Positions 1 to 64,000 of a stretch of DNA of 64,000 bases are shown here, piece after piece. The notes under the pieces were generated by a model. It saw only the letters and a program-made list of their open reading frames with translations. It was not told the DNA's origin and did no database searches. Where the stretch lies: the NCBI RefSeq assembly GCF_026151205.1, contig NC_087075.1, positions 6,590,858 through 6,654,857 on the forward strand. The letters are read 5' to 3'. Source of the DNA: Bolinopsis microptera (lineage: Eukaryota; Ctenophora; Tentaculata; Lobata; Bolinopsidae). The first letter of the stretch is position 1; every line of letters starts with the position of its first letter. Position numbers and translations under genes: made by a program.

Positions 1-135
1 AGTTACCAGTTACCAGTAACCAGTAACCAGTTACCAGTAACCAGTAACCAGTAACCAGTAACCAGTTACCAGTACCCAGTAACCAGTTACCAGTAACCAG
101 TAACCCCCCCCCCCCCCCCCCCCCCCCCAGTAACC
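1..135. repeat. Minisatellite of CCAGTAA/CCAGTTA units ending in a poly-C run
   Basis: Positions 1-104 are near-perfect tandem repeats of short units such as AGTTACC and AGTAACC. They run straight into an uninterrupted C tract at about 105-128. The unit is not a TTAGGG telomere repeat. No gene is seen up to about 500. Confidence 0.9.
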
Positions 136-499
136 ACCGGTTAGTATGGTATATTTGGGTATATAAATCTACAACATGTTTACATGTATTAACCAGCTCC
201 AAGTTTCATTCCTGAAGATTATGAGATACCATACATGCGACGTTGTAAGGGAGGTTACACAAGCCATTATGAAGCTTTAAATTGATGACAAATATTTGTT
301 AATTCAGGAGGCTGAATTTGAATCCAATTAAACGTCATAAGAGTCACGGCAGCAGGTCTCAAGTTGGTATGACCAAAGAGTGATGTTGATAAAGAGCATT
401 CCAAATTCCGTTTCAGTGCTCCATATACGGCATGTTTACTGCTTGTAGGACGACATGTTATGATATACGGCATATTTACTGCTTGAAAGCTGCTAAACA

Positions 500-1320
500 C
501 AGGATAAAAGAAGGTAAAGCACCAGGTGATGACGGCATACCACCTGAAGTCCTCAAAAGATGCGACTGGTGAAACGGCGCCTTCGCACAAGCCCTACCGT
601 GTTTCGCCAGACTAAACAACATCTCCCGCCCCAAAAAATTCCCTAAATGATATCTTTGACTCACTTGTAGCAAACTCTTAATAGATGGTGCAAAAGGTCC
701 AGCCGCAAATAAAATCACTAGCACATTTTCCTCGAAATTCTCGCAAAATTTACCGCACATTTTTGTGATTAAGAGCTTTTTCACTCACCAAACAAAACTA
801 AAGCCTATAAACCAAGTATTGTCAACTTCTACTCAGTAACCGGAACACAGAACCCATGGGAACCCTTTTACCCAGGCTCTTCAGGGATACATTACCCACT
901 GTCATTTCCTGACGCTGACCCAGCGCCCCTTAGACCGGACTCAGAGTAAAAAGGCCACGTGGGCTAAAGATAACGGACCTCATACCCATCGGAACCCTGA
1001 CCCCAGCCCTGGGAAAAACCCTGACCAAGACCTTTCTCGGGACCATGACAGTCCCTTTCAGGACAGCGGGAGCATGCACACCCCTTTGGAACTAACCTTA
1101 GAAGTCACAGGACCGGTGTTCACACCCAGCCCTTCGGCGGTGCCATACGCCAGACTTGGACCCTAGACAAACAGGCATTTGATGGGACCGTGAAAAGGCC
1201 CTTAACATCATCAATATCGAGCTCCCCACGCCTGACCCGTGTCTCCCAAGTCAGCTCCAAGATCCCATCGGCGACTGCAGAATGCTCAGGCTCACTCGAC
1301 TCCAGGCCCTGCAACTATCT
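500..1320 (+). pseudogene. Degenerate non-LTR retrotransposon fragment (copy A)
   Basis: Two blocks match the better-preserved copy at 2130-3441. Positions about 503-725 match the region just before and at the start of the reverse-transcriptase ORF (translating to DDGIPPEVLKRCD, with the same downstream GATATCTTTGACT stretch). Positions about 1190-1310 match the C-terminal part (shared GGCCCTTAACATCA and AGTCAGCTCCAAGAT). The catalytic centre between them is not recognisable, and stops and shifts are frequent. The copy is much more decayed than its downstream partner. Confidence 0.6.
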
Positions 1321-1499
1321 CGGAACCCTGCACCCAGGGCCCTTCTTCAGAACCTAGTAACCTGCAGATCCCTGGGGAACTCATAGCTTAGCAGACGTGA
1401 GACAGAAAGCCGTCGGAGACCATGATCCCGGTCCCCTTTCGTTACCGCTTTACCAAGAACGGCATTTCGCGGCACCGTTTACCCCAGCCCTTTGAATAC

Positions 1500-1905
1500 G
1501 GCCAGTTACTGCTTGTAGCCCCATTTTTCGGCATGTTTACTGCTGTAGCCCCTTTTACGGCGACCGAGCCCAGGCCAGTTATGAACCTCGCGTTACCGTA
1601 CACGCATTATGATTATCAGTTACTCTGTAGGTGATAATACGGCAGTTTCTGTTGTACAGGTACATGACTTTATCGTTGCAGCGTTGGCTTTTACTTAGTG
1701 CGGCTTAATGAATATTTAATGGTTCACAAAGATGACGATCTGACCAACAAATCACACCTATGGATCAACAAAGATCGATTTAGGAACCGATCAACAATGT
1801 CCTCTTTAACAACTGTTCCTCGGTACAGATGTAAGTCCTTTCAGACTTTAACTACTGACCCAAAATATTCAATAATGTCTGTACAAGAACGATAGCAACT
1901 CAGTA
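1500..1905 (+). repeat. Tail of retrotransposon copy A, homologous to 3450-3830
   Basis: The motif TTACTGCTTGTAG occurs here as in the 40-bp array at 3449-3595. The block at 1737-1900 (GATCTGACC, GAACCGATCAACAAT, CGGTACAGATGTAA) recurs in the same order at 3634-3820. Both retrotransposon copies therefore carry the same 3' tail. A short similar stretch also lies at about 430-490. Confidence 0.6.
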
Positions 1906-1959
1906 ACACATAAACAGACCTATTTTTGATAAGAGCGGCGGTTATACGTTTAGAATTTC

Positions 1960-2125
1960 CAAAGTCCTCGAGAAAATGCAAAAAAAAACCGCACAATTCC
2001 GGCACAAATTTCGAAAAAATCGCCGCACATTTGCCGCATAATTGGTAAAAATTTACCGCACCTTACCGCACATTTTACCTTTATAGTCGGGTGCGGTACC
2101 GCATAATTTCGATTTTTTTACCGCA
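1960..2125. repeat. CCGCAC-rich A/T-tract spacer
   Basis: The hexamer CCGCAC or ACCGCAC recurs many times among A and T runs between the two retrotransposon copies. A related stretch sits at about 745-765 in copy A. It has no open frame. It may be a remnant of a further mobile element. Confidence 0.4.
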
Positions 2126-2129
2126 CCTA

Positions 2130-3441
2130 ATATGTGCCTCTGATGACGGCATACCACCTGAAGTCCTCAAAAGATGCGACCTGGATGAAATCGTGCTGTC
2201 CTTCTGCAACAAAGCCCTGACAGATGGTATTGCGCCAGATCAGTGACTTGACAAACCCTGGAAACTGGAGGGGGATATCTTTGACTTCACTTGTAGCTAA
2301 GACTCTTAATAGAATGGTGCTTAATAGGATCCAGCCGGCTATAGAGGGGGTACTTAGGGAAGGACGGTCCACTACTAGTCACATTTTGGCACTCAGAAGG
2401 ATTCTAGAAGGGGCTAGACAGAGAAATTTACCGGCAGCTATGGTGTTTGTTGATTTTAAGAAGGCCTTTGATTCACTTCACCGGGGAATTTTGATGCAAA
2501 TACTAAAGGCCTATGGAATACCGGACAGTATTGTAGATATCATTAATCTACTCTATGTAAACACGAAGGGCAAAGTTATAACACCAGATAGGGATACCGA
2601 GCTATTTGATATCCTGGCAGGAGTTCTTCAAGGGGATACATTAGCACCATACTTGTTCATTATAGCCCTTGACTATTGCATGAGACAAGCCTTAAGCAAG
2701 CACCCTGTAAAGGAGGCCGAGATGCTGATGCTAGAGGTAGAAAGAGTTGCTGCTACAGTGGGACTTAAAATGAATGAAGGGAAAACCAAATTCATTACTC
2801 AGAACATCGAGAACCCTGATACCATCAAGTCCCTGGGTAACAACACAATAGAGCACGTGGAAGACTTTACCTATCTTGGTTCTAGAATCAGAGACAGTGA
2901 GAGTGATATCAGGGTTAGGAAAGGAAGAGCATGGGGAGCATGCCACACTCTCAAAAAACTTTGGAAATCTAACCTTAGAAAGTCTATCAAGACCAGAGTG
3001 TTCACAGCACTAGTCGAGTCGGTGCTTCTATACGGTTCCGAGACTTGGACTATGACGAAAAGGCTAGAGAAGATGGTTGATGGTTGACGAATGTTAAGAA
3101 TGGCCCTTAACATCAATCAATATCGAGACCATGTCAGCAACCACAGCCTGTACGGTGATCTTCCCAAAGTCAGCTCCAAGATAACCCAACGAAGGCTCAG
3201 ACTTGCAGGTAATGCTCAGTGCTCACCGACATCCAGAGCTGACACTGAACAAACTGATCCTCTGGAAGCCGAGTCATGGGCATACTAACAGGGGGCGACC
3301 TTACTTAACAAGTTAACACTACTAGATAACCTAAAAGCAGATACTGGGCTGAAATCAGTAGATGAGATAGCTAGACTGATGGAGGACAGAAAGCTGTGGA
3401 GAACTGTTGTCAATGGATCTCGGGAATACTACCCGCCTTAA
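2130..3441 (+). pseudogene. Non-LTR retrotransposon reverse transcriptase, catalytic motif deleted (copy B)
   Basis: This is the 3' half of a LINE-type polymerase. The main open frame at 2224-3087 (287 residues) shows the RT fingers, motif A (FVDFKKAFDS, with one catalytic Asp), motif B (GVLQGDTLAPYLF), the thumb, and the YLGS / LLYGSETW region typical of endonuclease-reverse transcriptases of invertebrate LINEs. The motif C box with the two essential aspartates (YADD/FADD), expected soon after LDYCMRQAL, is absent: the frame passes directly from the palm to the VGLKMNEGKTK region, as after an in-frame deletion. A shift near 2215 separates the frame from its upstream part (2140-2213), and stops at 3085 and near 3290 separate the C-terminal parts, which end with the TAA at 3439-3441. 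The copy cannot make an active enzyme. Confidence 0.88.
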
Positions 3442-3448
3442 GTCAAGT

Positions 3449-3595
3449 TACTGCTTGTAGGACGGCATGTTATGATATACGGCATGTTTACTGCTTGTAG
3501 CACGGCATGTTATGATATACGGCATGTTTACTGCTTGTAGCACGGCATGTTATGATATACGGCATGTTTACTGTTTGTAGCAAAGCATGTTATGT
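3449..3595 (+). repeat. 40-bp tandem array, about 3.7 units
   Basis: Units start near 3451, 3491, 3531 and 3571 and contain CTGCTTGTAG and ATGTTATGATATACGGCATG. The array begins right after the retrotransposon stop codon and is part of its 3' region. Related single units occur near 436-487 and 1505-1560. Confidence 0.85.
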
Positions 3596-3839
3596 AAGTA
3601 TGTTTAATGGTTGCAGTTGTCAATAGATTGACTGGATCTGACCGATCAAATACACTCTAATGGAGTCAACAAAGATTCAGATTTCAGAAGAAACCGATCA
3701 ACAATAGTCCATCTATTTTAACAACGTTCTCGGTACAGATGTAATTTTCTTTCTTAAGACTTTAAGAGCTAGTGTTGCTGTACAATATCAATTAAGTAGA
3801 TGTCGACAATGAACGATTTAGCAAATACAGTCAATAGTC

Positions 3840-4655
3840 ATTAACGTCCTTAGTGCTTTAGTGGATACAAAACTGTTTGCGCGACATCTGAAACTGCTAT
3901 AACTACATAATACTATATTTGATAGTACAGCACTTTGTCGAACACGAGAAACGAACACGTTGTATCTACGATTCTACATACGCTGTAAATCTAACAAATA
4001 CAATGTCTCTACACAGTACATGCAGCATGATGCAACCAGTCCTGTCGTATTGGCTATTTTAACGGCGGATAAACACGGTACTGCGTTTAAAAAGGTTAAC
4101 AATTAGAAAAGTAAGTTATATAGATTTATAGTTATGCGATAGATTCTTGAGTTGAGTCCCCTGAAACTAGGTGATTGAGTAAAGTAGGACCCAGAGAAGC
4201 CGGTAGTAATGATAGTAAATAGTTAACATCAATATATGGCTCACTTTCATGCTATAAAAAGATCATGTGATTCTGAGCTTGAATACCGGCTAACCACCTC
4301 ACGTTCATGTGTAACCCATGCATTTCATTGCTGCTGGGAGGGTACGTGACGACAATTTCCTCCAAGACTGCAAGGAAATATGACGTCGCCTAAACAGCCG
4401 CCGGATATATACTGTTATATTATTAATTCTGTGTCTCAATAATACTATTGACTGGAATCCCATAAATCATATAACTTAGTTTATTATCAAATACAATTTT
4501 CTTCAGTACCACTGAAAATCTGACGTAGCTTCAACAATCTTGGGGATAACAATTTTACCGTTTAAATTCAAAGCTAATCCATAAGTTTTCTTGGAAGACA
4601 AATTCATGAAGATTTATGTTGTGGAATGATTTAATTGATTAATTAATTAATTAAA
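3840..4655. other. Stretch with no gene seen
   Basis: AT-rich sequence without a supported exon, RNA gene or clear repeat on either strand, apart from short TTAA runs near 4640. Confidence 0.5.
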
Positions 4656-4659
4656 TTAC

Positions 4660-4773
4660 CTGAGAGTTGTCTCAGAAGTCCTTTCTTATTCTCCTTCGTT
4701 TTCACTTTCGTCATCGCCTCTGACAAGACCTGAGACATTGGAGGTTGGAAATATCTGTGGACCATCGCAGCAG
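4660..4773 (-). CDS. Candidate coding exon downstream of glycogen synthase
   Basis: A 114-bp stretch on the minus strand lies between a TTTTAG acceptor and a CAG|GTAATT donor. One frame stays open across it (it includes HRYFQPPMSQVLSEAMTK and KENKKGLLRQLS). A second frame gives an acidic tail ending in DDESENEGE and a stop, so the frame is uncertain. It could be the glycogen synthase C-terminus or belong to another gene. Confidence 0.35.
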
Positions 4774-4888
4774 CTAAAACTTACACGACATCAACACTCA
4801 ACAATTAAACGTTTTACCAGCTAAACTAAATGACAATGAACGTATACAATTCAACTGAATTAATTAATTAATTAATTAATTCAATTAC

Positions 4889-4969
4889 ATCTTGTTTGAT
4901 GTCCATGATGTCACCGAGTGACCTATTCTGTCCGTTTACATCATCCACTCCAAACGTTTTGGTGATGTT
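4889..4969 (-). CDS. Candidate coding exon, possible glycogen synthase C-terminal exon
   Basis: An 81-bp stretch after a TTTCAG acceptor starts in phase 0, the phase left open by the last certain glycogen synthase exon (8047). It reads 27 residues including NITKTFGVDDVNGQNRSLGD before a GAT|GTAATT donor. The residues do not match a conserved part of the enzyme, whose tail is variable. If it belongs to the gene, the foldback element at 5046-7893 sits inside the joining intron. Confidence 0.4.
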
Positions 4970-5045
4970 CTGAAATATTTTCATTAAATGTCTCATGGGT
5001 GAACTGACTTCGCTAACAAGCTTATTGTTTAGCAATTGATCACAT

Positions 5046-6003
5046 TACTCCAGTAGCAGGGAATAGTTGAGTGTGCACTTCGATGTACACGATTTCTGAC
5101 AACACAGGGTTATTTGTTAGATCATTCTTAACCAAAATCGTTTAGGTACGCAATTCGTGTCGCTAGACATAACCCTACAGGGCAATTTTTCTAAATTACC
5201 CTCAGTCGCGTATACGGGATTTTTGTATTTCAGCTCCTGAAGGTTATAGAGACTTAAATTTTAGCTTAAAATTACCGCAATGGCCATATTTATATACAAG
5301 TTATGAAGCAACATAAGGTCTCCAGTGCTTTGTTTTATAGATATTGACAAAAAACTGTTTTTTGGCTCAGCGAACCAAAAATGGGACTGAATTTTGGTAA
5401 CTTGAACTAGGAAGATCGTAGAGACTTGAATTTTAGCTTAAAATGAGCGCAAACATCACATTTATGTACAACTTATAAAGCAATATAAGCCCTTTAATGC
5501 TTATTTGTTAAGATATTGACAAAAATCGGTCATTTTGGCTACACGCGTGAGGAAAAATACCAAATTGGGCAACAACTTTGGTCTTTTTTTGACAAGTTTT
5601 GTGCTCAAGTTATTAAAATGTGCTTTGATGTTGTAGATCGGGTGTTTTCTTCCAATATGGGTTTCGGTATAAATCCGGAAGCACCCGGTTCATGGGTGAT
5701 AGGGGTTAAAAACCCTAAAATGTCAGGCGATGGGCGAGACAATTGTCTGAATTTTGTTATAAAAACACTTGCACTCTTTGGTAGGGTTTGCTTTTTTCTG
5801 CTACATCGATCCGATTTCTAACTAATAATCATCCTCCACTACATCATTCTCTTTTAGATACATGATTTCTATAAGTTCTTAAAGGTACATCCGGCATGAT
5901 GTTAAGTCTATATCAAAGCATTTTAATGTGGTCTTAACAAGTTGCAAGATATTCAAGTTCACTAATAAAACAAAGATTGTAGGTTATCGTTCTTTTACAT
6001 ATC
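5046..6003 (+). repeat. Left arm of the foldback element
   Basis: Reads as the reverse complement of 6938-7893. Only scattered substitutions are visible, which suggests recent origin or gene conversion between the arms. Confidence 0.85.
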
Positions 6004-6376
6004 GAGTAATTTTGGCTACACATGTGCGGAAAGATACCAAATCGGTTTACCAAACGAAGATTGTAGGTTATCTATTATTCTTTACATGATTATTGACGCA
6101 ACTTCATAGTTAAACCTGTATTATTTTAAATATTTAATATTTATCCACACTCTCCATAAGAATATTATTGGGAGTCATTTTTGTGGTTAAAATTCGATTA
6201 AATCAGTATTTCCAAGCAAAAAACTGTCCCAAATTTCTCCTCCGAATATGGCCCGCTAGTTCGAAATTTTAGCACTTATAAACGTTATTGTTAGACATTA
6301 CATTAACTAGTGTAATACCACTGAGACCAGATGTAGTGATCTATTTAGATAAAGCGAAGAATGTGCATCTGAATGA

Positions 6377-6672
6377 AGAGAACTTTTCTGATCAAGAGAA
6401 AATAATATGAAGAGATATCAGCAATTGACAGAAGAGATTGCAAGCTCCATACAGTAGCAGTTCGAGGCATTTACAACTGCATCCTCCAAATCTTTATGAA
6501 CCACTGCACCTGATCGTAAACACTAAAGAGAAAAAGGCCTGCATGAAGATTGCTGAAATTAGCATGAGGGTATCATACACCATCTATCTGTCCAGAAACA
6601 CCATTATATGGACAGATGATTGGGAGTTAGTCCAGAGGCTAGTAATTGCATAGTAGGAGCGTATAATGTTTG
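6377..6672 (+). pseudogene. 3' fragment of an RLE-type LINE, copy inside the foldback element
   Basis: The stretch matches the end of the ORF and 3' tail of the element at 50275-52762 (minus): shared TGAAGAGATATCAGCA, GGCATTTACAACT and the tail with CATCTATCTGTCCAGAAAC and GGACAGATGATTGGGAGTTA. A third partial copy is at 21335-21681. It is truncated and internally deleted. Confidence 0.75.
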
Positions 6673-6937
6673 TAGAATGTAATTATTTTTACAAACTACC
6701 GTTCAAAACTTATAGATCAAATGATTGTCTACCCACAATTATATTACAACGTCGTGGGGTCAGTTGATATTGTTGCTAAAAATCAGGAGCAAGCGTCTTG
6801 AAACAGGATACCATGAATCTGTATAAGTTTTAATTAGTTTCATTCTACGTTTAATATTATTATTGGGTCGTTTACGTTAAAGTTATATTTGGCCATTTTA
6901 TAGCCTCTCCCTCAAAAAGCCCACAATTGCTCAATAT

Positions 6938-7893
6938 TATGTAAAAGAAGGATAACCTACAATCTTTATTTTATTAGTGAACTTGAATATCTTGCAAGTT
7001 GTTAAGACCACATTAAAATGCTTTGATATAGACTTTACATCATGCCGGATGTACCTTTAAGAACTTATAGAAATCATGTATCTAAAAGAGAATGATGTAG
7101 TGGAGGATGATTAGTAGTTAGAAATCGGATCGATGTAGCAGAAAAAAGCAAACCCTACCAAAGAGTGCAAGTGTTTTTATAACAAAATTCAGACAATTGT
7201 CTCGCCCATCGCCTGACATTTTAGGGTTTTTAACCCCTATCACCCATGAACCGGGTGCTTCCGGATTTATACCGAAACCCATATTGGAAGAAAACACCCG
7301 ATCTACAACATCAAAGCACATTTTAATAACTTGAGCACAAAACTGGTCAAAAAAAGACCAAAGTTGTTGCCCAATTTGATATTTTTCCTCACGCGTGTCG
7401 CCAAAATGACCGATTTTTGTCAATATCTTAACAAATAAGCATTAAAGGGCTTATATTGCTTTATAAGTTGTATATAAATGTGATGTTTGCACTCATTTGA
7501 AGCTAAAATTCAAGTCTCTCCGATCTTCCTAGTTCAAGTTACCAAAATTCAGTCCCATTTTTGGTTCGCTGAGCCAAAAAACAGTTTTTTGTCAATATCT
7601 ATAAAACAAAGCACTGGAGACCTTATATTGCTTCATAACTTGTATATAAATATGGCCATTGCGGTAATTTTAAGCTAAAATTTAAGTCTCTATGACCTTC
7701 AGGAGCTGAAATACAAAAATCCCGTATACGCGACTGAGGGTAATTTAGAAAAGTTGCCCTGTAGGGTTATGTCTAGCGACACAAATTGCGTACCTAAACG
7801 ATTTTGGTTAAGAATGATCTAACAAACAACCCTGTGTTGTCAGAAATCGTGTACATCGAAGTGCACACTCAACTATTCCCTGCTACTAGAGTA
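6938..7893 (-). repeat. Right arm of the foldback element
   Basis: Inverted partner of 5046-6003; the two diverge abruptly inside of 6003 and 6938. Confidence 0.85.
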
Positions 7894-7969
7894 CATGGCC
7901 ATAGTAAAGAGTAAATATCATAATCTAAGGCCTAAGCAGTAAGAGAAAATACAGTATAACTTATTAGTC

Positions 7970-8042
7970 ACGTGCTGAGGTCACGTTACTTATTACGTCA
8001 CGTGATATGATGACGTCACGTAATATTATAACATCACGTGCT
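7970..8042. promoter_or_regulatory. Cluster of CACGTG and TGACGTCA palindromes
   Basis: Within about 70 bp there are several CACGTG sites and one TGACGTCA, cores bound by bHLH and CREB-type factors in animals. They lie just downstream of the last certain glycogen synthase exon. Similar CACGTG clusters occur near 8965-9060 and 12435-12490. A regulatory role is inference only; TE sequence near 46490 also carries such motifs. Confidence 0.25.
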
Positions 8043-8046
8043 TTAC

Positions 8047-11000
8047 CTTGATCATCTGCCTGTCCTCATTTTCTTCATCACTGTCCATGTTAACACTACT
8101 TCTTCTGGAATGAGTGGGAGAAGGGGGCTGCGAGGCAGGTCGTGGGAATCGGAAGCTATTTGGGGAGTGGGACTGAAAAGATACCAGTTTTAGCAAATTT
8201 TCAATGTTGAGGTGACGGTATGTAATGAAATTGTTTATCGCGAAAAATGTTCTGAATGAAAATTCAGCAATTATGGGGTGATATAATCTTTATAATTCAT
8301 TGAATTATACATTAACAGACACACCAGCCAACAGACAGTATTTAAAAAGTGAACAAATTGCGGAACCAAACATATGAAGTTGTAACCTTGTAGTCAGGTC
8401 CGTTATCAAGTGCCCCACTGATGTCTCCCAAGGTAACGGTCGGTATATTGTAGGTGACATCCAGAGCTTTCAGTGCCATGTGCCTTGCTCGGACATAGTA
8501 CTGGGAACAGGAACAATTAGTAAGATCAACATTTCAACCCTCCAAAAGAATTTCCTTTTAATTAAACTGTGCACATAAAATTGGAGATTGAAATATTTCA
8601 CGTAATAGTAAGAAGGAATTTACATTTCCAAGACTGTTCCAATCCATGAGGTCACTGAGTCGCTCTGTTCTGTTCCTCTGTATTATTCTCTGTCGTCGTG
8701 TCTGCAATGATAACGAAATTGATAATCTATTGACTTAAATGTTACGCAAATTTTTCTAGAACGGGGTTGTGTATATAAACCGAATCCTCGTTTATTCTAA
8801 TTGAGGAAGTTCGAGATTATCTGTAGTGTAAAACAATGTTAACTTATCGGAATAAGATAAGGCCTGGTGAGCAATCCATAGGGCGGTCCCATTCAGCTGT
8901 TATAGCAGCCTGGGAACCCCTCAGGGTCGGACACTTGCCGGCACTACTTGACTCGCCCAGTCAAATCGTGCACGTGGGGTGACACGCGGGCCGTGGGATG
9001 ACACGTGGGGTGACACGTGGGCCGTGGGATGACACGTGGGGTGACACGTGGGCTTGCCCGCGATAGTGAGTGAACAGGGTTAAGGGGTCCCCATACCCGC
9101 ACAAAACAATTCTTTAAAAGTTAAAATCGGATCGGTGTAAAACTAAAAGTACAATAGTAGCCCATTACTGTATACTCGCTCCGTCTACGTATATCGTCAA
9201 GATATGTAGGACAAGTGCAAACCTTGTTACACAGTAGCAGCAAAAGCATAAATTTTCAGGTAATGAGATCAGTTACTGTTACTGTTAGTGGACAAATTAT
9301 CTGATTAGTAACCTGTTTAGCAAAACAAAGCATCTGGTTAGCAAGCTGATCAACACTCTCCTCAGGTGATTTGAACCTTCTGTCCACGATGTAGATACCG
9401 TAAGCTGTGGGGTCGGCGATGTGTTCCGCCATGAAGCAACCAAATCCGGACAGGTTGGTCGTTATCGAGGGGATTCCTGAACAAGGATTGGTCAAGTTTT
9501 ATCAAAACAAATAGATAATTATCTAGTTTTTCGGTTATAATTAAAAACAGATTGGTAATTCTCTAGGTTTTTGATTAATACCCTTTATAATTAATAATAA
9601 ATATCACAAGATTGATTTTACAAGTCACACTGTCGCAGTCTGACTTTATGATGGCTTATTCTCAATGACCCGTATATCACATAAACCAGCTGAATATTCC
9701 GCCGAAAAACATCACGCACTCGACTAATCAGTTTACTCCCAACACGTTTCCCTCCAAATTCATTGCAGTATCTAATCAACATTTCACATACTGCCATAAA
9801 AAACCACCATACCAATCTTTTCTAATTTGTAAAGTACGAGAAGTTGGCAAGCACCTTGTCACTGTTCGTACTGAGCTACACTGTACGCTCTCGTGATATG
9901 CAGTTGTTATTCTATGTAGGTCTAAAGTTAATGATGCGTGTACTGCAAACGGTCTCTCGGACATGTATTTCATTTGTTGATGAAGTACTACTTTCGGAAA
10001 TGACATGAAGCACCGCATGTTTTTGTTAGTTTCAGGGACGGGCATTGTTGCTTTTCGACGTACACGCTTGTGTAGCCGTACAGTTGCTTTTCGACATACT
10101 TCCCGGTGAATTAGGGTTCACGCTTTGTGTTTCACACCGATTTGTTTGTTGATGATTACCATTTCAATGATTGATAGCTTCTTTGTTGAGTTTTTCAGCT
10201 GAGCAGCAAATCAATGTTTACAAAGTTTGTAAGGATGGCTGCCTTTGACACCATCAAAATACTACAGACATAATAGGTAGTTAAGCTAATATGACAAAGG
10301 ACGAGCTATTATTATTCTTCGAAGGGGGTCTATAATATGGGACAATAGAAGGGGGTCTATAATATGGGACAATAGAACCCCAAGTAGTTTAGCAGTTTTC
10401 ACAGTGATGAGTGGTTTCTATCGTAGTCAGAGGGTTCGTTCTTCAGTTAGTCTGCTTTTCAAACGTAGTTGTTAAACCTTAACTTCCCCTGTTAGTGTGG
10501 TTAAGTTAACTTTTTTCGCTTCTTTATCTTAGGATCCTTTCTAATCTTAGAAAAAGGCCAATGAGAGCCAAAACGTCGATTATTTTCATTTAGTTTTCAC
10601 CAGTTATTTGCCTTGTTTTACTTTTTCTGTCAACTGTCGAGAGTGGTGATGCTCCCTAAAAAACACTACAGCACCCTTGTTAACCAGACTGTTAATTAAA
10701 AGTGAGATAGCCGCATCAAAAGCAGCGTCCAGGAGACACAATCAATATGTGTAGCTCCTGCTCGACTATTTGACTGAATATAATAACCACTGTGACTAAG
10801 TATTTCACACACTGCATCTTAATTTAGATCTACATCCGTCATAATAGAGCAGGTGGCGGCATATTGACCACTGAATATGTGTTATCAGTTACAATCAAAA
10901 TCTCTTTAACATCGACTATTATTCATTCGTTTAGCTTGATTGAGGTGCGTTTCATTTTTGCGACTGGTAATTTTTTGTCATAAACTCGGCTTAAACGCTC

Positions 11001-14000
11001 AGTGTACAGGGAGGGATATGGCTATGTTTTTCCACACCAAACAGAAATCCCGTAAAAGTGCGAAGCGACAAACAAAGAACAAGCTGCCCAAATTAATGGC
11101 GATAGAAGCTCAAGTTAGAGACTTCTTCCCCTTCAAGATAAGACCAAACTCCTCAAAAACAAATACCACAAAATGTGAGGACACACAAACCACGTCAATA
11201 AATATCACAACAACAAATACTATATCTGAGAGAACACAACCAACTCCACGAATACCTTCCCAAAAAGTAACGATACAGCCAAAGCCCCAAATCATCATAA
11301 GTGAAGATCCGGAAACTTATCCGGACTTGGATAACCTAAAAACTCCTAAACATGATCTCCGGAGGAAAACTCCGGAATTCCGACGGAAGACGCCGGAGAG
11401 GCAGATGTTGTACAAACACTACGCTCCGTACTACGAGGATTACTGTAAGAGGACCCTGTCCAGGAGCCTTACTAATGTCAGGTGATCATAAGAGCATGTT
11501 GTACATACATATTACATTACACTGGATCGAGCTTACACAGTGTAATTTTATCCAGTCTGCGCCGCGCGCCTATATCATATATAAAACGTGTATAATAAAC
11601 GTACGCGGCTCAGACTGGAGGAAATTACACTGTGTAAGCTCCAGTGTAATGAATATGTATGTACTACGGCATTAGAGCATGTTGTTGTGTAATGAAGTTA
11701 TGATAACCAATATTAAAATTAGTTTAAAGATAATCTATTTAAGTAATTCTTTCACTATTATTTTGATTATGCACTACAATATGATAACTTGAAAACATAA
11801 AATATATTGAAAATCTCAACAATTACCCTTCTAATCCACAGTGATTATGTGTTTCGTTGGACGTTTGATAGTACTAGATACAGTGTCGCTACATCGGAAA
11901 CAAGATCTTCTAAGAGGTAACATTCATATTATAAAGCGTTTTGAAAACTAAGGGTCCCTTATGTTGTTTCATAAAGCTAGGTTGTTTTTCATTAATTTAA
12001 TTTTGTGTTTTGATTAATTTAAACTTCTGAGATTCCCTCTTTTTAGCGAGCTGACACACAAACCGAAGCTTGGACCGCTCCACCACTCAAAACCAGACGA
12101 CCCCACTCCTCTCAACCCCAACAAACCTCATAACCTGGAAATAGTCCCCCGGAAACTTTACCTGGCACGACCAATCAGCCTGAACTACCCTCACAACAAC
12201 ATCCCTCCGCAAGACAGCACCAACCTAGTGCCTGCTTCTGTGATGGTTCCCTCGGTAACCGCCTCCCCTCACCTACTGCTAGACCTCAACAAGTGCACCA
12301 AGTTCAGGATCACTCTTAAGGATCTGAGCAGTGCCAGTGAGCGGATCTACAGGATCCACAGTTTGAGGGCGAGTAGGAATGTACGGGAGAGTGTGTGGGT
12401 GCCCTCTAAAGCTGTTGTCAGTGAGGACAGGTGACACGTGTTATACTACCACGTGGGGGTCACGTGGGCTCGTGACGCGCATCACGTGTCCTCAAACAGG
12501 ACATGTGACATGTGTTCAGGAGTACAATTTGGAAGAGAAACTAGAATCTAAATTGGGACTCCTATCGAACCGAACTATAAAAACAGAGTACCGTCTGGCG
12601 TGACCCGGTAAAGGACCTGTGAAGTATTACTTCATCAAATTTAAATCAGCTTCATTGAATTGCTATAATGTCAAACACAAGATAATATTCTACAAGATAT
12701 AAACGGTGTACCCATGACAGTGCACTCAGCGGGAGTGTAGCCCCACGGTTCGTAGTAAGAAGGGAACACTCCCAGATGACAACCCCTCACAAACTCCGGG
12801 TAGTCTATGTTGAGGAGAGGACTTGTTGTCGAGAGGAACTCTGGGTGGTAGATTACCTGCGGATAATGTCTTGTGTGAACGTATGCGGAGAATAATTTCT
12901 TGTGTAATCGGTTATCATTGGATGGTAGAAGTATTTGGAATCGTCAATTGCAAAAGTTTTGAAAGAAACAAATTGCTCAGTCACTGAAGGACACTGTATG
13001 AGATGGTCACCTTGACTTTATCAGCGTGATGGTTGAACAGTCGAACTTTTTTAATATGGTTCATTATTTCACTGCCCCTTTCGTTGACTAAGTTATGGGT
13101 GACGATAGGTGGAAGGGAGGAAGGTTTGGAATGGTAGAGGTAGTTCTTGAGGAGCACTTCGTCATCTCGTGTCAACAGTTTCTCTGTTGGTAGCTGGCCC
13201 CTGGGTAATGAAATATCTTGTTAGCTAAATTATGAATTATATGATCAATTATAGAAATTGTTTTTAAAAAAGAGGCACCGTCGTGAGACCGGGCGAAACT
13301 GACCTGAGGACGGTCTGGAAGATTCTGTCGCCGATACTCTTCTGTATCTTTTCAACACTTTCCTTGAGCTTCTTGTGCTGAGCCTGGCCGTTCAGAGAGT
13401 CTATGTTGTAATTGTTTGTTTCCTCCGGGAATATAAGGAACGCTGAAATTGTAGTTTTGAATTTTAGCGCTTTTTGTAACAGACACTCACCAATTGCGAT
13501 ATTTGATAATTATAAGTTGCTAGTTTGAATCAAGTTCGATGCAGTGAACGTTGGAATTCAGATAATGAGAATGGAATTTTCATACGTATGCAATTTTGTG
13601 AGTTAATTCTCACACGAACAGATATTCTAAACTAATTCCGTTTCTATAATCTGCAATATTATAAAATTTGTATTACCAACGACAGTGACATCACAATTAT
13701 CCCGCTTCAAAAAGTAGTTCAGTTTTGCTAATCCTTCCAGGAACAGATCCACTCCTTTGTTAAAATACTCGTTTCTGAAAAGTCTTGAATCAGGGGGAAA
13801 TCGCACAATCTGCGCAGCACTATGCGCGCAATTTATATTATTATTCAATCATGTGGTAAAATTTGTGACGACAGTCAAAATTTGTACATATGGTTTGCTT
13901 CGCGCGTCACGTAACTAACATGGCCGAAATGGCCAATAACATGGTAATAACGGCGAGAAATATGATATGATGTTGTTGGAATACGTTCGTGACTTTATAG

Positions 14001-17000
14001 ACTGCATATTCACACTAATTCAATATTAATACACGAACAGACTAGAATGTCACGATCTTTACTTTCAGTAACCCCAATGACTAGTCCCCCGTGTCGAATC
14101 TGTCCAAGGTGCCAAGAAAATAATTCCATTTAAATATGGTGGCATCCTGAGGAATTATCACGGTGCCATCACAGTCGAGACGGAGAGAGTTTAATTCCAG
14201 GAGAGAGTTTAATTTCATCTCACACTCGGTCACATGACCACACAAAATGTGTTACGCTGGGATACCTGTTCGTCACCTTGTTATTATATTATTACAATAC
14301 TCCGTGTTTGCAATGTATGGTGAGTTAGACCGGTTAAAGTTCCTTACACTGGGATAGAGGGACATCCAGGAGGGACATACAGGATTTGTTTGAGAATAGT
14401 GTTTAATTAATCCAACCATCTGTCTAAGTATGTGACTTTTGCTCAATAATATTTACAACAATGTTGTAAATTGTTGACTTTAAGACGATTAAAGTAACCA
14501 ACACCGTGGGTACTCATTAATTGTGAGACCATTTCATTTAGAATGCCTCACCAACAATGCATAATCTCACAATACCACTCAAACAACACATTGCCCATTT
14601 CTTAAGGAGGCGCCATAACGAAGAGATTTCACCACTAACTTCAACTAAATGACATTAAAAAAGTAACATGATATCTCCTAATATACTGTATCTCTCACTA
14701 CCAGACCACAACGTACAACGGACCTACATTAAACTCGCTCACACGTGTTACACACCCTCACTGGGATAATATAATAGGATTGAACTAGCCTAAAGAATTC
14801 CAACATAAAGTAAAATAACTTGATCCCAAAAACATTAATTCTCACTCTTTCAAACACATGTTGATTTGAAGTGGCTGTCTCAAAAAATGGCACGTATTCA
14901 AACATGTTATGTGTGTGGCATGTTATTCTGTGTGTGTGGCTCACATTTCTAAGTGGACAAAGGCCCCCTATATCATTTTGAAATTGGCAGTATTTTAGGA
15001 AGCACAGCTACTTGAACAGTTAGGTATCACTGTAGTAGTAGTAGGCTGTAGGAACATCACAAATACCATCAAACAGTCATACAGAGTATCAAAATGTTTT
15101 TATCAGAATTTTCTGCTTTATAAAAACGAAGCGGGTACACATTCCATTCAGCTGGGGATATGGAAATCACGGTAGAAGTTTCATTAAGAATGGTGAGCTT
15201 GAGCTTCCCTAATCACTAAGGGAAACCGGAGAAAACTCTAGAATACTGGCACCGTGTACAATCTAGAATGTCTGCACTGCTTACAATCTAGGGAGTTCGC
15301 TGCGTTTAACCTTATATATAAGCAATGCATACAATCTTAGGAGTTCTCGAACAAATCCTGTAAATTCTTAATAAATATTGGATATTAATAAAGCTGTAAA
15401 TTCTTTAAAAATGTAATTCTAGCTGGTTGACTTGTTGCTGCATGTAATATCCAGAATAAATTTTCCTAGAGTATGTCAAAATGAGCATTGCAATTTAAAT
15501 ATTCATGAATTTCACTGCTATGCTAAAGGGGAAATATTAATTAATTCTGTTTTGATCCAAGAAATATACAAGGAATGCTAGGAATTAATGATCCAAACCC
15601 CTCCCTAACATAATATGTGTAACATTGTACATTTAACACAGTGAGTCAAGGATCATTGGCTAAGCAAATGGGGTGCATTTAAACTACACTCAGATTTTAT
15701 GTACTATTAGTATGTCTTGAAAGTTAAGTATGTAGACTGTCTGCCTTACAGACATTTGAGTAGTGATACTTAGTCTTTCGTGTCTATATATTATACACGA
15801 ATTAAGTAGAGTTGTGGTGTGCTGCGTGTTATGTAATGAGCTTCTTATTTAAATTATTTACAGTAAAAATAAAACAAACTTGATAAAAATGGCATATGAA
15901 AAGTAAAAAATATAAACAAGACACGAGCAATGAAATTAATAACCAAATTCCTTTGTTTACTTCATTTATTCCTCGCTACAAGCAGAGTAACCAGTAGCAA
16001 TCCAGTGTACATCACACATAATCTCCCCTATCTCCTCCTCACTCAACTCCTCTACTGAGTACACATTAAAAGAAGACACGGTCACGTGACTGGTAAACAA
16101 TCCCGGACAACTTCCCGTACTCTCCCCGTTCAGAGTCCGGGATGTAGTGGTGACCACTGCAGTGCTTATAAAACCACACCCGGACATGTCCACACGCTTC
16201 CCTACTCGGCCCCGGTAGAAGCTGGAGTCCCACCAGCAGTATATAGGGTGGATAGGGTCCGAGTGGAGGGATACTCCCGAGCAGATGGTGGGTTCACGGC
16301 AACCTGAACCAGGTTGGGAACCAGGTTGGGAACCAGGTTGGGAACCAGGTTGGGAACCTGTGTTGTTAGGGGTGCTGAGGATCTTGAGAGTGGTTTGTTG
16401 AGTGATTATTACCAGGGAAACTGCAACCGTTATGATGCGGAGTAAGTGGGACATGTCTGATGCTAATTGGGTTAACTGGGTTTAGAGGGAGTTTTTAAAG
16501 ATTCAGTGTAACGGAATATTCTTTAATATTAAAGAAATATTAAAGAAATAGTAATTTCTCGCAACCTCAGGTTAAAAACTTGATAACAAAGTCACTTGAA
16601 ATATGACTGGAAGCAATATTATGCTAACCTAACCATTGTACGCATGACCGCAAAATATTATTGCAAACACTAGGTCAGATAGAAATAAAAGCATCATGCT
16701 AAACAAAGATTTGGAAATATAACTTTAACAAAGGTGTTTTTTAGCTAGGTAGCAACTAGCCGTCAGACTGTTTGACGGCTAATCCCGCGAGAATTAAAAT
16801 GTGAAGTATCACACCTGAGGAGTTCTGCAAGTTTAAATTATGACTAAAATGAGACCACTTCTGTGTTATATCATAGTGGCGTGAAGTGGACCTTGAAAAA
16901 GGCATATTCCTGGCATTTACCCTGATCTTATGAGAATTGTGGATTACTTTGAGCAGAATTATCTAGGCCTTGCACAAATCTACGGTCCTGGAGCTTGCAC

Positions 17001-20000
17001 TAAGTATTAAGCATTGGAATGTCATGCTGTTATTACTTGCGTGAACTAATCCGTGAAAATGGCATATTAATATTATATATATACATATATTCATATGTAT
17101 ATGAGTCTGTTGGATCCTCAACCGACTGAGTTGGGGCCTATCTGTCTATTTTAGTTGTGAAACATGTCACGTGACATATCTGCACGAATATGTGACCTAA
17201 ATATATTTATAACAGCATAGAAGTGATGTATGTGATGTGAACGATGCTGGTTACGTATTATTATCAGTTAAAGATGCTAAAATGAGTAATCAGTAACTGT
17301 GACCAACTCATTAGTCATTATCTACTGCACAGTGTAACTCTAAGGTAAATACTAGTGTTATCAGCCCAAATATTACACAGTAGTATCACATAATGATAAT
17401 AAACTGACGGGAGATATAAAAGTAGTATCAAGCTGGGGGAAGCCAAGGGGTATTTTGGGGTATTATGGGGGATTTCCAAAACCCATTCCCCAAAATACCC
17501 CAAAATACCCCAAAATACCCCTTGGCTTCCCCCCAAGCTGTACTATAATTTTGTTAAAAATACCATATTATATATATTATGTGTGACGACAGTAGGACTC
17601 GTAAAACTCGTCTCTGGGGAGTTAGGGTGGTGAAAAGACAGGCCTGGCTGGCTTTCTGCCAACTTTCTGTCAAGTTTGTTAGGATTTGTTAATGTGTCAG
17701 ATCATTATATGGGTTTTTGTTAAATTTATATATTCATTTGTTGATTTTTGTTACTATCTTTATCTTTCGTTCTATTAATTTTGTTGACTGTTCTTATCTC
17801 CTTTTTTTGTTTCTAGTATTATAAATCGGTATTGAATACACCAGATTGGAGGCAAGTTTTGCTTTGTCGGATACGACTTGCAGAATAATAGTGACAACTT
17901 GCAGTCAGCAGTAGAAGCCAAGTCATGAATCTTAACATTTACAATTTACACAGTAAGTTGTCCTTGAGAAACACTATTAACAACACCAATTCGATATATA
18001 AACAGAGTTATTCAAGCTTACAGAAGACAGAATGAGCTATATTTAGAGTTTGAATGTGGACAATAAATGTGTAAGACAACACTGATGCGGTCAAACAATG
18101 ATCTTAAATAATATGGTCTATTGACAAAAGTTTACAGAATATAAAGTATGTTACCAGGTTACCTCCTGACTGTAGCCAGGTTACCTCCTGACTGTAACCA
18201 GGTAACCAGGTTACCTCCTAACAGTAACCAGGTTACCTCCTGACTGTAACCAGGTAGCCAGGTTACCTCCTGACAGTAACCAGGTAACCAGGTTACCTCC
18301 TGACAGTAACCATGTTACCTCCTGACTGTAACCAGGTAGCCAGGTTACCTCCTGACTGTAACCAGGTAACCAGGTTACCTCCTGACAGTAACCAGGTCAC
18401 CTCCTGACTGTAACCAGGTTACCTCCTGACTGTAACCAGGTAACCAGGAAACCAGGTAACCAGGTTACCTCCTGACAGTAACCAGGTTACCTCCTGACAG
18501 TAACCAGGTTACCTCCTGACAGTAACCAGGTTACCTCCTGACTGTAACCAGGTAACCTACTGACTGTAACCAGGTAACCAGGTAACCAGGTAACCAGGTA
18601 ACCAGGTAACCAGGTAACCAGGTAACCAGGTAACCAGGTAACCAGGTAACCAGGTTACCTCCTGACAGTAACCAGGTTACCTCCTGACAGTAACCAGGTT
18701 ACCTCCTGACAGTAACCAGGTTACCTCCTGACTGTAACCAGGTTACCTCCTGACTGTAACCAGGTTACCTCCTGACTGTAACCAGGTAACCAGGTAACCA
18801 GTTAACCAGGTAACCAGGTAACCAGGTAACCAGGTAACCAGGTAACCAGGTAACCAGGTAACCAGGTAACCAGGTAATATGCAGTGCTCATGATTCATCA
18901 CACTCGAAGGGACCGGTGGTGTAAATTGCATATTGTACACAGAGCTCGCACCCTCTGATAGTGTTGAATAGGGCGACGTGATGAATATTGATGATGGAGA
19001 ACCACAGGAGTGAGGGGACTATTTGTATTTTTAAGTGGGTAATGTGCATGATCCATACACTATGTATACTGTTCTGTTATATACAATGACATTCTGTATT
19101 CTATTCACATCAGCGATTTATATTCCTTCATACTTGGGAAGAGGAGAATACCTTGTTTCATTCAATGTTTGAACTATTCAAATTGTTTTGTTTAAAAGAA
19201 TTTATTAAGAAAGAAATATAATATTTACTATCCTGCCTGTACGTGACAATGTAACCGTTTAAAAAAAGGTGCCCATATCAGATAAAGATAATCTCTATAA
19301 TATAAGAGATAAGATATATCTGTATGTATAATCTAGAGATAAGATCTCTATAACACAAGATAAGAGTCAATTTAAAAATATCAAATGCAAAGTATGTATT
19401 TTATTTTACATTCAAACCTAACATATCATATTATAACACAAAATAGGAGCCGCTTTTTCCTTTTCCTTTCTCTGTCTGCCTCTGGGGTGTGGCACCCTCC
19501 AGGAAGAGGATGCCGGGGGAAATCTACGAGAAGATAATGGAAGTAAAGTGTAAAGTGGTAGGTGGAATGAAGGGGATCAACTAAATGCCCGAATGCCAGG
19601 AGGATGATAACCAGAGATTAGGAGCTAGAACAGCTAGAGGATAGAAACCAGGTCACTCCGGTTAGGTCCAGTTCCTCGGGTACAATAAGACGCTTAGAGC
19701 GTGTTGCCAATAGTTGCTAATAGTTGACAATAGTTGACAATAGTTGACAATAGTTGACAATAGTTGACAATAGTTGACAATAGTTGACAATAGTTGCTTA
19801 TAGTTGACAATAGTTGACAATAGTTGCCAATAGTTGACAATTGTAGTAATATGTTGGTTGTCAAAGACGTCGTTGACGGAGAGGTAATACTCCTGAAAGT
19901 GTTGCCCTCGCAGATGTGCAATATATAGTAGCTTATTATAAATGTTTATCATTATTATAAATGTTTATCATTATCACGAATGTTCTAGAATTTCGTAGAG

Positions 20001-23000
20001 TGTGCATCACAGCACTGAACAAAACCCCTGGCTTCATATCCGTTAGATTGCCCACATTATTGAAGTTTTCAGTTTCTGATATTAACTCCCAAATGTAAGA
20101 GAGAGTGTGGATATAGGAGCTGGATTTAGAAACCACATGGGTTGCATTCCTTCGTAAATACCAACGAATGAATGAATGGCAGTGATGAATTAATATCAGT
20201 AAATCGTTATTTCCATGGTGACTAATGTTTTGATTCATGATTGGAAAGTAAAACAAATATCATTTACATTATGATAAAACTCCGCAGAGGAGCAGGCCCG
20301 TAAAATAGGAAGTAAAAAGGGACCCCGAAGGATTGGTTTCACGGGTCTACAAAATTCACTGCACGGGCCTACAAACCAGAGTTTTTATGTTCATTTCGTG
20401 GAAAACAAAATTCCTCGAACTTTTCTCACATACCTTTCAAGCATTTTATCACGACGTTCAAAGCTTCCTTACAATCTCGCACATTCACAACAATCAGCCA
20501 GCTTACATTACACAGAGAAATCTAATATCTTAACTCAATAATAACATTATTTGTCCAGTGCGGTTCATTCGAGCCGGCCTCTATATCATATATATATATA
20601 TATTTACAACAGTCCTCCCGGCTGCTGCACACATAACTTACTGCAGTTACAAACTGAATATTTTGTGTTTAATTTAATTTATAGTGTGTGGGTCGTGTAA
20701 GACTTGATTCATTACAAAAGAAACGCAGAAGCGTAGTATTTAAAGTTTTGCAGCAGACAATCGTCTTGGGTCATTGTCATTTGTTATGATGGTAGACCGG
20801 GATCATTTATCAAAAATCTCAGGATTTATCACGTACTGAAGTTATAAATTAGGCATAATGATTTGAGCATACCTTCCTGTAACTAAGTATTCGACGGTAA
20901 GCGGGCTGGATCTCTAACAATATTCCACAGTAATATAACATTTAAACCGTGATGTGAAACCCCGTGGAATTATCGAATGTCGCTAGCTTCCTTGGTTTTT
21001 AAGGTGACAATAAATCACGAAATATACAAGACCCCTCAACCTTAACTAAAAACTGTTCAGCTGATTAAATGAAATATTTAATAGAATAATTAGCAGCTTA
21101 CCTTCCAGCGCTGAACAGGTAAATAGTTTTATCCAGATCAAAGTCCACGTGACCGTAGAAGTGACCTTGAACAAAGTTATTAATCTTCTCTTTTGCTATT
21201 GCGTGTAGGTTCTGGAACTCGTGTATAGCACTGAAATAAAAGTAATAAAAGTTAAAAGTTAGTATTTACTAATGAGCTAGGCCTGTTCCAGGAAGACCCA
21301 CTGTCCGTGATCCTGTTCCTTATAGTATTGAACATCCTACTTGAAGGCCTGCATGAAGATCGCCGAGATTAGCCTGAGGGCATCGTATACCATCTATTTG
21401 TCCAGAAACACTACCATATATAATATAATATGGACAGATGATTGGGAGTTAGTCAAGAGACCAGTGATAGCATAGTAGGAGCGTAGAATGTTTGGGCCCA
21501 GAAAAACATGTTTAATACCGCTATGAACCCGTTATAAGCCGGGACTACTATGAAAGTGATGATACAGTGTTGTTGAAAGACCTTCGACCAATCAAAGATG
21601 TACCTCATCACGCCAAGCAGTTATGCTTGTAGGTGAATATACACAGTCTTATAGAGTACAACAACTTTATAACACTCCAATTAATTAATAATCGTTTTAA
21701 TCACAATGAGAGCTTAACCCTTGATTTATTTGTCCGTAATATGACTTACTTATTTACTTATTTGCTGTTTTAGGCTGCGCTGCAGCAGGACCATCAAGTG
21801 AAATAACCACCCTTATGCTTTAGTTCGGACAACCATGGCTTTATAGTTACGACATATAACCGGCACTTACAGGAATCCGAAGGATCAAGTCTAACGCCAG
21901 CGACGGTTAAGGTGTAATACCACACTTTCTTCGCCCGAAGCTTCGCTGTATTGATCATGTACAGCTCAATATAGTTGATCCAGTGTATAAATTTTACATG
22001 TAGCAGAATGTAGGGCGCAATTCCGTGACTGAAATTGCAAGGTCTGAGATTTGCAGGGTCGGTTTCAAGTTTAGTAACTTTTTTAATGAGAGGTAGTTAG
22101 GTTATTTGCGATATTGAGTAAGATATTGAGTAAGATATTGGGTAAGGTACTATTGTACAGTGTTGTTCTTTCAAAATCATACACTCGCTTTTGTTAATTA
22201 CATAAGAAATCATGTTGGTTGAAATAACTGTAAGTTAATTTCTTAATTCATTTCATACTCAATATTTGCAAGGCCAAGGGTGTATTTTGTATAATATTTT
22301 GTAATATTTTGAATAATATTAGCATTGAAATCACTCCTTATCTTGCCTTTCCAAGGAATGCAATAAATATATTAAATCTAACGGATGCACTAATAACCCA
22401 ACTTATAAATTTATAAAATTACATATTTATATAACAAGATTAAATGAATAAGACCGCAGATAATATTAAAGTTAAACACTACAAATCCTTGGCATACTTT
22501 TGTTTCAGAACTTGATATTTCTCGTTCCTCCGCCGTATAAAAACATCGTAACACTACAAGATTGATGCCTAAATATCACGTTATATGTAGCAGGATCGCT
22601 GGCACAATCCTGCTCCAATACAACCAATCACGTACCTAAAGCTTAATACTATTTTTAATTCATTATAGTATTAACCAGTAAATAATCTAATATTATCAGA
22701 ATTCTCAGCATTTCTTAACATTTTTTACATTATTATGCTCGAGGAAGGAATTAGGAAGCATATTTTTTGCATGATATGTAAAATATTTATGTCCTGAGAC
22801 GAATCACGGTGGGACTTTTCCTCGCATTTGTGACAGTAATCTCAGACGTTTCAGGACTGCACTAATTGAATTAGGGTTGTGAGCCGTGCAGTAAAAACCA
22901 CCGTAATCAGCAGCGAACAGGAAAATGTAATATCAAATACATAAAATACCTATCACATTTATTCGTATGGTTTTCTAAAAAAGATCAAGCTAAAAATGAT

Positions 23001-26000
23001 AATCTTAATCCTGCGTTTGATTACTTCTACAAATCTTAAAATCAAGAAACCAGCATGAATTCTCAACTCATTTTGATTTTTCAAAATTTTGATTATTTTA
23101 AACCCATTCCTTTTTCAAGAAAGTTGCGATTTCAGATAAAAAAGCAATGTGTTAAGTGAAGGTTATATAAAGAACCGTTCAACTATCCGTTCTTGAATTT
23201 ACGGAACTTTCTCCAGAGTATTTAATTTATTTTAATTCTAATAATCACCCAGTAGCTTGTTTTAACTATGGTGCAGTATCTTAAGATAGTGAAGGATCAT
23301 GAAAGCCAAATAAGTTAGTTCAGACCAAAACAGTAAGGTAACAAAACATACCATGGGCATTGGGCATTGGGCATATAATCATATTATAAATACTGAAAAC
23401 AGTTGATCCAGACAACAATAAGGAATTTACTTACCCGTATCTGATATTTGTGGATGTAGAAATAAGAAGGTAACCATATTTGCGGATGTAAAAGTATCAA
23501 GTTAACCATATTAACGGATGTAGAATTATTGAGTTACCTAAATTTGTGTACGTTGAGACCGTTAGGAGTTATCAGGTCAGGTCTCCTCTTTAACAGATGT
23601 TCTGATTCATCTTGTGTTATTCTGAGGAATATAATTTTTAAAGTTTTGGTTTTTTTTTAAATGAATAAACGTATAAGGTTACATCATAATTTTCAATTTT
23701 CATATTCACGTAAAATTATATTGTTATGTATCATATGATTTTGTAAACATTGGCCGGTGTACCAAAAACCGGTCCCCAAACAAATATAACTTATATACGT
23801 TTTTTTTTTAACGAACAACAATCATCGTTCCTCGATCGGTCACAACCCAATAAAATTTCAGGCTCATAAGTCTCTTGACTTTATCTTGTCATTAAAAGGC
23901 TCCATTGTTTGCCCAAAATATTTGGTATATAATAGTGTTGAAAGTATTGTGTATCATTCATTATACATAAGTAAATATTTTTATTTATAAACATATGAAC
24001 ATACCAAAATACGGGTAGTCCCGAGACTGAAAGTTTAAAAATGCCATTACCTGGATACAGTAGTGAAAATATGGGCGGCATGGCAAGCTGCCATCTCCAT
24101 ACAATATCGGTGGTGAATACCCCTTCTCCTTGCTTCTCCTTCACAGTCAAACTGGAATTTGGTATGGATGTCAGACAAAAATGTGAGGAATGGACATTGT
24201 TCATTCCTCACATTGTTCATTGACAGCTTCTTGTGGATCAATGTTGAGATATTTTGTAATTAAATTAAAGCTCTCTGATTTTTTGAGAAAGTAATCATGC
24301 ACAAATAACAAACCTCAGCTTATTCATTAAGCTGTTATTAATTAATGTCATTCGCTATACATTATACATTAAGTTATACATTAAGTATTATTCTAATAAA
24401 GTACTCTTTTCTTAATCTTTACCACTAGGTTCATTCTTACTGAGCACGTATTTTTTTAATGCCAACAATTCGCTTTTAGCTAGCAGGAATTTCTAAATAA
24501 CTCCTAAAATAAGCTACACAAGTAACGCCAGGTGTGTTTACTTTCTAAGTGTTACTGATCAATAATTACATTGCAGACACCGCCATATCACACCAACACT
24601 CAACAGATCAGAGCGAGTTATCAGGAGTGGACAGGAGTGTAGGAAGACGGGGGTGTAGGAAGACGGGGGTTGTAGGAAGACGGGGGTGTAGGAAGACGGG
24701 GGTGTAGGAAGACGGGGGTTGTAGGAAGACGGGGTGTAGGAAGACGGGGAGTCTAGGAAGACGGGATTTGTAGGAAGACGGGGGTGTAGGAAGACGGGGG
24801 TGTAGGTACACGGGGGTGTAGGAACACGAGGGTGTAGGAACACGGGGGTGTAGGAACACGAGGGTGTAGGAACACGGGGGTGTAGGAACACGGGGGTGTA
24901 GGAACACGGGGGTGTAGGAACACGAGGGTGTAGGAACACGGGGGTGTAGGAACACGAGGGTGTAGGAACACGAGGGTGTAGGAACACGGGGGTGTAGGAA
25001 CACGAGGGTGTAGGAACACGGGGGTGTAGGAACACGAGGGTGTAGGAACACGAGGGTGTAGGAACACGAGGGTGCAGGAACACGGGGGCGACACCCATGG
25101 AGAGTGGGAGTGGATAAACTCATTTTCAGTGTGTACGTGACATGAACTGCTAAAGACATAGTTACACTATCTAATTAGAGTGTTATTACACTTGTACACT
25201 GGATCACTGGATGTTATAGTTCACATTACACTACTTCACTACACTACTTATATTACATTACACTAGTTTTACATCGTGCGGAAAGTTATGGAATATGGAT
25301 GTTTGGATTCAATTAATAAAACCCTTCATGCAGTCCTTCATGCTCTCTAGAAACGTTAAAACGTGTGTTTTTAACAAACCTCAAAACCGAAACATGGATA
25401 ACTATAAAATTTGGAACACCAGCATAATAAAATAAAAAATAATGTACATTATTCGCCATTTTTACAGCTAATTGAACATATAGCTAATTCATTATACAGC
25501 TAATTAATAATGCAGCTAATTAATTATACAGCTAATTTATAATGCAGCTAATTAAACATACAGCTAATTAATTATGCAGCTAATTAATTATGCATCTAAT
25601 TAAACATGCAGCTAATTAATTATACAGCTAATTAATTATGCAGCTAATCAAACATGCAGCTAATTAACATCACATTCCACCAGGATATACATACATAAGG
25701 CATGTTATTATAGAAATCCGAAGATCCAGCACACAAATAACGTCCGAGTAGAGTCGCGTGCGTCGTGAATATAGTCCCGATCTCCAGGCCTACAGGTAGT
25801 TCAATATAATAATACAATTAATATAATATTATAAATAATATAACAAAATATATAATGTAGTCCCGATCTCCAGGCCTACAGGAGTTCAATATAATAATAC
25901 AATTAATATAATAATACAAATAATATAAAAAAATATATAATGTAGTCCCGATCTCCAAGCCTACAGGAGTTCAATATAATAATACAATTAACATAATATT

Positions 26001-29000
26001 ATAAATAATATAACAAAATATATAATGTAGTCCCGATCTCCAGGCCTACAGGTAGTTCAATATAATAATACAATTAATATAATATTATAAATAATATAAC
26101 AAAATATATAATGTAGTCCCGATCTATAATCAACTTAATAACACCAGAATGTGTGTGTGTCTGTGTGTCTGTGTGTCTGTGTGTCTGTGTGTAATTTCCG
26201 AACAGTTATACAAAAAAAACGGTAATAGTTACGGGACTGGTTTTTTCGGTATAGTGCCGACAAAACTCTGATGAAGCCCATAAGAAAATTTTATAAAAAT
26301 CGGCCGGTGGTAAGTGGTTTAATTGATGATTTTGTTCCAGAAATGTGACATAAATGGATGGGAGAGAGAACGAGGAGGATAACATGTACCGTAATTAGTT
26401 TAGCCCCACGTAATATCAGAGCTCACTCTTGCGGCCGCTTTGTTTTAACTGTAGGGAGATTTCATACTTTCATAAGACAGCATTATGCGTGATATCAAAT
26501 ATATAATGCGGTTGTATACTTTTACATTGCAACTGTGACAGTAAATTCCCGGCCGAAGGCACGGGTTACACTAGTATATTAATATAGTCCCGATCTATAG
26601 CTCTACAGGAGTTCAAAAGAATAATACAAACATATTTTGTTGATTGCATTGCATATTTTATTGTAAATTTGCTACATTTAAGTTTTATGTAAAGATGTGA
26701 TGAGATGGGAAATTTTTAACTTTTCGCTTCTAAATAAAAAGCTATCATACACAGTTAAGACGATTTTTAACAGTGCCAGTTTTAGCTGAGTCATCGTAAA
26801 ACATAGACACTCCACATTTCAATATGACGAATGGTAGTTTATAAGTTTGCATATTGTTTAAGCAAACCATGATAATACCAGCGTCCCAAGTAAGTATAAA
26901 CAATGCCAAGAATTTGATGATTTGATTCAAAAGTGACGCTGCATATCAAATTTCATGTAAATGTTTCTTTTAGCTGATAAATTTGCCAAAAATTAAGCCC
27001 ATGTCTAGATGGTTCATATGTGTTACAGTTTTTCAAGCTGCAGCTTATGATGAGATTAAAACCAAGGTTCCAGCCCGTCGGTTTAGAATCAAATTTTAGG
27101 AGGGGTGAGTTTGTGAAGTAATATGTAGAGTGCAAATGTCTATCATAATTCATAAAGTGCAAATGTCTATGTTTAAAATTGAGTGCAAATGACTATGTTT
27201 GAGTGCAAATTTCTATTGTCTATGATATATAGACTGTTTAACTTTAAGGCTCATCGTTCAGCCACTGATAATAATCGGTAACGTATATTGAATACTTGGT
27301 TAACATTCAGCCACATTCTGCACAAATAGTATCACAACCACCACATAATTGAGTTTTAAGCTATAATTCCCAATTTAAGCATCAAAACTTCGGTATTTTC
27401 CTAAAAATAGTTCATCAAAAGGTGACCGTGAAACAATACTCCCTAAAAATATACTTTACCTCTAGTTCTAGTGAGGATACAGCCAACCCCCGCCTGCCAC
27501 TCGTGAAAGTGAGCTACCGTCCTTTTACTGGAGTTCCTGGAGCTGAACTGAGAAGTTGGCAGGTTATTTATTAAATAGATACTTTAGTTTCTTTACATAT
27601 ATTTTATCTAACGAACTAAAGTGCTCAAAAGAATATCTCCACTTTATAATACAAATAGTTGCGGTAAAAGGGGCGATGCTGCTTAACAAGTTACGAGACA
27701 AAAACGAAAATAACATTTTGAAATAATTTTAATTCAGCACACACTTTACTTAAGTAATAGGTTAATAGGTTAATAGGTTAATAGGTTAATAGGTTAATAG
27801 GTTAATAGGTTAATAGGTTAATAGGTTAATAGGTTAATAGGTTAATATGTTAATAGGTTAATAGGTTAATAGGTTAATAGGTTAATAGGTTAATAGGTTA
27901 ATAAATTAGGTGAGCTGCTTATTCAGTTATTCGACTAAAATATAGTAAACTAGAAACCTGCTAGTCGAAAGCTTTGTTCGAGGAAATTTAAAAAATAATT
28001 TATGTTTAAATTTCTCTAATCTCTAATCATCTAGCTCTAAGCTCTGTACTGTAGAAAGTGTGGATTTTATTTCACATTGACGACAAAGATGTAAGTATCC
28101 AGATTCCCTAAACGATACTTTCTACCGCATCGAAAAATATCAATGACAACCAAAGTTATGAATAGTGATATCGTGAGCGTAAATGTGAGCTAGTTATGAC
28201 GTATCACGTATCAGAATAAAGCATGGCAACACGCGTTAATTATAGAAAATCTAAAGCCTTAATCAAAATTCTAAGAATGCTATCTCCTTTTCCTATCCTT
28301 TTTTACAACCCAGCTAAAAATTGCGAGGTTTTAACTCCATTTTCGAGCTGAAATTGGCCTCACCATAGGGTCAATTTTGGTCTATTTTCAGTGGTTTTTT
28401 GTCCCCGTTGCCGGGGGATTTCGTCAAGTTTAAAATATAATATAGATATATACCAGTTGAACACTGTACATCAAGGTTGGCTTCAAAAGGTGCAAACATA
28501 CTATACAGAGATATCACCATAATTGTTTTGCCATATTCTGATTTCAATTTATTTTCAGAGATAAAACATTTTGATATCACGTGACAGTTTATATCGTCGT
28601 AGTATGCCCGTTATCGTGTCACCTACCCGTGTTGTAACCTGACAGATTGTACTGATAAGACATACCTTTCATTAAGTTAACAAAGGAAAATGGGATCAAC
28701 TAAATACAGGCTAATTTCCATTTTCTTATCTCTCCTTATCTTGTTTCTCCTTATTTTAGACGAGATGAGTTTTAAGGATTTTGTAAATTTGTGATAGTTT
28801 AAATTGAGTTATTTTCGAGATGTTCGAGCTTTTCTTTAGAATTAAAACAAGCCATATGTTATGGCATGCAAGGGCGAGGTATGAATAACTTTTTTCTAAC
28901 GTGTTATAACAGTGTGAAAATCGCAACAACGAATTAATATTTGTTATCACTGGTCTGTCAAGCTAATAAGGACCACATGTAACAGTAAAATTAACTGGCA

Positions 29001-31288
29001 GAATGCCAGGAATGTGTGAAGTGGAAAACTGGACAATTGCCAGGAATGAGGCACATACCTCCCCCAGGAACCAGGTAACCAGCTCTCCGAACACAACTGC
29101 GTTTACTGTCTCTTTGTCCGAGTCCGGAATACTAATGTGGGACACATTCCAGAAATCCTTCATCCACTCGTCACGTCTGTGGGAACGTTTATCATGTTAT
29201 TTTTCAGCGTATTGTTTGGCAAGTTGCCACAAATGGGATTTTCTGATTGTCGCTAATAATCGCTTATTCAGGGGTTACAAGCCGATTCTCTTGAAACTAC
29301 AGTTTACACTGTTTATAAACGCTTACAAACCGCTTGTGAATGGTTTTTAAATAGTCGATTATAATTTGTAGGAACGATTATCATATTATGTTTACAAGGT
29401 CATTGTTTATCTCAACTAAAAGGTAAGTTCACATTCCATTGACAACTTAAATCAGTAGCTCGAGTATTGAAACATGTTTCTATCATCACCATATCAAACT
29501 ATTTTTATCAAACTATTTTCATAACTACAAATAGATATATTTATTGAGGACGATAAAGAATTAAGGAATATTTCAATATTATATTATGTGATGTAGCACA
29601 ATATTATATTATGTGGTCATCCTCGCGTACTAAAGAAAGTGGCAATTCTCTTGTATTTAATACTTTAATATAAATAGATTATTTATCTGTAAAGATAACC
29701 CGGAATAGTCATACGTTGCAACCTCTTGCTCCCTGGCGTAGTCAAGTCTAACATAATATATTTATTTACTTACATATATTAACATGACATTAAACTAATG
29801 TTTATCTAATTTCGGTGAGACAACAGTAATTATATATAGCGAACACAACATAATGCATAATATACATTCGCTATTCAAGCACCTTAGCCAATGTAACTGA
29901 ATTAAGGTCTCGGGCCATTTAGGCCATTAGTTCATTGCTGAGACTAGGCCTTTATGTTGGCCAGATATAACATACTATAATATAACAACTACTACCTTGT
30001 TATGAGCGTCAGAATGTAGCGGTGGAGTTTAATTGAGAAGAATTGAGACACCTACATTTATTGTACTCAGAGGGCTTAAGAAGCTTAATGCTTATACAGT
30101 GGACTTAATTGTATACGGTAGATCTGTTTATAATATACGATGATTTCACGACGCTGGGTTTATTTATTGCAATAATTAATCGAGCGAGTTTGTTTTCTAA
30201 ACCTTACAGATTAAGCAGAGAAAATTTAGTGACCAAATATTTGAGTACAGACAAAAATAAGTATTGTGACATGATCAAGAGTTTGGTTTACCTCTTCCAG
30301 GAGCTGCCTAAGTCAAAAAGAATAACCCATGGATTACCAGCAATAAGCCACCTCCCTGTAACGACCTGACAAGATTTGATAAAGGTAAAAGTACAACAGA
30401 GAGGATCCTCATAGATATACATTATACAGTAAGTAATGACGAAGTATCGTTTTAAGGCTACAATTTAGGATATTAACAAAATAAAGATAACAGATTCAGG
30501 ATACGAAATGAAGATAACAGATGATTACTTACCCTAACAGGATACGAAATGAAGATAACAGATGATTATTTACCCTAACAGGATACGAAATGAAGATAAC
30601 AGATAATTACTTACCCTAACAGGATACGAAATGAAGATAACAGATAATTACTTACCCTAACACCTCTATCTCTCATAGCCTCTACAGCAGCTCTAATATA
30701 ATAATCATCTGGCTCTACTATCTCCACCTCTGTACGCATCTTCTCCTCGACATAGGGTCCTAAAATAGAGGCATTAGACAGGGGTTTGTATCCACATTTC
30801 TGGAGACTGTAACAAAATTAACTTCAATTAATGAGTTGAATTTACTGTATATAATTGGTTTTATATTATATGTGGTTAATGGTAGGGTAATGGTATAATA
30901 AATATATATTATAGTTTTATGATCTAGTTCAAGTGACTAATGAATACTGAATAGGTACATGTCTTTATTTACATGTCTTTATTTAAATCATATAGCTCAC
31001 CAAGTAGAAAGTAGTTATCACCAAGCTCAGCTACGGTAACAGCAGCCTTGCTTCTGATCACGGTGTTGATTCCGCCAACTGAAATTAAAGATACAGCATG
31101 TTAGTCAAGTTCAAACAACAGGAACTACAAGACCTACACTGTAATTATATGATCTCAATATGCACAAAAAACTGTGTTGAAAGTATTGTTGACCTTTGTT
31201 GCACACCTCCCAAGACACTTCAAAAGTGTATCTGTCATCATCTGGACTATTTCTCATTCTATTGCTGGACCCAGTAAGCATTGCTATG
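8047..31288 (-). CDS. GYS: Glycogen synthase (GYS1/GYS2 family), 18 exons
   Basis: Cytosolic enzyme that transfers glucose from UDP-glucose to growing glycogen (GT3 family). Exons in transcript order: 31288-31194, 31078-31001, 30759-30656, 30365-30292, 29176-29059, 27547-27460, 25789-25695, 24151-24051, 23621-23538, 21230-21102, 13774-13677, 13442-13304, 13200-13011, 12856-12712, 9476-9313, 8701-8624, 8500-8387, 8172-8047. All junctions are AG/GT with matching phases. Counting from the ATG at 31281 gives 671 residues with no internal stop. Visible landmarks: KVGG near residue 29 (UDP-glucose loop), [37 protein letters not shown], the catalytic E-x7-E pair in EPWGYTPAE (about 498 and 506), the arginine-rich regulatory helix [17 protein letters not shown] (about 567-583), and the GSK3-type ladder [17 protein letters not shown] near 640-655. 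The C-terminal tail beyond 8047 is unresolved, and an upstream 5' exon may exist. Confidence 0.96.
8965..9060. repeat. Tandem repeat built from GGGGTGACACGTGGGC-like units
   Basis: About three units of roughly 31 bp containing GTGGGATGACACG and GGGGTGACACGTGGG lie in a glycogen synthase intron. The units carry CACGTG cores. Confidence 0.8.
9480..10930. other. Intronic stretch with little structure
   Basis: Part of the long glycogen synthase intron 9477-12711. A duplication of about 28 bp (GGGGGTCTATAATATGGGAC twice) lies at about 10322-10375. No exon, RNA gene or transposon is recognised otherwise. Confidence 0.5.
11018..12434 (+). CDS. Unknown two-exon gene nested in a glycogen synthase intron, opposite strand
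   Basis: Exon 1 (11018-11481) and exon 2 (12047-12434) join across TCAG|GTGATC and TTTTTAG|CGAG in one frame (phase 2), giving 283 residues ending in TGA. The first ATG in the frame, at 11018, is taken as the start; the frame is open further upstream without an ATG. The protein is hydrophilic and probably largely disordered. It has a basic N-terminus ([15 protein letters not shown]), a Thr/Asn/Pro-rich middle, the repeated motif [15 protein letters not shown], an aromatic block ([14 protein letters not shown]), and a more structured-looking C-terminus ([19 protein letters not shown]). No signal peptide or membrane segment is seen. No family was recognised. It lies wholly inside the intron 9477-12711 of glycogen synthase. 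A 163-bp palindrome sits in its own intron. Confidence 0.7.
11501..11664. mobile_element. Short palindromic element (MITE-like)
   Basis: Arms 11501-11559 and 11611-11664 are inverted copies (GTACATACAT at each outer end, TTACACAGTGTAA inside). A near-identical 12-bp direct repeat AGAGCATGTTGT flanks it at about 11491 and 11674 and could be a target duplication. It lies in the intron of the nested gene. Confidence 0.7.
13775..15960. other. Intron of glycogen synthase, nothing recognised
   Basis: First part of the 7.3-kb intron 13775-21101. No supported exon, RNA gene or tandem array is seen. Confidence 0.5.
15966..16454 (-). CDS. Candidate secreted protein, single exon, nested in a glycogen synthase intron
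   Basis: A 162-residue ATG-to-stop frame. Residues 1-20 form a hydrophobic signal-peptide-like start ([17 protein letters not shown]). Residues about 33-50 are four near-perfect GSQP repeats encoded by a 12-bp minisatellite. The rest has six cysteines ([26 protein letters not shown]) spread over 110 residues, and ends in CSEE. This suggests a small extracellular protein, but no family was recognised. It lies in the same orientation as the host gene, inside the intron 13775-21101. The stop codon lies within an AATAAA signal (15965-15970), so the 3' UTR would be very short. It could also be a chance frame. Confidence 0.5.
   Translation of the reverse strand: MSHLLRIITVAVSLVIITQQTTLKILSTPNNTGSQPGSQPGSQPGSQPGSGCREPTICSGVSLHSDPIHPIYCWWDSSFYRGRVGKRVDMSGCGFISTAVVTTTSRTLNGESTGSCPGLFTSHVTVSSFNVYSVEELSEEEIGEIMCDVHWIATGYSACSEE
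17428..17540. repeat. Inverted repeat with CCCCAAAATA tandem units
   Basis: The left arm (AGCTGGGGGAAGCCAAGGGG) and right arm (CCCCTTGGCTTCCCCCCAAGCT region) are complementary. The right side also carries four CCCCAAAATA repeats, so the complementary strand has runs of G4 that could form a quadruplex. It is probably a small MITE. Confidence 0.75.
18150..18875. repeat. Minisatellite of CCAGGTTACCTCCTGAC and CCAGGTAA units
   Basis: About 725 bp of tandem units. A longer unit (GGTTACCTCCTGACTGTAAC) alternates with short AACCAGGT runs that expand at 18570-18650 and 18780-18875. It lies in a glycogen synthase intron. Confidence 0.95.
19705..19842. repeat. Ten-bp tandem array, TAGTTGACAA
   Basis: About 13 units with few variants (TAGTTGCTAA, TAGTTGCCAA). 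Intronic. Open frames across it are products of the repeat. Confidence 0.95.
19960..21100. other. Intron of glycogen synthase, nothing recognised
   Basis: No supported gene. An AT dinucleotide run lies at about 20583-20602. Confidence 0.5.
21335..21681 (+). pseudogene. 3' tail fragment of the RLE-type LINE
   Basis: Matches the 3' tail of the element at 50275-52762 from AAGGCCTGCATGAAGAT through TTATGCTTGTAGG to the end near ACAACACTCC-like sequence. A small TATAATATA insertion separates it from the other copies. It lies in a glycogen synthase intron, inserted opposite to the gene. Confidence 0.8.
21690..23440. other. Intron of glycogen synthase, nothing recognised
   Basis: AT-rich intron sequence. 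The short motif GATATTGAGTAA is repeated three times near 22110-22145. No other feature was found. Confidence 0.5.
23445..23540 (-). repeat. Three 32-bp tandem units starting exactly at a splice donor
   Basis: Read on the gene strand, the exon ending at 23538 is followed by three 32-bp units (23540-23509, 23508-23477, 23476-23445). Unit 1 starts with TAGGTAACTC and includes the real GTAACT donor. Units 2 and 3 start with TGGTTAAC and TGGTTACC at the equivalent place. All three share TACATCC. Confidence 0.8.
24625..25090. repeat. Minisatellite of 16-bp units, GGTGTAGGAACACGAG-like
   Basis: About 29 units in two variants: GTGTAGGAAGACGGGG at the left and GTGTAGGAACACGAGG or GTGTAGGAACACGGGG at the right. 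It lies in the glycogen synthase intron between exons 24051-24151 and 25695-25789. Long frames across it on the minus strand ([15 protein letters not shown]-like) are repeat artefacts. Confidence 0.95.
25475..25672. repeat. Tandem array of CAGCTAATTAATTATG units
   Basis: About 12 diverged units of roughly 16-17 bp lie immediately downstream (in transcript sense) of the exon 25695-25789. Confidence 0.85.
25773..26125 (-). repeat. 85/86-bp tandem array copying a 3' splice site
   Basis: Units start near 25773, 25859, 25944, 26029 and (cut short) 26115. The first contains the real 5' end of the glycogen synthase exon (25789) with its CTGTAG|GC acceptor. The next three carry the same exon start and acceptor (AGTCCCGATCTCCAGGCCTA on the plus strand) followed by AT-rich intron sequence. 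A stray diverged copy is at about 26584-26610. Confidence 0.9.
26142..26192. repeat. TGTGTGTC microsatellite
   Basis: Simple repeat of GTGTGTCT. Nothing else is recognised to 27459 except the stray repeat unit at 26584. Confidence 0.9.
27746..27905. repeat. Eight-bp tandem array, TTAATAGG
   Basis: About 19 near-perfect units of TTAATAGG lie in the glycogen synthase intron between exons 27460-27547 and 29059-29176. Confidence 0.95.
30480..30660 (-). repeat. 41-bp tandem array copying a 5' splice site four times
   Basis: On the gene strand the real donor is TTAGG|GTAAGT with exon end 30656. Equivalent junctions recur at exact 41-bp steps: 30615 (GTAAGT), 30574 (GTAAAT) and 30533 (GTAAGT). Each is preceded by the same last exon bases TGTTAGG. 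The array ends in a partial unit near 30485. Confidence 0.95.
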
Positions 31289-31599
31289 CTGAAAAATCAA
31301 GCAACTTTAATAAATAATTAATATTATTAATAAAATATTATTAATAAAAAATTGATTAATTTCCTTGTTACTACAGCTTTAATCAGAACTGAAAAACTCT
31401 TGATAGAACATCCGGTTGAAATTACAACCTACAGAATTGCAATAGTTTTTTATATGTAATAAAAGTTATATTATATTATGCTAAAACTGTACAAAACTGT
31501 ACAAAATAGTCCCAAAACTGTATAGGACTCTCGAAACTATAATTGTATTCACAAACAGCTAATACAAATTTAAAATAAACTGACTGAGGGCTCATCTCC

Positions 31600-31990
31600 T
31601 TCATTTTCGTTTTTTTGTGGGCACCAACTCTACCTCAATACCTAAGTAAGGATGTTACATCCACTGCACTAAAGGGGCTTACATATAATGGGGTCCCTCT
31701 GCAGTGCAGGATTGAGCTTACACCTGAACTATGTTCTAAGCCGACTAGGCCTAGTGGGCAGCAAATGGTGTTTGCCATGTTGCCATGGAGGATGTCACCC
31801 AGACATGCAACCACAGAATTATGGTATGTCTGGAATGAAACGATTATCTTCTGGATTAAACGATCTTCATAAAGCTTTTCTTCCTGAGAGAGTTAAACCT
31901 TATTGAAATGCCCTACCAAGTACCAGTGGATGTAAAGAACTCTAGTGTAAATGATTTTAAGATAAATCTAGAATATTTTAGAAGAATTGT
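31600..31990 (+). pseudogene. Degenerate LINE 3' end
   Basis: Broken frames include RVKPYWNALP and, after a shift, VDVKNSSVNDFKINLEYFR. This is the pattern at the C-terminus of many CR1/jockey-like LINE polymerases (FFSxRVVxxWNxLP...SVNxFKxxLD). Only a short, shifted remnant remains. Confidence 0.5.
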
Positions 31991-32634
31991 ATCTTAAAAG
32001 GAATTGCTTGTGGTCATTATCATTGAAAAGTTTCTAACCTGGTGATAGGTAGAATCAAATTACAACTCTGAGTCTTAATTATTTATAGAGCAAGAGTAAC
32101 AATGATGATTATCTGTGGTCTCATCCATATTTAGCAAAGAAGAAGTTCATTAATTTAAACTATGGCTGTTGAGTCTAATTAGAAATATCTGATATATGAG
32201 ATTTATGGATTTATGTTAAAATATTTTTGTAAACATGTTTTATAATTTTTGTATCATTATGGTTATGTTTTGATTTTATTTTTGACATACTTTTTGGTAA
32301 TATTGGATTCCGATGGTTAAAACGTAAAATCAATTACCTGGCTTAATAATATAAATGGTTTATTTTGTATGCTGTATGATGTAGTCATATTTGGCTAAAT
32401 GATAATTTGTTGTGTATTTGAGGAAATATATTTCAAACAATATACAGATAATTTCAGCAATGGTAATTAGGGTAGACACCCTCGAAAAATGAATAAACCA
32501 ATATAATAGATTAAATGCTATAAAAATGGTACATATTCACATCGCAACAAAAAGCTTTGAAGACTTGATTTTAGACTTTTATTTTGCTTCCCAGAGCTGA
32601 GCAACGATCTGAAAGAGTTGTAGTTTTACAACCT

Positions 32635-32870
32635 ACCAAGACGCGCGCCGAGTTGGACTCGGTCCATATATGGAACAATTAATTGACGATGTCAATTCAT
32701 CGCAGCTCGGCGCGGCACAGTAGCGCATCTCGTTGACATACGTTGCATGCCACTTTTCGCGCGCGAAGCGCGCGCCGCCAAAGGGATGCGAAACATGTAT
32801 CAAGCATCTCGCTGTGAGAAGCCTTATTGAGTGCGCGGCGCGGCACAGTAACGCATTGCCCTACAACCTA
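32635..32870. other. GC-rich island with CGCGCG/GCGCGC blocks
   Basis: A local block of CGCGCGCCG, TCGCGCGCGAAGCGCGCGCC and GCGCGGCGCGGCACAG motifs lies in AT-rich surroundings upstream of glycogen synthase and liprin-beta. The motif GCGCGGCACAGTA occurs twice (near 32710 and 32837). It could be a mobile-element remnant or promoter-related. Confidence 0.35.
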
Positions 32871-33409
32871 AAACCATGGCCATGAATATAATTTTTAATT
32901 CAGTCACGAGTGAGCACAGAGCATAAAAAATTAAATAATTATTTACTTTAAAATTTATTTGTAAAATATTTAACGCAAAATAGAGTTTAAACAAAAATTT
33001 GTTCGGTTTTGATAAATTACAATTTGCAATTTTGTGAAATAACACTTTTCATGTGGCATAGATTGAACATTTTGAGCGCGGCAACCCTTCCACTTTCCAC
33101 GTTGCACTTCAGGCTATACAATTTTTTAAAAGTTAATCGAGCAATATAAACTAATAGCAAGTTAGGTTATACATTAAAGTTATAGTATTGATTATTTTAA
33201 ATAATTTATATTAATTAATTAATTAAAATTGAAATTTAAAAACACCACTATTAAGCGTACACTTTTACTCAGCAGTGTCACTACAACTAGTTTACAAAAA
33301 TACTTTTAAAACTATATATCAAAAGCAAAATAAAGTTCTATGTATAAATTCGTTCATAAAACTTCCAAAAAGCTAATATAATTTAGATAAGTCAAAGAGA
33401 GGGTTAAAA

Positions 33410-33825
33410 TTATTAATAAAACATTTTTGCTACCTCAGTGTCAGATAAAGTAAACAAATAAGTCTTCAGTGCGGACTTAAACGCCTCAACAGAATAACAT
33501 TGTTTAACTGAGTCTGGTAGTGCATTAAAAACTCGTGGACCAACCACACTAAAACTACGATCACCAAAACCCTTGGTTGAACGATAAGGGACTATGAGCC
33601 TAACAGTGTGTCCATGGTGAGCATACTTAAACATATCTTGAAGGTACAGTGGCGCTATTCCATTAATAGCCTTAAAAGATAGGAGACATATTTTAAAAAT
33701 CACTCTTTTAGGTATATTAAGCCAGTGCAATTTATCAAGATCATCGCCTAGGTGATCAAATTTATATTTTCCAGTTACTGCTTTTGCACAGGCATTTTGA
33801 ATAAGCTGTAGTTGATGTTAGTGCT
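33410..33825 (-). pseudogene. CR1/jockey-type LINE polymerase, C-terminal fragment
   Basis: The minus-strand frame reads LQLIQNACAKAVTGKYK, LHWLNIPKRVIFKICLL, SFKAINGIAPLYL, DRSFSVVGPRVFNALP and FKSALKTYLFT, the usual end of CR1/jockey-like reverse transcriptases. Only about 135 residues are present, with no catalytic part, so it is a 5'-truncated dead copy. Confidence 0.85.
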
Positions 33826-33829
33826 TATA

Positions 33830-36682
33830 TATTAGCAATTAGTGCTTAGTAAAAACTTTTGGTATTTGTAAATTTGGAAGAAAATATTTTTTAATATTTT
33901 TTAATCCGAAAACTGAAGGGATAGGAAGCAGTTCTGCCTGACTGCATCAGTAATGATGTAATGACCGGTAATGAGCGCTTCCCAAACACACAAGGATATA
34001 TCTTGCGTTATTGGAAAAAAAATATTCTTTTAATATGATATTGTAATTGTTTCCACAAATTTTAAAATTTTTAGACATTCTTTTTATTTAAATTTCTAGA
34101 AAGTTTCGCAAAATTTTGTCACTTATTATTGGGGCGCTACCATTTACTCACTATTTTTAAAAATCATAATAAAGTGACTGTTCTTCCAGTTAAGTACTCA
34201 ATATTTGATAATCGCCTCTAGGTGTCTTAAACTCTCAAACTTGTGTCAATATTTTCAGTGAATTATGCTCATCCTGGCTATTTTTTGACCATTTTGATAT
34301 GTGTTGATAATATAATGTGATACCCTCTCTCAACCAAAAGCTACTGACTGGATTAATTTACTTAAGTTGAACCTAATTATAAAAAGGGGGTCCCCAACCC
34401 ATGTAGCTGAGACACCTCACAGAAAGTAGACCATAGTGGCTCTTGCTTGTGAACAGAGCGTCAACTACAAACCACTTTTAATTTATTGACCTATTATACC
34501 TAGTGGTAGTTTTATAGACCACATTTAATTTATTTACTTATTATACTTAGTATTTATTTTTGGTGACTGTATCACCCAGTTTTAACATTTGATAATTGTA
34601 CAGTTTATTGACGACACATTGACTGAATGTTATTTTATTCTAATTTATATTCTAGATATTTTATTTATTTTTCAACAGACGACAACTTCCTGTTTTTTCT
34701 TCTATATTAGTTACTCATATCTCTTTTACAGACTTTTTTACAAGGACATTGACAGATGATACTCACATTAGGCATTCTTTATTGCATCTAAATTATTTCA
34801 CTTGCATTAGGTTTAGAAATTTATTCTCTGGTTAACAGATTTCAAATGTTTAATTAATTTGTAGTATGACAGTAAGGTATATAAGAAGTTATTTAATTTT
34901 GCTTGGGCTATTATATTGACTATTGAGGTTTAATGATGATATGGAATTTGAATTCTATATAAATTTACACTATGTGGTTGGGGCATTTTGCATAGTAAAT
35001 ATGGTTACTACTCCTATATATCATATTATTTGATTGGTATTCGATTTCTGATTATTTCTCTAGGAATATGATTATTATATCTCAATTTGGCTTTAGGTAG
35101 GGTGCCCCGCTAAAAGAACTGGATTCTTCCAGGAAGCATCCCGTGCACAGACCTTGGTCTACATATATATTAAATTATTAACCATTCATTCTGTATGTGC
35201 ACGAAAATTTATTTCAATCAAAACAAGCCGAAGCGTCGGGTTGGGAGTCCCCCCTGGGATCATAGCTGAAGACGATTTACACATGTATTTTGAAAGCTCT
35301 TGTTAAAACAAACTTTTCGTATCTCTTATATGTTTTAGAACAAATCCCCGGCCCCCTCTAAACAATATAAAATAGTAACATAACATAACATAACATTATA
35401 AATAATGCCTCTCTGGGCATCTCAACAAGAAATTCACAGTAAATGAACAATTACAAACTAAAAAAATTCATCTAAATACCTTTGATATTAACCTTCTTCC
35501 TCTTAGCTATCATTGGATTCTCTTTCATATAACTTATATAACTATTCCTATTAGACACAGACTCATCTATCCTATCAAATAGTACAGTAAAATATCTACA
35601 AAATTTACATAAGCAAATCTAGGAGACCTCAAAGCTCATCTTCTGAGGGATGAGTTTGAAGGGAACGTCTTGCAGTTCAAGATGTTTGGCCATTGATTTT
35701 CCTCTGATTCCCCTCAGTGCAATAAGTGTACTTCTTAACAGATCAGATCTCAACCGTGTTCTGATATGATTTTTGACTTGGCTCTTGGCTTCTTTTTTGT
35801 GGTGAGCTGAACCTAATCAAGGCATCCAGAAATTATTGGGCAATCTAAATTAAACCCATCTCTCGATTTCCTGTAATTTGTGTTAAATTCTTTCTAGAAT
35901 ATCAAGAGGTATTACAGGGTTGTGTGAAGGAAGATTGGATTAATTTGCTTAATGTTTCTTCTCTCCATATTTCGGATAAAATGATGCTGCAGTCATGTTT
36001 AGCGACAAAATATTTAAGACAAACTACCTTGCTCAGTGAGAGCATTATAAAATGTATAATGTTTTTAAGTGCACTAAGAAAAATTTATTTCCAACTAGCT
36101 TTTGATGATATTTCTCATACAATTAGTCCATAAATTCTGAACTGATAAAAAAGTGCATTCTGATTTTTTCAAACTGATGCTTGCTTGAATGGCTTAAATG
36201 TATCTTTTTAGTATTTAATCATTGCCAGTGACTTTTTGAATTAGAGAAAGAGCACAACCACTCAGTGTTATATCAATTCATGATGACGCAGGCCCCTCTA
36301 TCGGTGCCTCTTTTCCCTCAGAAGATAAAATGATGAAATTGAACGTATTAGTTGATTTAGGGGGATTCACCAAAGATATGTCTGAGATAATATGTTTTGG
36401 GAGCAAAATTCAAGGGTTGCATGTGGAAATTTATTTTTGTATTAATCTTGCAATATTTTATAGGTCTCTCATGTTTCATGTTTTATGAAATTAACTAGCT
36501 GACTCTTGAAAAGGTTGAGAAGCTACTATGCTTAGTTGTGATCAGTTAACACAGGTTGGTTTTTTGAGTGTGGAGCACAATTCGATTTAATCATCCAAAT
36601 TATCATCTTTCTTGGAATTATAAATTCCGGATGCGTAAGTGCTAGTTCTCTATATTAGCTTTTAAATTACTTACCTCTACAG
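33830..36682. other. Interval between divergent genes, nothing recognised
   Basis: AT-rich sequence upstream of the first liprin-beta exon seen. Earlier liprin-beta exons and promoters may lie here but no exon could be supported. Open frames such as 35924-36133 show no family features. Confidence 0.4.
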
Positions 36683-39600
36683 GACGACCTTGTTGTTCTG
36701 CACAACATCATTCTACAGCAGCAGGATGAGATAAATGCACTAAAGAAACATGTTTCCTTCCTCCTTGATGACCTTCAAGTTTGCGAACTCAACAAAAAAG
36801 GTAGGTGGAAAAATTCTGTTCCTGATGCATTGCCAATCGGCCTGATCATTAAGTTTTGTATGCTGTAGTGCACACATTTAAAAGAAACATGTTAATTTTG
36901 GTTGATTTTTCTTTTGTGGTTAGCTTACTTTGAACTTAATTACTGTAGCTAACAGCTTCTTCTTTTCAGGGGCTGCTTATAACGAAAAGGCAATAATAGA
37001 ACTAAGTAAGTCTCTAAGTTTTGTGATTTGTTTTTGTGACTGCTGTTGTTTTAATTAAATCGTAATCTTGTATGTATATAAATCAGTGATTTAGGATTTA
37101 AATATTTTTAATCACTGTGTAAACTCAAAAATTCAGAGTTGGAAGTAGAGAAACTTAGGAGAGAAAAGGCAAAGTTAAAGTTAGAAAAAGAGGGAACATA
37201 CATAAACCCTGGACAAAGAAAGGTACCTACATTCTAACTTAAAATTCTTGATGTGATGAAATTTACCAAGCTCAGTAAATATCGATAAGATGTATTCATT
37301 ACTTTCCAGTTTCCAAGCGACCTTTTAAATAGTTAAATAAATAAACAGATACAACCTTTACGCGAACAAACAATAATTACTTCTAGTAACTATTTAGTAA
37401 CTTTATTATTAACGATTAAGTAACATTATCCATCAATCTGGCACTAACACAAATATAGATCACACCTACCACCCAGTACACGTCCCAGCAGTCTCTAATG
37501 TCTAGTACCAAGCCAGTAACACCCAGCATTAGGACCAGTCCTCATTTAGTGGAGAGAAGAAATACTGGCGGTAACAGAGACGTCACTAAGGTTAGGGAGA
37601 GTTCTCTTTTTATCTGTTTTTCAACTCTCTTTTTATCTGTTTTATCTGTTTAAATGCTATTTAATTTGTTTCGTATTAATCAGCACCTTGGTGGCTGACT
37701 GTTTTCAGTTTTGTCAATGTATTTAATTACCCTCAACAACAGGTGAAGACGTTAGATGACCGCGACATGAGAAATTTTATAAACCCTGCATCCCCTACCG
37801 GCACACTGAACAGAGCAGCCACGTTGCAACGCCCCCCCACCAGCAACACTCCTGTCAGTAACGCTACCAGCACTCCCAACTCTCTTCAAATTAGACAGAG
37901 AAACAAGGGTAAGTAGTGCTACTTCCAACTCTCTAGTCTACAGCAGAATAGACAGAGAAACAAGGGTAAGTAGTGCTACTTCCAACTCTCTAGTCTACAG
38001 CAGAATAGACACAGAAATAAGTAACGGTACTAGCACTTCCAATTCTCTACAGAGTTCATAAGAGGAGCCACACTAACGTTGGACAGACCCAGGAAAATGA
38101 GTAATATAGCCACGGGTAATATGGGTAAGCTGTATTTTTGCTCCTCTTAGACATAACTTTCTTTGTTTCTTCCTCTACAGATAGGTAACTATTCGTCAGA
38201 CAGCCTGGTGCCTGGTAAGGAGTGATATATTGTTAAGGCATTATTTCCAGCTTTGTGTGATATTCGTGCAGCTTTCCAAAGCCATATTAGAATTAAGAAA
38301 CCGTTGAGCGTGAACATTTGGTACACCATATTCACTGGTCAAGTTTGCAAGGTTACTTTACTATAATAAAACATGTCGTCACACATATTGACTGCAATTG
38401 TAAAATATTAAGTGACAGCGCAGGCACGGTTTTCCCAGCTATCTCAACCAACACAGTCTAGTTAAGGAATCTCACTTTCACGTAAGGCTTTGAAAAACAG
38501 TGCCATGTCCAATGTCCATCCGGATTCCGGATGGACATGCGCTCACCTATCAGAATGACACAGCAAAGGATTTATCCTATGCTTTGTCATGATAGGTGAG
38601 CGTGTGCTAGAGTTATACTAGTAGATTTCAAAGCCTTACATATGAAGACTGTAAGATTTTTAGTACGTGAGATCACACCTGTGATCTGAGCGGAGTTTAC
38701 AACACTCCTAAACACGGTAAATAAGAGTGAAGGTTGTAAAACTGATAAGTAGTAGATTCTAGAACTTGCACCTTCATTTGGTAGTGCTGTTTGACAGTGT
38801 TTTAATTTATCATTAATTTTAAATTATCATATCTTTCATAACGATCACATGGATATACAAACTTGGTATTTTTTGCACTTGGTTGATTCTTTACCCCCAC
38901 TAAGGTATTTTGGCTGTATTTTAATGTTTTCAATCTAGGTTGATATTTAATACGTGTTGTGCCCTACATCTCTAATTTTACCCGTTATACCGTGTCAGAT
39001 CTTCACTCTTAAAAGTAATGTTTTTAGTGCGAGAGTACCTACGAGTGCTTGTTCAGGCTTCCCGTTCGGCTAACGTTAATATTTATCGACATCGTGTATT
39101 TTGCGCTCTCTTGTAGTAGCTTTTACCGCAGAAAGCTCTGATTAATTATAAATATAACTTAACGTTTTTTTGTACGTTCCTTTTTTAGAGTTTCTGCTTT
39201 CAGAAATCAATCTCAGTGTGCTGCGCTCCACATTATCAGCCTTAAATTAGTAACACGTTGTAAGTTGTAACGACAAACGATACATTGGAGCATATCACTC
39301 TGCTACTAGAGTAATTGAAGCACCTCATTTGGTTTCACTTTCTTTAGAAATCACTCGTTAGATCTTTAGTCGTGAAATACTAACACGTTACTCCACTGTA
39401 GGGTTGTTTGCGTCAATGAGCCGCGCAATGCACAAAGTCAGACGTAACCGGGGCAACAAGAAGTCAATATCAGACCCTAACCTATCAGCTCTGGAGACTG
39501 GATCAGAGTTCAGTAAGGATGGTACCCTCCGGGGCAGCTGGTTGAAGAATATATTCGGGACTAATACTGTTCGTTATGGGTAAGTTTTAATTAGCTTGCT

Positions 39601-42600
39601 CAAGCTGACTCATTATCATCTAATTATCATCTAATTATCATCTCAGTCATTTTGTTATATTTATAAAAGTTTCCCAGATTCAATCTTGCAAATATAAATC
39701 AACTGAGACGTTTGTCAGATTATAAATGACTCTGATAATCCTAACTATAATATCACGTACTTGTACAGGAGAACACCCTCAACGGACGGATCAAGACAAG
39801 GGGACTACACATTACTACAGTTAGATAAATCACGTACCATGTACCCGTGTATGCTGGGTATTAATACTCTCGAGGAAGTCGTCACCGCTGAGTAAGAACT
39901 ATTTTTGTTTTTTTCTAGATGTTTCTAGAATTTTCTGAAAGCCTTATCCATTTATTATCGATATTTAGCTCGAGTTTTATCAGCTAGTAATATCATTTAG
40001 TAGTTATTTTATGTGTGGAAAAATTATGTTTCTGAAATTACCACTTAAAAATTACCACTATTTAAATTAAGCTCTGATCTTTTTCAGTGGTCACCTGATC
40101 ATTAAAGTTATGTTTGGTTTGCTGGATTATATTTAGGCAGATCATGGATCTAAGAATTTATAACCCGTACATTTCAGAGATTTACAAGAAGTCGACTTTG
40201 CCAACTGGGAAACGTGGAAATTACACCAATGGATGGACACTCAAGGTAAGTAATATTATATAAATTAGTATTAACTTTACGACCATACAAAAACAATCTA
40301 TTTATAGAACAAATCTGGATTAATATTGGTGTTTGGAAGTAATTCTCATCTGCTGTCAATACGTCGCAAATAAATAGTAAAGTAGCAACAAATATAGTAC
40401 TAAATCAGTAGTAGTAGCTCTGTAACCTCTGAACTCTGAAGCCAACTAATTCAGTATTTTATGCTAATAATAATAATAATAATAAATTGAAGTTTATTAA
40501 CACCACTATTAAGATAAAACACTAATTAATCTATTAATAGTATAGTAATACCTTCACACCTCACCAGGTTTGGGGATATTCGGACAGAAGTTGCCAGCAG
40601 GTTGGACGGGTGCCAACATACTGAAACTGGACATAGCAGGACTGGAGCAGTTGGGTATCAAACACCCACTTCACGTCAAGAAACTTGTTCTTGCTTTAAG
40701 GGTAATTAATAAATTAATTCAAGGTTACTATTCAGTATTCATGGTTGTACTATGTAATGATATTATATAATATAATACATTAAAGTAGCTGCGTAGAACT
40801 AGAAAGTGAAAAAGGCTTCAAAGCTATTCATGTTACTTCTAAATTTAAACATTCCAGTTATTGACATTTACACAATACTTACACCCCCCGGCCCCCTTAC
40901 ACAATACTGATCCAGTTACTCAATACTGACCCAATACTTACACAATACTGACCCAACACTGCCCCAGAACGCCGGCCAAGAAGACACGCCTGGCAGTCTA
41001 CACTGTGACACGTGGGTGCTACCCTGGTTAACTGAGATAGGGTTACCCCAACATGTTCCTGCTTTCAGAGAGGCTATGGTCGACGGTTAGTTTTACTTAT
41101 CAGCTAGTTAATTAACTCATTAGTTGTTACTTAATTAATTTATTAGCTCTACTTAATTAATTAACTCATTAGCTACTTCTTTAACTAGATATTGCTGTCA
41201 GCTGTGTGGTGTTGTTGAGTCTTGATAATGTGCCCACGTATACAGAAAGGCGACAGATCGGCGGATAATCTGCGAGGAAATTTTTGATTTTGGAGAAAAT
41301 TTGGTGCCAAAAAGGAAATTTTTAGAAGAAGACCTGACCTAATTTTTAGGGTTAAGACAATTTTTAGGGGGGAAACATTGAACATTGGACAGCGAGGAAA
41401 TTTAAAACTTTCTGTATGTGGGATAATGTGACCGTTTGTAGTAAAGAATTTAGCGTTTCCGTGTAGAATAAAAATAGTGGTCTAGTTTATGAGTTATGAC
41501 ACTAGTTGTTACGTTACGACGTAATACTCACACTCTAAAAAAAGTGAAATTATTAAAACTTGTCTTGTTACTTTAAAAACTTTATGATAGCATGAATGAC
41601 TTTATTGTCTCAGTGTGAGTGACGTTCAATAACGTAACAACTATTTCTAGTCATTATCAATCATTTTAATTGGTCTAAACAAACCAGAAATTTTACTTGA
41701 AACGTTTTAGATTTGATGAATAACCGAACTACGGAATTAAATAACTTAAATATTTTCTTGAGAGGTCTAGATGGTAATGACTTGTTGAAACATATAAAGC
41801 AGCAATACTCAGTTAACTATTTCTTTGGAATGAATTTATTGCATATATACACAAGTAGAACATTAGTAAGTTAGCAAGTCTGATAATTTAAAGTTATAAA
41901 GTATGAACACACAGTTTTGAATACCGAAACTTTCCAACTTTTTATGAATTCAATTCAGTAACTGTAATTAATTTAATTAATTAATTAATTAAATGTTCAG
42001 GGCGAGTGTTGAACTGGTTGACGTATGAAGATTTAAGAGTTCTAAAAGTGAGACTGAGACTACACGCTGTCAGCATTATGAGGGCTATAGAACTTCTTAG
42101 GTCAGTGATTTAATATTTCTCTTTCACTTTCACTCTTGTAAATGCTAGCTTTGGTATTTTATAGGTTTTCGGATTTCACGTCCAATGAATTAAACTAGTA
42201 TTAACTGATTCATCTAAATATTAAAATGTATTATTGTTGATGATAATTGATATTATAGCGTTTTGAAAGCCGAGAATGACAAAAAATAACCCTGTCCAAT
42301 GGGATTGAACACACTAAATTCTCTTCCAATTTACAATTATTTCACTAAATAAACTTTTTCAGGGAGTGTAATTTCGACCCAAACTACCTGAACAGTTCCC
42401 GTATCGACAACACAACCCGCCCAGCAGAGGTCATGTACTGGACCCACCAGAATGTGAAACAGTGGCTGAGTTCTAATTACTTTGCGGAGTACACGCCCGC
42501 TCTGAAGGAGTCAGGGATACACGGAGCACTGATTGTGAGTATTGTTGTACACAGTGACTACACAGTCACTATACAGTGACTACACAGTCACTACACAGTC

Positions 42601-45600
42601 ACTACACAGTCACTACACAGTCACTACACAGTCACTACACAGTCACTACACAGTCACTACACAGTCACTACACAGTCACTACACAGTCACTACACACTAC
42701 ACAGTCACTACACAGTCACTACACAGTCACTACACAGTCACTACAGCTACACAGTCACTACACAGTCACTACACAGTCACTACACAGTCACTACACAGTC
42801 ACTACACAGTCACTACACAGTGACTACACAGTCACTACACAGTTACTACACAGTGACTACACAGTCACTACACAGTCACTACACAGTCACTACACAGTCA
42901 CTACACAGTCACTACACAGTCACTACAGCTACACAGTCACTACAGAGTCACTACACAGTCACTACACAGTCACTACACAGTCACTACACAGTCACTACAC
43001 AGTGACTACACAGTGACTACACAGTCACTACACTGTCACTACACAGTCACTACACAGTCACTACACAGTCACTACACAGTCACTAGTACACAGTCACTAC
43101 ACAGTCACTACACAGTCACTACACAGTCACTACACAGTCACTACACAGTGACTACTATACACAGTGACTACTATACACAGTGACTACACAGTGACTATAC
43201 AGTGACTACACAGTGACTACACAGTCACTACACAGTCACTACACAGTCACTACATAGTGACTACACAGTAACTACACAGTGACTACTATACACAGTGACT
43301 ACACAGTCACTACACGGTGACTACACTGCCACTACACATGTTATTTAGTGTGAAACTTGATTAGTTTGATGGTTGGTGACGAAGTGAGTAGGGCCTGTCG
43401 TGATATCATGGATCGCTTAGGTTCCACCAGGATCTGGTAGTCCTCATAATTCTGCGGCCTCTATGTATCGTCATCTCGTACAACTCTTTAAGAATCTTAG
43501 GGATTTGGCATGTGAAAATTTGCAGCCTTCCAGACATTGATTGGGTTAACGAGGTGTCGTACGTCACCTCAAGATCGGGTGACAGGGGGCTGACCAGGCC
43601 AGAACCCAATTGATTGGGTCTGAGGTCACGTGATTATGAGCCTGAGGTCACGTGACTATGACGTCACCAGACCTTGTTCTCCGTTTCCCGCTCATTGGAC
43701 CAGGTGAGCTTGCATGCTTGTGAATGTGGGTGTAAGTACAGCTGTACTGTAGTTTATACCTAATTAACCCCTATAGAAACCGAAAAATTATTTTCTGGCA
43801 GAAAGCTAGAAATTTACCAAAATATCGACATTGTTATAAATTTATTTTGATGACCATTCCTGACCTAAAATTGCACGAGAAATCGATTAAACTTGGTTTC
43901 AGGACTCAACAATGCTTCTTTATGCCTTAAAATCCATGTTTTATCGATACAATCAACATTATGATCCCGTTGATTAATTAGTAACAGGTACCTAACAAAT
44001 ACGCAGAAACAACCATCACACCAACATTGCATTCCTAACGGGTCGATTTCGAGTGACCAATAATCGTCGTGATGATACGTCATGTGTTCCTGATCATCAA
44101 CAGCAATCAAGAGACAGGAGCGGCGGTAGCTTTAAATCAATGGTTTACGTTATTTTTGTGAATTCGAATACTTCACATCATTATTCCTATTTAATATTTA
44201 TAACCGCTGCATACCAAGTATTTCATGTTCATTTCATGTATTCGTAACATTATCACGAATTTTGACATAAATATAATATTGTAACTACATTGAACAGTTA
44301 TCTTTGCCTAAAAAGAGCAGTTCCCCGTCCTTTTTACAGATTCATAATAACAATATTACGACGCATAAATAAATTTACTGTCCGGAAATTACTTAAATAT
44401 AGAATGGGAGTGAGTATTACAAACCTCGGGTCAGTTAACGAGTAATAAAAGTTTCCAAGGACCGTGAATCAGTAGAATAAGCATCAGTAGAATAAGGGGG
44501 GGGGGGGTGTCACGTCCGTCTATGTCCGCTTGTCTCATAGAATCCAAAAAGGACAGGACATAGGCGGACATAGGCGGACATAGGCAGACATAGGCGGACA
44601 TAGGCGGACATTAATGGACACCTAAATTGCTAAATAAAATGTTCAATTTTTGCTGTTATAGGGGGGATCATGTTTTTTGTCCGTTCGGTACCCTATATTT
44701 TCAAAACGGACAAAAAATAGAGCGGACAAAAACGGACAAAAATGGACAAAAACGGACAAAAATGGAAATAACATTCAGATGCTTCCTCCTCCTACTCTTC
44801 CTCCTCCTCCCCCTGGGTCTTCCTGATCTTCCTCAGTCCTCTTCCTCCTCCCCTCCTCAGTCCTCCTCCTACTCCTCCTCCTCGTCCTCAGTCCTCCTCA
44901 TCAGTCCTCAACAGTCCTTCTCCTCACCATGTCCTCCTCCTCCTCCTGAGTCCTCCTCCTGGGTCCTCCTCCTGGGTCCTCCTCCTCCTCCTCAGTGCTT
45001 CTCCTCCTCAGTCCTCTTCCTCCTCTTCCTCCTCCTCCTCCCTCTCAGTCATCCTCCTCAGCCATCCTCCTCAGCCATCCTCCTCAGTCCTCCTCCTTCT
45101 CAGTCTTCCTCAGTCCTCCTCCTGAGTCCTCCTCCTCCTCAGTCATCCTCCTCAGTTCTCCTCCTCCTCCTCCTAGGTCCTCCTTCTGGGTCCTCCTCCT
45201 CCTGGGTCTTCCTGATCCTTCTCCTCCTTCTCAGTCATCCTCCTCAGTCATCCTCCTCAGTCATCCTCCTCAGCCATCCTCCTCAGCCATCCTCCTCAGT
45301 CATCCTCCTCAGTACTCTTCAGTACTCTTCAGTCCTCAAAATGTTTGTCCGCTAATGTCCACCAATGTCCGCTAATGTCCACCAATGTCCATCCAAGTCC
45401 GCCAATGTTCGTCCGGGTCCGCCAATGTCCGTCCGAGTCCGCCAATGTCCGTCCGAGTCCGCCAATGTCCGTCCGAGTCCGCCAATGTCCGTCCGAGTCC
45501 GCCAATGTCCGTCCGTGTCCGCCAATGTCCCAAAAAACACGTCCGTTGTCTCATAGAATCCAAAAAGGACAGGACATAGGCGGACATAGACGGACATGAC

Positions 45601-48600
45601 ACCCCCCCTCCCCCCCCCCCCCCCCCCCCCCAATAAGCATTTTTAGTCATTGGTCATGCAACTTGAACGTGAGTAATTATAGAAAGTGTTTTATTTACAT
45701 AGTAGATATAAATGATCAAAACTCAAAATTGGTTAGACAACTTTGCATGTAGTTAAAATGTAATTTTCAGGGTTGACAAGCTTGAAAATTATTGTGTTCG
45801 ATTAACCGTTCAAAGGTTGATAAGTGTGATTAAATTTTATAAAATTCCGATATACTTCGGCGTTTAAAAAAATTCCGAATCTTATGGAAGTAAGAATTTC
45901 CAATGTGTCTTATCGAAAGTGAGTGAAAGAAACACTTGTGGCAATTTTATTTACTGATACTCTTATTTGTAAAGCTATCCTCGATACATATGCAATAACC
46001 ATTGATTTAAAAGTTTAAAGCTGCCGCCGCTCCTGTCTCTTGATTGCTGATGATGATCAGGAACACATGACGTATCATCACGACGATTATTGGTCACTCG
46101 AAATCGACCCGTTAGGAATGCAATTTAGGTGTGATGGTTGTTTCTGCGTATTTGTTAGGTACCTGTTACTAATTAATCAACGGGATCATAATGTTGATTG
46201 TATCGATAAAACATGGATTTTAAGGCATAAAGAAGCATTGTTGAGTCCTGAAACCAAGTTTAATCGATTTCTCGTGCAATTTTAGGTCAGGAATGGTCAT
46301 CAAAATAAATTTATAACAATGTCGATATTTTGGTAAATTTCTAGCTTTCTGCCAGAAAATAAATTTTCGGTTTCTATAGGGGTTAATTAGGTATAAACTA
46401 CAGTACAGCTGTACTTACACCCACATTCACAAGCATGCAAGCTCACCTGGTCCAATGAGCGGGAAACGGAGAACAAGGTCTGGTGACGTCATAGTCACGT
46501 GACCTCAGGCTCATAATCACGTGACCTCAGACCCAATCAATTGGGTTCTGGCCTGGTCAGCCCCCTGTCACCCGATCTTGAGGTGACGTACGACACCTCG
46601 TTAACCCAATCAATGTCTGGAAGGCTGCAAATTTTCACATGCCAAATCCCTAAGATTCTTAAAGAGTTGTACGAGATGACGATACATAGAGGCCGCAGAA
46701 TTATGAGGACTACCAGATCCTGGTGGAACCTAAGCGATCCATGATATCACGACAGGCCCTACGAAGTGAGAGTATCCACTCAGTGTTTCAAAACAATTAG
46801 TTGTCGACGTTTCGGCAACACGCCTTTGTCATAGACAGGACACATTTAAGAAATTTAAATAGGTCCTAATAGTGTGAACATAATTTGGATCGCGGTTTTT
46901 TACTGTTATCAGATAACTGCAGTACAGTGCTGATAACTACAATTACCAGTTCTAAGAAGGGAATAACTTCCAGCTTTGTCTTATAAAAGTTAGCTCTGTG
47001 CTCTGTGCAGTTAATCATGATATAAATAACATAGTCAGTTCAGTACACTATGCCTTGAACTTAAGGCCACAGGGGGGGGTCGAGGCCTCAAAAAATGCAA
47101 AAAAACATTATGCTTTGAATCAATATATATTTTTGTGGTGGATACTTTGCCACCACTCATTTGTCTGTAGCTATTTTACTTTTTTTTATAAATGAGGTTA
47201 ACCAATTCTCATTTAACCTCATTTTTTTGATAAATCGATAATGGAGGGCAGAAATATTGATGCCATTACAACTAAAAACTACGATAAGCTTTGTTTTTAT
47301 TGTTTTTGTGTTATTTCAGCAGTTAAACTTTGAAAAATATACAAATAAAGGCAAAATTCTCAAAAATCACATAACATAAAAAACAGTTTTTTGCCACTCC
47401 TGAAAACCTCGAATTTTTGACTTCAAAATCTATCTTCTCCTAGAGTTTTTATCCATTTCACCTCAAATTTGGAACTTATGTTCCTGACATAAATTTAAAA
47501 GTTTGTTATGTAACGATTGTTGTAATTTTGCTCCTAACTCTTTTTATGAGGTTAACCATTTTAAATTTTGTAACCCGCACTCATGGTTAACCTCATATCT
47601 CAGCTTTGGAGCAAGATATCATAAATCGTTACATAACAAAAACTCAAAATACCTTGAAGAACATTGTTGCCAAGTTACAAGGTTCTAAGTCATAAACTGA
47701 AAAAGAAGATAGATTTTGAACACGATTTCATTTAAAGTTTTCATTTACAATAGAATTACAGGTAAACCTCAAAATTCAACGCGCGATATCTTCAAATAGG
47801 AAACTTTGTTTTCGGTAAGGACAAAAGCATTTGAAAATTTAGATCGAGCTCTACAACATATCTCAAAATCTCAAAATCGACCTCGGACCCCCCCCTGTGG
47901 CCTTAAACCTGATGTTGTCATATACCTATCCTAGAGCTTACACTAAACAATCCTCTGTCTGATTGATTTGTTCCTGGTTCTTAGTTCCAACTAACATGAT
48001 AAAGACCACCAAGTTCCGTTCTCGTGTGTCGATCTTATCTGGACACTGTTTTTCTCTTGCAGTTGATTGTTTTGTCAAGTTTTGTGTCAAACGCGGGATC
48101 TAAACTGAAGGCTTTTACTTTAATAGTTGATTGTTTTGTGTGATGATGTTTCTCAGAGGCCATAAAACCTGCCCGAATGTCACCAGCAAAGTGTCACACC
48201 CTCCCTAAAGCACACGAGCGCGCTCTGTAACTTTAAACTTTACTCCCTATCACAGAACTTTAAAACTATTAAACATTTCAACAGTGGGGGGTGTCTAATA
48301 GCAGTGGGGAGGCTGCTGCTGGGTGGGTTAGTTTGACAGACGTGTAGTGGCTTCTGAGATGCGGGTCATGTGACATGAAATGCAGGTGTCACTTGTAAGG
48401 CTTGACAGACACGTCTTCAATGTGTGACATCTATTCTGGGATTTTCTGAGTAGTAGTTACATTAAAAATTTTAGCAGAATCTGCCAACTTGTGATTGGTT
48501 GGCTGGGTTTTATCTCGAGCTTATAGTATGATGATATGATGTTTTAAACAATTACTTCATAGGATTAGGTGAAATTCCGACACATAGTCCACTGTCACTG

Positions 48601-51600
48601 ATGAATGAGTTTAACCTGTGTCTGCAAAGTTCTACATTACAGCACTTTTACTTTTATTATTCATATCAGCTTGAAAATGTGGGAAATTTAACATTAGTTA
48701 AATTAAAACGCTACTCTGTATATCATAATTATTGTTGTATCAGCGTAATATTATTTATAATAAGTTATAACTCTATGATTTAACTATTACACTAGAAACT
48801 TAAAAGAAACCTTACATAGTGTAATGATTAAAGCCTAACGTGTAAAATGACCTGATGATGCAACCCGATGCAGTTTCTTGGTTTTTCTGTGTAAATAGAG
48901 TCTGTTACAATGTCAAATCCTCTTTTTTTGCAGCCATATTAAAATAGTATACAAATAAGTTGGTACATTGGACTCAAAACAGTTGAAAACCACACCTGGC
49001 ATTTTTTACCCTTTATCGGTAAATATAAATTTACCGTTTATCTCGGAAAAGATTATGTCTGTTGAAATCACAAATTTTGCACATCTACTGAATTAACACA
49101 CCATGTGACCCTTTACTCCTTTATAAATGTTTGCTATTTCAGATAAAAGAACCTCTGATAACGTCAGCATTCCTTCTGAAGCTCCTAAAAATACCCCATT
49201 CTGAAGTGACCGGGCAAATGTTCGAGACTATATTTAACAAACTTGTTGGACCACACGTCTTATTGGAGAAGAGATTAGCTGAAACGGACAAAAATGTGAA
49301 ACCTCTATCTACTCAGACTAAACTTTCGAAGGTAGGGCATCTAATATAGGTGTTATTTCATATTTGGTGCGTAGAAATTCTCCAAAATTTGCACAAATTG
49401 TCATTTTTATCTTAAGAAAAAACGTAGTAAAATGTTGAGACAATTGCCTGCGTTCCGTAGAATCCGCTGACGGCTGATTTGGAGATATTTTCTTGTGCAT
49501 CTACTCAGATTAAACTTTCGAAAGCAAGGCATCTATTTGTTATTTCAAATTTGGCGCATAGAAATTCGCCAAAATTTGCACATATCGTCAACATTACAGA
49601 GTTTATGAATCCGAGATTTTGGAAACATTTTGGAAACATAAGACAGAATTGAGACAAAAGTGAGACAAGGCTTTTGCAGCCGTATTTATGCTAGTTCTGA
49701 CTTGGAATCTATCTGATATGGTAAAGGGACACATTTACTAACATTTCCAGCCACTTAGAAGTGCAAAATATTCATTTTGTGTTCATTTCGTTCATTTCGT
49801 TCATTTCGTTCATTCCATGAACCAATATGGCTACAAAAGCGTGGTTCCAAATTTGTCTCAAATGTTTCCACGATCTCAACTACTCTGAAACCAAAATGGA
49901 AACATTGCCCCAGAAGCCCAGAGCCCTTTCTGAACATGATAGGCTCACCAAACTTCCCAGGGACACTCCTGGTATATAAACCGATCGATTCCAATCGGTT
50001 TTAGCTCAATTCAGGGGAGTGAAAAGAAAATGTTCATTTTGTGTTCATTTCATTCATTCCATCAATCAGAGAATATTTCACAGTAGGCTGAAAATAGTAC
50101 ACATGCCCCTCTATCATACCAGGGCAAATCCCGCTTAGTTCACGGACATATACAGCCAGAAAACATGTATCAGAAATTGTCTCAAATGTTTCCAAAATCT
50201 AGGATTCATCCTCTGACAATTGACATTACAGCCATTTTATCACCTTAGATAACCTAAGTTAGAAGCAAATCTTGGGAGTGTTATAAAGTTGTTGTAATCT
50301 ATAAGTGTATATTAACCTACAAGCATAACTGCTTGGCGTGAAGAGGTACATCTTTGATTGGTCGAAGTTCTTTCAACAACACAGCATCATCACTTTCATA
50401 GTAGTCCCCGGCTTATGACGGGTTCATAGCGGTATTAAACATGTTTTTCTGGGCCCAAACATTCTACGCTCCTACTATGCTATTACTGGTCTCTTGACTA
50501 ACTCCCAATCATCTGTCCATATGGTATTGTTTCTGGACAAATAGATGGTATACGATGCCCTCAGTCTGATCTCAGGGGGGTGATGCAACGTCAATTAATG
50601 TCAGTATTCCATAAAAACCCCAAACTGACATTGACATTAATTGACATTAATTGACATTAATTGACATTAATTGACATTAATTGACATTAATTGACATTAA
50701 TTGACATTAATTTGTCTTGAAATTTGAGATTATCATTATTTGATAAATATTCAAGATATTCACGTCTATGTAAGTTAGACCGGTTCAAAAAAACAAAATG
50801 TCCTTGAATAATTATGAGTATGTTCTTATCTGTTGATCATTAGGTTCAAAGACCACCAAAAAAATTTCAGCTTCCAACTCTTCCGTCTTCGGTCCCCACC
50901 GACCACGCCCATATTTTATTGGTTTCTTATTATACAGGTAAAATATCTAGAATCGGCTTTTTTAGTATGAAGGAGTAATGTTAGCTGTTTAAGATTCGTT
51001 ATTCAAATATAAATGTCATGAAGGCATTTCGTTTAATGTGGGTTTTAAGTTCTGATGATGTTGAGAACCACGCCCTTGGATGGCCACGCCCATTTAAGAA
51101 AATTAAATTTCGGAAAACCGTATTATTTTAGTTTTATCGTTTAATGATCTGAATTTTTTTCACATTTCACATTTCCATATGTGATAGTCAGTGGCGTAAC
51201 TTTGCCTGTTGGCGCCCCCCGCTCAGTGACGAAAAGCGCCCCTCTAAAATTTTTTGTCCCTAAAAAAAAAAAAGGTCGGGTACTTTTTTTCTCGCCCCCC
51301 TACAGCTTTTTGCGCCTCCTGAAGCCAAAAAGGGTACCCCAAATAATTTTTTCGCGTCGACCGAACGCTAAATTGGACAGGGAAATACACAAACAAGGCG
51401 TTTTTTCAGTGAAAGGGCCTAAAATTCAGGAAAATTGCGCCCCCCTTATACGGCGCCCCCCCCCCCCCCCCCCCCCCCGCACAGCGGGGTCTGCGGGGCC
51501 CTAAGTTACGCCATTGGTGATAGTAGTGAATAAATTGATGATATAAACGTTCTAAAGTGCTAAAAATATGGTAGAACTACATAATCTCTGGTCGAAAAAT

Positions 51601-54600
51601 ATCGTGTCAATTAATGTCAGTATTCCAAAATTTTGCAAAACTGACATTGACATTAATTGACATTAATTGACATTAATTGACATTAATTGACATTAATTGA
51701 CATTAATTGACATTAATTGACATTAATTGACGTTGCATCACCCCCGATCTCAGCGATCTTCATGCAGGCCTTCTTCTTCTCTTTGTTGTTTACGTTCAGG
51801 TGGTTCATAAAGGTTGGGAGGCTATGCTATAGTTGTAAATGCCTCGAGCTCCCACTTCTACTGTCTGGAGCTTGGAAGCCCATCCGTTGGCTTCTATCTC
51901 TTCTGTCAGCTGCTGATATCTCTTCATCTTTCGCTTCTCTTGATCAGCAAAGTTCTGCTCATTTCCACAAGTCAGCTCCATTAGATAAACCTTCTTTGCT
52001 TTATCTGAATAGTTCACTACATCAGGTCTTAGTGGTGTAGCTGCAATGTGCTGCGGGAAGTTCCTCTGTCTCTCATCCTCATCAAATATTATCTTCCAGT
52101 CGTTGGCATCTGAAAAGAAATATCTTTGGGTCTTATGATGAGTTGAGTCAGCTAAGGTAACCTTCTCGCGCTTATTGCCTGCCTTGTGAAAGACCGACGG
52201 TGCCCTCTTCGATTCCTTGGCGATGTCGGAATTAAACTCTTCAATCTGTGATGAAACAGTCTTCATGATTTCACGTAGGACCTGATCATGGCGCCAGTTG
52301 AAACGTCCCTGTCTTAGTGCAACCTTGCAGAACGTGAGGATATGATTGAGTGTCCTTTGTTTGCTGCAAAGTTTACAGTTTCCTGAAACGGCTTTATTCC
52401 AAAGCTTTAGGTTGCTAGGTGTTGACGCAGTGTCATGGATAGCATTGACATGAAACTTTAACAGTTCCGGACTAAGTTGATAGATCAGGGCATTCCACGT
52501 GGTGTCAAATGTCATTGTATTTTCCCATGTGAGAAAGAGCCAAGAGGTTTTGCCGCTTTTTGTCAAAAAGTGAACAAATAAGTGTCTCTTCATCAAAGGT
52601 CCTCACCATGTTGGTTAGCAGTTTCCTCTCTGATGTGTCCTCATATCTTGTCCCATAAATCTTCAGATAATTTGGAATAGATAAGTCGAAATTTCTTCTG
52701 TAAAAGGAGTTCGACTTTCCGCTCTGTTCGTTCCGCGGAACAACGAAAGTTGAATATTTCAATTCTCAGGTCTCAGGATATATCTGGACATCCCACTTGT
52801 CTTAAGTCCTTTTTGAGGGAAAATGGGAATCACATCGTTGTAAAGCGCCATGCAAATGTTATGAAGAGACATAATCTAATTTTGCGCAGTAGAGAGCCGC
52901 GCGTTATTGCATGCTTGAGCTTAAGAGCTTTATAATAACCTAGCTAGCTGCGCTTGGCTAGTTGATCCGCGGTTCGTAAACATAATATTATGTTCATAAG
53001 GTAAAAAGATACGTCGGTCATGGATCATGGAAATGTCGACGGTTACTCGTCTAAATTTCTTCGAAGTAGCTCTTCTCGAAATAATATTGCCCGATGGCAG
53101 GTGCTACGAAGTAGCGCGCGACGGGCCAGACTATTAACAATGGTCAATAGTCTGACCAAATTTAGCCTGTAAATGGGATTAACAAGAATTCCGCTGCGGT
53201 AATACATGATGATAATGATTGGCTGCATACATATTATGGCTAACGTTTAAGCGAACAAGTCGGGCATTTTTCAAGTCTACCACTACCAGACAAAGTGTTA
53301 TATCACTAAATCCTTCTCAGAGTTTCAAAGGACGTAGATCGCTGCAGAACTCGCTCAGCAGAAGGAAAAGAAAAGAGAGTTCCGACGAGTGGTTAACTTA
53401 TGTGGTGCCGTTTTCAGAAGAACCAGAGGGTAAGCAGCGACCACCTCCGAACAAACAGACAAACAAACATACGGACAATCAATATTTCCAGTGATATGTT
53501 GGCGACATGTGGGCATATTATTTTTATTTTGCCGACAGAACAGACTCTTTTGACTTACGAATAACTTAATAGAATAGCAATACGACGACTTTGTGATGAT
53601 ATGGCTGAATTCGAAACCCAGTAAATTTCAACTATATATCATATAGCATTTGTTAATATTTCTCTTGTTTGTTGAAATATACGGGTATTTTTTGAAAATT
53701 CTGTGGTTTCTTGGTTCTTACAACTTAAAATCTCTAACAACTACGACAGGATTGTGATATCTGTAAAAATACTATCCGTGAAATTTGTTAGTAACCTTAT
53801 TTTGTGTTTTAGTGCCCACTATTGAACTGTCCTACGAGACTAAGGAAGAGATTAGCGGTATTCAACGGGAAGTTCAGAACCTCACGGTAAGTTTAACATT
53901 CTTCATCCAGCTAAGGTTTTCCTTGTAGTTTACTGATTACTCGCATTTTTGAATTCTCGGAAGTATTTTAAGCTAAAGATATTCTAAAGATTATACATAT
54001 TTGCGAGGACGTGTTTAATGATTAGGCTTTAAGTATATGTGCGGACTATTTTGGGCCTCTAAAAACAAATATCCTTGAACGCTTCGTCACGATGATATCT
54101 ACCTTGATATTTTAAATTCCTGTTCATTATTCACTTGCCATCTAAGATTGTGTTACTAAACGAATTCCGTGAGAGTACAGTTTGAGAATGCTATTTGAGT
54201 GAGTATTGTATTTGTGAGTGCGAGGTGTCATGTATGGTTGCTATGGTTACGTCATTGAATAAAAATCAGGGCGTATGTTCTTCGTTTGTTTCAGCATACC
54301 GAACAGTCGTTAATACGTGAAGCAATCTTGTAATCTCTTCTGTCATTCTGGGTGTCCCGGGATCTATGTTTATTTCCTCGTCGACTTACTCCTTTCAGGA
54401 CCGTAATTCATTGCCATAAACTGATAAGCTGGGGGTCCAGGGGGTGTAACCCCTACCTCTAATAATTTCTGAAATTGCGTCTTGAACCTTTTTTTGAGGC
54501 ACAGAATGGAAATATGTAGAACTAGGCAAAGATGTTAGTGTGATTGCTGTTCCATTAGAGCATTAGGACTTTTTAACTTTAAAAATGACTTGTTCTTGCA

Positions 54601-55027
54601 AATGTAAAGCTGAGAATTTGATGCACGTCCGGTTGTTAAGATATGCTGCAGGGATCAGGGGGTGGTGCCCCCTGAAGTCAGATACTTGAGATTACATTAA
54701 AGGGTCGAAAAAAATGCAAAATTAACTGCTTCTCCAAAAAAAATTGTGTGCCCCTCTGAAGGAATTACGGGCCTGCCCTACCTTGTCTTGAAGCTTGAAA
54801 AATCTCATTAAATACGGTTCTTAATAATAGGAATGTATTCGTGCTAAATCTTCTCATTGTTTTCTCTTCACATTTTTAAAAAGTTTAAATGATGATATTT
54901 AAAAATCAGATGATTATAAATAATTATGAATAGTTATTATACAGTATAAAGAACCTGTTTTCACTTTCAGGTTCTACTGAGCGGTAACGAAGAAGAAGAT
55001 GAAGAGGATCCTCTGTCAAAACAGTAA
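36683..55027 (+). CDS. PPFIBP: Liprin-beta (PPFIBP family), 18 exons, N-terminus incomplete
   Basis: Scaffold protein that pairs with liprin-alpha at adhesion and synaptic sites. Exons: 36683-36800, 36970-37005, 37137-37222, 37477-37590, 37743-37908, 38053-38124, 38185-38214, 39402-39579, 39769-39891, 40178-40245, 40568-40701, 40968-41085, 42001-42100, 42363-42534, 49143-49331, 53276-53429, 53813-53886, 54971-55027. All phases match and give 662 residues to the TAA. Residues 1-75 are coiled-coil-like (LQQQDEINALKKHVSFLLDD). A Ser/Thr-rich linker follows. Three SAM domains come at about 311-375 (LGIKHPLHVKKLVLALR), 384-447 (GRVLNWLTYEDLRVLKV) and 467-540 (WTHQNVKQWLSSNYFAEY). The end is acidic (GNEEEDEEDPLSKQ). 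The first exon seen starts in phase 0 without a start codon, so upstream exons are missing. The tandem SAM order and the QGLG...GIKHPLH block identify liprin-beta rather than liprin-alpha or kazrin. Confidence 0.93.
37893..38052 (+). repeat. 57-bp tandem array spanning an exon end and its intron
   Basis: Units start at 37893, 37950 and 38007. Each starts with the last bases of the exon 37743-37908 (AGACAGAGAAACAAGG) and continues through a GTAAGT donor into TTCCAACTCTCTAGTCTACAG, which resembles the real acceptor at 38053. The second donor (37966) is intact; the third is decayed. The whole 144-bp intron consists of these copies. Confidence 0.9.
38481..38640. mobile_element. Small inverted-repeat element with an inner hairpin
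   Basis: GTAAGGCTTTGAAA at about 38481 and its complement at about 38627-38640 form short terminal repeats. Inside, 38540-38602 is a strong hairpin with arms CGCTCACCTATCA and TGATAGGTGAGCG. It lies in a liprin-beta intron. Confidence 0.6.
40880..40967 (+). repeat. Short tandem repeat of AATACTGACCCA next to a splice acceptor
   Basis: Diverged copies of CAATACTGACCC and AATACTTACAC run up to the CCCCAG acceptor of the exon starting at 40968. The core TACTGAC resembles an animal branch-point motif and occurs at several positions. Confidence 0.6.
42552..43336. repeat. 11-bp minisatellite, ACTACACAGTC
   Basis: About 70 units with occasional G for C (CAGTGACTACA) and small indels start about 18 bp after the liprin-beta donor at 42535. 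The long SHYTVTTQ-type frames are repeat artefacts. Confidence 0.97.
44770..45345. repeat. TCCTCCTCAGTCCTCC polypyrimidine array
   Basis: Nearly 600 bp with almost no purines on the plus strand except in AGTC, GGGT and AGCC units. It is a strong polypurine/polypyrimidine tract able to form triplex DNA in principle. The Ser/Leu/Pro frames are artefacts. Confidence 0.95.
45345..45535. repeat. 20-bp array of GTCCGCCAATGTCCGTCCGA
   Basis: About nine units. All six reading frames stay open over it because of the repeat. Confidence 0.95.
47065..47902. mobile_element. Non-autonomous DNA element flanked by TTAA
   Basis: Inverted ends GGCCACAGGGGGGG and CCCCCCCTGTGGCC are flanked on both sides by TTAA (47061-47064 and 47903-47906). 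A TTAA duplication is the mark of piggyBac-type insertion, although the end sequence is not a classic piggyBac terminus. It is 838 bp, with no transposase. An internal motif GAGGTTAACCA recurs in both orientations. Confidence 0.7.
47907..49142. other. Liprin-beta intron, nothing recognised
   Basis: No exon, RNA gene or clear repeat is supported. Confidence 0.45.
49309..49592 (+). repeat. 192-bp duplication including an exon end and its donor
   Basis: The end of the liprin-beta exon 49143-49331 (CTACTCAGACTAAACTTTCG from 49309) and the following intron, including AGAAATTC and CCAAAATTTGCACA, recur 192 bp downstream from 49501. In the second copy the donor GTAGGG has become GCAAGG. Confidence 0.85.
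49590..50235. repeat. Diverged inverted repeat with a GTTCATTTC microarray
   Basis: ATGAATCC..GATTTTGGAAACAT near 49605-49632 is inverted as ATGTTTCCAAAATC..GGATTCAT near 50186-50210. GTTCATTTC is repeated four times at about 49779-49815, with a shorter copy at about 50032-50057. It is probably an old DNA element. Confidence 0.45.
50576..51745. mobile_element. hAT-like non-autonomous element with 8-bp target duplication
   Basis: Ends GGGGGTGATGCAACGTCAAT and its complement are flanked by the perfect 8-bp duplication GATCTCAG (50568-50575 and 51746-51753). Next to each end are tandem ATTAATTGACATTA-type repeats (about 50625-50715 and 51640-51735). There is no transposase. It splits the 3' tail of the LINE and is itself split by the element at 51189-51516. 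Confidence 0.88.
51189..51516. mobile_element. 328-bp hAT-like MITE nested in the larger element
   Basis: Ends CAGTGGCGTAACTT and AAGTTACGCCATTG are inverted (one mismatch) and flanked by the 8-bp duplication GTGATAGT (51181-51188 and 51517-51524). An 8-bp duplication and a CAG...CTG-like end point to hAT. A long C run is present near 51457-51478. Confidence 0.88.
53430..54970. other. Last liprin-beta introns, nothing further
   Basis: Apart from the exon 53813-53886, no supported feature is seen. Confidence 0.5.
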
Positions 55028-55464
55028 AAACTTTCCGCAACCAAACACACAATTCTTAACCATCCTACAAGATTGTACTGATGATTGCTAGAACGTGACA
55101 TGATGAAAACACACTTTGAAAGTACCAGTTTACGTTAGAATTTTTCATTATCATTACATACAAACGGACGTTCAGACGCAAAAATCAACATCGGTGTAAT
55201 ATTTTCATCATTTTTATTTTATATTGGATTGATCTATTTTGTTTTAAACCGTGTGGTTTTATGTAGTTACAAGGAAAGCTTTTTATTTCATATTTTCAAT
55301 AAGGTTTTTTTTTGTTCAAAAAATCATAGTTTTAAATATTTTTCAAAACTTTAACAGAGTTTTATTCAAATATTAAATGTTAGAATCTCCCAAATAGTTT
55401 TGGGATGATTTATAGCTTTTACATCTATTGAAATTCAAAGTGCTTAATGACTAAATTGTACGTT

Positions 55465-55632
55465 TAACACAGAAGAATTTCTGTACAATCTTTTGCTGTG
55501 ATTTGAAGTTTAAACTACAAGACGGAATAATTTATCATTATGCTTAGTTGAACACAGAAGAATTTCTGTACAATCTTTTGCTGTGATTTGAAGTTTAAAC
55601 TGCAAGACGGAATAATCTATCATTATGCTTGC
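55465..55632 (+). repeat. Tandem duplication of about 86 bp in the liprin-beta 3' region
   Basis: The block with ACAGAAGAATTTCTGTACAA and GCTGTGATTTGAAGTTTAAA occurs twice in a row, with few differences. ACAGAAGAATTTCTGT contains a palindrome. It probably lies in the 3' UTR. Confidence 0.85.
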
Positions 55633-56461
55633 ACATTTTGCCGTTCTTCTTGATGCTCCAGGACGCTACTTATATGGACAATTTAACCATTCATGATAGA
55701 GTATACTGTTTCATTAAATTTGAACCTTAGAATTTTTAATATCGAGCTTGTGAATATTGTAAATGGAGGTACTGTCTTTTTATATGGTTTGACAAACCTA
55801 AGATTTACAGACGTTTACCATTATTAAGTTTGATAATACACTGAGATTACATAAAATTGTTGTTTTCTTTTGTTTTATAACGTAGAACAGAGAATAATGA
55901 AGTCATAATATAATGAAGATGGTGGACGTGGAAAGTACACATATATACGTTTATTTCTTGTGAAAGGGCCCTGAGGATATGGAAGTAACCTAGATTGATG
56001 TATTTTTGACGCAGGGCTGTGCTGATTTAGCAAATCCATCGATTCATGTAGAGTCCAACTGCTAGGGGCTCTTTTAGATGAGGCTCGATGTACGAAAGTA
56101 GATTTTTTAATTATACGAAGGTAGATTGGCTCAGCACGCATGAAGGGCCAAAACTTATGTTCTCAAATAACCCACAATACGAGTTAATTTGTAATAACCA
56201 TAAAATAAGTTAGACATGAGAATTGATAGAAAAATGAAAAGCAACACTTCTACAAATAAGTTATCACAGTTGTGCCACCAAACGAAACTCAAATATTAAA
56301 AAGATGACAAAAACATCCTAAAACAGAATTTTAAAAAGATTCAAATAAAACTTTAAAGTATACTATCTAAATGCTCAGTGAATAAAGCCTATTTTTAAAT
56401 AGTTTTGAAATGTTTTTGCCCAATAAATCACAACATTTAACCTAGATATTTAATGGCAATT

Positions 56462-57520
56462 TTATGATCCATTGACATGAGCTAGAGCTTGTTTCAGTAT
56501 TTCAGCCTGGTCTGATGTGATAGACTTCAGAGTGAGATCTTGGTATTGACTTGTTACACCTGAGATTTAGTTCAATGTTACAGTACCTATAGAACTCATC
56601 TTTACTTGGAGGAACTTGTTTCAGTACCTATAAAATGTTTCAGTACCTATAGAACTCATCTCTACTTGGAGGAACGATTTGAAAAAATTTTCGTTTAAGA
56701 AATTTCGTTAAATTTCCTTCCTGAATGTAGATAAGATTAAGAACGCACCTTGTAGAATTTCAGTGAGTTTAGCCTTTGTTTCATCGTCCACTTTCTTATT
56801 GGTCAGCTGTGTTATCATTAGCGGTATAAGTGTAGGTAACTGCTCTATCGCTACCTGGAAATATAAAAAGTTAGTTGTTAGCATGATTTGATGTTTCTTT
56901 CATCAAAATTTCTGATTGTTTCTTCACTGATTCTATTCAGAAATCGGAAACAATCAGAAATTTGAATGAAAGAAACTACTGCATAGTCAGCTAATAAAAA
57001 GTTCATTCTCAAAATTAAAACTCAATTCAACTGTTTAACATTCGATCAAGGAATTCAAGGCATAAACAATATAGTATGTTCAAAACTAATTGGTCTCCTT
57101 CAACGAAACATTTAGTAATTAGTAATCAGTGTAATTACTAATTACACTGTTCCTACCTGACAGTTAGATGACAGTAAGCCGTAGATAGATGAGTAAACAG
57201 TGATGTTCTCTTCGTAGTCCTCTTGCAGGGGTAACCACTGAGCGGAATTAATGTAAATAATATGCAAATAATATGCAAATAAACCATCAAGTATCATGAA
57301 ATTTCTTAGAAAATGTAAAGTTACCAATTGCTCATGCTTTCTGTATATTTTCGATCAGTATCTTATTCTCCTGGTATCATACTCCACTTGATAATTAGAA
57401 AAAGATTTTAACCAACCTTGACGAAAGTAGGGAAGATAGTATCGAGCGGAAGAGAACCAGGGTTGGTCTTCATCATTCTAGCTACTGCCCCTAACACATT
57501 ATCGATAGTTCTTCTGTCTC
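56462..57520 (-). CDS. IPO5: Importin-5-like karyopherin (Kap121/RanBP5), last four exons
   Basis: Importin-beta family nuclear transport receptor, C-terminal end only. Exons in transcript order: 57520-57417, 57237-57157, 56854-56749, 56559-56462. Phases agree (1, 0, 0, 1). They encode about 128 residues ending at TAA. Matching landmarks are IDNVLGAVARMMKTNP, then WLPLQEDYEENITVY, the spacing and helices of the last HEAT repeats, and the terminal SDQAEILKQALAHVNGS. Human importin-5 ends the same way (DNVIGAVGK, WLPLHEDKEEA, final alpha-helix). The remaining roughly 1000 residues must be encoded at higher coordinates; no further exon was found to 64000, so the upstream intron is long. The gene is tail-to-tail with liprin-beta, about 1.4 kb apart. 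Confidence 0.85.
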
Positions 57521-58552
57521 CTGGAAAAGTAAAGTAATTATTAATTAACCCATTGCTAGATTAAATTTGGGATGGTTTAGCGGTAGGACTATTATTTATG
57601 GTGATTTCAGTCGATTTGCAATTGATTAATAAGATTCAAAACATCGGAAGGAATAATATAACATATTTCTGAATGGCTAGCCGCATGTTCAAAAAGGATT
57701 AGATGTCGGATCTGAACAGTTATATCCTAATTGGTCGGTCTGTAGTTTGTAAACAAACAGATTTAAACCTTATTCAGATGATTAAGATCTGAGAACATGG
57801 GCTTTGAGTATGATTGAGGCTAGTCACACTTTATTAGTTTAGGATTTAGGCTAGCCAAAGTTTATTTGTGGCGGCCTCTTAGAAAATGAAATCAATTCTC
57901 CTAGACAGTGAAAGGAGTAGTTATTCAGAGTAAACCATGTCACTGGTGGTGCAGGATACTTTATTGTCTCACGTTTAACAGAACCACTGAACCAGGGCGA
58001 ATGTAAATGGATGGTGCAATTCATTGCAAGAAAGACATTGGAATATTTTCAGTTGTAACATCGTAAATGTTGATTAAATATTGACGACCGGAAAATGAAT
58101 AAGGCATTATTGATTTGTTGCTCGTGGCAAGAAATAAACTAATTTAACCGCAAAATATTTACAAAAAGATTATTTTAAACCAAATAAGTCAAATACACTA
58201 GAGCTACACAAAACGTTGATATCTGCGATATCAATAAGAAACAAAAAACATCAAAACAAAAAATGAAAATAAGCATTTGGCACAATCTGATACTCTATAT
58301 ACGACTACATTTATTTTAATTAAATGTTATACCAAATAATCATTTAACAGAATTAACCCATAATCTGAATGTTCAAACCAAATTTGGTTATGAGACCGTA
58401 AATACCAATGACCAACATGTTAATTATCTGGCAAAAAATACATATTTTCAGGCTGATCAATATTATTAACTACTTCCGAATAATAAGTATCTATATCTAA
58501 TCACTCCAAATCTAAAAGAGCATCTAAAAATTCTATGCTTATCAGCTAGTTA
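57521..58552. other. Interval between importin-5 exons and the GPCR, nothing recognised
   Basis: No supported exon on either strand. It is presumably importin-5 intron and GPCR 3' UTR. Confidence 0.45.
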
Positions 58553-59911
58553 TTACTTATCAGGAACTGAACTTAAGTTTAACTTAACATTTGAGTTATG
58601 AATTTCAGTGGTTGCCGTATGTCTCCTTGCATTCTTGTTCTGTAATATCACCAGCTGGTTACTATTAATACCCAAACCGGCAATGCTGTGTCTCACTCCA
58701 GAGTAGATATGTTGTCCTCTATCTTTAAAGCTTACAGCTCGCCGTTTCATCGCTCTCATCTCGGAAGACCGCATCATACCACGCCTCGTTCGACTGAATT
58801 CCTTTATGAGGAATTTCTTAAACCTCCTATTCACAATAGTGTATATGAGAGGGTTAACTAAGGCTGTTATCACGGGAAGATGAGATAAAGTTTTCATTCC
58901 GAATGAGTCATCAGTAATAGATACATCCCCCATTACCATCCTAACAAATAGATAAGGAGCCCAGAAGTTGGAGAGTAAAGCGCAAAGTGACATGGTGGAT
59001 ACAGTAACCCTCGCTTGAGTCACGTGCCGGGACTTGATGTTGGCTTTTCCGTTGATGTAAGCGGAGAAGCAGAGCGTGGCCAGGTTGAGAATCATGATGA
59101 GAAACATGAGGATTATAGTGTAGCAGATATTAAACCACCACCATACTTTGTTCTGAGTGGCTGTCCCACACATTGCCATTCCCATTGAGAACGTCACGTG
59201 GTAGTCACGCTCAAAGTCTGATCTCCCGGCCCAGTGGAATATCCAGGGAGATGTAGCGAAGAGGAGGATTCCAACTATCCAAATCAAGGCACAGCAACAG
59301 CGACCCTGGTTCATGGACATTGTCTGCAGTCTAAAAGGGAAGACACATCTCACGAACCTGTGCGCGGCTATAACCAGGTAAAACATGATGTGGGAATGAA
59401 CCAGGATCTCGTACAAGTATCCCAACACGGTGCACAACCAGTCAACTCTCTCAAAAGGGTTACCTTGAGGTCTGGTCATGTGAACGTATACCATGGGTAT
59501 CCCAGTGAAGATGACCATGAGCAGATCAGTGACGGCCAGGTGTCGGAGAAACATTATTGTAACCTTGTCCAGGTTAAATGAGGCGTATTTGAGGCTGGCG
59601 TAGACCACGAAGGAGTTAGCAGAGAGGCCCACAACAATGATGATCACGAGATATGTCGTAAATATCACGTGTTCAGGGGTGGTGAAAGTTTCGTCGTACG
59701 TTGAAATAGCGGCGATTGTAGTGTTGCATAGGCCGACATGAAATGTTTCATTTTCAGATGATGGTATGAATCTAAGATTAGCAAGATCAGTGGTGTTCAC
59801 ATTTGAGGAGTTTACAGTTGTGGTCAGTTGGAACGGGGTAGTTGTTTGATAGGTTAAAGAAGGAAGAGTAGGTAGACCAACAGTGTAGGATCCGGGGGTG
59901 GAATACGCCAT
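58553..59911 (-). CDS. Class A (rhodopsin-like) G-protein-coupled receptor, orphan
   Basis: An intact single coding exon of 452 residues from the ATG at 59911. The frame extends 12 codons upstream to another ATG (59947), but a strong acceptor (TTTCACCCCACAG) ends just before GTAACTTA-ATG, so a spliced 5' UTR and the inner start are more likely. The N-terminus has several N-glycosylation sites (NSSNVNTT, NETF, CNTT). Seven membrane segments are visible: TM1 VIIIVVGLSANSFVV, TM2 LAVTDLLM, TM3 starting at WLCTVLGYLYEILV and ending AHRFVRCVFPF, TM4 CCCALIWIVGILLF, TM5 ILMFLIMILNLATLCF, TM6 LLSNFWAPYLFV, TM7 ALVNPLIYTI. Cys in WLC and MAMCG can make the usual TM3-ECL2 bridge. The DRY motif is HRF, with the Asp replaced. 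The C-tail is basic, with serines. Ligand unknown; the overall type resembles peptide receptors of invertebrates. Confidence 0.92.
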   Translation of the reverse strand: MAYSTPGSYTVGLPTLPSLTYQTTTPFQLTTTVNSSNVNTTDLANLRFIPSSENETFHVGLCNTTIAAISTYDETFTTPEHVIFTTYLVIIIVVGLSANSFVVYASLKYASFNLDKVTIMFLRHLAVTDLLMVIFTGIPMVYVHMTRPQGNPFERVDWLCTVLGYLYEILVHSHIMFYLVIAAHRFVRCVFPFRLQTMSMNQGRCCCALIWIVGILLFATSPWIFHWAGRSDFERDYHVTFSMGMAMCGTATQNKVWWWFNICYTIILMFLIMILNLATLCFSAYINGKANIKSRHVTQARVTVSTMSLCALLSNFWAPYLFVRMVMGDVSITDDSFGMKTLSHLPVITALVNPLIYTIVNRRFKKFLIKEFSRTRRGMMRSSEMRAMKRRAVSFKDRGQHIYSGVRHSIAGLGINSNQLVILQNKNARRHTATTEIHNSNVKLNLSSVPDK

Positions 59912-60158
59912 TAAGTTACCTGTGGGGTGAAACAATGATATGTGCAATCCGTTACGTACAATTACGTAAAACTATAATCTACATCGTATGAAAATGGCTA
60001 ATCGCTTTACATATTGTTAAGAACATCACAAATTGAAGAAGTACAGGTAAAACTGTCTGTAGCGTGTGTCTCGGGTGAAATGAAAATGAGAGATATAGTA
60101 AAATCAGGGTATGGAGTATTTTACTGTATAAATAATATATATCTTATTATTTCTACAG

Positions 60159-60781
60159 AAAGGAATGGTCACGGTATATTGAGAGTTTCATTGTATTCAC
60201 AACCAACACGAATTGGGTCGTATTTATGGCCTAATGAACCCACAGTAAGTGCAGTGACTAAAACAATAACTTTCCTCAGAACTGTCAAAAGAGGAAACAA
60301 ATATTGTGAGAGAAATAAAACAAATACCGATAAATGGCGGAGGTAAAAATTAAAAACTATTCACGAAAATGGCATAAAGACAGAGATACTAAAAATAAAC
60401 GTTAGCCAAGGCCTTGGATAATACCTTGGCTAATCCCTTGCAAGGGATACAGATTACAGAACCATTGCAGAATATATAATTTGTTGTCTACCATTTCAAT
60501 ATGAACAAACCTTCTATATACAGTAAAATTACAGAAGTTGAAGAGAATTTGACTACGTCATTTTGACGCACAAGAAGGGCGAGGCCACCTGATTCTGATG
60601 ACATTTTGAAAACTAATAAAAGTATTTAAAACGATACAGAATTCTATATAAGGCATTAGTAATGTTAACAATCTATAATGTTAATATTCTATTTCAGGAG
60701 AGGGAGCAACAAAAAGGTTCAATTTACGGAGGTCAATTCGCTAATCTTGAATATCCGGGAGTTACATCTTGGCAAGCATGA
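60159..60781 (+). CDS. Unknown gene, two terminal exons with poly(A) signal
   Basis: Exon 60159-60244 lies between ATTATTTCTACAG and ACA|GTAAGT, both strong sites. Exon 60698-60781 follows TTCTATTTCAG. The phases agree (phase 0 between them), giving RNGHGILRVSLYSQPTRIGS...YLWPNEPT joined to EREQQKGSIYGGQFANLEYP...VTSWQA and a TGA. An AATAAA lies at 60796-60801, only 14 bases after the stop. The fragment (56 residues seen) is rich in Tyr, Pro and Gly and has no membrane segment. Upstream exons (phase 1 expected) were not found. No family was recognised. Confidence 0.5.
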
Positions 60782-61429
60782 GTAAATAATCAAAAAATAA
60801 AGCACAGAAATTCAGGTTCCGTATAGCTGGGACAGTACGTGTTCTGTACTAAGTTAAAGTGTATGAGATTGACCCAGTAAACTTGTTCATGAAGTTAACT
60901 GAATTCCGAACAAACCTTAATCAGATTTCAGCAAATAAAAAACTATCGATATATTACACATACGATTGAGTACAATGATGATATGTAAGGACAAACTCGG
61001 AGCTGGAAAGTAATGATACTTGTAAAATAGCTAATGACCGTCAGGTTAATGACGGGAAAGGAGGAAAGTTAATGATTAACTTAATCAGAGAGAAAGAGAG
61101 AGATAACTTAATCGTTATCAACCCTGTAATCTTTGTGACGGACGAGTATTTCCACGTAATTGAGGAACCATTAAATGTGAGAAAATCATGCTGACGTAAT
61201 GGCAAATATGCCCTCTCTAATAGTAAAGAGACAAAGTTACAGAATTATTCTCGTGCTCTCTAAATGTTCATTCTAGAACGTTCATGCTAGTAAATGGCTG
61301 ACTTTAATTAGAATAAAGTTACAGTTTCAATTAAAGTATAAGGCTAAACGAAGGAGCCTCTCTGCTGAGTATCGTTTTATTATAATTTACTTATTGAATA
61401 AAACTATCGCAAACCAACGCTAAGTGATT

Positions 61430-62370
61430 CGAAAACTGATTGTTTTAAAAAATGTTTGCCAAACCTAAAAAGAAATAGAAGTTTCAAACTGTTAAGGACA
61501 GAAATACAAAAATTTGTGAGTAGAATGGAACGCAAATAAGTATGCGAATTCTTTAACCTAATTACATTAAATTTATTGGCACATTTTATTTGTTATAAAA
61601 TTGCTATTATAATTTTATCAAATCACTATTAACCTTATTTAAATCTTTATGAAGGATGCATTGGGGAATCATTAAAATGTATCATGTGTAGTATATTTAG
61701 TAGTAGTTTTAGGAATGTACAGTATTTACTATAAAAGTTTGTCGTCGTATAAACTAATTTTGTTATGAATTTTGTTATGACTTTTTTTTGTATCGAATTT
61801 TTGGATAAAGTTGATTAATTACAAATAAATTAATGTACACAAATTTTGCCTCAGATATATGTTTTTTACGTTTTGAATTTTTAACACTTGTTTTTAGATC
61901 ATGAATACGATGTAGTTACATTGAAACGTCGAGTAAACTCCTTTCCCTAATAAGAGCATTTTCACGTGTCGCAACAACCGGGATAAAGATAATTTTACAC
62001 AGAATACATTACAACAATGCGACTCATAAATAATACTCCAATCCGGATTTTACATAAAATGTAACAAAATAATAGAGATGCGTGGCGAGGTCACAAAAAC
62101 CTTTTTGCTGAACCTAAAAAGCAAAGGAACAGAAGTTATATACGATACAAAACAGAAATACAATATTCGTGGGTAGAATGTAGATTGTAGACGATGGAAC
62201 GCAAATGAACCCTAAAGCTATCCACTATCAATGTCACTATGATAAATCGTACAGTGTGTGAAATGCCAATTATTACCTAATTAAATTGAATTCATTGGTA
62301 AATTGTATAATCTTATAAAATTGCTATTATAATCTGATTAAGTCGCTATAAACCTTGTAATCTTTGTGAA
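61430..62370. repeat. Two diverged direct copies of an AT-rich block
   Basis: The order of motifs (CCAAACCTAAAAAG / CTGAACCTAAAAAG, ACAGAAATACAA, GGAACGCAAAT, AAAATTGCTATTATAAT, ATCTTTATGAAGGATG / ATCTTTGTGAAGGATG) at 61440-61655 recurs at 62100-62375. It may be an old insertion family or a local duplication upstream of the channel gene. A weaker third match (AATCTTTGTGACGGACGAG) is at about 61128. Confidence 0.55.
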
Positions 62371-62754
62371 GGATGAATATTTCCGCATAGAAGGCCGGAA
62401 TTGAAACTGTGTGAGTAATACAGTGTTTTACAGGTAGGAACATACCAACACCATATTTTGATGATGATGGTTAGTCCAATATCACAAAGCAATCAGTGAC
62501 CATTTAAGTGAATAATCCAAACAAAAAGAAATCAACGAATGATACTTCGTGGACAAAGGTGAATCTTTGATCTGATAGTCGTATTACGTATACGACACAT
62601 AATTACTCATTCAGCGCTGTGTTACTTACATAAACGAGTAATTTCTCTAAATAAAGGCATTTTTATCCAAACATAAAACGAGGGTTTTTGAAGGATTTCT
62701 CCCTTTCAAAATAAAGCACCAGAGTTAGAGATATGGCAATAAATGGGCATAACT

Positions 62755-62875
62755 GAGATTCCCGGAAACTACAGTAGGCATTGCCTGGCACAGTGAACAT
62801 TGCCTGGCAACCACAGTGGGCATTGCCTGGCACCCCCCCCCCCCCCTCCCTCCTCATTGCCTGGCAGTCCCTCTC
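62755..62875. repeat. CATTGCCTGGCA repeats with a C run
   Basis: The motif CATTGCCTGGCA occurs four times, interrupted by a run of about 14 C. Confidence 0.85.
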
Positions 62876-63296
62876 CTCAATTCATTACCTTGACATGGTT
62901 CGGACCTAATTCTCAAAAACGATCCCAACACGCTTTAGTGGATGTCCTTTGTTGGAGAGCTAATGGTTTCATGCTAAAATTTATGTATGAACACTGAGAA
63001 CAGCCAGATTCCAGAGTGATGCTCTGAATTCAATGTGTTTCAATCTGAAATCACAATTAATTTTGCTTTTTCAGTCTGATCCGTATGTTAGGTGAGGTAT
63101 ATACCTAATTCCGATAAAAAGTAAGCTTCTCGGAACTCCATCTGTTTACACAAATTTCATAACGGAAATTGTATACGCTGCAAATAAGCAAGCTAGACAT
63201 TATCGTTTTGAGGCATCAGTTGTATCCTTTTTGTGATCCGTTTACCATTACTCGAAGACTTCAGTGCGATTTTGTAGAACTGCCATTCGAACAAAT

Positions 63297-63804
63297 ATGC
63301 CCAGTTCCACTTCAAAGAGTAAATCATCGAGCAAGAAACCAAACTTCTACACACACAGAGACCTAACATCGGACTATTACCAGGCATTAATCCAAAAAGG
63401 TCGTCCAAAATGGTGCAAAATAATCTGGCTGATCCTTACCTTCGCCCTACTGGGCACTACCGTCTACTTGATATACCGGCTGATGAAGGAGTATTTGGAG
63501 TATAACTCCTTTAACAAGATTTCAGTAAAGTGGGAGAAGACTGTACCACTTCCTGCCATAACGGTTTGCAGCACTAACTTTATAAACTACACGGACTTTC
63601 AGACGGAGATCACTAATGCAACTTTAACTAGCAATCTGGGAGATCTTTTGGTGAAAATAGATAATTTCAATGGGAAAGGCAGCATTTTAGAGTACATTGA
63701 CAAAAGTTGGGTGAATAATCTTGATGCCAAGTGGAAAGATAAAGACGGTAATGATGTCAACATATTTGAGGATTATCAATTTGAGCCGGCATCCTTTCTT
63801 CTAG
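63297..63804 (+). CDS. DEG/ENaC/ASIC-family sodium channel, first exon (3' part beyond window)
   Basis: Membrane cation channel subunit, N-terminal 169 residues plus one base. The ATG at 63297 is the first Met of the frame. A short Ser/Lys-rich cytosolic N-terminus precedes TM1 (WCKIIWLILTFALLGTTVYL), then the family signature just after TM1 (WEKTVPLPAITVCSTNFIN, the usual FPAVTICN-type motif) and the start of the extracellular domain (DNFNGKGSILEYID). The exon ends at TTCTAG|GTATGA (phase 1); read-through would stop within a few codons. Such channels in cnidarians include peptide-gated and proton-gated types, but the gating of this one cannot be told. The second membrane segment and selectivity filter lie outside the window. 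Confidence 0.85.
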
Positions 63805-64000
63805 GTATGATCATTTAGATTGAGAAAATAATTAAAATTGTTAAAGTTTTTCATCGCTTATTTGATTCACAGTTAGAGACTGAAGTGGATCAGATAATAC
63901 TGTTACAGGTGGCTAGCTTTACAATTTAATGAGCAGAAATGTATTCTGTATCTGAGAATCTATGGCTGGCCACATGCCAAATTCAAATCAGTCCACTATA
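63805..64000 (+). other. Intron of the channel gene
   Basis: No exon is seen before the window end. Confidence 0.6.

Follow-up and report, generated by a model that had tools for sequence, protein, structure and literature searches.

Tandem repeats straddling exon-intron borders in two genes of the ctenophore Bolinopsis microptera and in introns elsewhere in its genome

In Bolinopsis microptera, several tandem repeats cross the borders between exons and introns of two genes on opposite strands, and the question raised by this locus is whether splice junctions are places where repeats preferentially arise or places where repeats that can arise anywhere do no harm. The stretch analysed, referred to here as the window, covers 64,000 nucleotides (C4:6590858-6654857), and genome-wide motif counts were taken over the 264.65-Mb assembly of 232 contigs. 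The introns of two genes were mapped in the window:

8500..31281, minus strand: glycogen synthase gene, 16 introns mapped, with exon-by-exon matches to PF05693
36683..49331, plus strand: gene with SAM domains, which we take to be liprin-beta-like, 14 introns mapped

For the plus-strand gene, a profile search gave a SAM_1 match with an E value of 5e-23. Since the spliced frames of both genes contain no stops, the junctions of the window are well founded. The count of about 36 certain exons given by the sequence-only reading that raised the question is corrected here to 30 mapped introns, or 60 junctions. The repeats at these junctions are as follows:

23444..23544, minus strand: 32-bp array of diverged donor-junction copies, donor at 23537 (TRF and offset scan)
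25768..26125, minus strand: 85/86-bp array across an acceptor junction, first exon base 25789
30497..30662, minus strand: 41-bp array, four copies, at a glycogen synthase donor junction (TRF and offset scan)
37855..38051, plus strand: 57-bp array across the liprin-like donor at 37909 (TRF and offset scan)
49307..49590, plus strand: two-copy duplication, 192 bp apart (49307-49403 and 49499-49590)

The first intron base at the 41-bp array is 30655, and its unit consists of 7 exon nucleotides followed by 34 intron bases. The copies of the 32-bp array share 7 exon nucleotides and have an identity of 78%, and no downstream copy in that array matched at least 14 of 20 donor-context bases, while the copies of the 85-bp array have 22 exon nucleotides in common. 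In the 192-bp duplication, the donor at 49332 lies inside the first copy, and the GT is missing from the second; the duplication is absent from the TRF listing of the window, and its alignment score was 132, compared with 43 for the best of 500 shuffles. Of the five junction arrays originally described, those of 32, 41, 57 and 85 bp thus hold, but the 192-bp case is better described as a diverged two-copy duplication, yet one that spans a junction. The presence of junction-spanning repeats in both the minus-strand and the plus-strand gene was confirmed. By the offset scan described below, 4 of 30 arrays detected in the window span a junction against 1.67 expected (P = 0.03), a comparison made in the same region that prompted the hypothesis. 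At 40913-40966 of the window, and likewise at L051 903-1019 and L043 6146-8384 among the sampled loci, an array edge lies within 1-2 nt of a mapped splice site with no exon sequence inside.

One explanation for such arrangements is the arrival at junctions of mobile elements, or of dispersed satellites, with motifs that resemble splice sites. A dispersed repeat does lie inside the 85-bp array:

26129..26584, no strand assigned: dispersed repeat of about 457 bp

At least 40 other near full-length copies of this repeat were scored among the matches listed. It is flanked on both sides by the same 15 bases (26114-26128 and 26585-26599), which suggests that the 85-bp array predates the insertion. 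Part of the 192-bp duplication also matches dispersed repeats, and a 32-bp satellite unit bearing the donor-like motif AGGTAAGT is shared by C1:36576-37703 and C1:761375-762150, the one flank read, that of the C1:36576 array, giving no coding evidence. Against this explanation, the units hold the host gene's own coding end and donor, which contradicts it for arrays of this kind. Among the matches listed, moreover, none other was found for the exonic segment of the 192-bp duplication, and of those to the 85-bp region one of some length extends 55 nt back into the array. The exon-bearing parts of these two cases are therefore not dispersed in the manner of introner-like elements, again among the matches listed, and landed elements appear extremely unlikely as the source of the junction arrays.

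A comparison beyond the window was made in genes chosen by family and blind to repeats, namely kinesin, myosin and CCT chaperonin genes (sample 1) and dynein together with three kinase loci (sample 2). In total, 56 loci were fetched, a part of the available genes chosen according to the number and closeness of exon matches and not by repeats, and 157 introns were inferred from exon matches and splice signals, with at least one intron in 49 of the 56 loci. The splice-site scores were at first too strict, giving 80 introns, and a refit on the 30 introns of the window gave 114. When applied to the glycogen synthase hits, the caller, trained on those same introns, returned 14 introns, all 14 exact. 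In sample 1, 114 of 155 adjacent exon pairs were kept (a profile gap removed 28, and 13 lacked an acceptable splice pair); in sample 2, 43 of 63 were kept (3 and 17 dropped, respectively). A myosin match that represents one exon in a second copy (C3:9154255-9154485) was excluded from the input. The loci are not all independent, because L010 and L011, as well as L018 and L019, are recent paralogs and L016 and L017 are pieces of one gene. Local direct duplications were detected by an offset scan (offsets of 8-600, at least 20 of 24 bases matching, simple repeats removed), and an array was considered spanning when at least 5 bases lay on each side of the junction. The chance of spanning was taken as 2(u-9)/(L0+u-1), in which u stands for the unit and L0 for the intron after reduction of its array to a single unit. 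One shuffle per locus, across all loci, gave no arrays in introns, and in 12 loci 16 clusters were found in the real sequence versus 1 in the shuffled one.

Under these definitions, junctions were spanned by 8 of 42 arrays in sample 1 against 2.81 expected (P = 0.0028) and by 0 of 15 in sample 2 against 1.24 expected; at a threshold of at least 19 of 24 matching bases, sample 2 gave 2 of 23 against 1.71. In both samples together, the 57 local arrays include 8 that span a junction, where 4.05 would be expected (P = 0.031), and the P value of this combined excess ranged from 0.007 to 0.076 across ten settings. When at least 12 exon nucleotides were required, 7 of 57 were spanning against 2.86 expected. 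The offset scan before a better choice of period had given 8 of 42 against 2.8 in sample 1 and 4 of 30 against 1.54 in the window. A BLAST self-comparison with a cruder null (7 of 26 against 8.89 expected in sample 1, 2 of 10 against 1.65 in the window) was replaced by the offset scan; it missed short periods, the smallest period that it reported being 86 bp. Six of the sampled spanning arrays lie at donors and two at acceptors. With no more than 6 exon nucleotides shared, a 13-bp array in L007 could be a product of chance; it has no downstream copy by the measure used for the 32-bp array.

All eight spanning arrays lie in kinesin loci, so that the excess in the samples cannot be called general, even if other genes hold single cases. 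In a split made post hoc, with the result already known, kinesin genes had 8 of 25 arrays spanning against 1.71 expected (P = 4e-5), and the other sampled families had 0 of 32 against 2.35 expected. The original claim that a chance link between repeats and junctions is unlikely is thus supported by the combined count but weakened by its confinement to one gene family. Recurrence outside the window was itself borne out, since junction-spanning arrays were found in independent introns and the donor-motif count described below points the same way. The accompanying premise that repeats make up a minor part of the introns did not survive: in the sample of 157 introns, local arrays occupy 19,918 of the 99,981 bases (20%), so that some association with junctions is to be expected. 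Measured in bases, array coverage is higher in intron interiors than at junctions, and the excess is one of array number relative to size.

These figures give considerable weight to the simplest alternative, in which duplication strikes anywhere and the spanning arrays just happened to fall where they did, harmlessly and with no preference for junctions. It accords with the share of intron sequence held in arrays, with an overall excess of about two-fold that is absent outside the kinesins, and with the lack of excess in sample 1 by BLAST self-comparison; the kinesin count and the genome-wide recurrence of the donor motif are set against it. We regard this purely geometric account as a serious contender, somewhat short of an even chance. 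The sampled kinesin genes and the motif count do show an excess beyond geometry, and it could reflect a lasting exon template, a mutational hotspot, a kinesin-specific factor or chance in a small sample.

Genome-wide, triples of AGGTAAGT at 26-56 bp spacing gave 1426 matches versus 12 for the motif read backwards, with triple matches inside one array not being independent, and the motif taken singly gave 10,764 versus 7,968. Triples of the dinucleotide-matched AAGTAGGT numbered 610, with 0 backwards. Among the matches listed, the donor-motif matches correspond to seven arrays in C1:0-14.1 Mb and the AAGTAGGT matches to ten arrays in C1, C2 and C3 up to 20.2 Mb, which makes AGGTAAGT arrays about three to four times as dense, far less than the ratio of raw matches. 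The flanks of six of the seven donor-motif arrays were read, and four of the seven, among the matches listed, lie at exon ends with coding evidence. Apart from C1:36576, the flanks read were:

C1:428574: donor-motif array, Sushi match, E 0.002, below the curated cut-off
C1:885268: donor-motif array, open frame at the flank, presumably dynein-like
C1:3114174: donor-motif array, flank read, not among the four with coding evidence
C1:4181600: donor-motif array, open exon between a good acceptor and donor
C1:14124721: donor-motif array, reprolysin match, E 0.0006, below the cut-off

For the acceptor motif TTTTCAGG, 369 triples were found versus 90 backwards, forming four arrays among the matches listed, and a large TTTTCAGG array in C3 ends at an open exon. 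At C1:1164786-1174568, AGGTAAGT recurs at a spacing of about 1,034 bp, a pattern that would fit tandemly arrayed genes or repeats.

The predominance of donors over acceptors, both in the six-to-two split of the samples and in the triple counts of the two motifs, is what would be expected if donors break or slip more readily, for example through transcription-linked structures, and arrays start there. However, selection would give the same bias: surplus donors fall downstream of the one in use, but surplus acceptors come ahead of the working acceptor and compete with it, which could also explain the smaller number of acceptor arrays. A mutational hotspot of this kind seems rather unlikely.

In the most extended arrays, the inner splice sites are preserved to a striking degree. 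In a kinesin intron of L014, about 26 exon-end nucleotides together with GTAAGT are followed by 51 downstream copies over about 1.7 kb; GT is kept in all 51, and 49 of 51 have scores that exceed the real donor's or fall at most 0.5 below it. The kinesin intron of L016 has a 35-bp unit with 24 downstream copies, and L015 a 53-bp unit with 7; in both, every copy retains GT (24/24 and 7/7) and scores within 0.5 or better (24/24 and 7/7). In an acceptor array of L009, AG is present in 23 of 23 upstream copies. In L014, L016, L059 and L062 the intronic part of the unit measures about 4-10 nt, barely more than the donor hexamer, and in L063 the sequence directly upstream of a donor array contains two in-frame copies of a coding stretch of about 50 residues.

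Intact inner donors in L014, L015 and L016 might indicate that they are in use, in regulated alternative or unproductive splicing. Seven donor arrays (L009, L014, L015, L016, L020 and the 41-bp and 57-bp arrays) were tested for stops in the extended exon or in the first 60 bases of the next exon, and all 88 of their downstream donors would bring a stop if used, 59 of them with a frameshift, so that use could only lower output. Copies have also decayed in the 32-bp and 192-bp cases, and functional use of inner donors is accordingly judged very improbable. Since every downstream donor tested would lead to a stop, the working protein apparently needs the gene-side (first) donor, and splicing would be expected to use it. 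The earlier proposal of either a junction-favouring mechanism or repeats kept harmless is upheld in its second half by these stops; a mutational preference for junctions was not borne out.

Ordinary tandem duplication with subsequent array growth, tolerated at donors if the 5'-most site is used, probably accounts for what is seen, together with a local excess. As the sequence shows, short segments straddling the exon-intron border, mostly at the 5' splice site, were tandemly duplicated and grew into intron arrays. The gene-side copy would remain the working splice site, and the inner copies, which would serve as intron filler, often still carry exon ends and intact splice signals. Inner donors may be tolerated if splicing picks the 5'-most donor. 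If the outermost splice site stays in use, a border-crossing duplication would be silent, and array survival would then need no junction preference. For the excess, the cause that we prefer is that the exon copy, under selection for the protein, may act as a lasting template that re-seeds copies, while intron-internal arrays decay.

In a stronger version, donors of this lineage preferentially seed arrays, and among as many as 52 nearly identical donors in a row the spliceosome dependably chooses the 5'-most; this version is entertained only tentatively and is on balance doubtful. Among closely spaced identical donors, mammalian extracts show a preference for the downstream one. If exon-seeded growth were true, the rule of donor choice would be unlike this preference, such introns would be ready-made experiments on the choice among dozens of near-identical neighbours, and one concrete route of intron lengthening would be at hand. 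Gene models in such genomes may misplace exon ends by one or more units.

Related arrangements have been reported in other organisms. In human segmental-duplication genes, the available portion of one source describes internal tandem repeats at exon-intron boundaries with units of about 30 bp on average (PMC2812944). Both there and here, minisatellite units lie at exon-intron borders and alter introns, and a minisatellite unit across such a border was found in four arrays of the window and eight of the samples. The human cases, as far as that portion goes, concern recent paralogs in which the repeats have about four copies and many also persist in transcripts, whereas the present ones concern conserved single genes with up to 51 downstream copies. 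A second precedent is intron gain by tandem duplication (PMC4974935; PMC2891723). In the accessible part of PMC2891723, a duplicated segment crossing or lying within an exon supplies the splice sites, and the liprin-like intron with the 57-bp array appears similar. In this 144-bp intron (37909-38052), three stretches align with the upstream exon end with scores of 51, 41 and 44, each reached by 0 of 500 shuffles; its donor, body and acceptor all look exon-derived, as in an intron derived from its flanking exon. Compared with that source, most cases here extend an existing intron by many copies, with no new intron made. In Lipomyces, the part of PMC7138796 that is available proposes donor duplication of 4-7 nt in stwintron formation as a route to nested introns. 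The donor of an existing intron is tandemly duplicated in both systems, but the donor units here are about 32-57 nt, contain exon sequence and form arrays. Among ctenophores, tandem repeats are given as 13% of the Hormiphora genome in the accessible text of PMC8527503. A literature search without most subscription journals found no report of such long donor arrays or of ctenophore junction arrays, which is a weak absence.

Other rearrangements were observed in the same material. The paralogs L010/L011 and L018/L019, which are not junction-array loci, show one insertion difference each, and the paralogs L030/L031, also not junction-array loci, differ at several places; an insertion at about 1040-1972 of L010, missing from L011, has inverted ends with short tandem repeats inside. 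In the window, near-identical open frames of 107 aa form an inverted pair at 5498-5821 and 7118-7441, and an open frame at 2221-3087 resembles, by eye, what is presumably a reverse transcriptase. At 43620-46530, in a liprin-like intron, inverted near-identical open frames (43865-44131 on the minus strand and 46019-46285 on the plus strand) are accompanied by short repeats outside and satellites between them, and the whole looks like one large inverted-end element.
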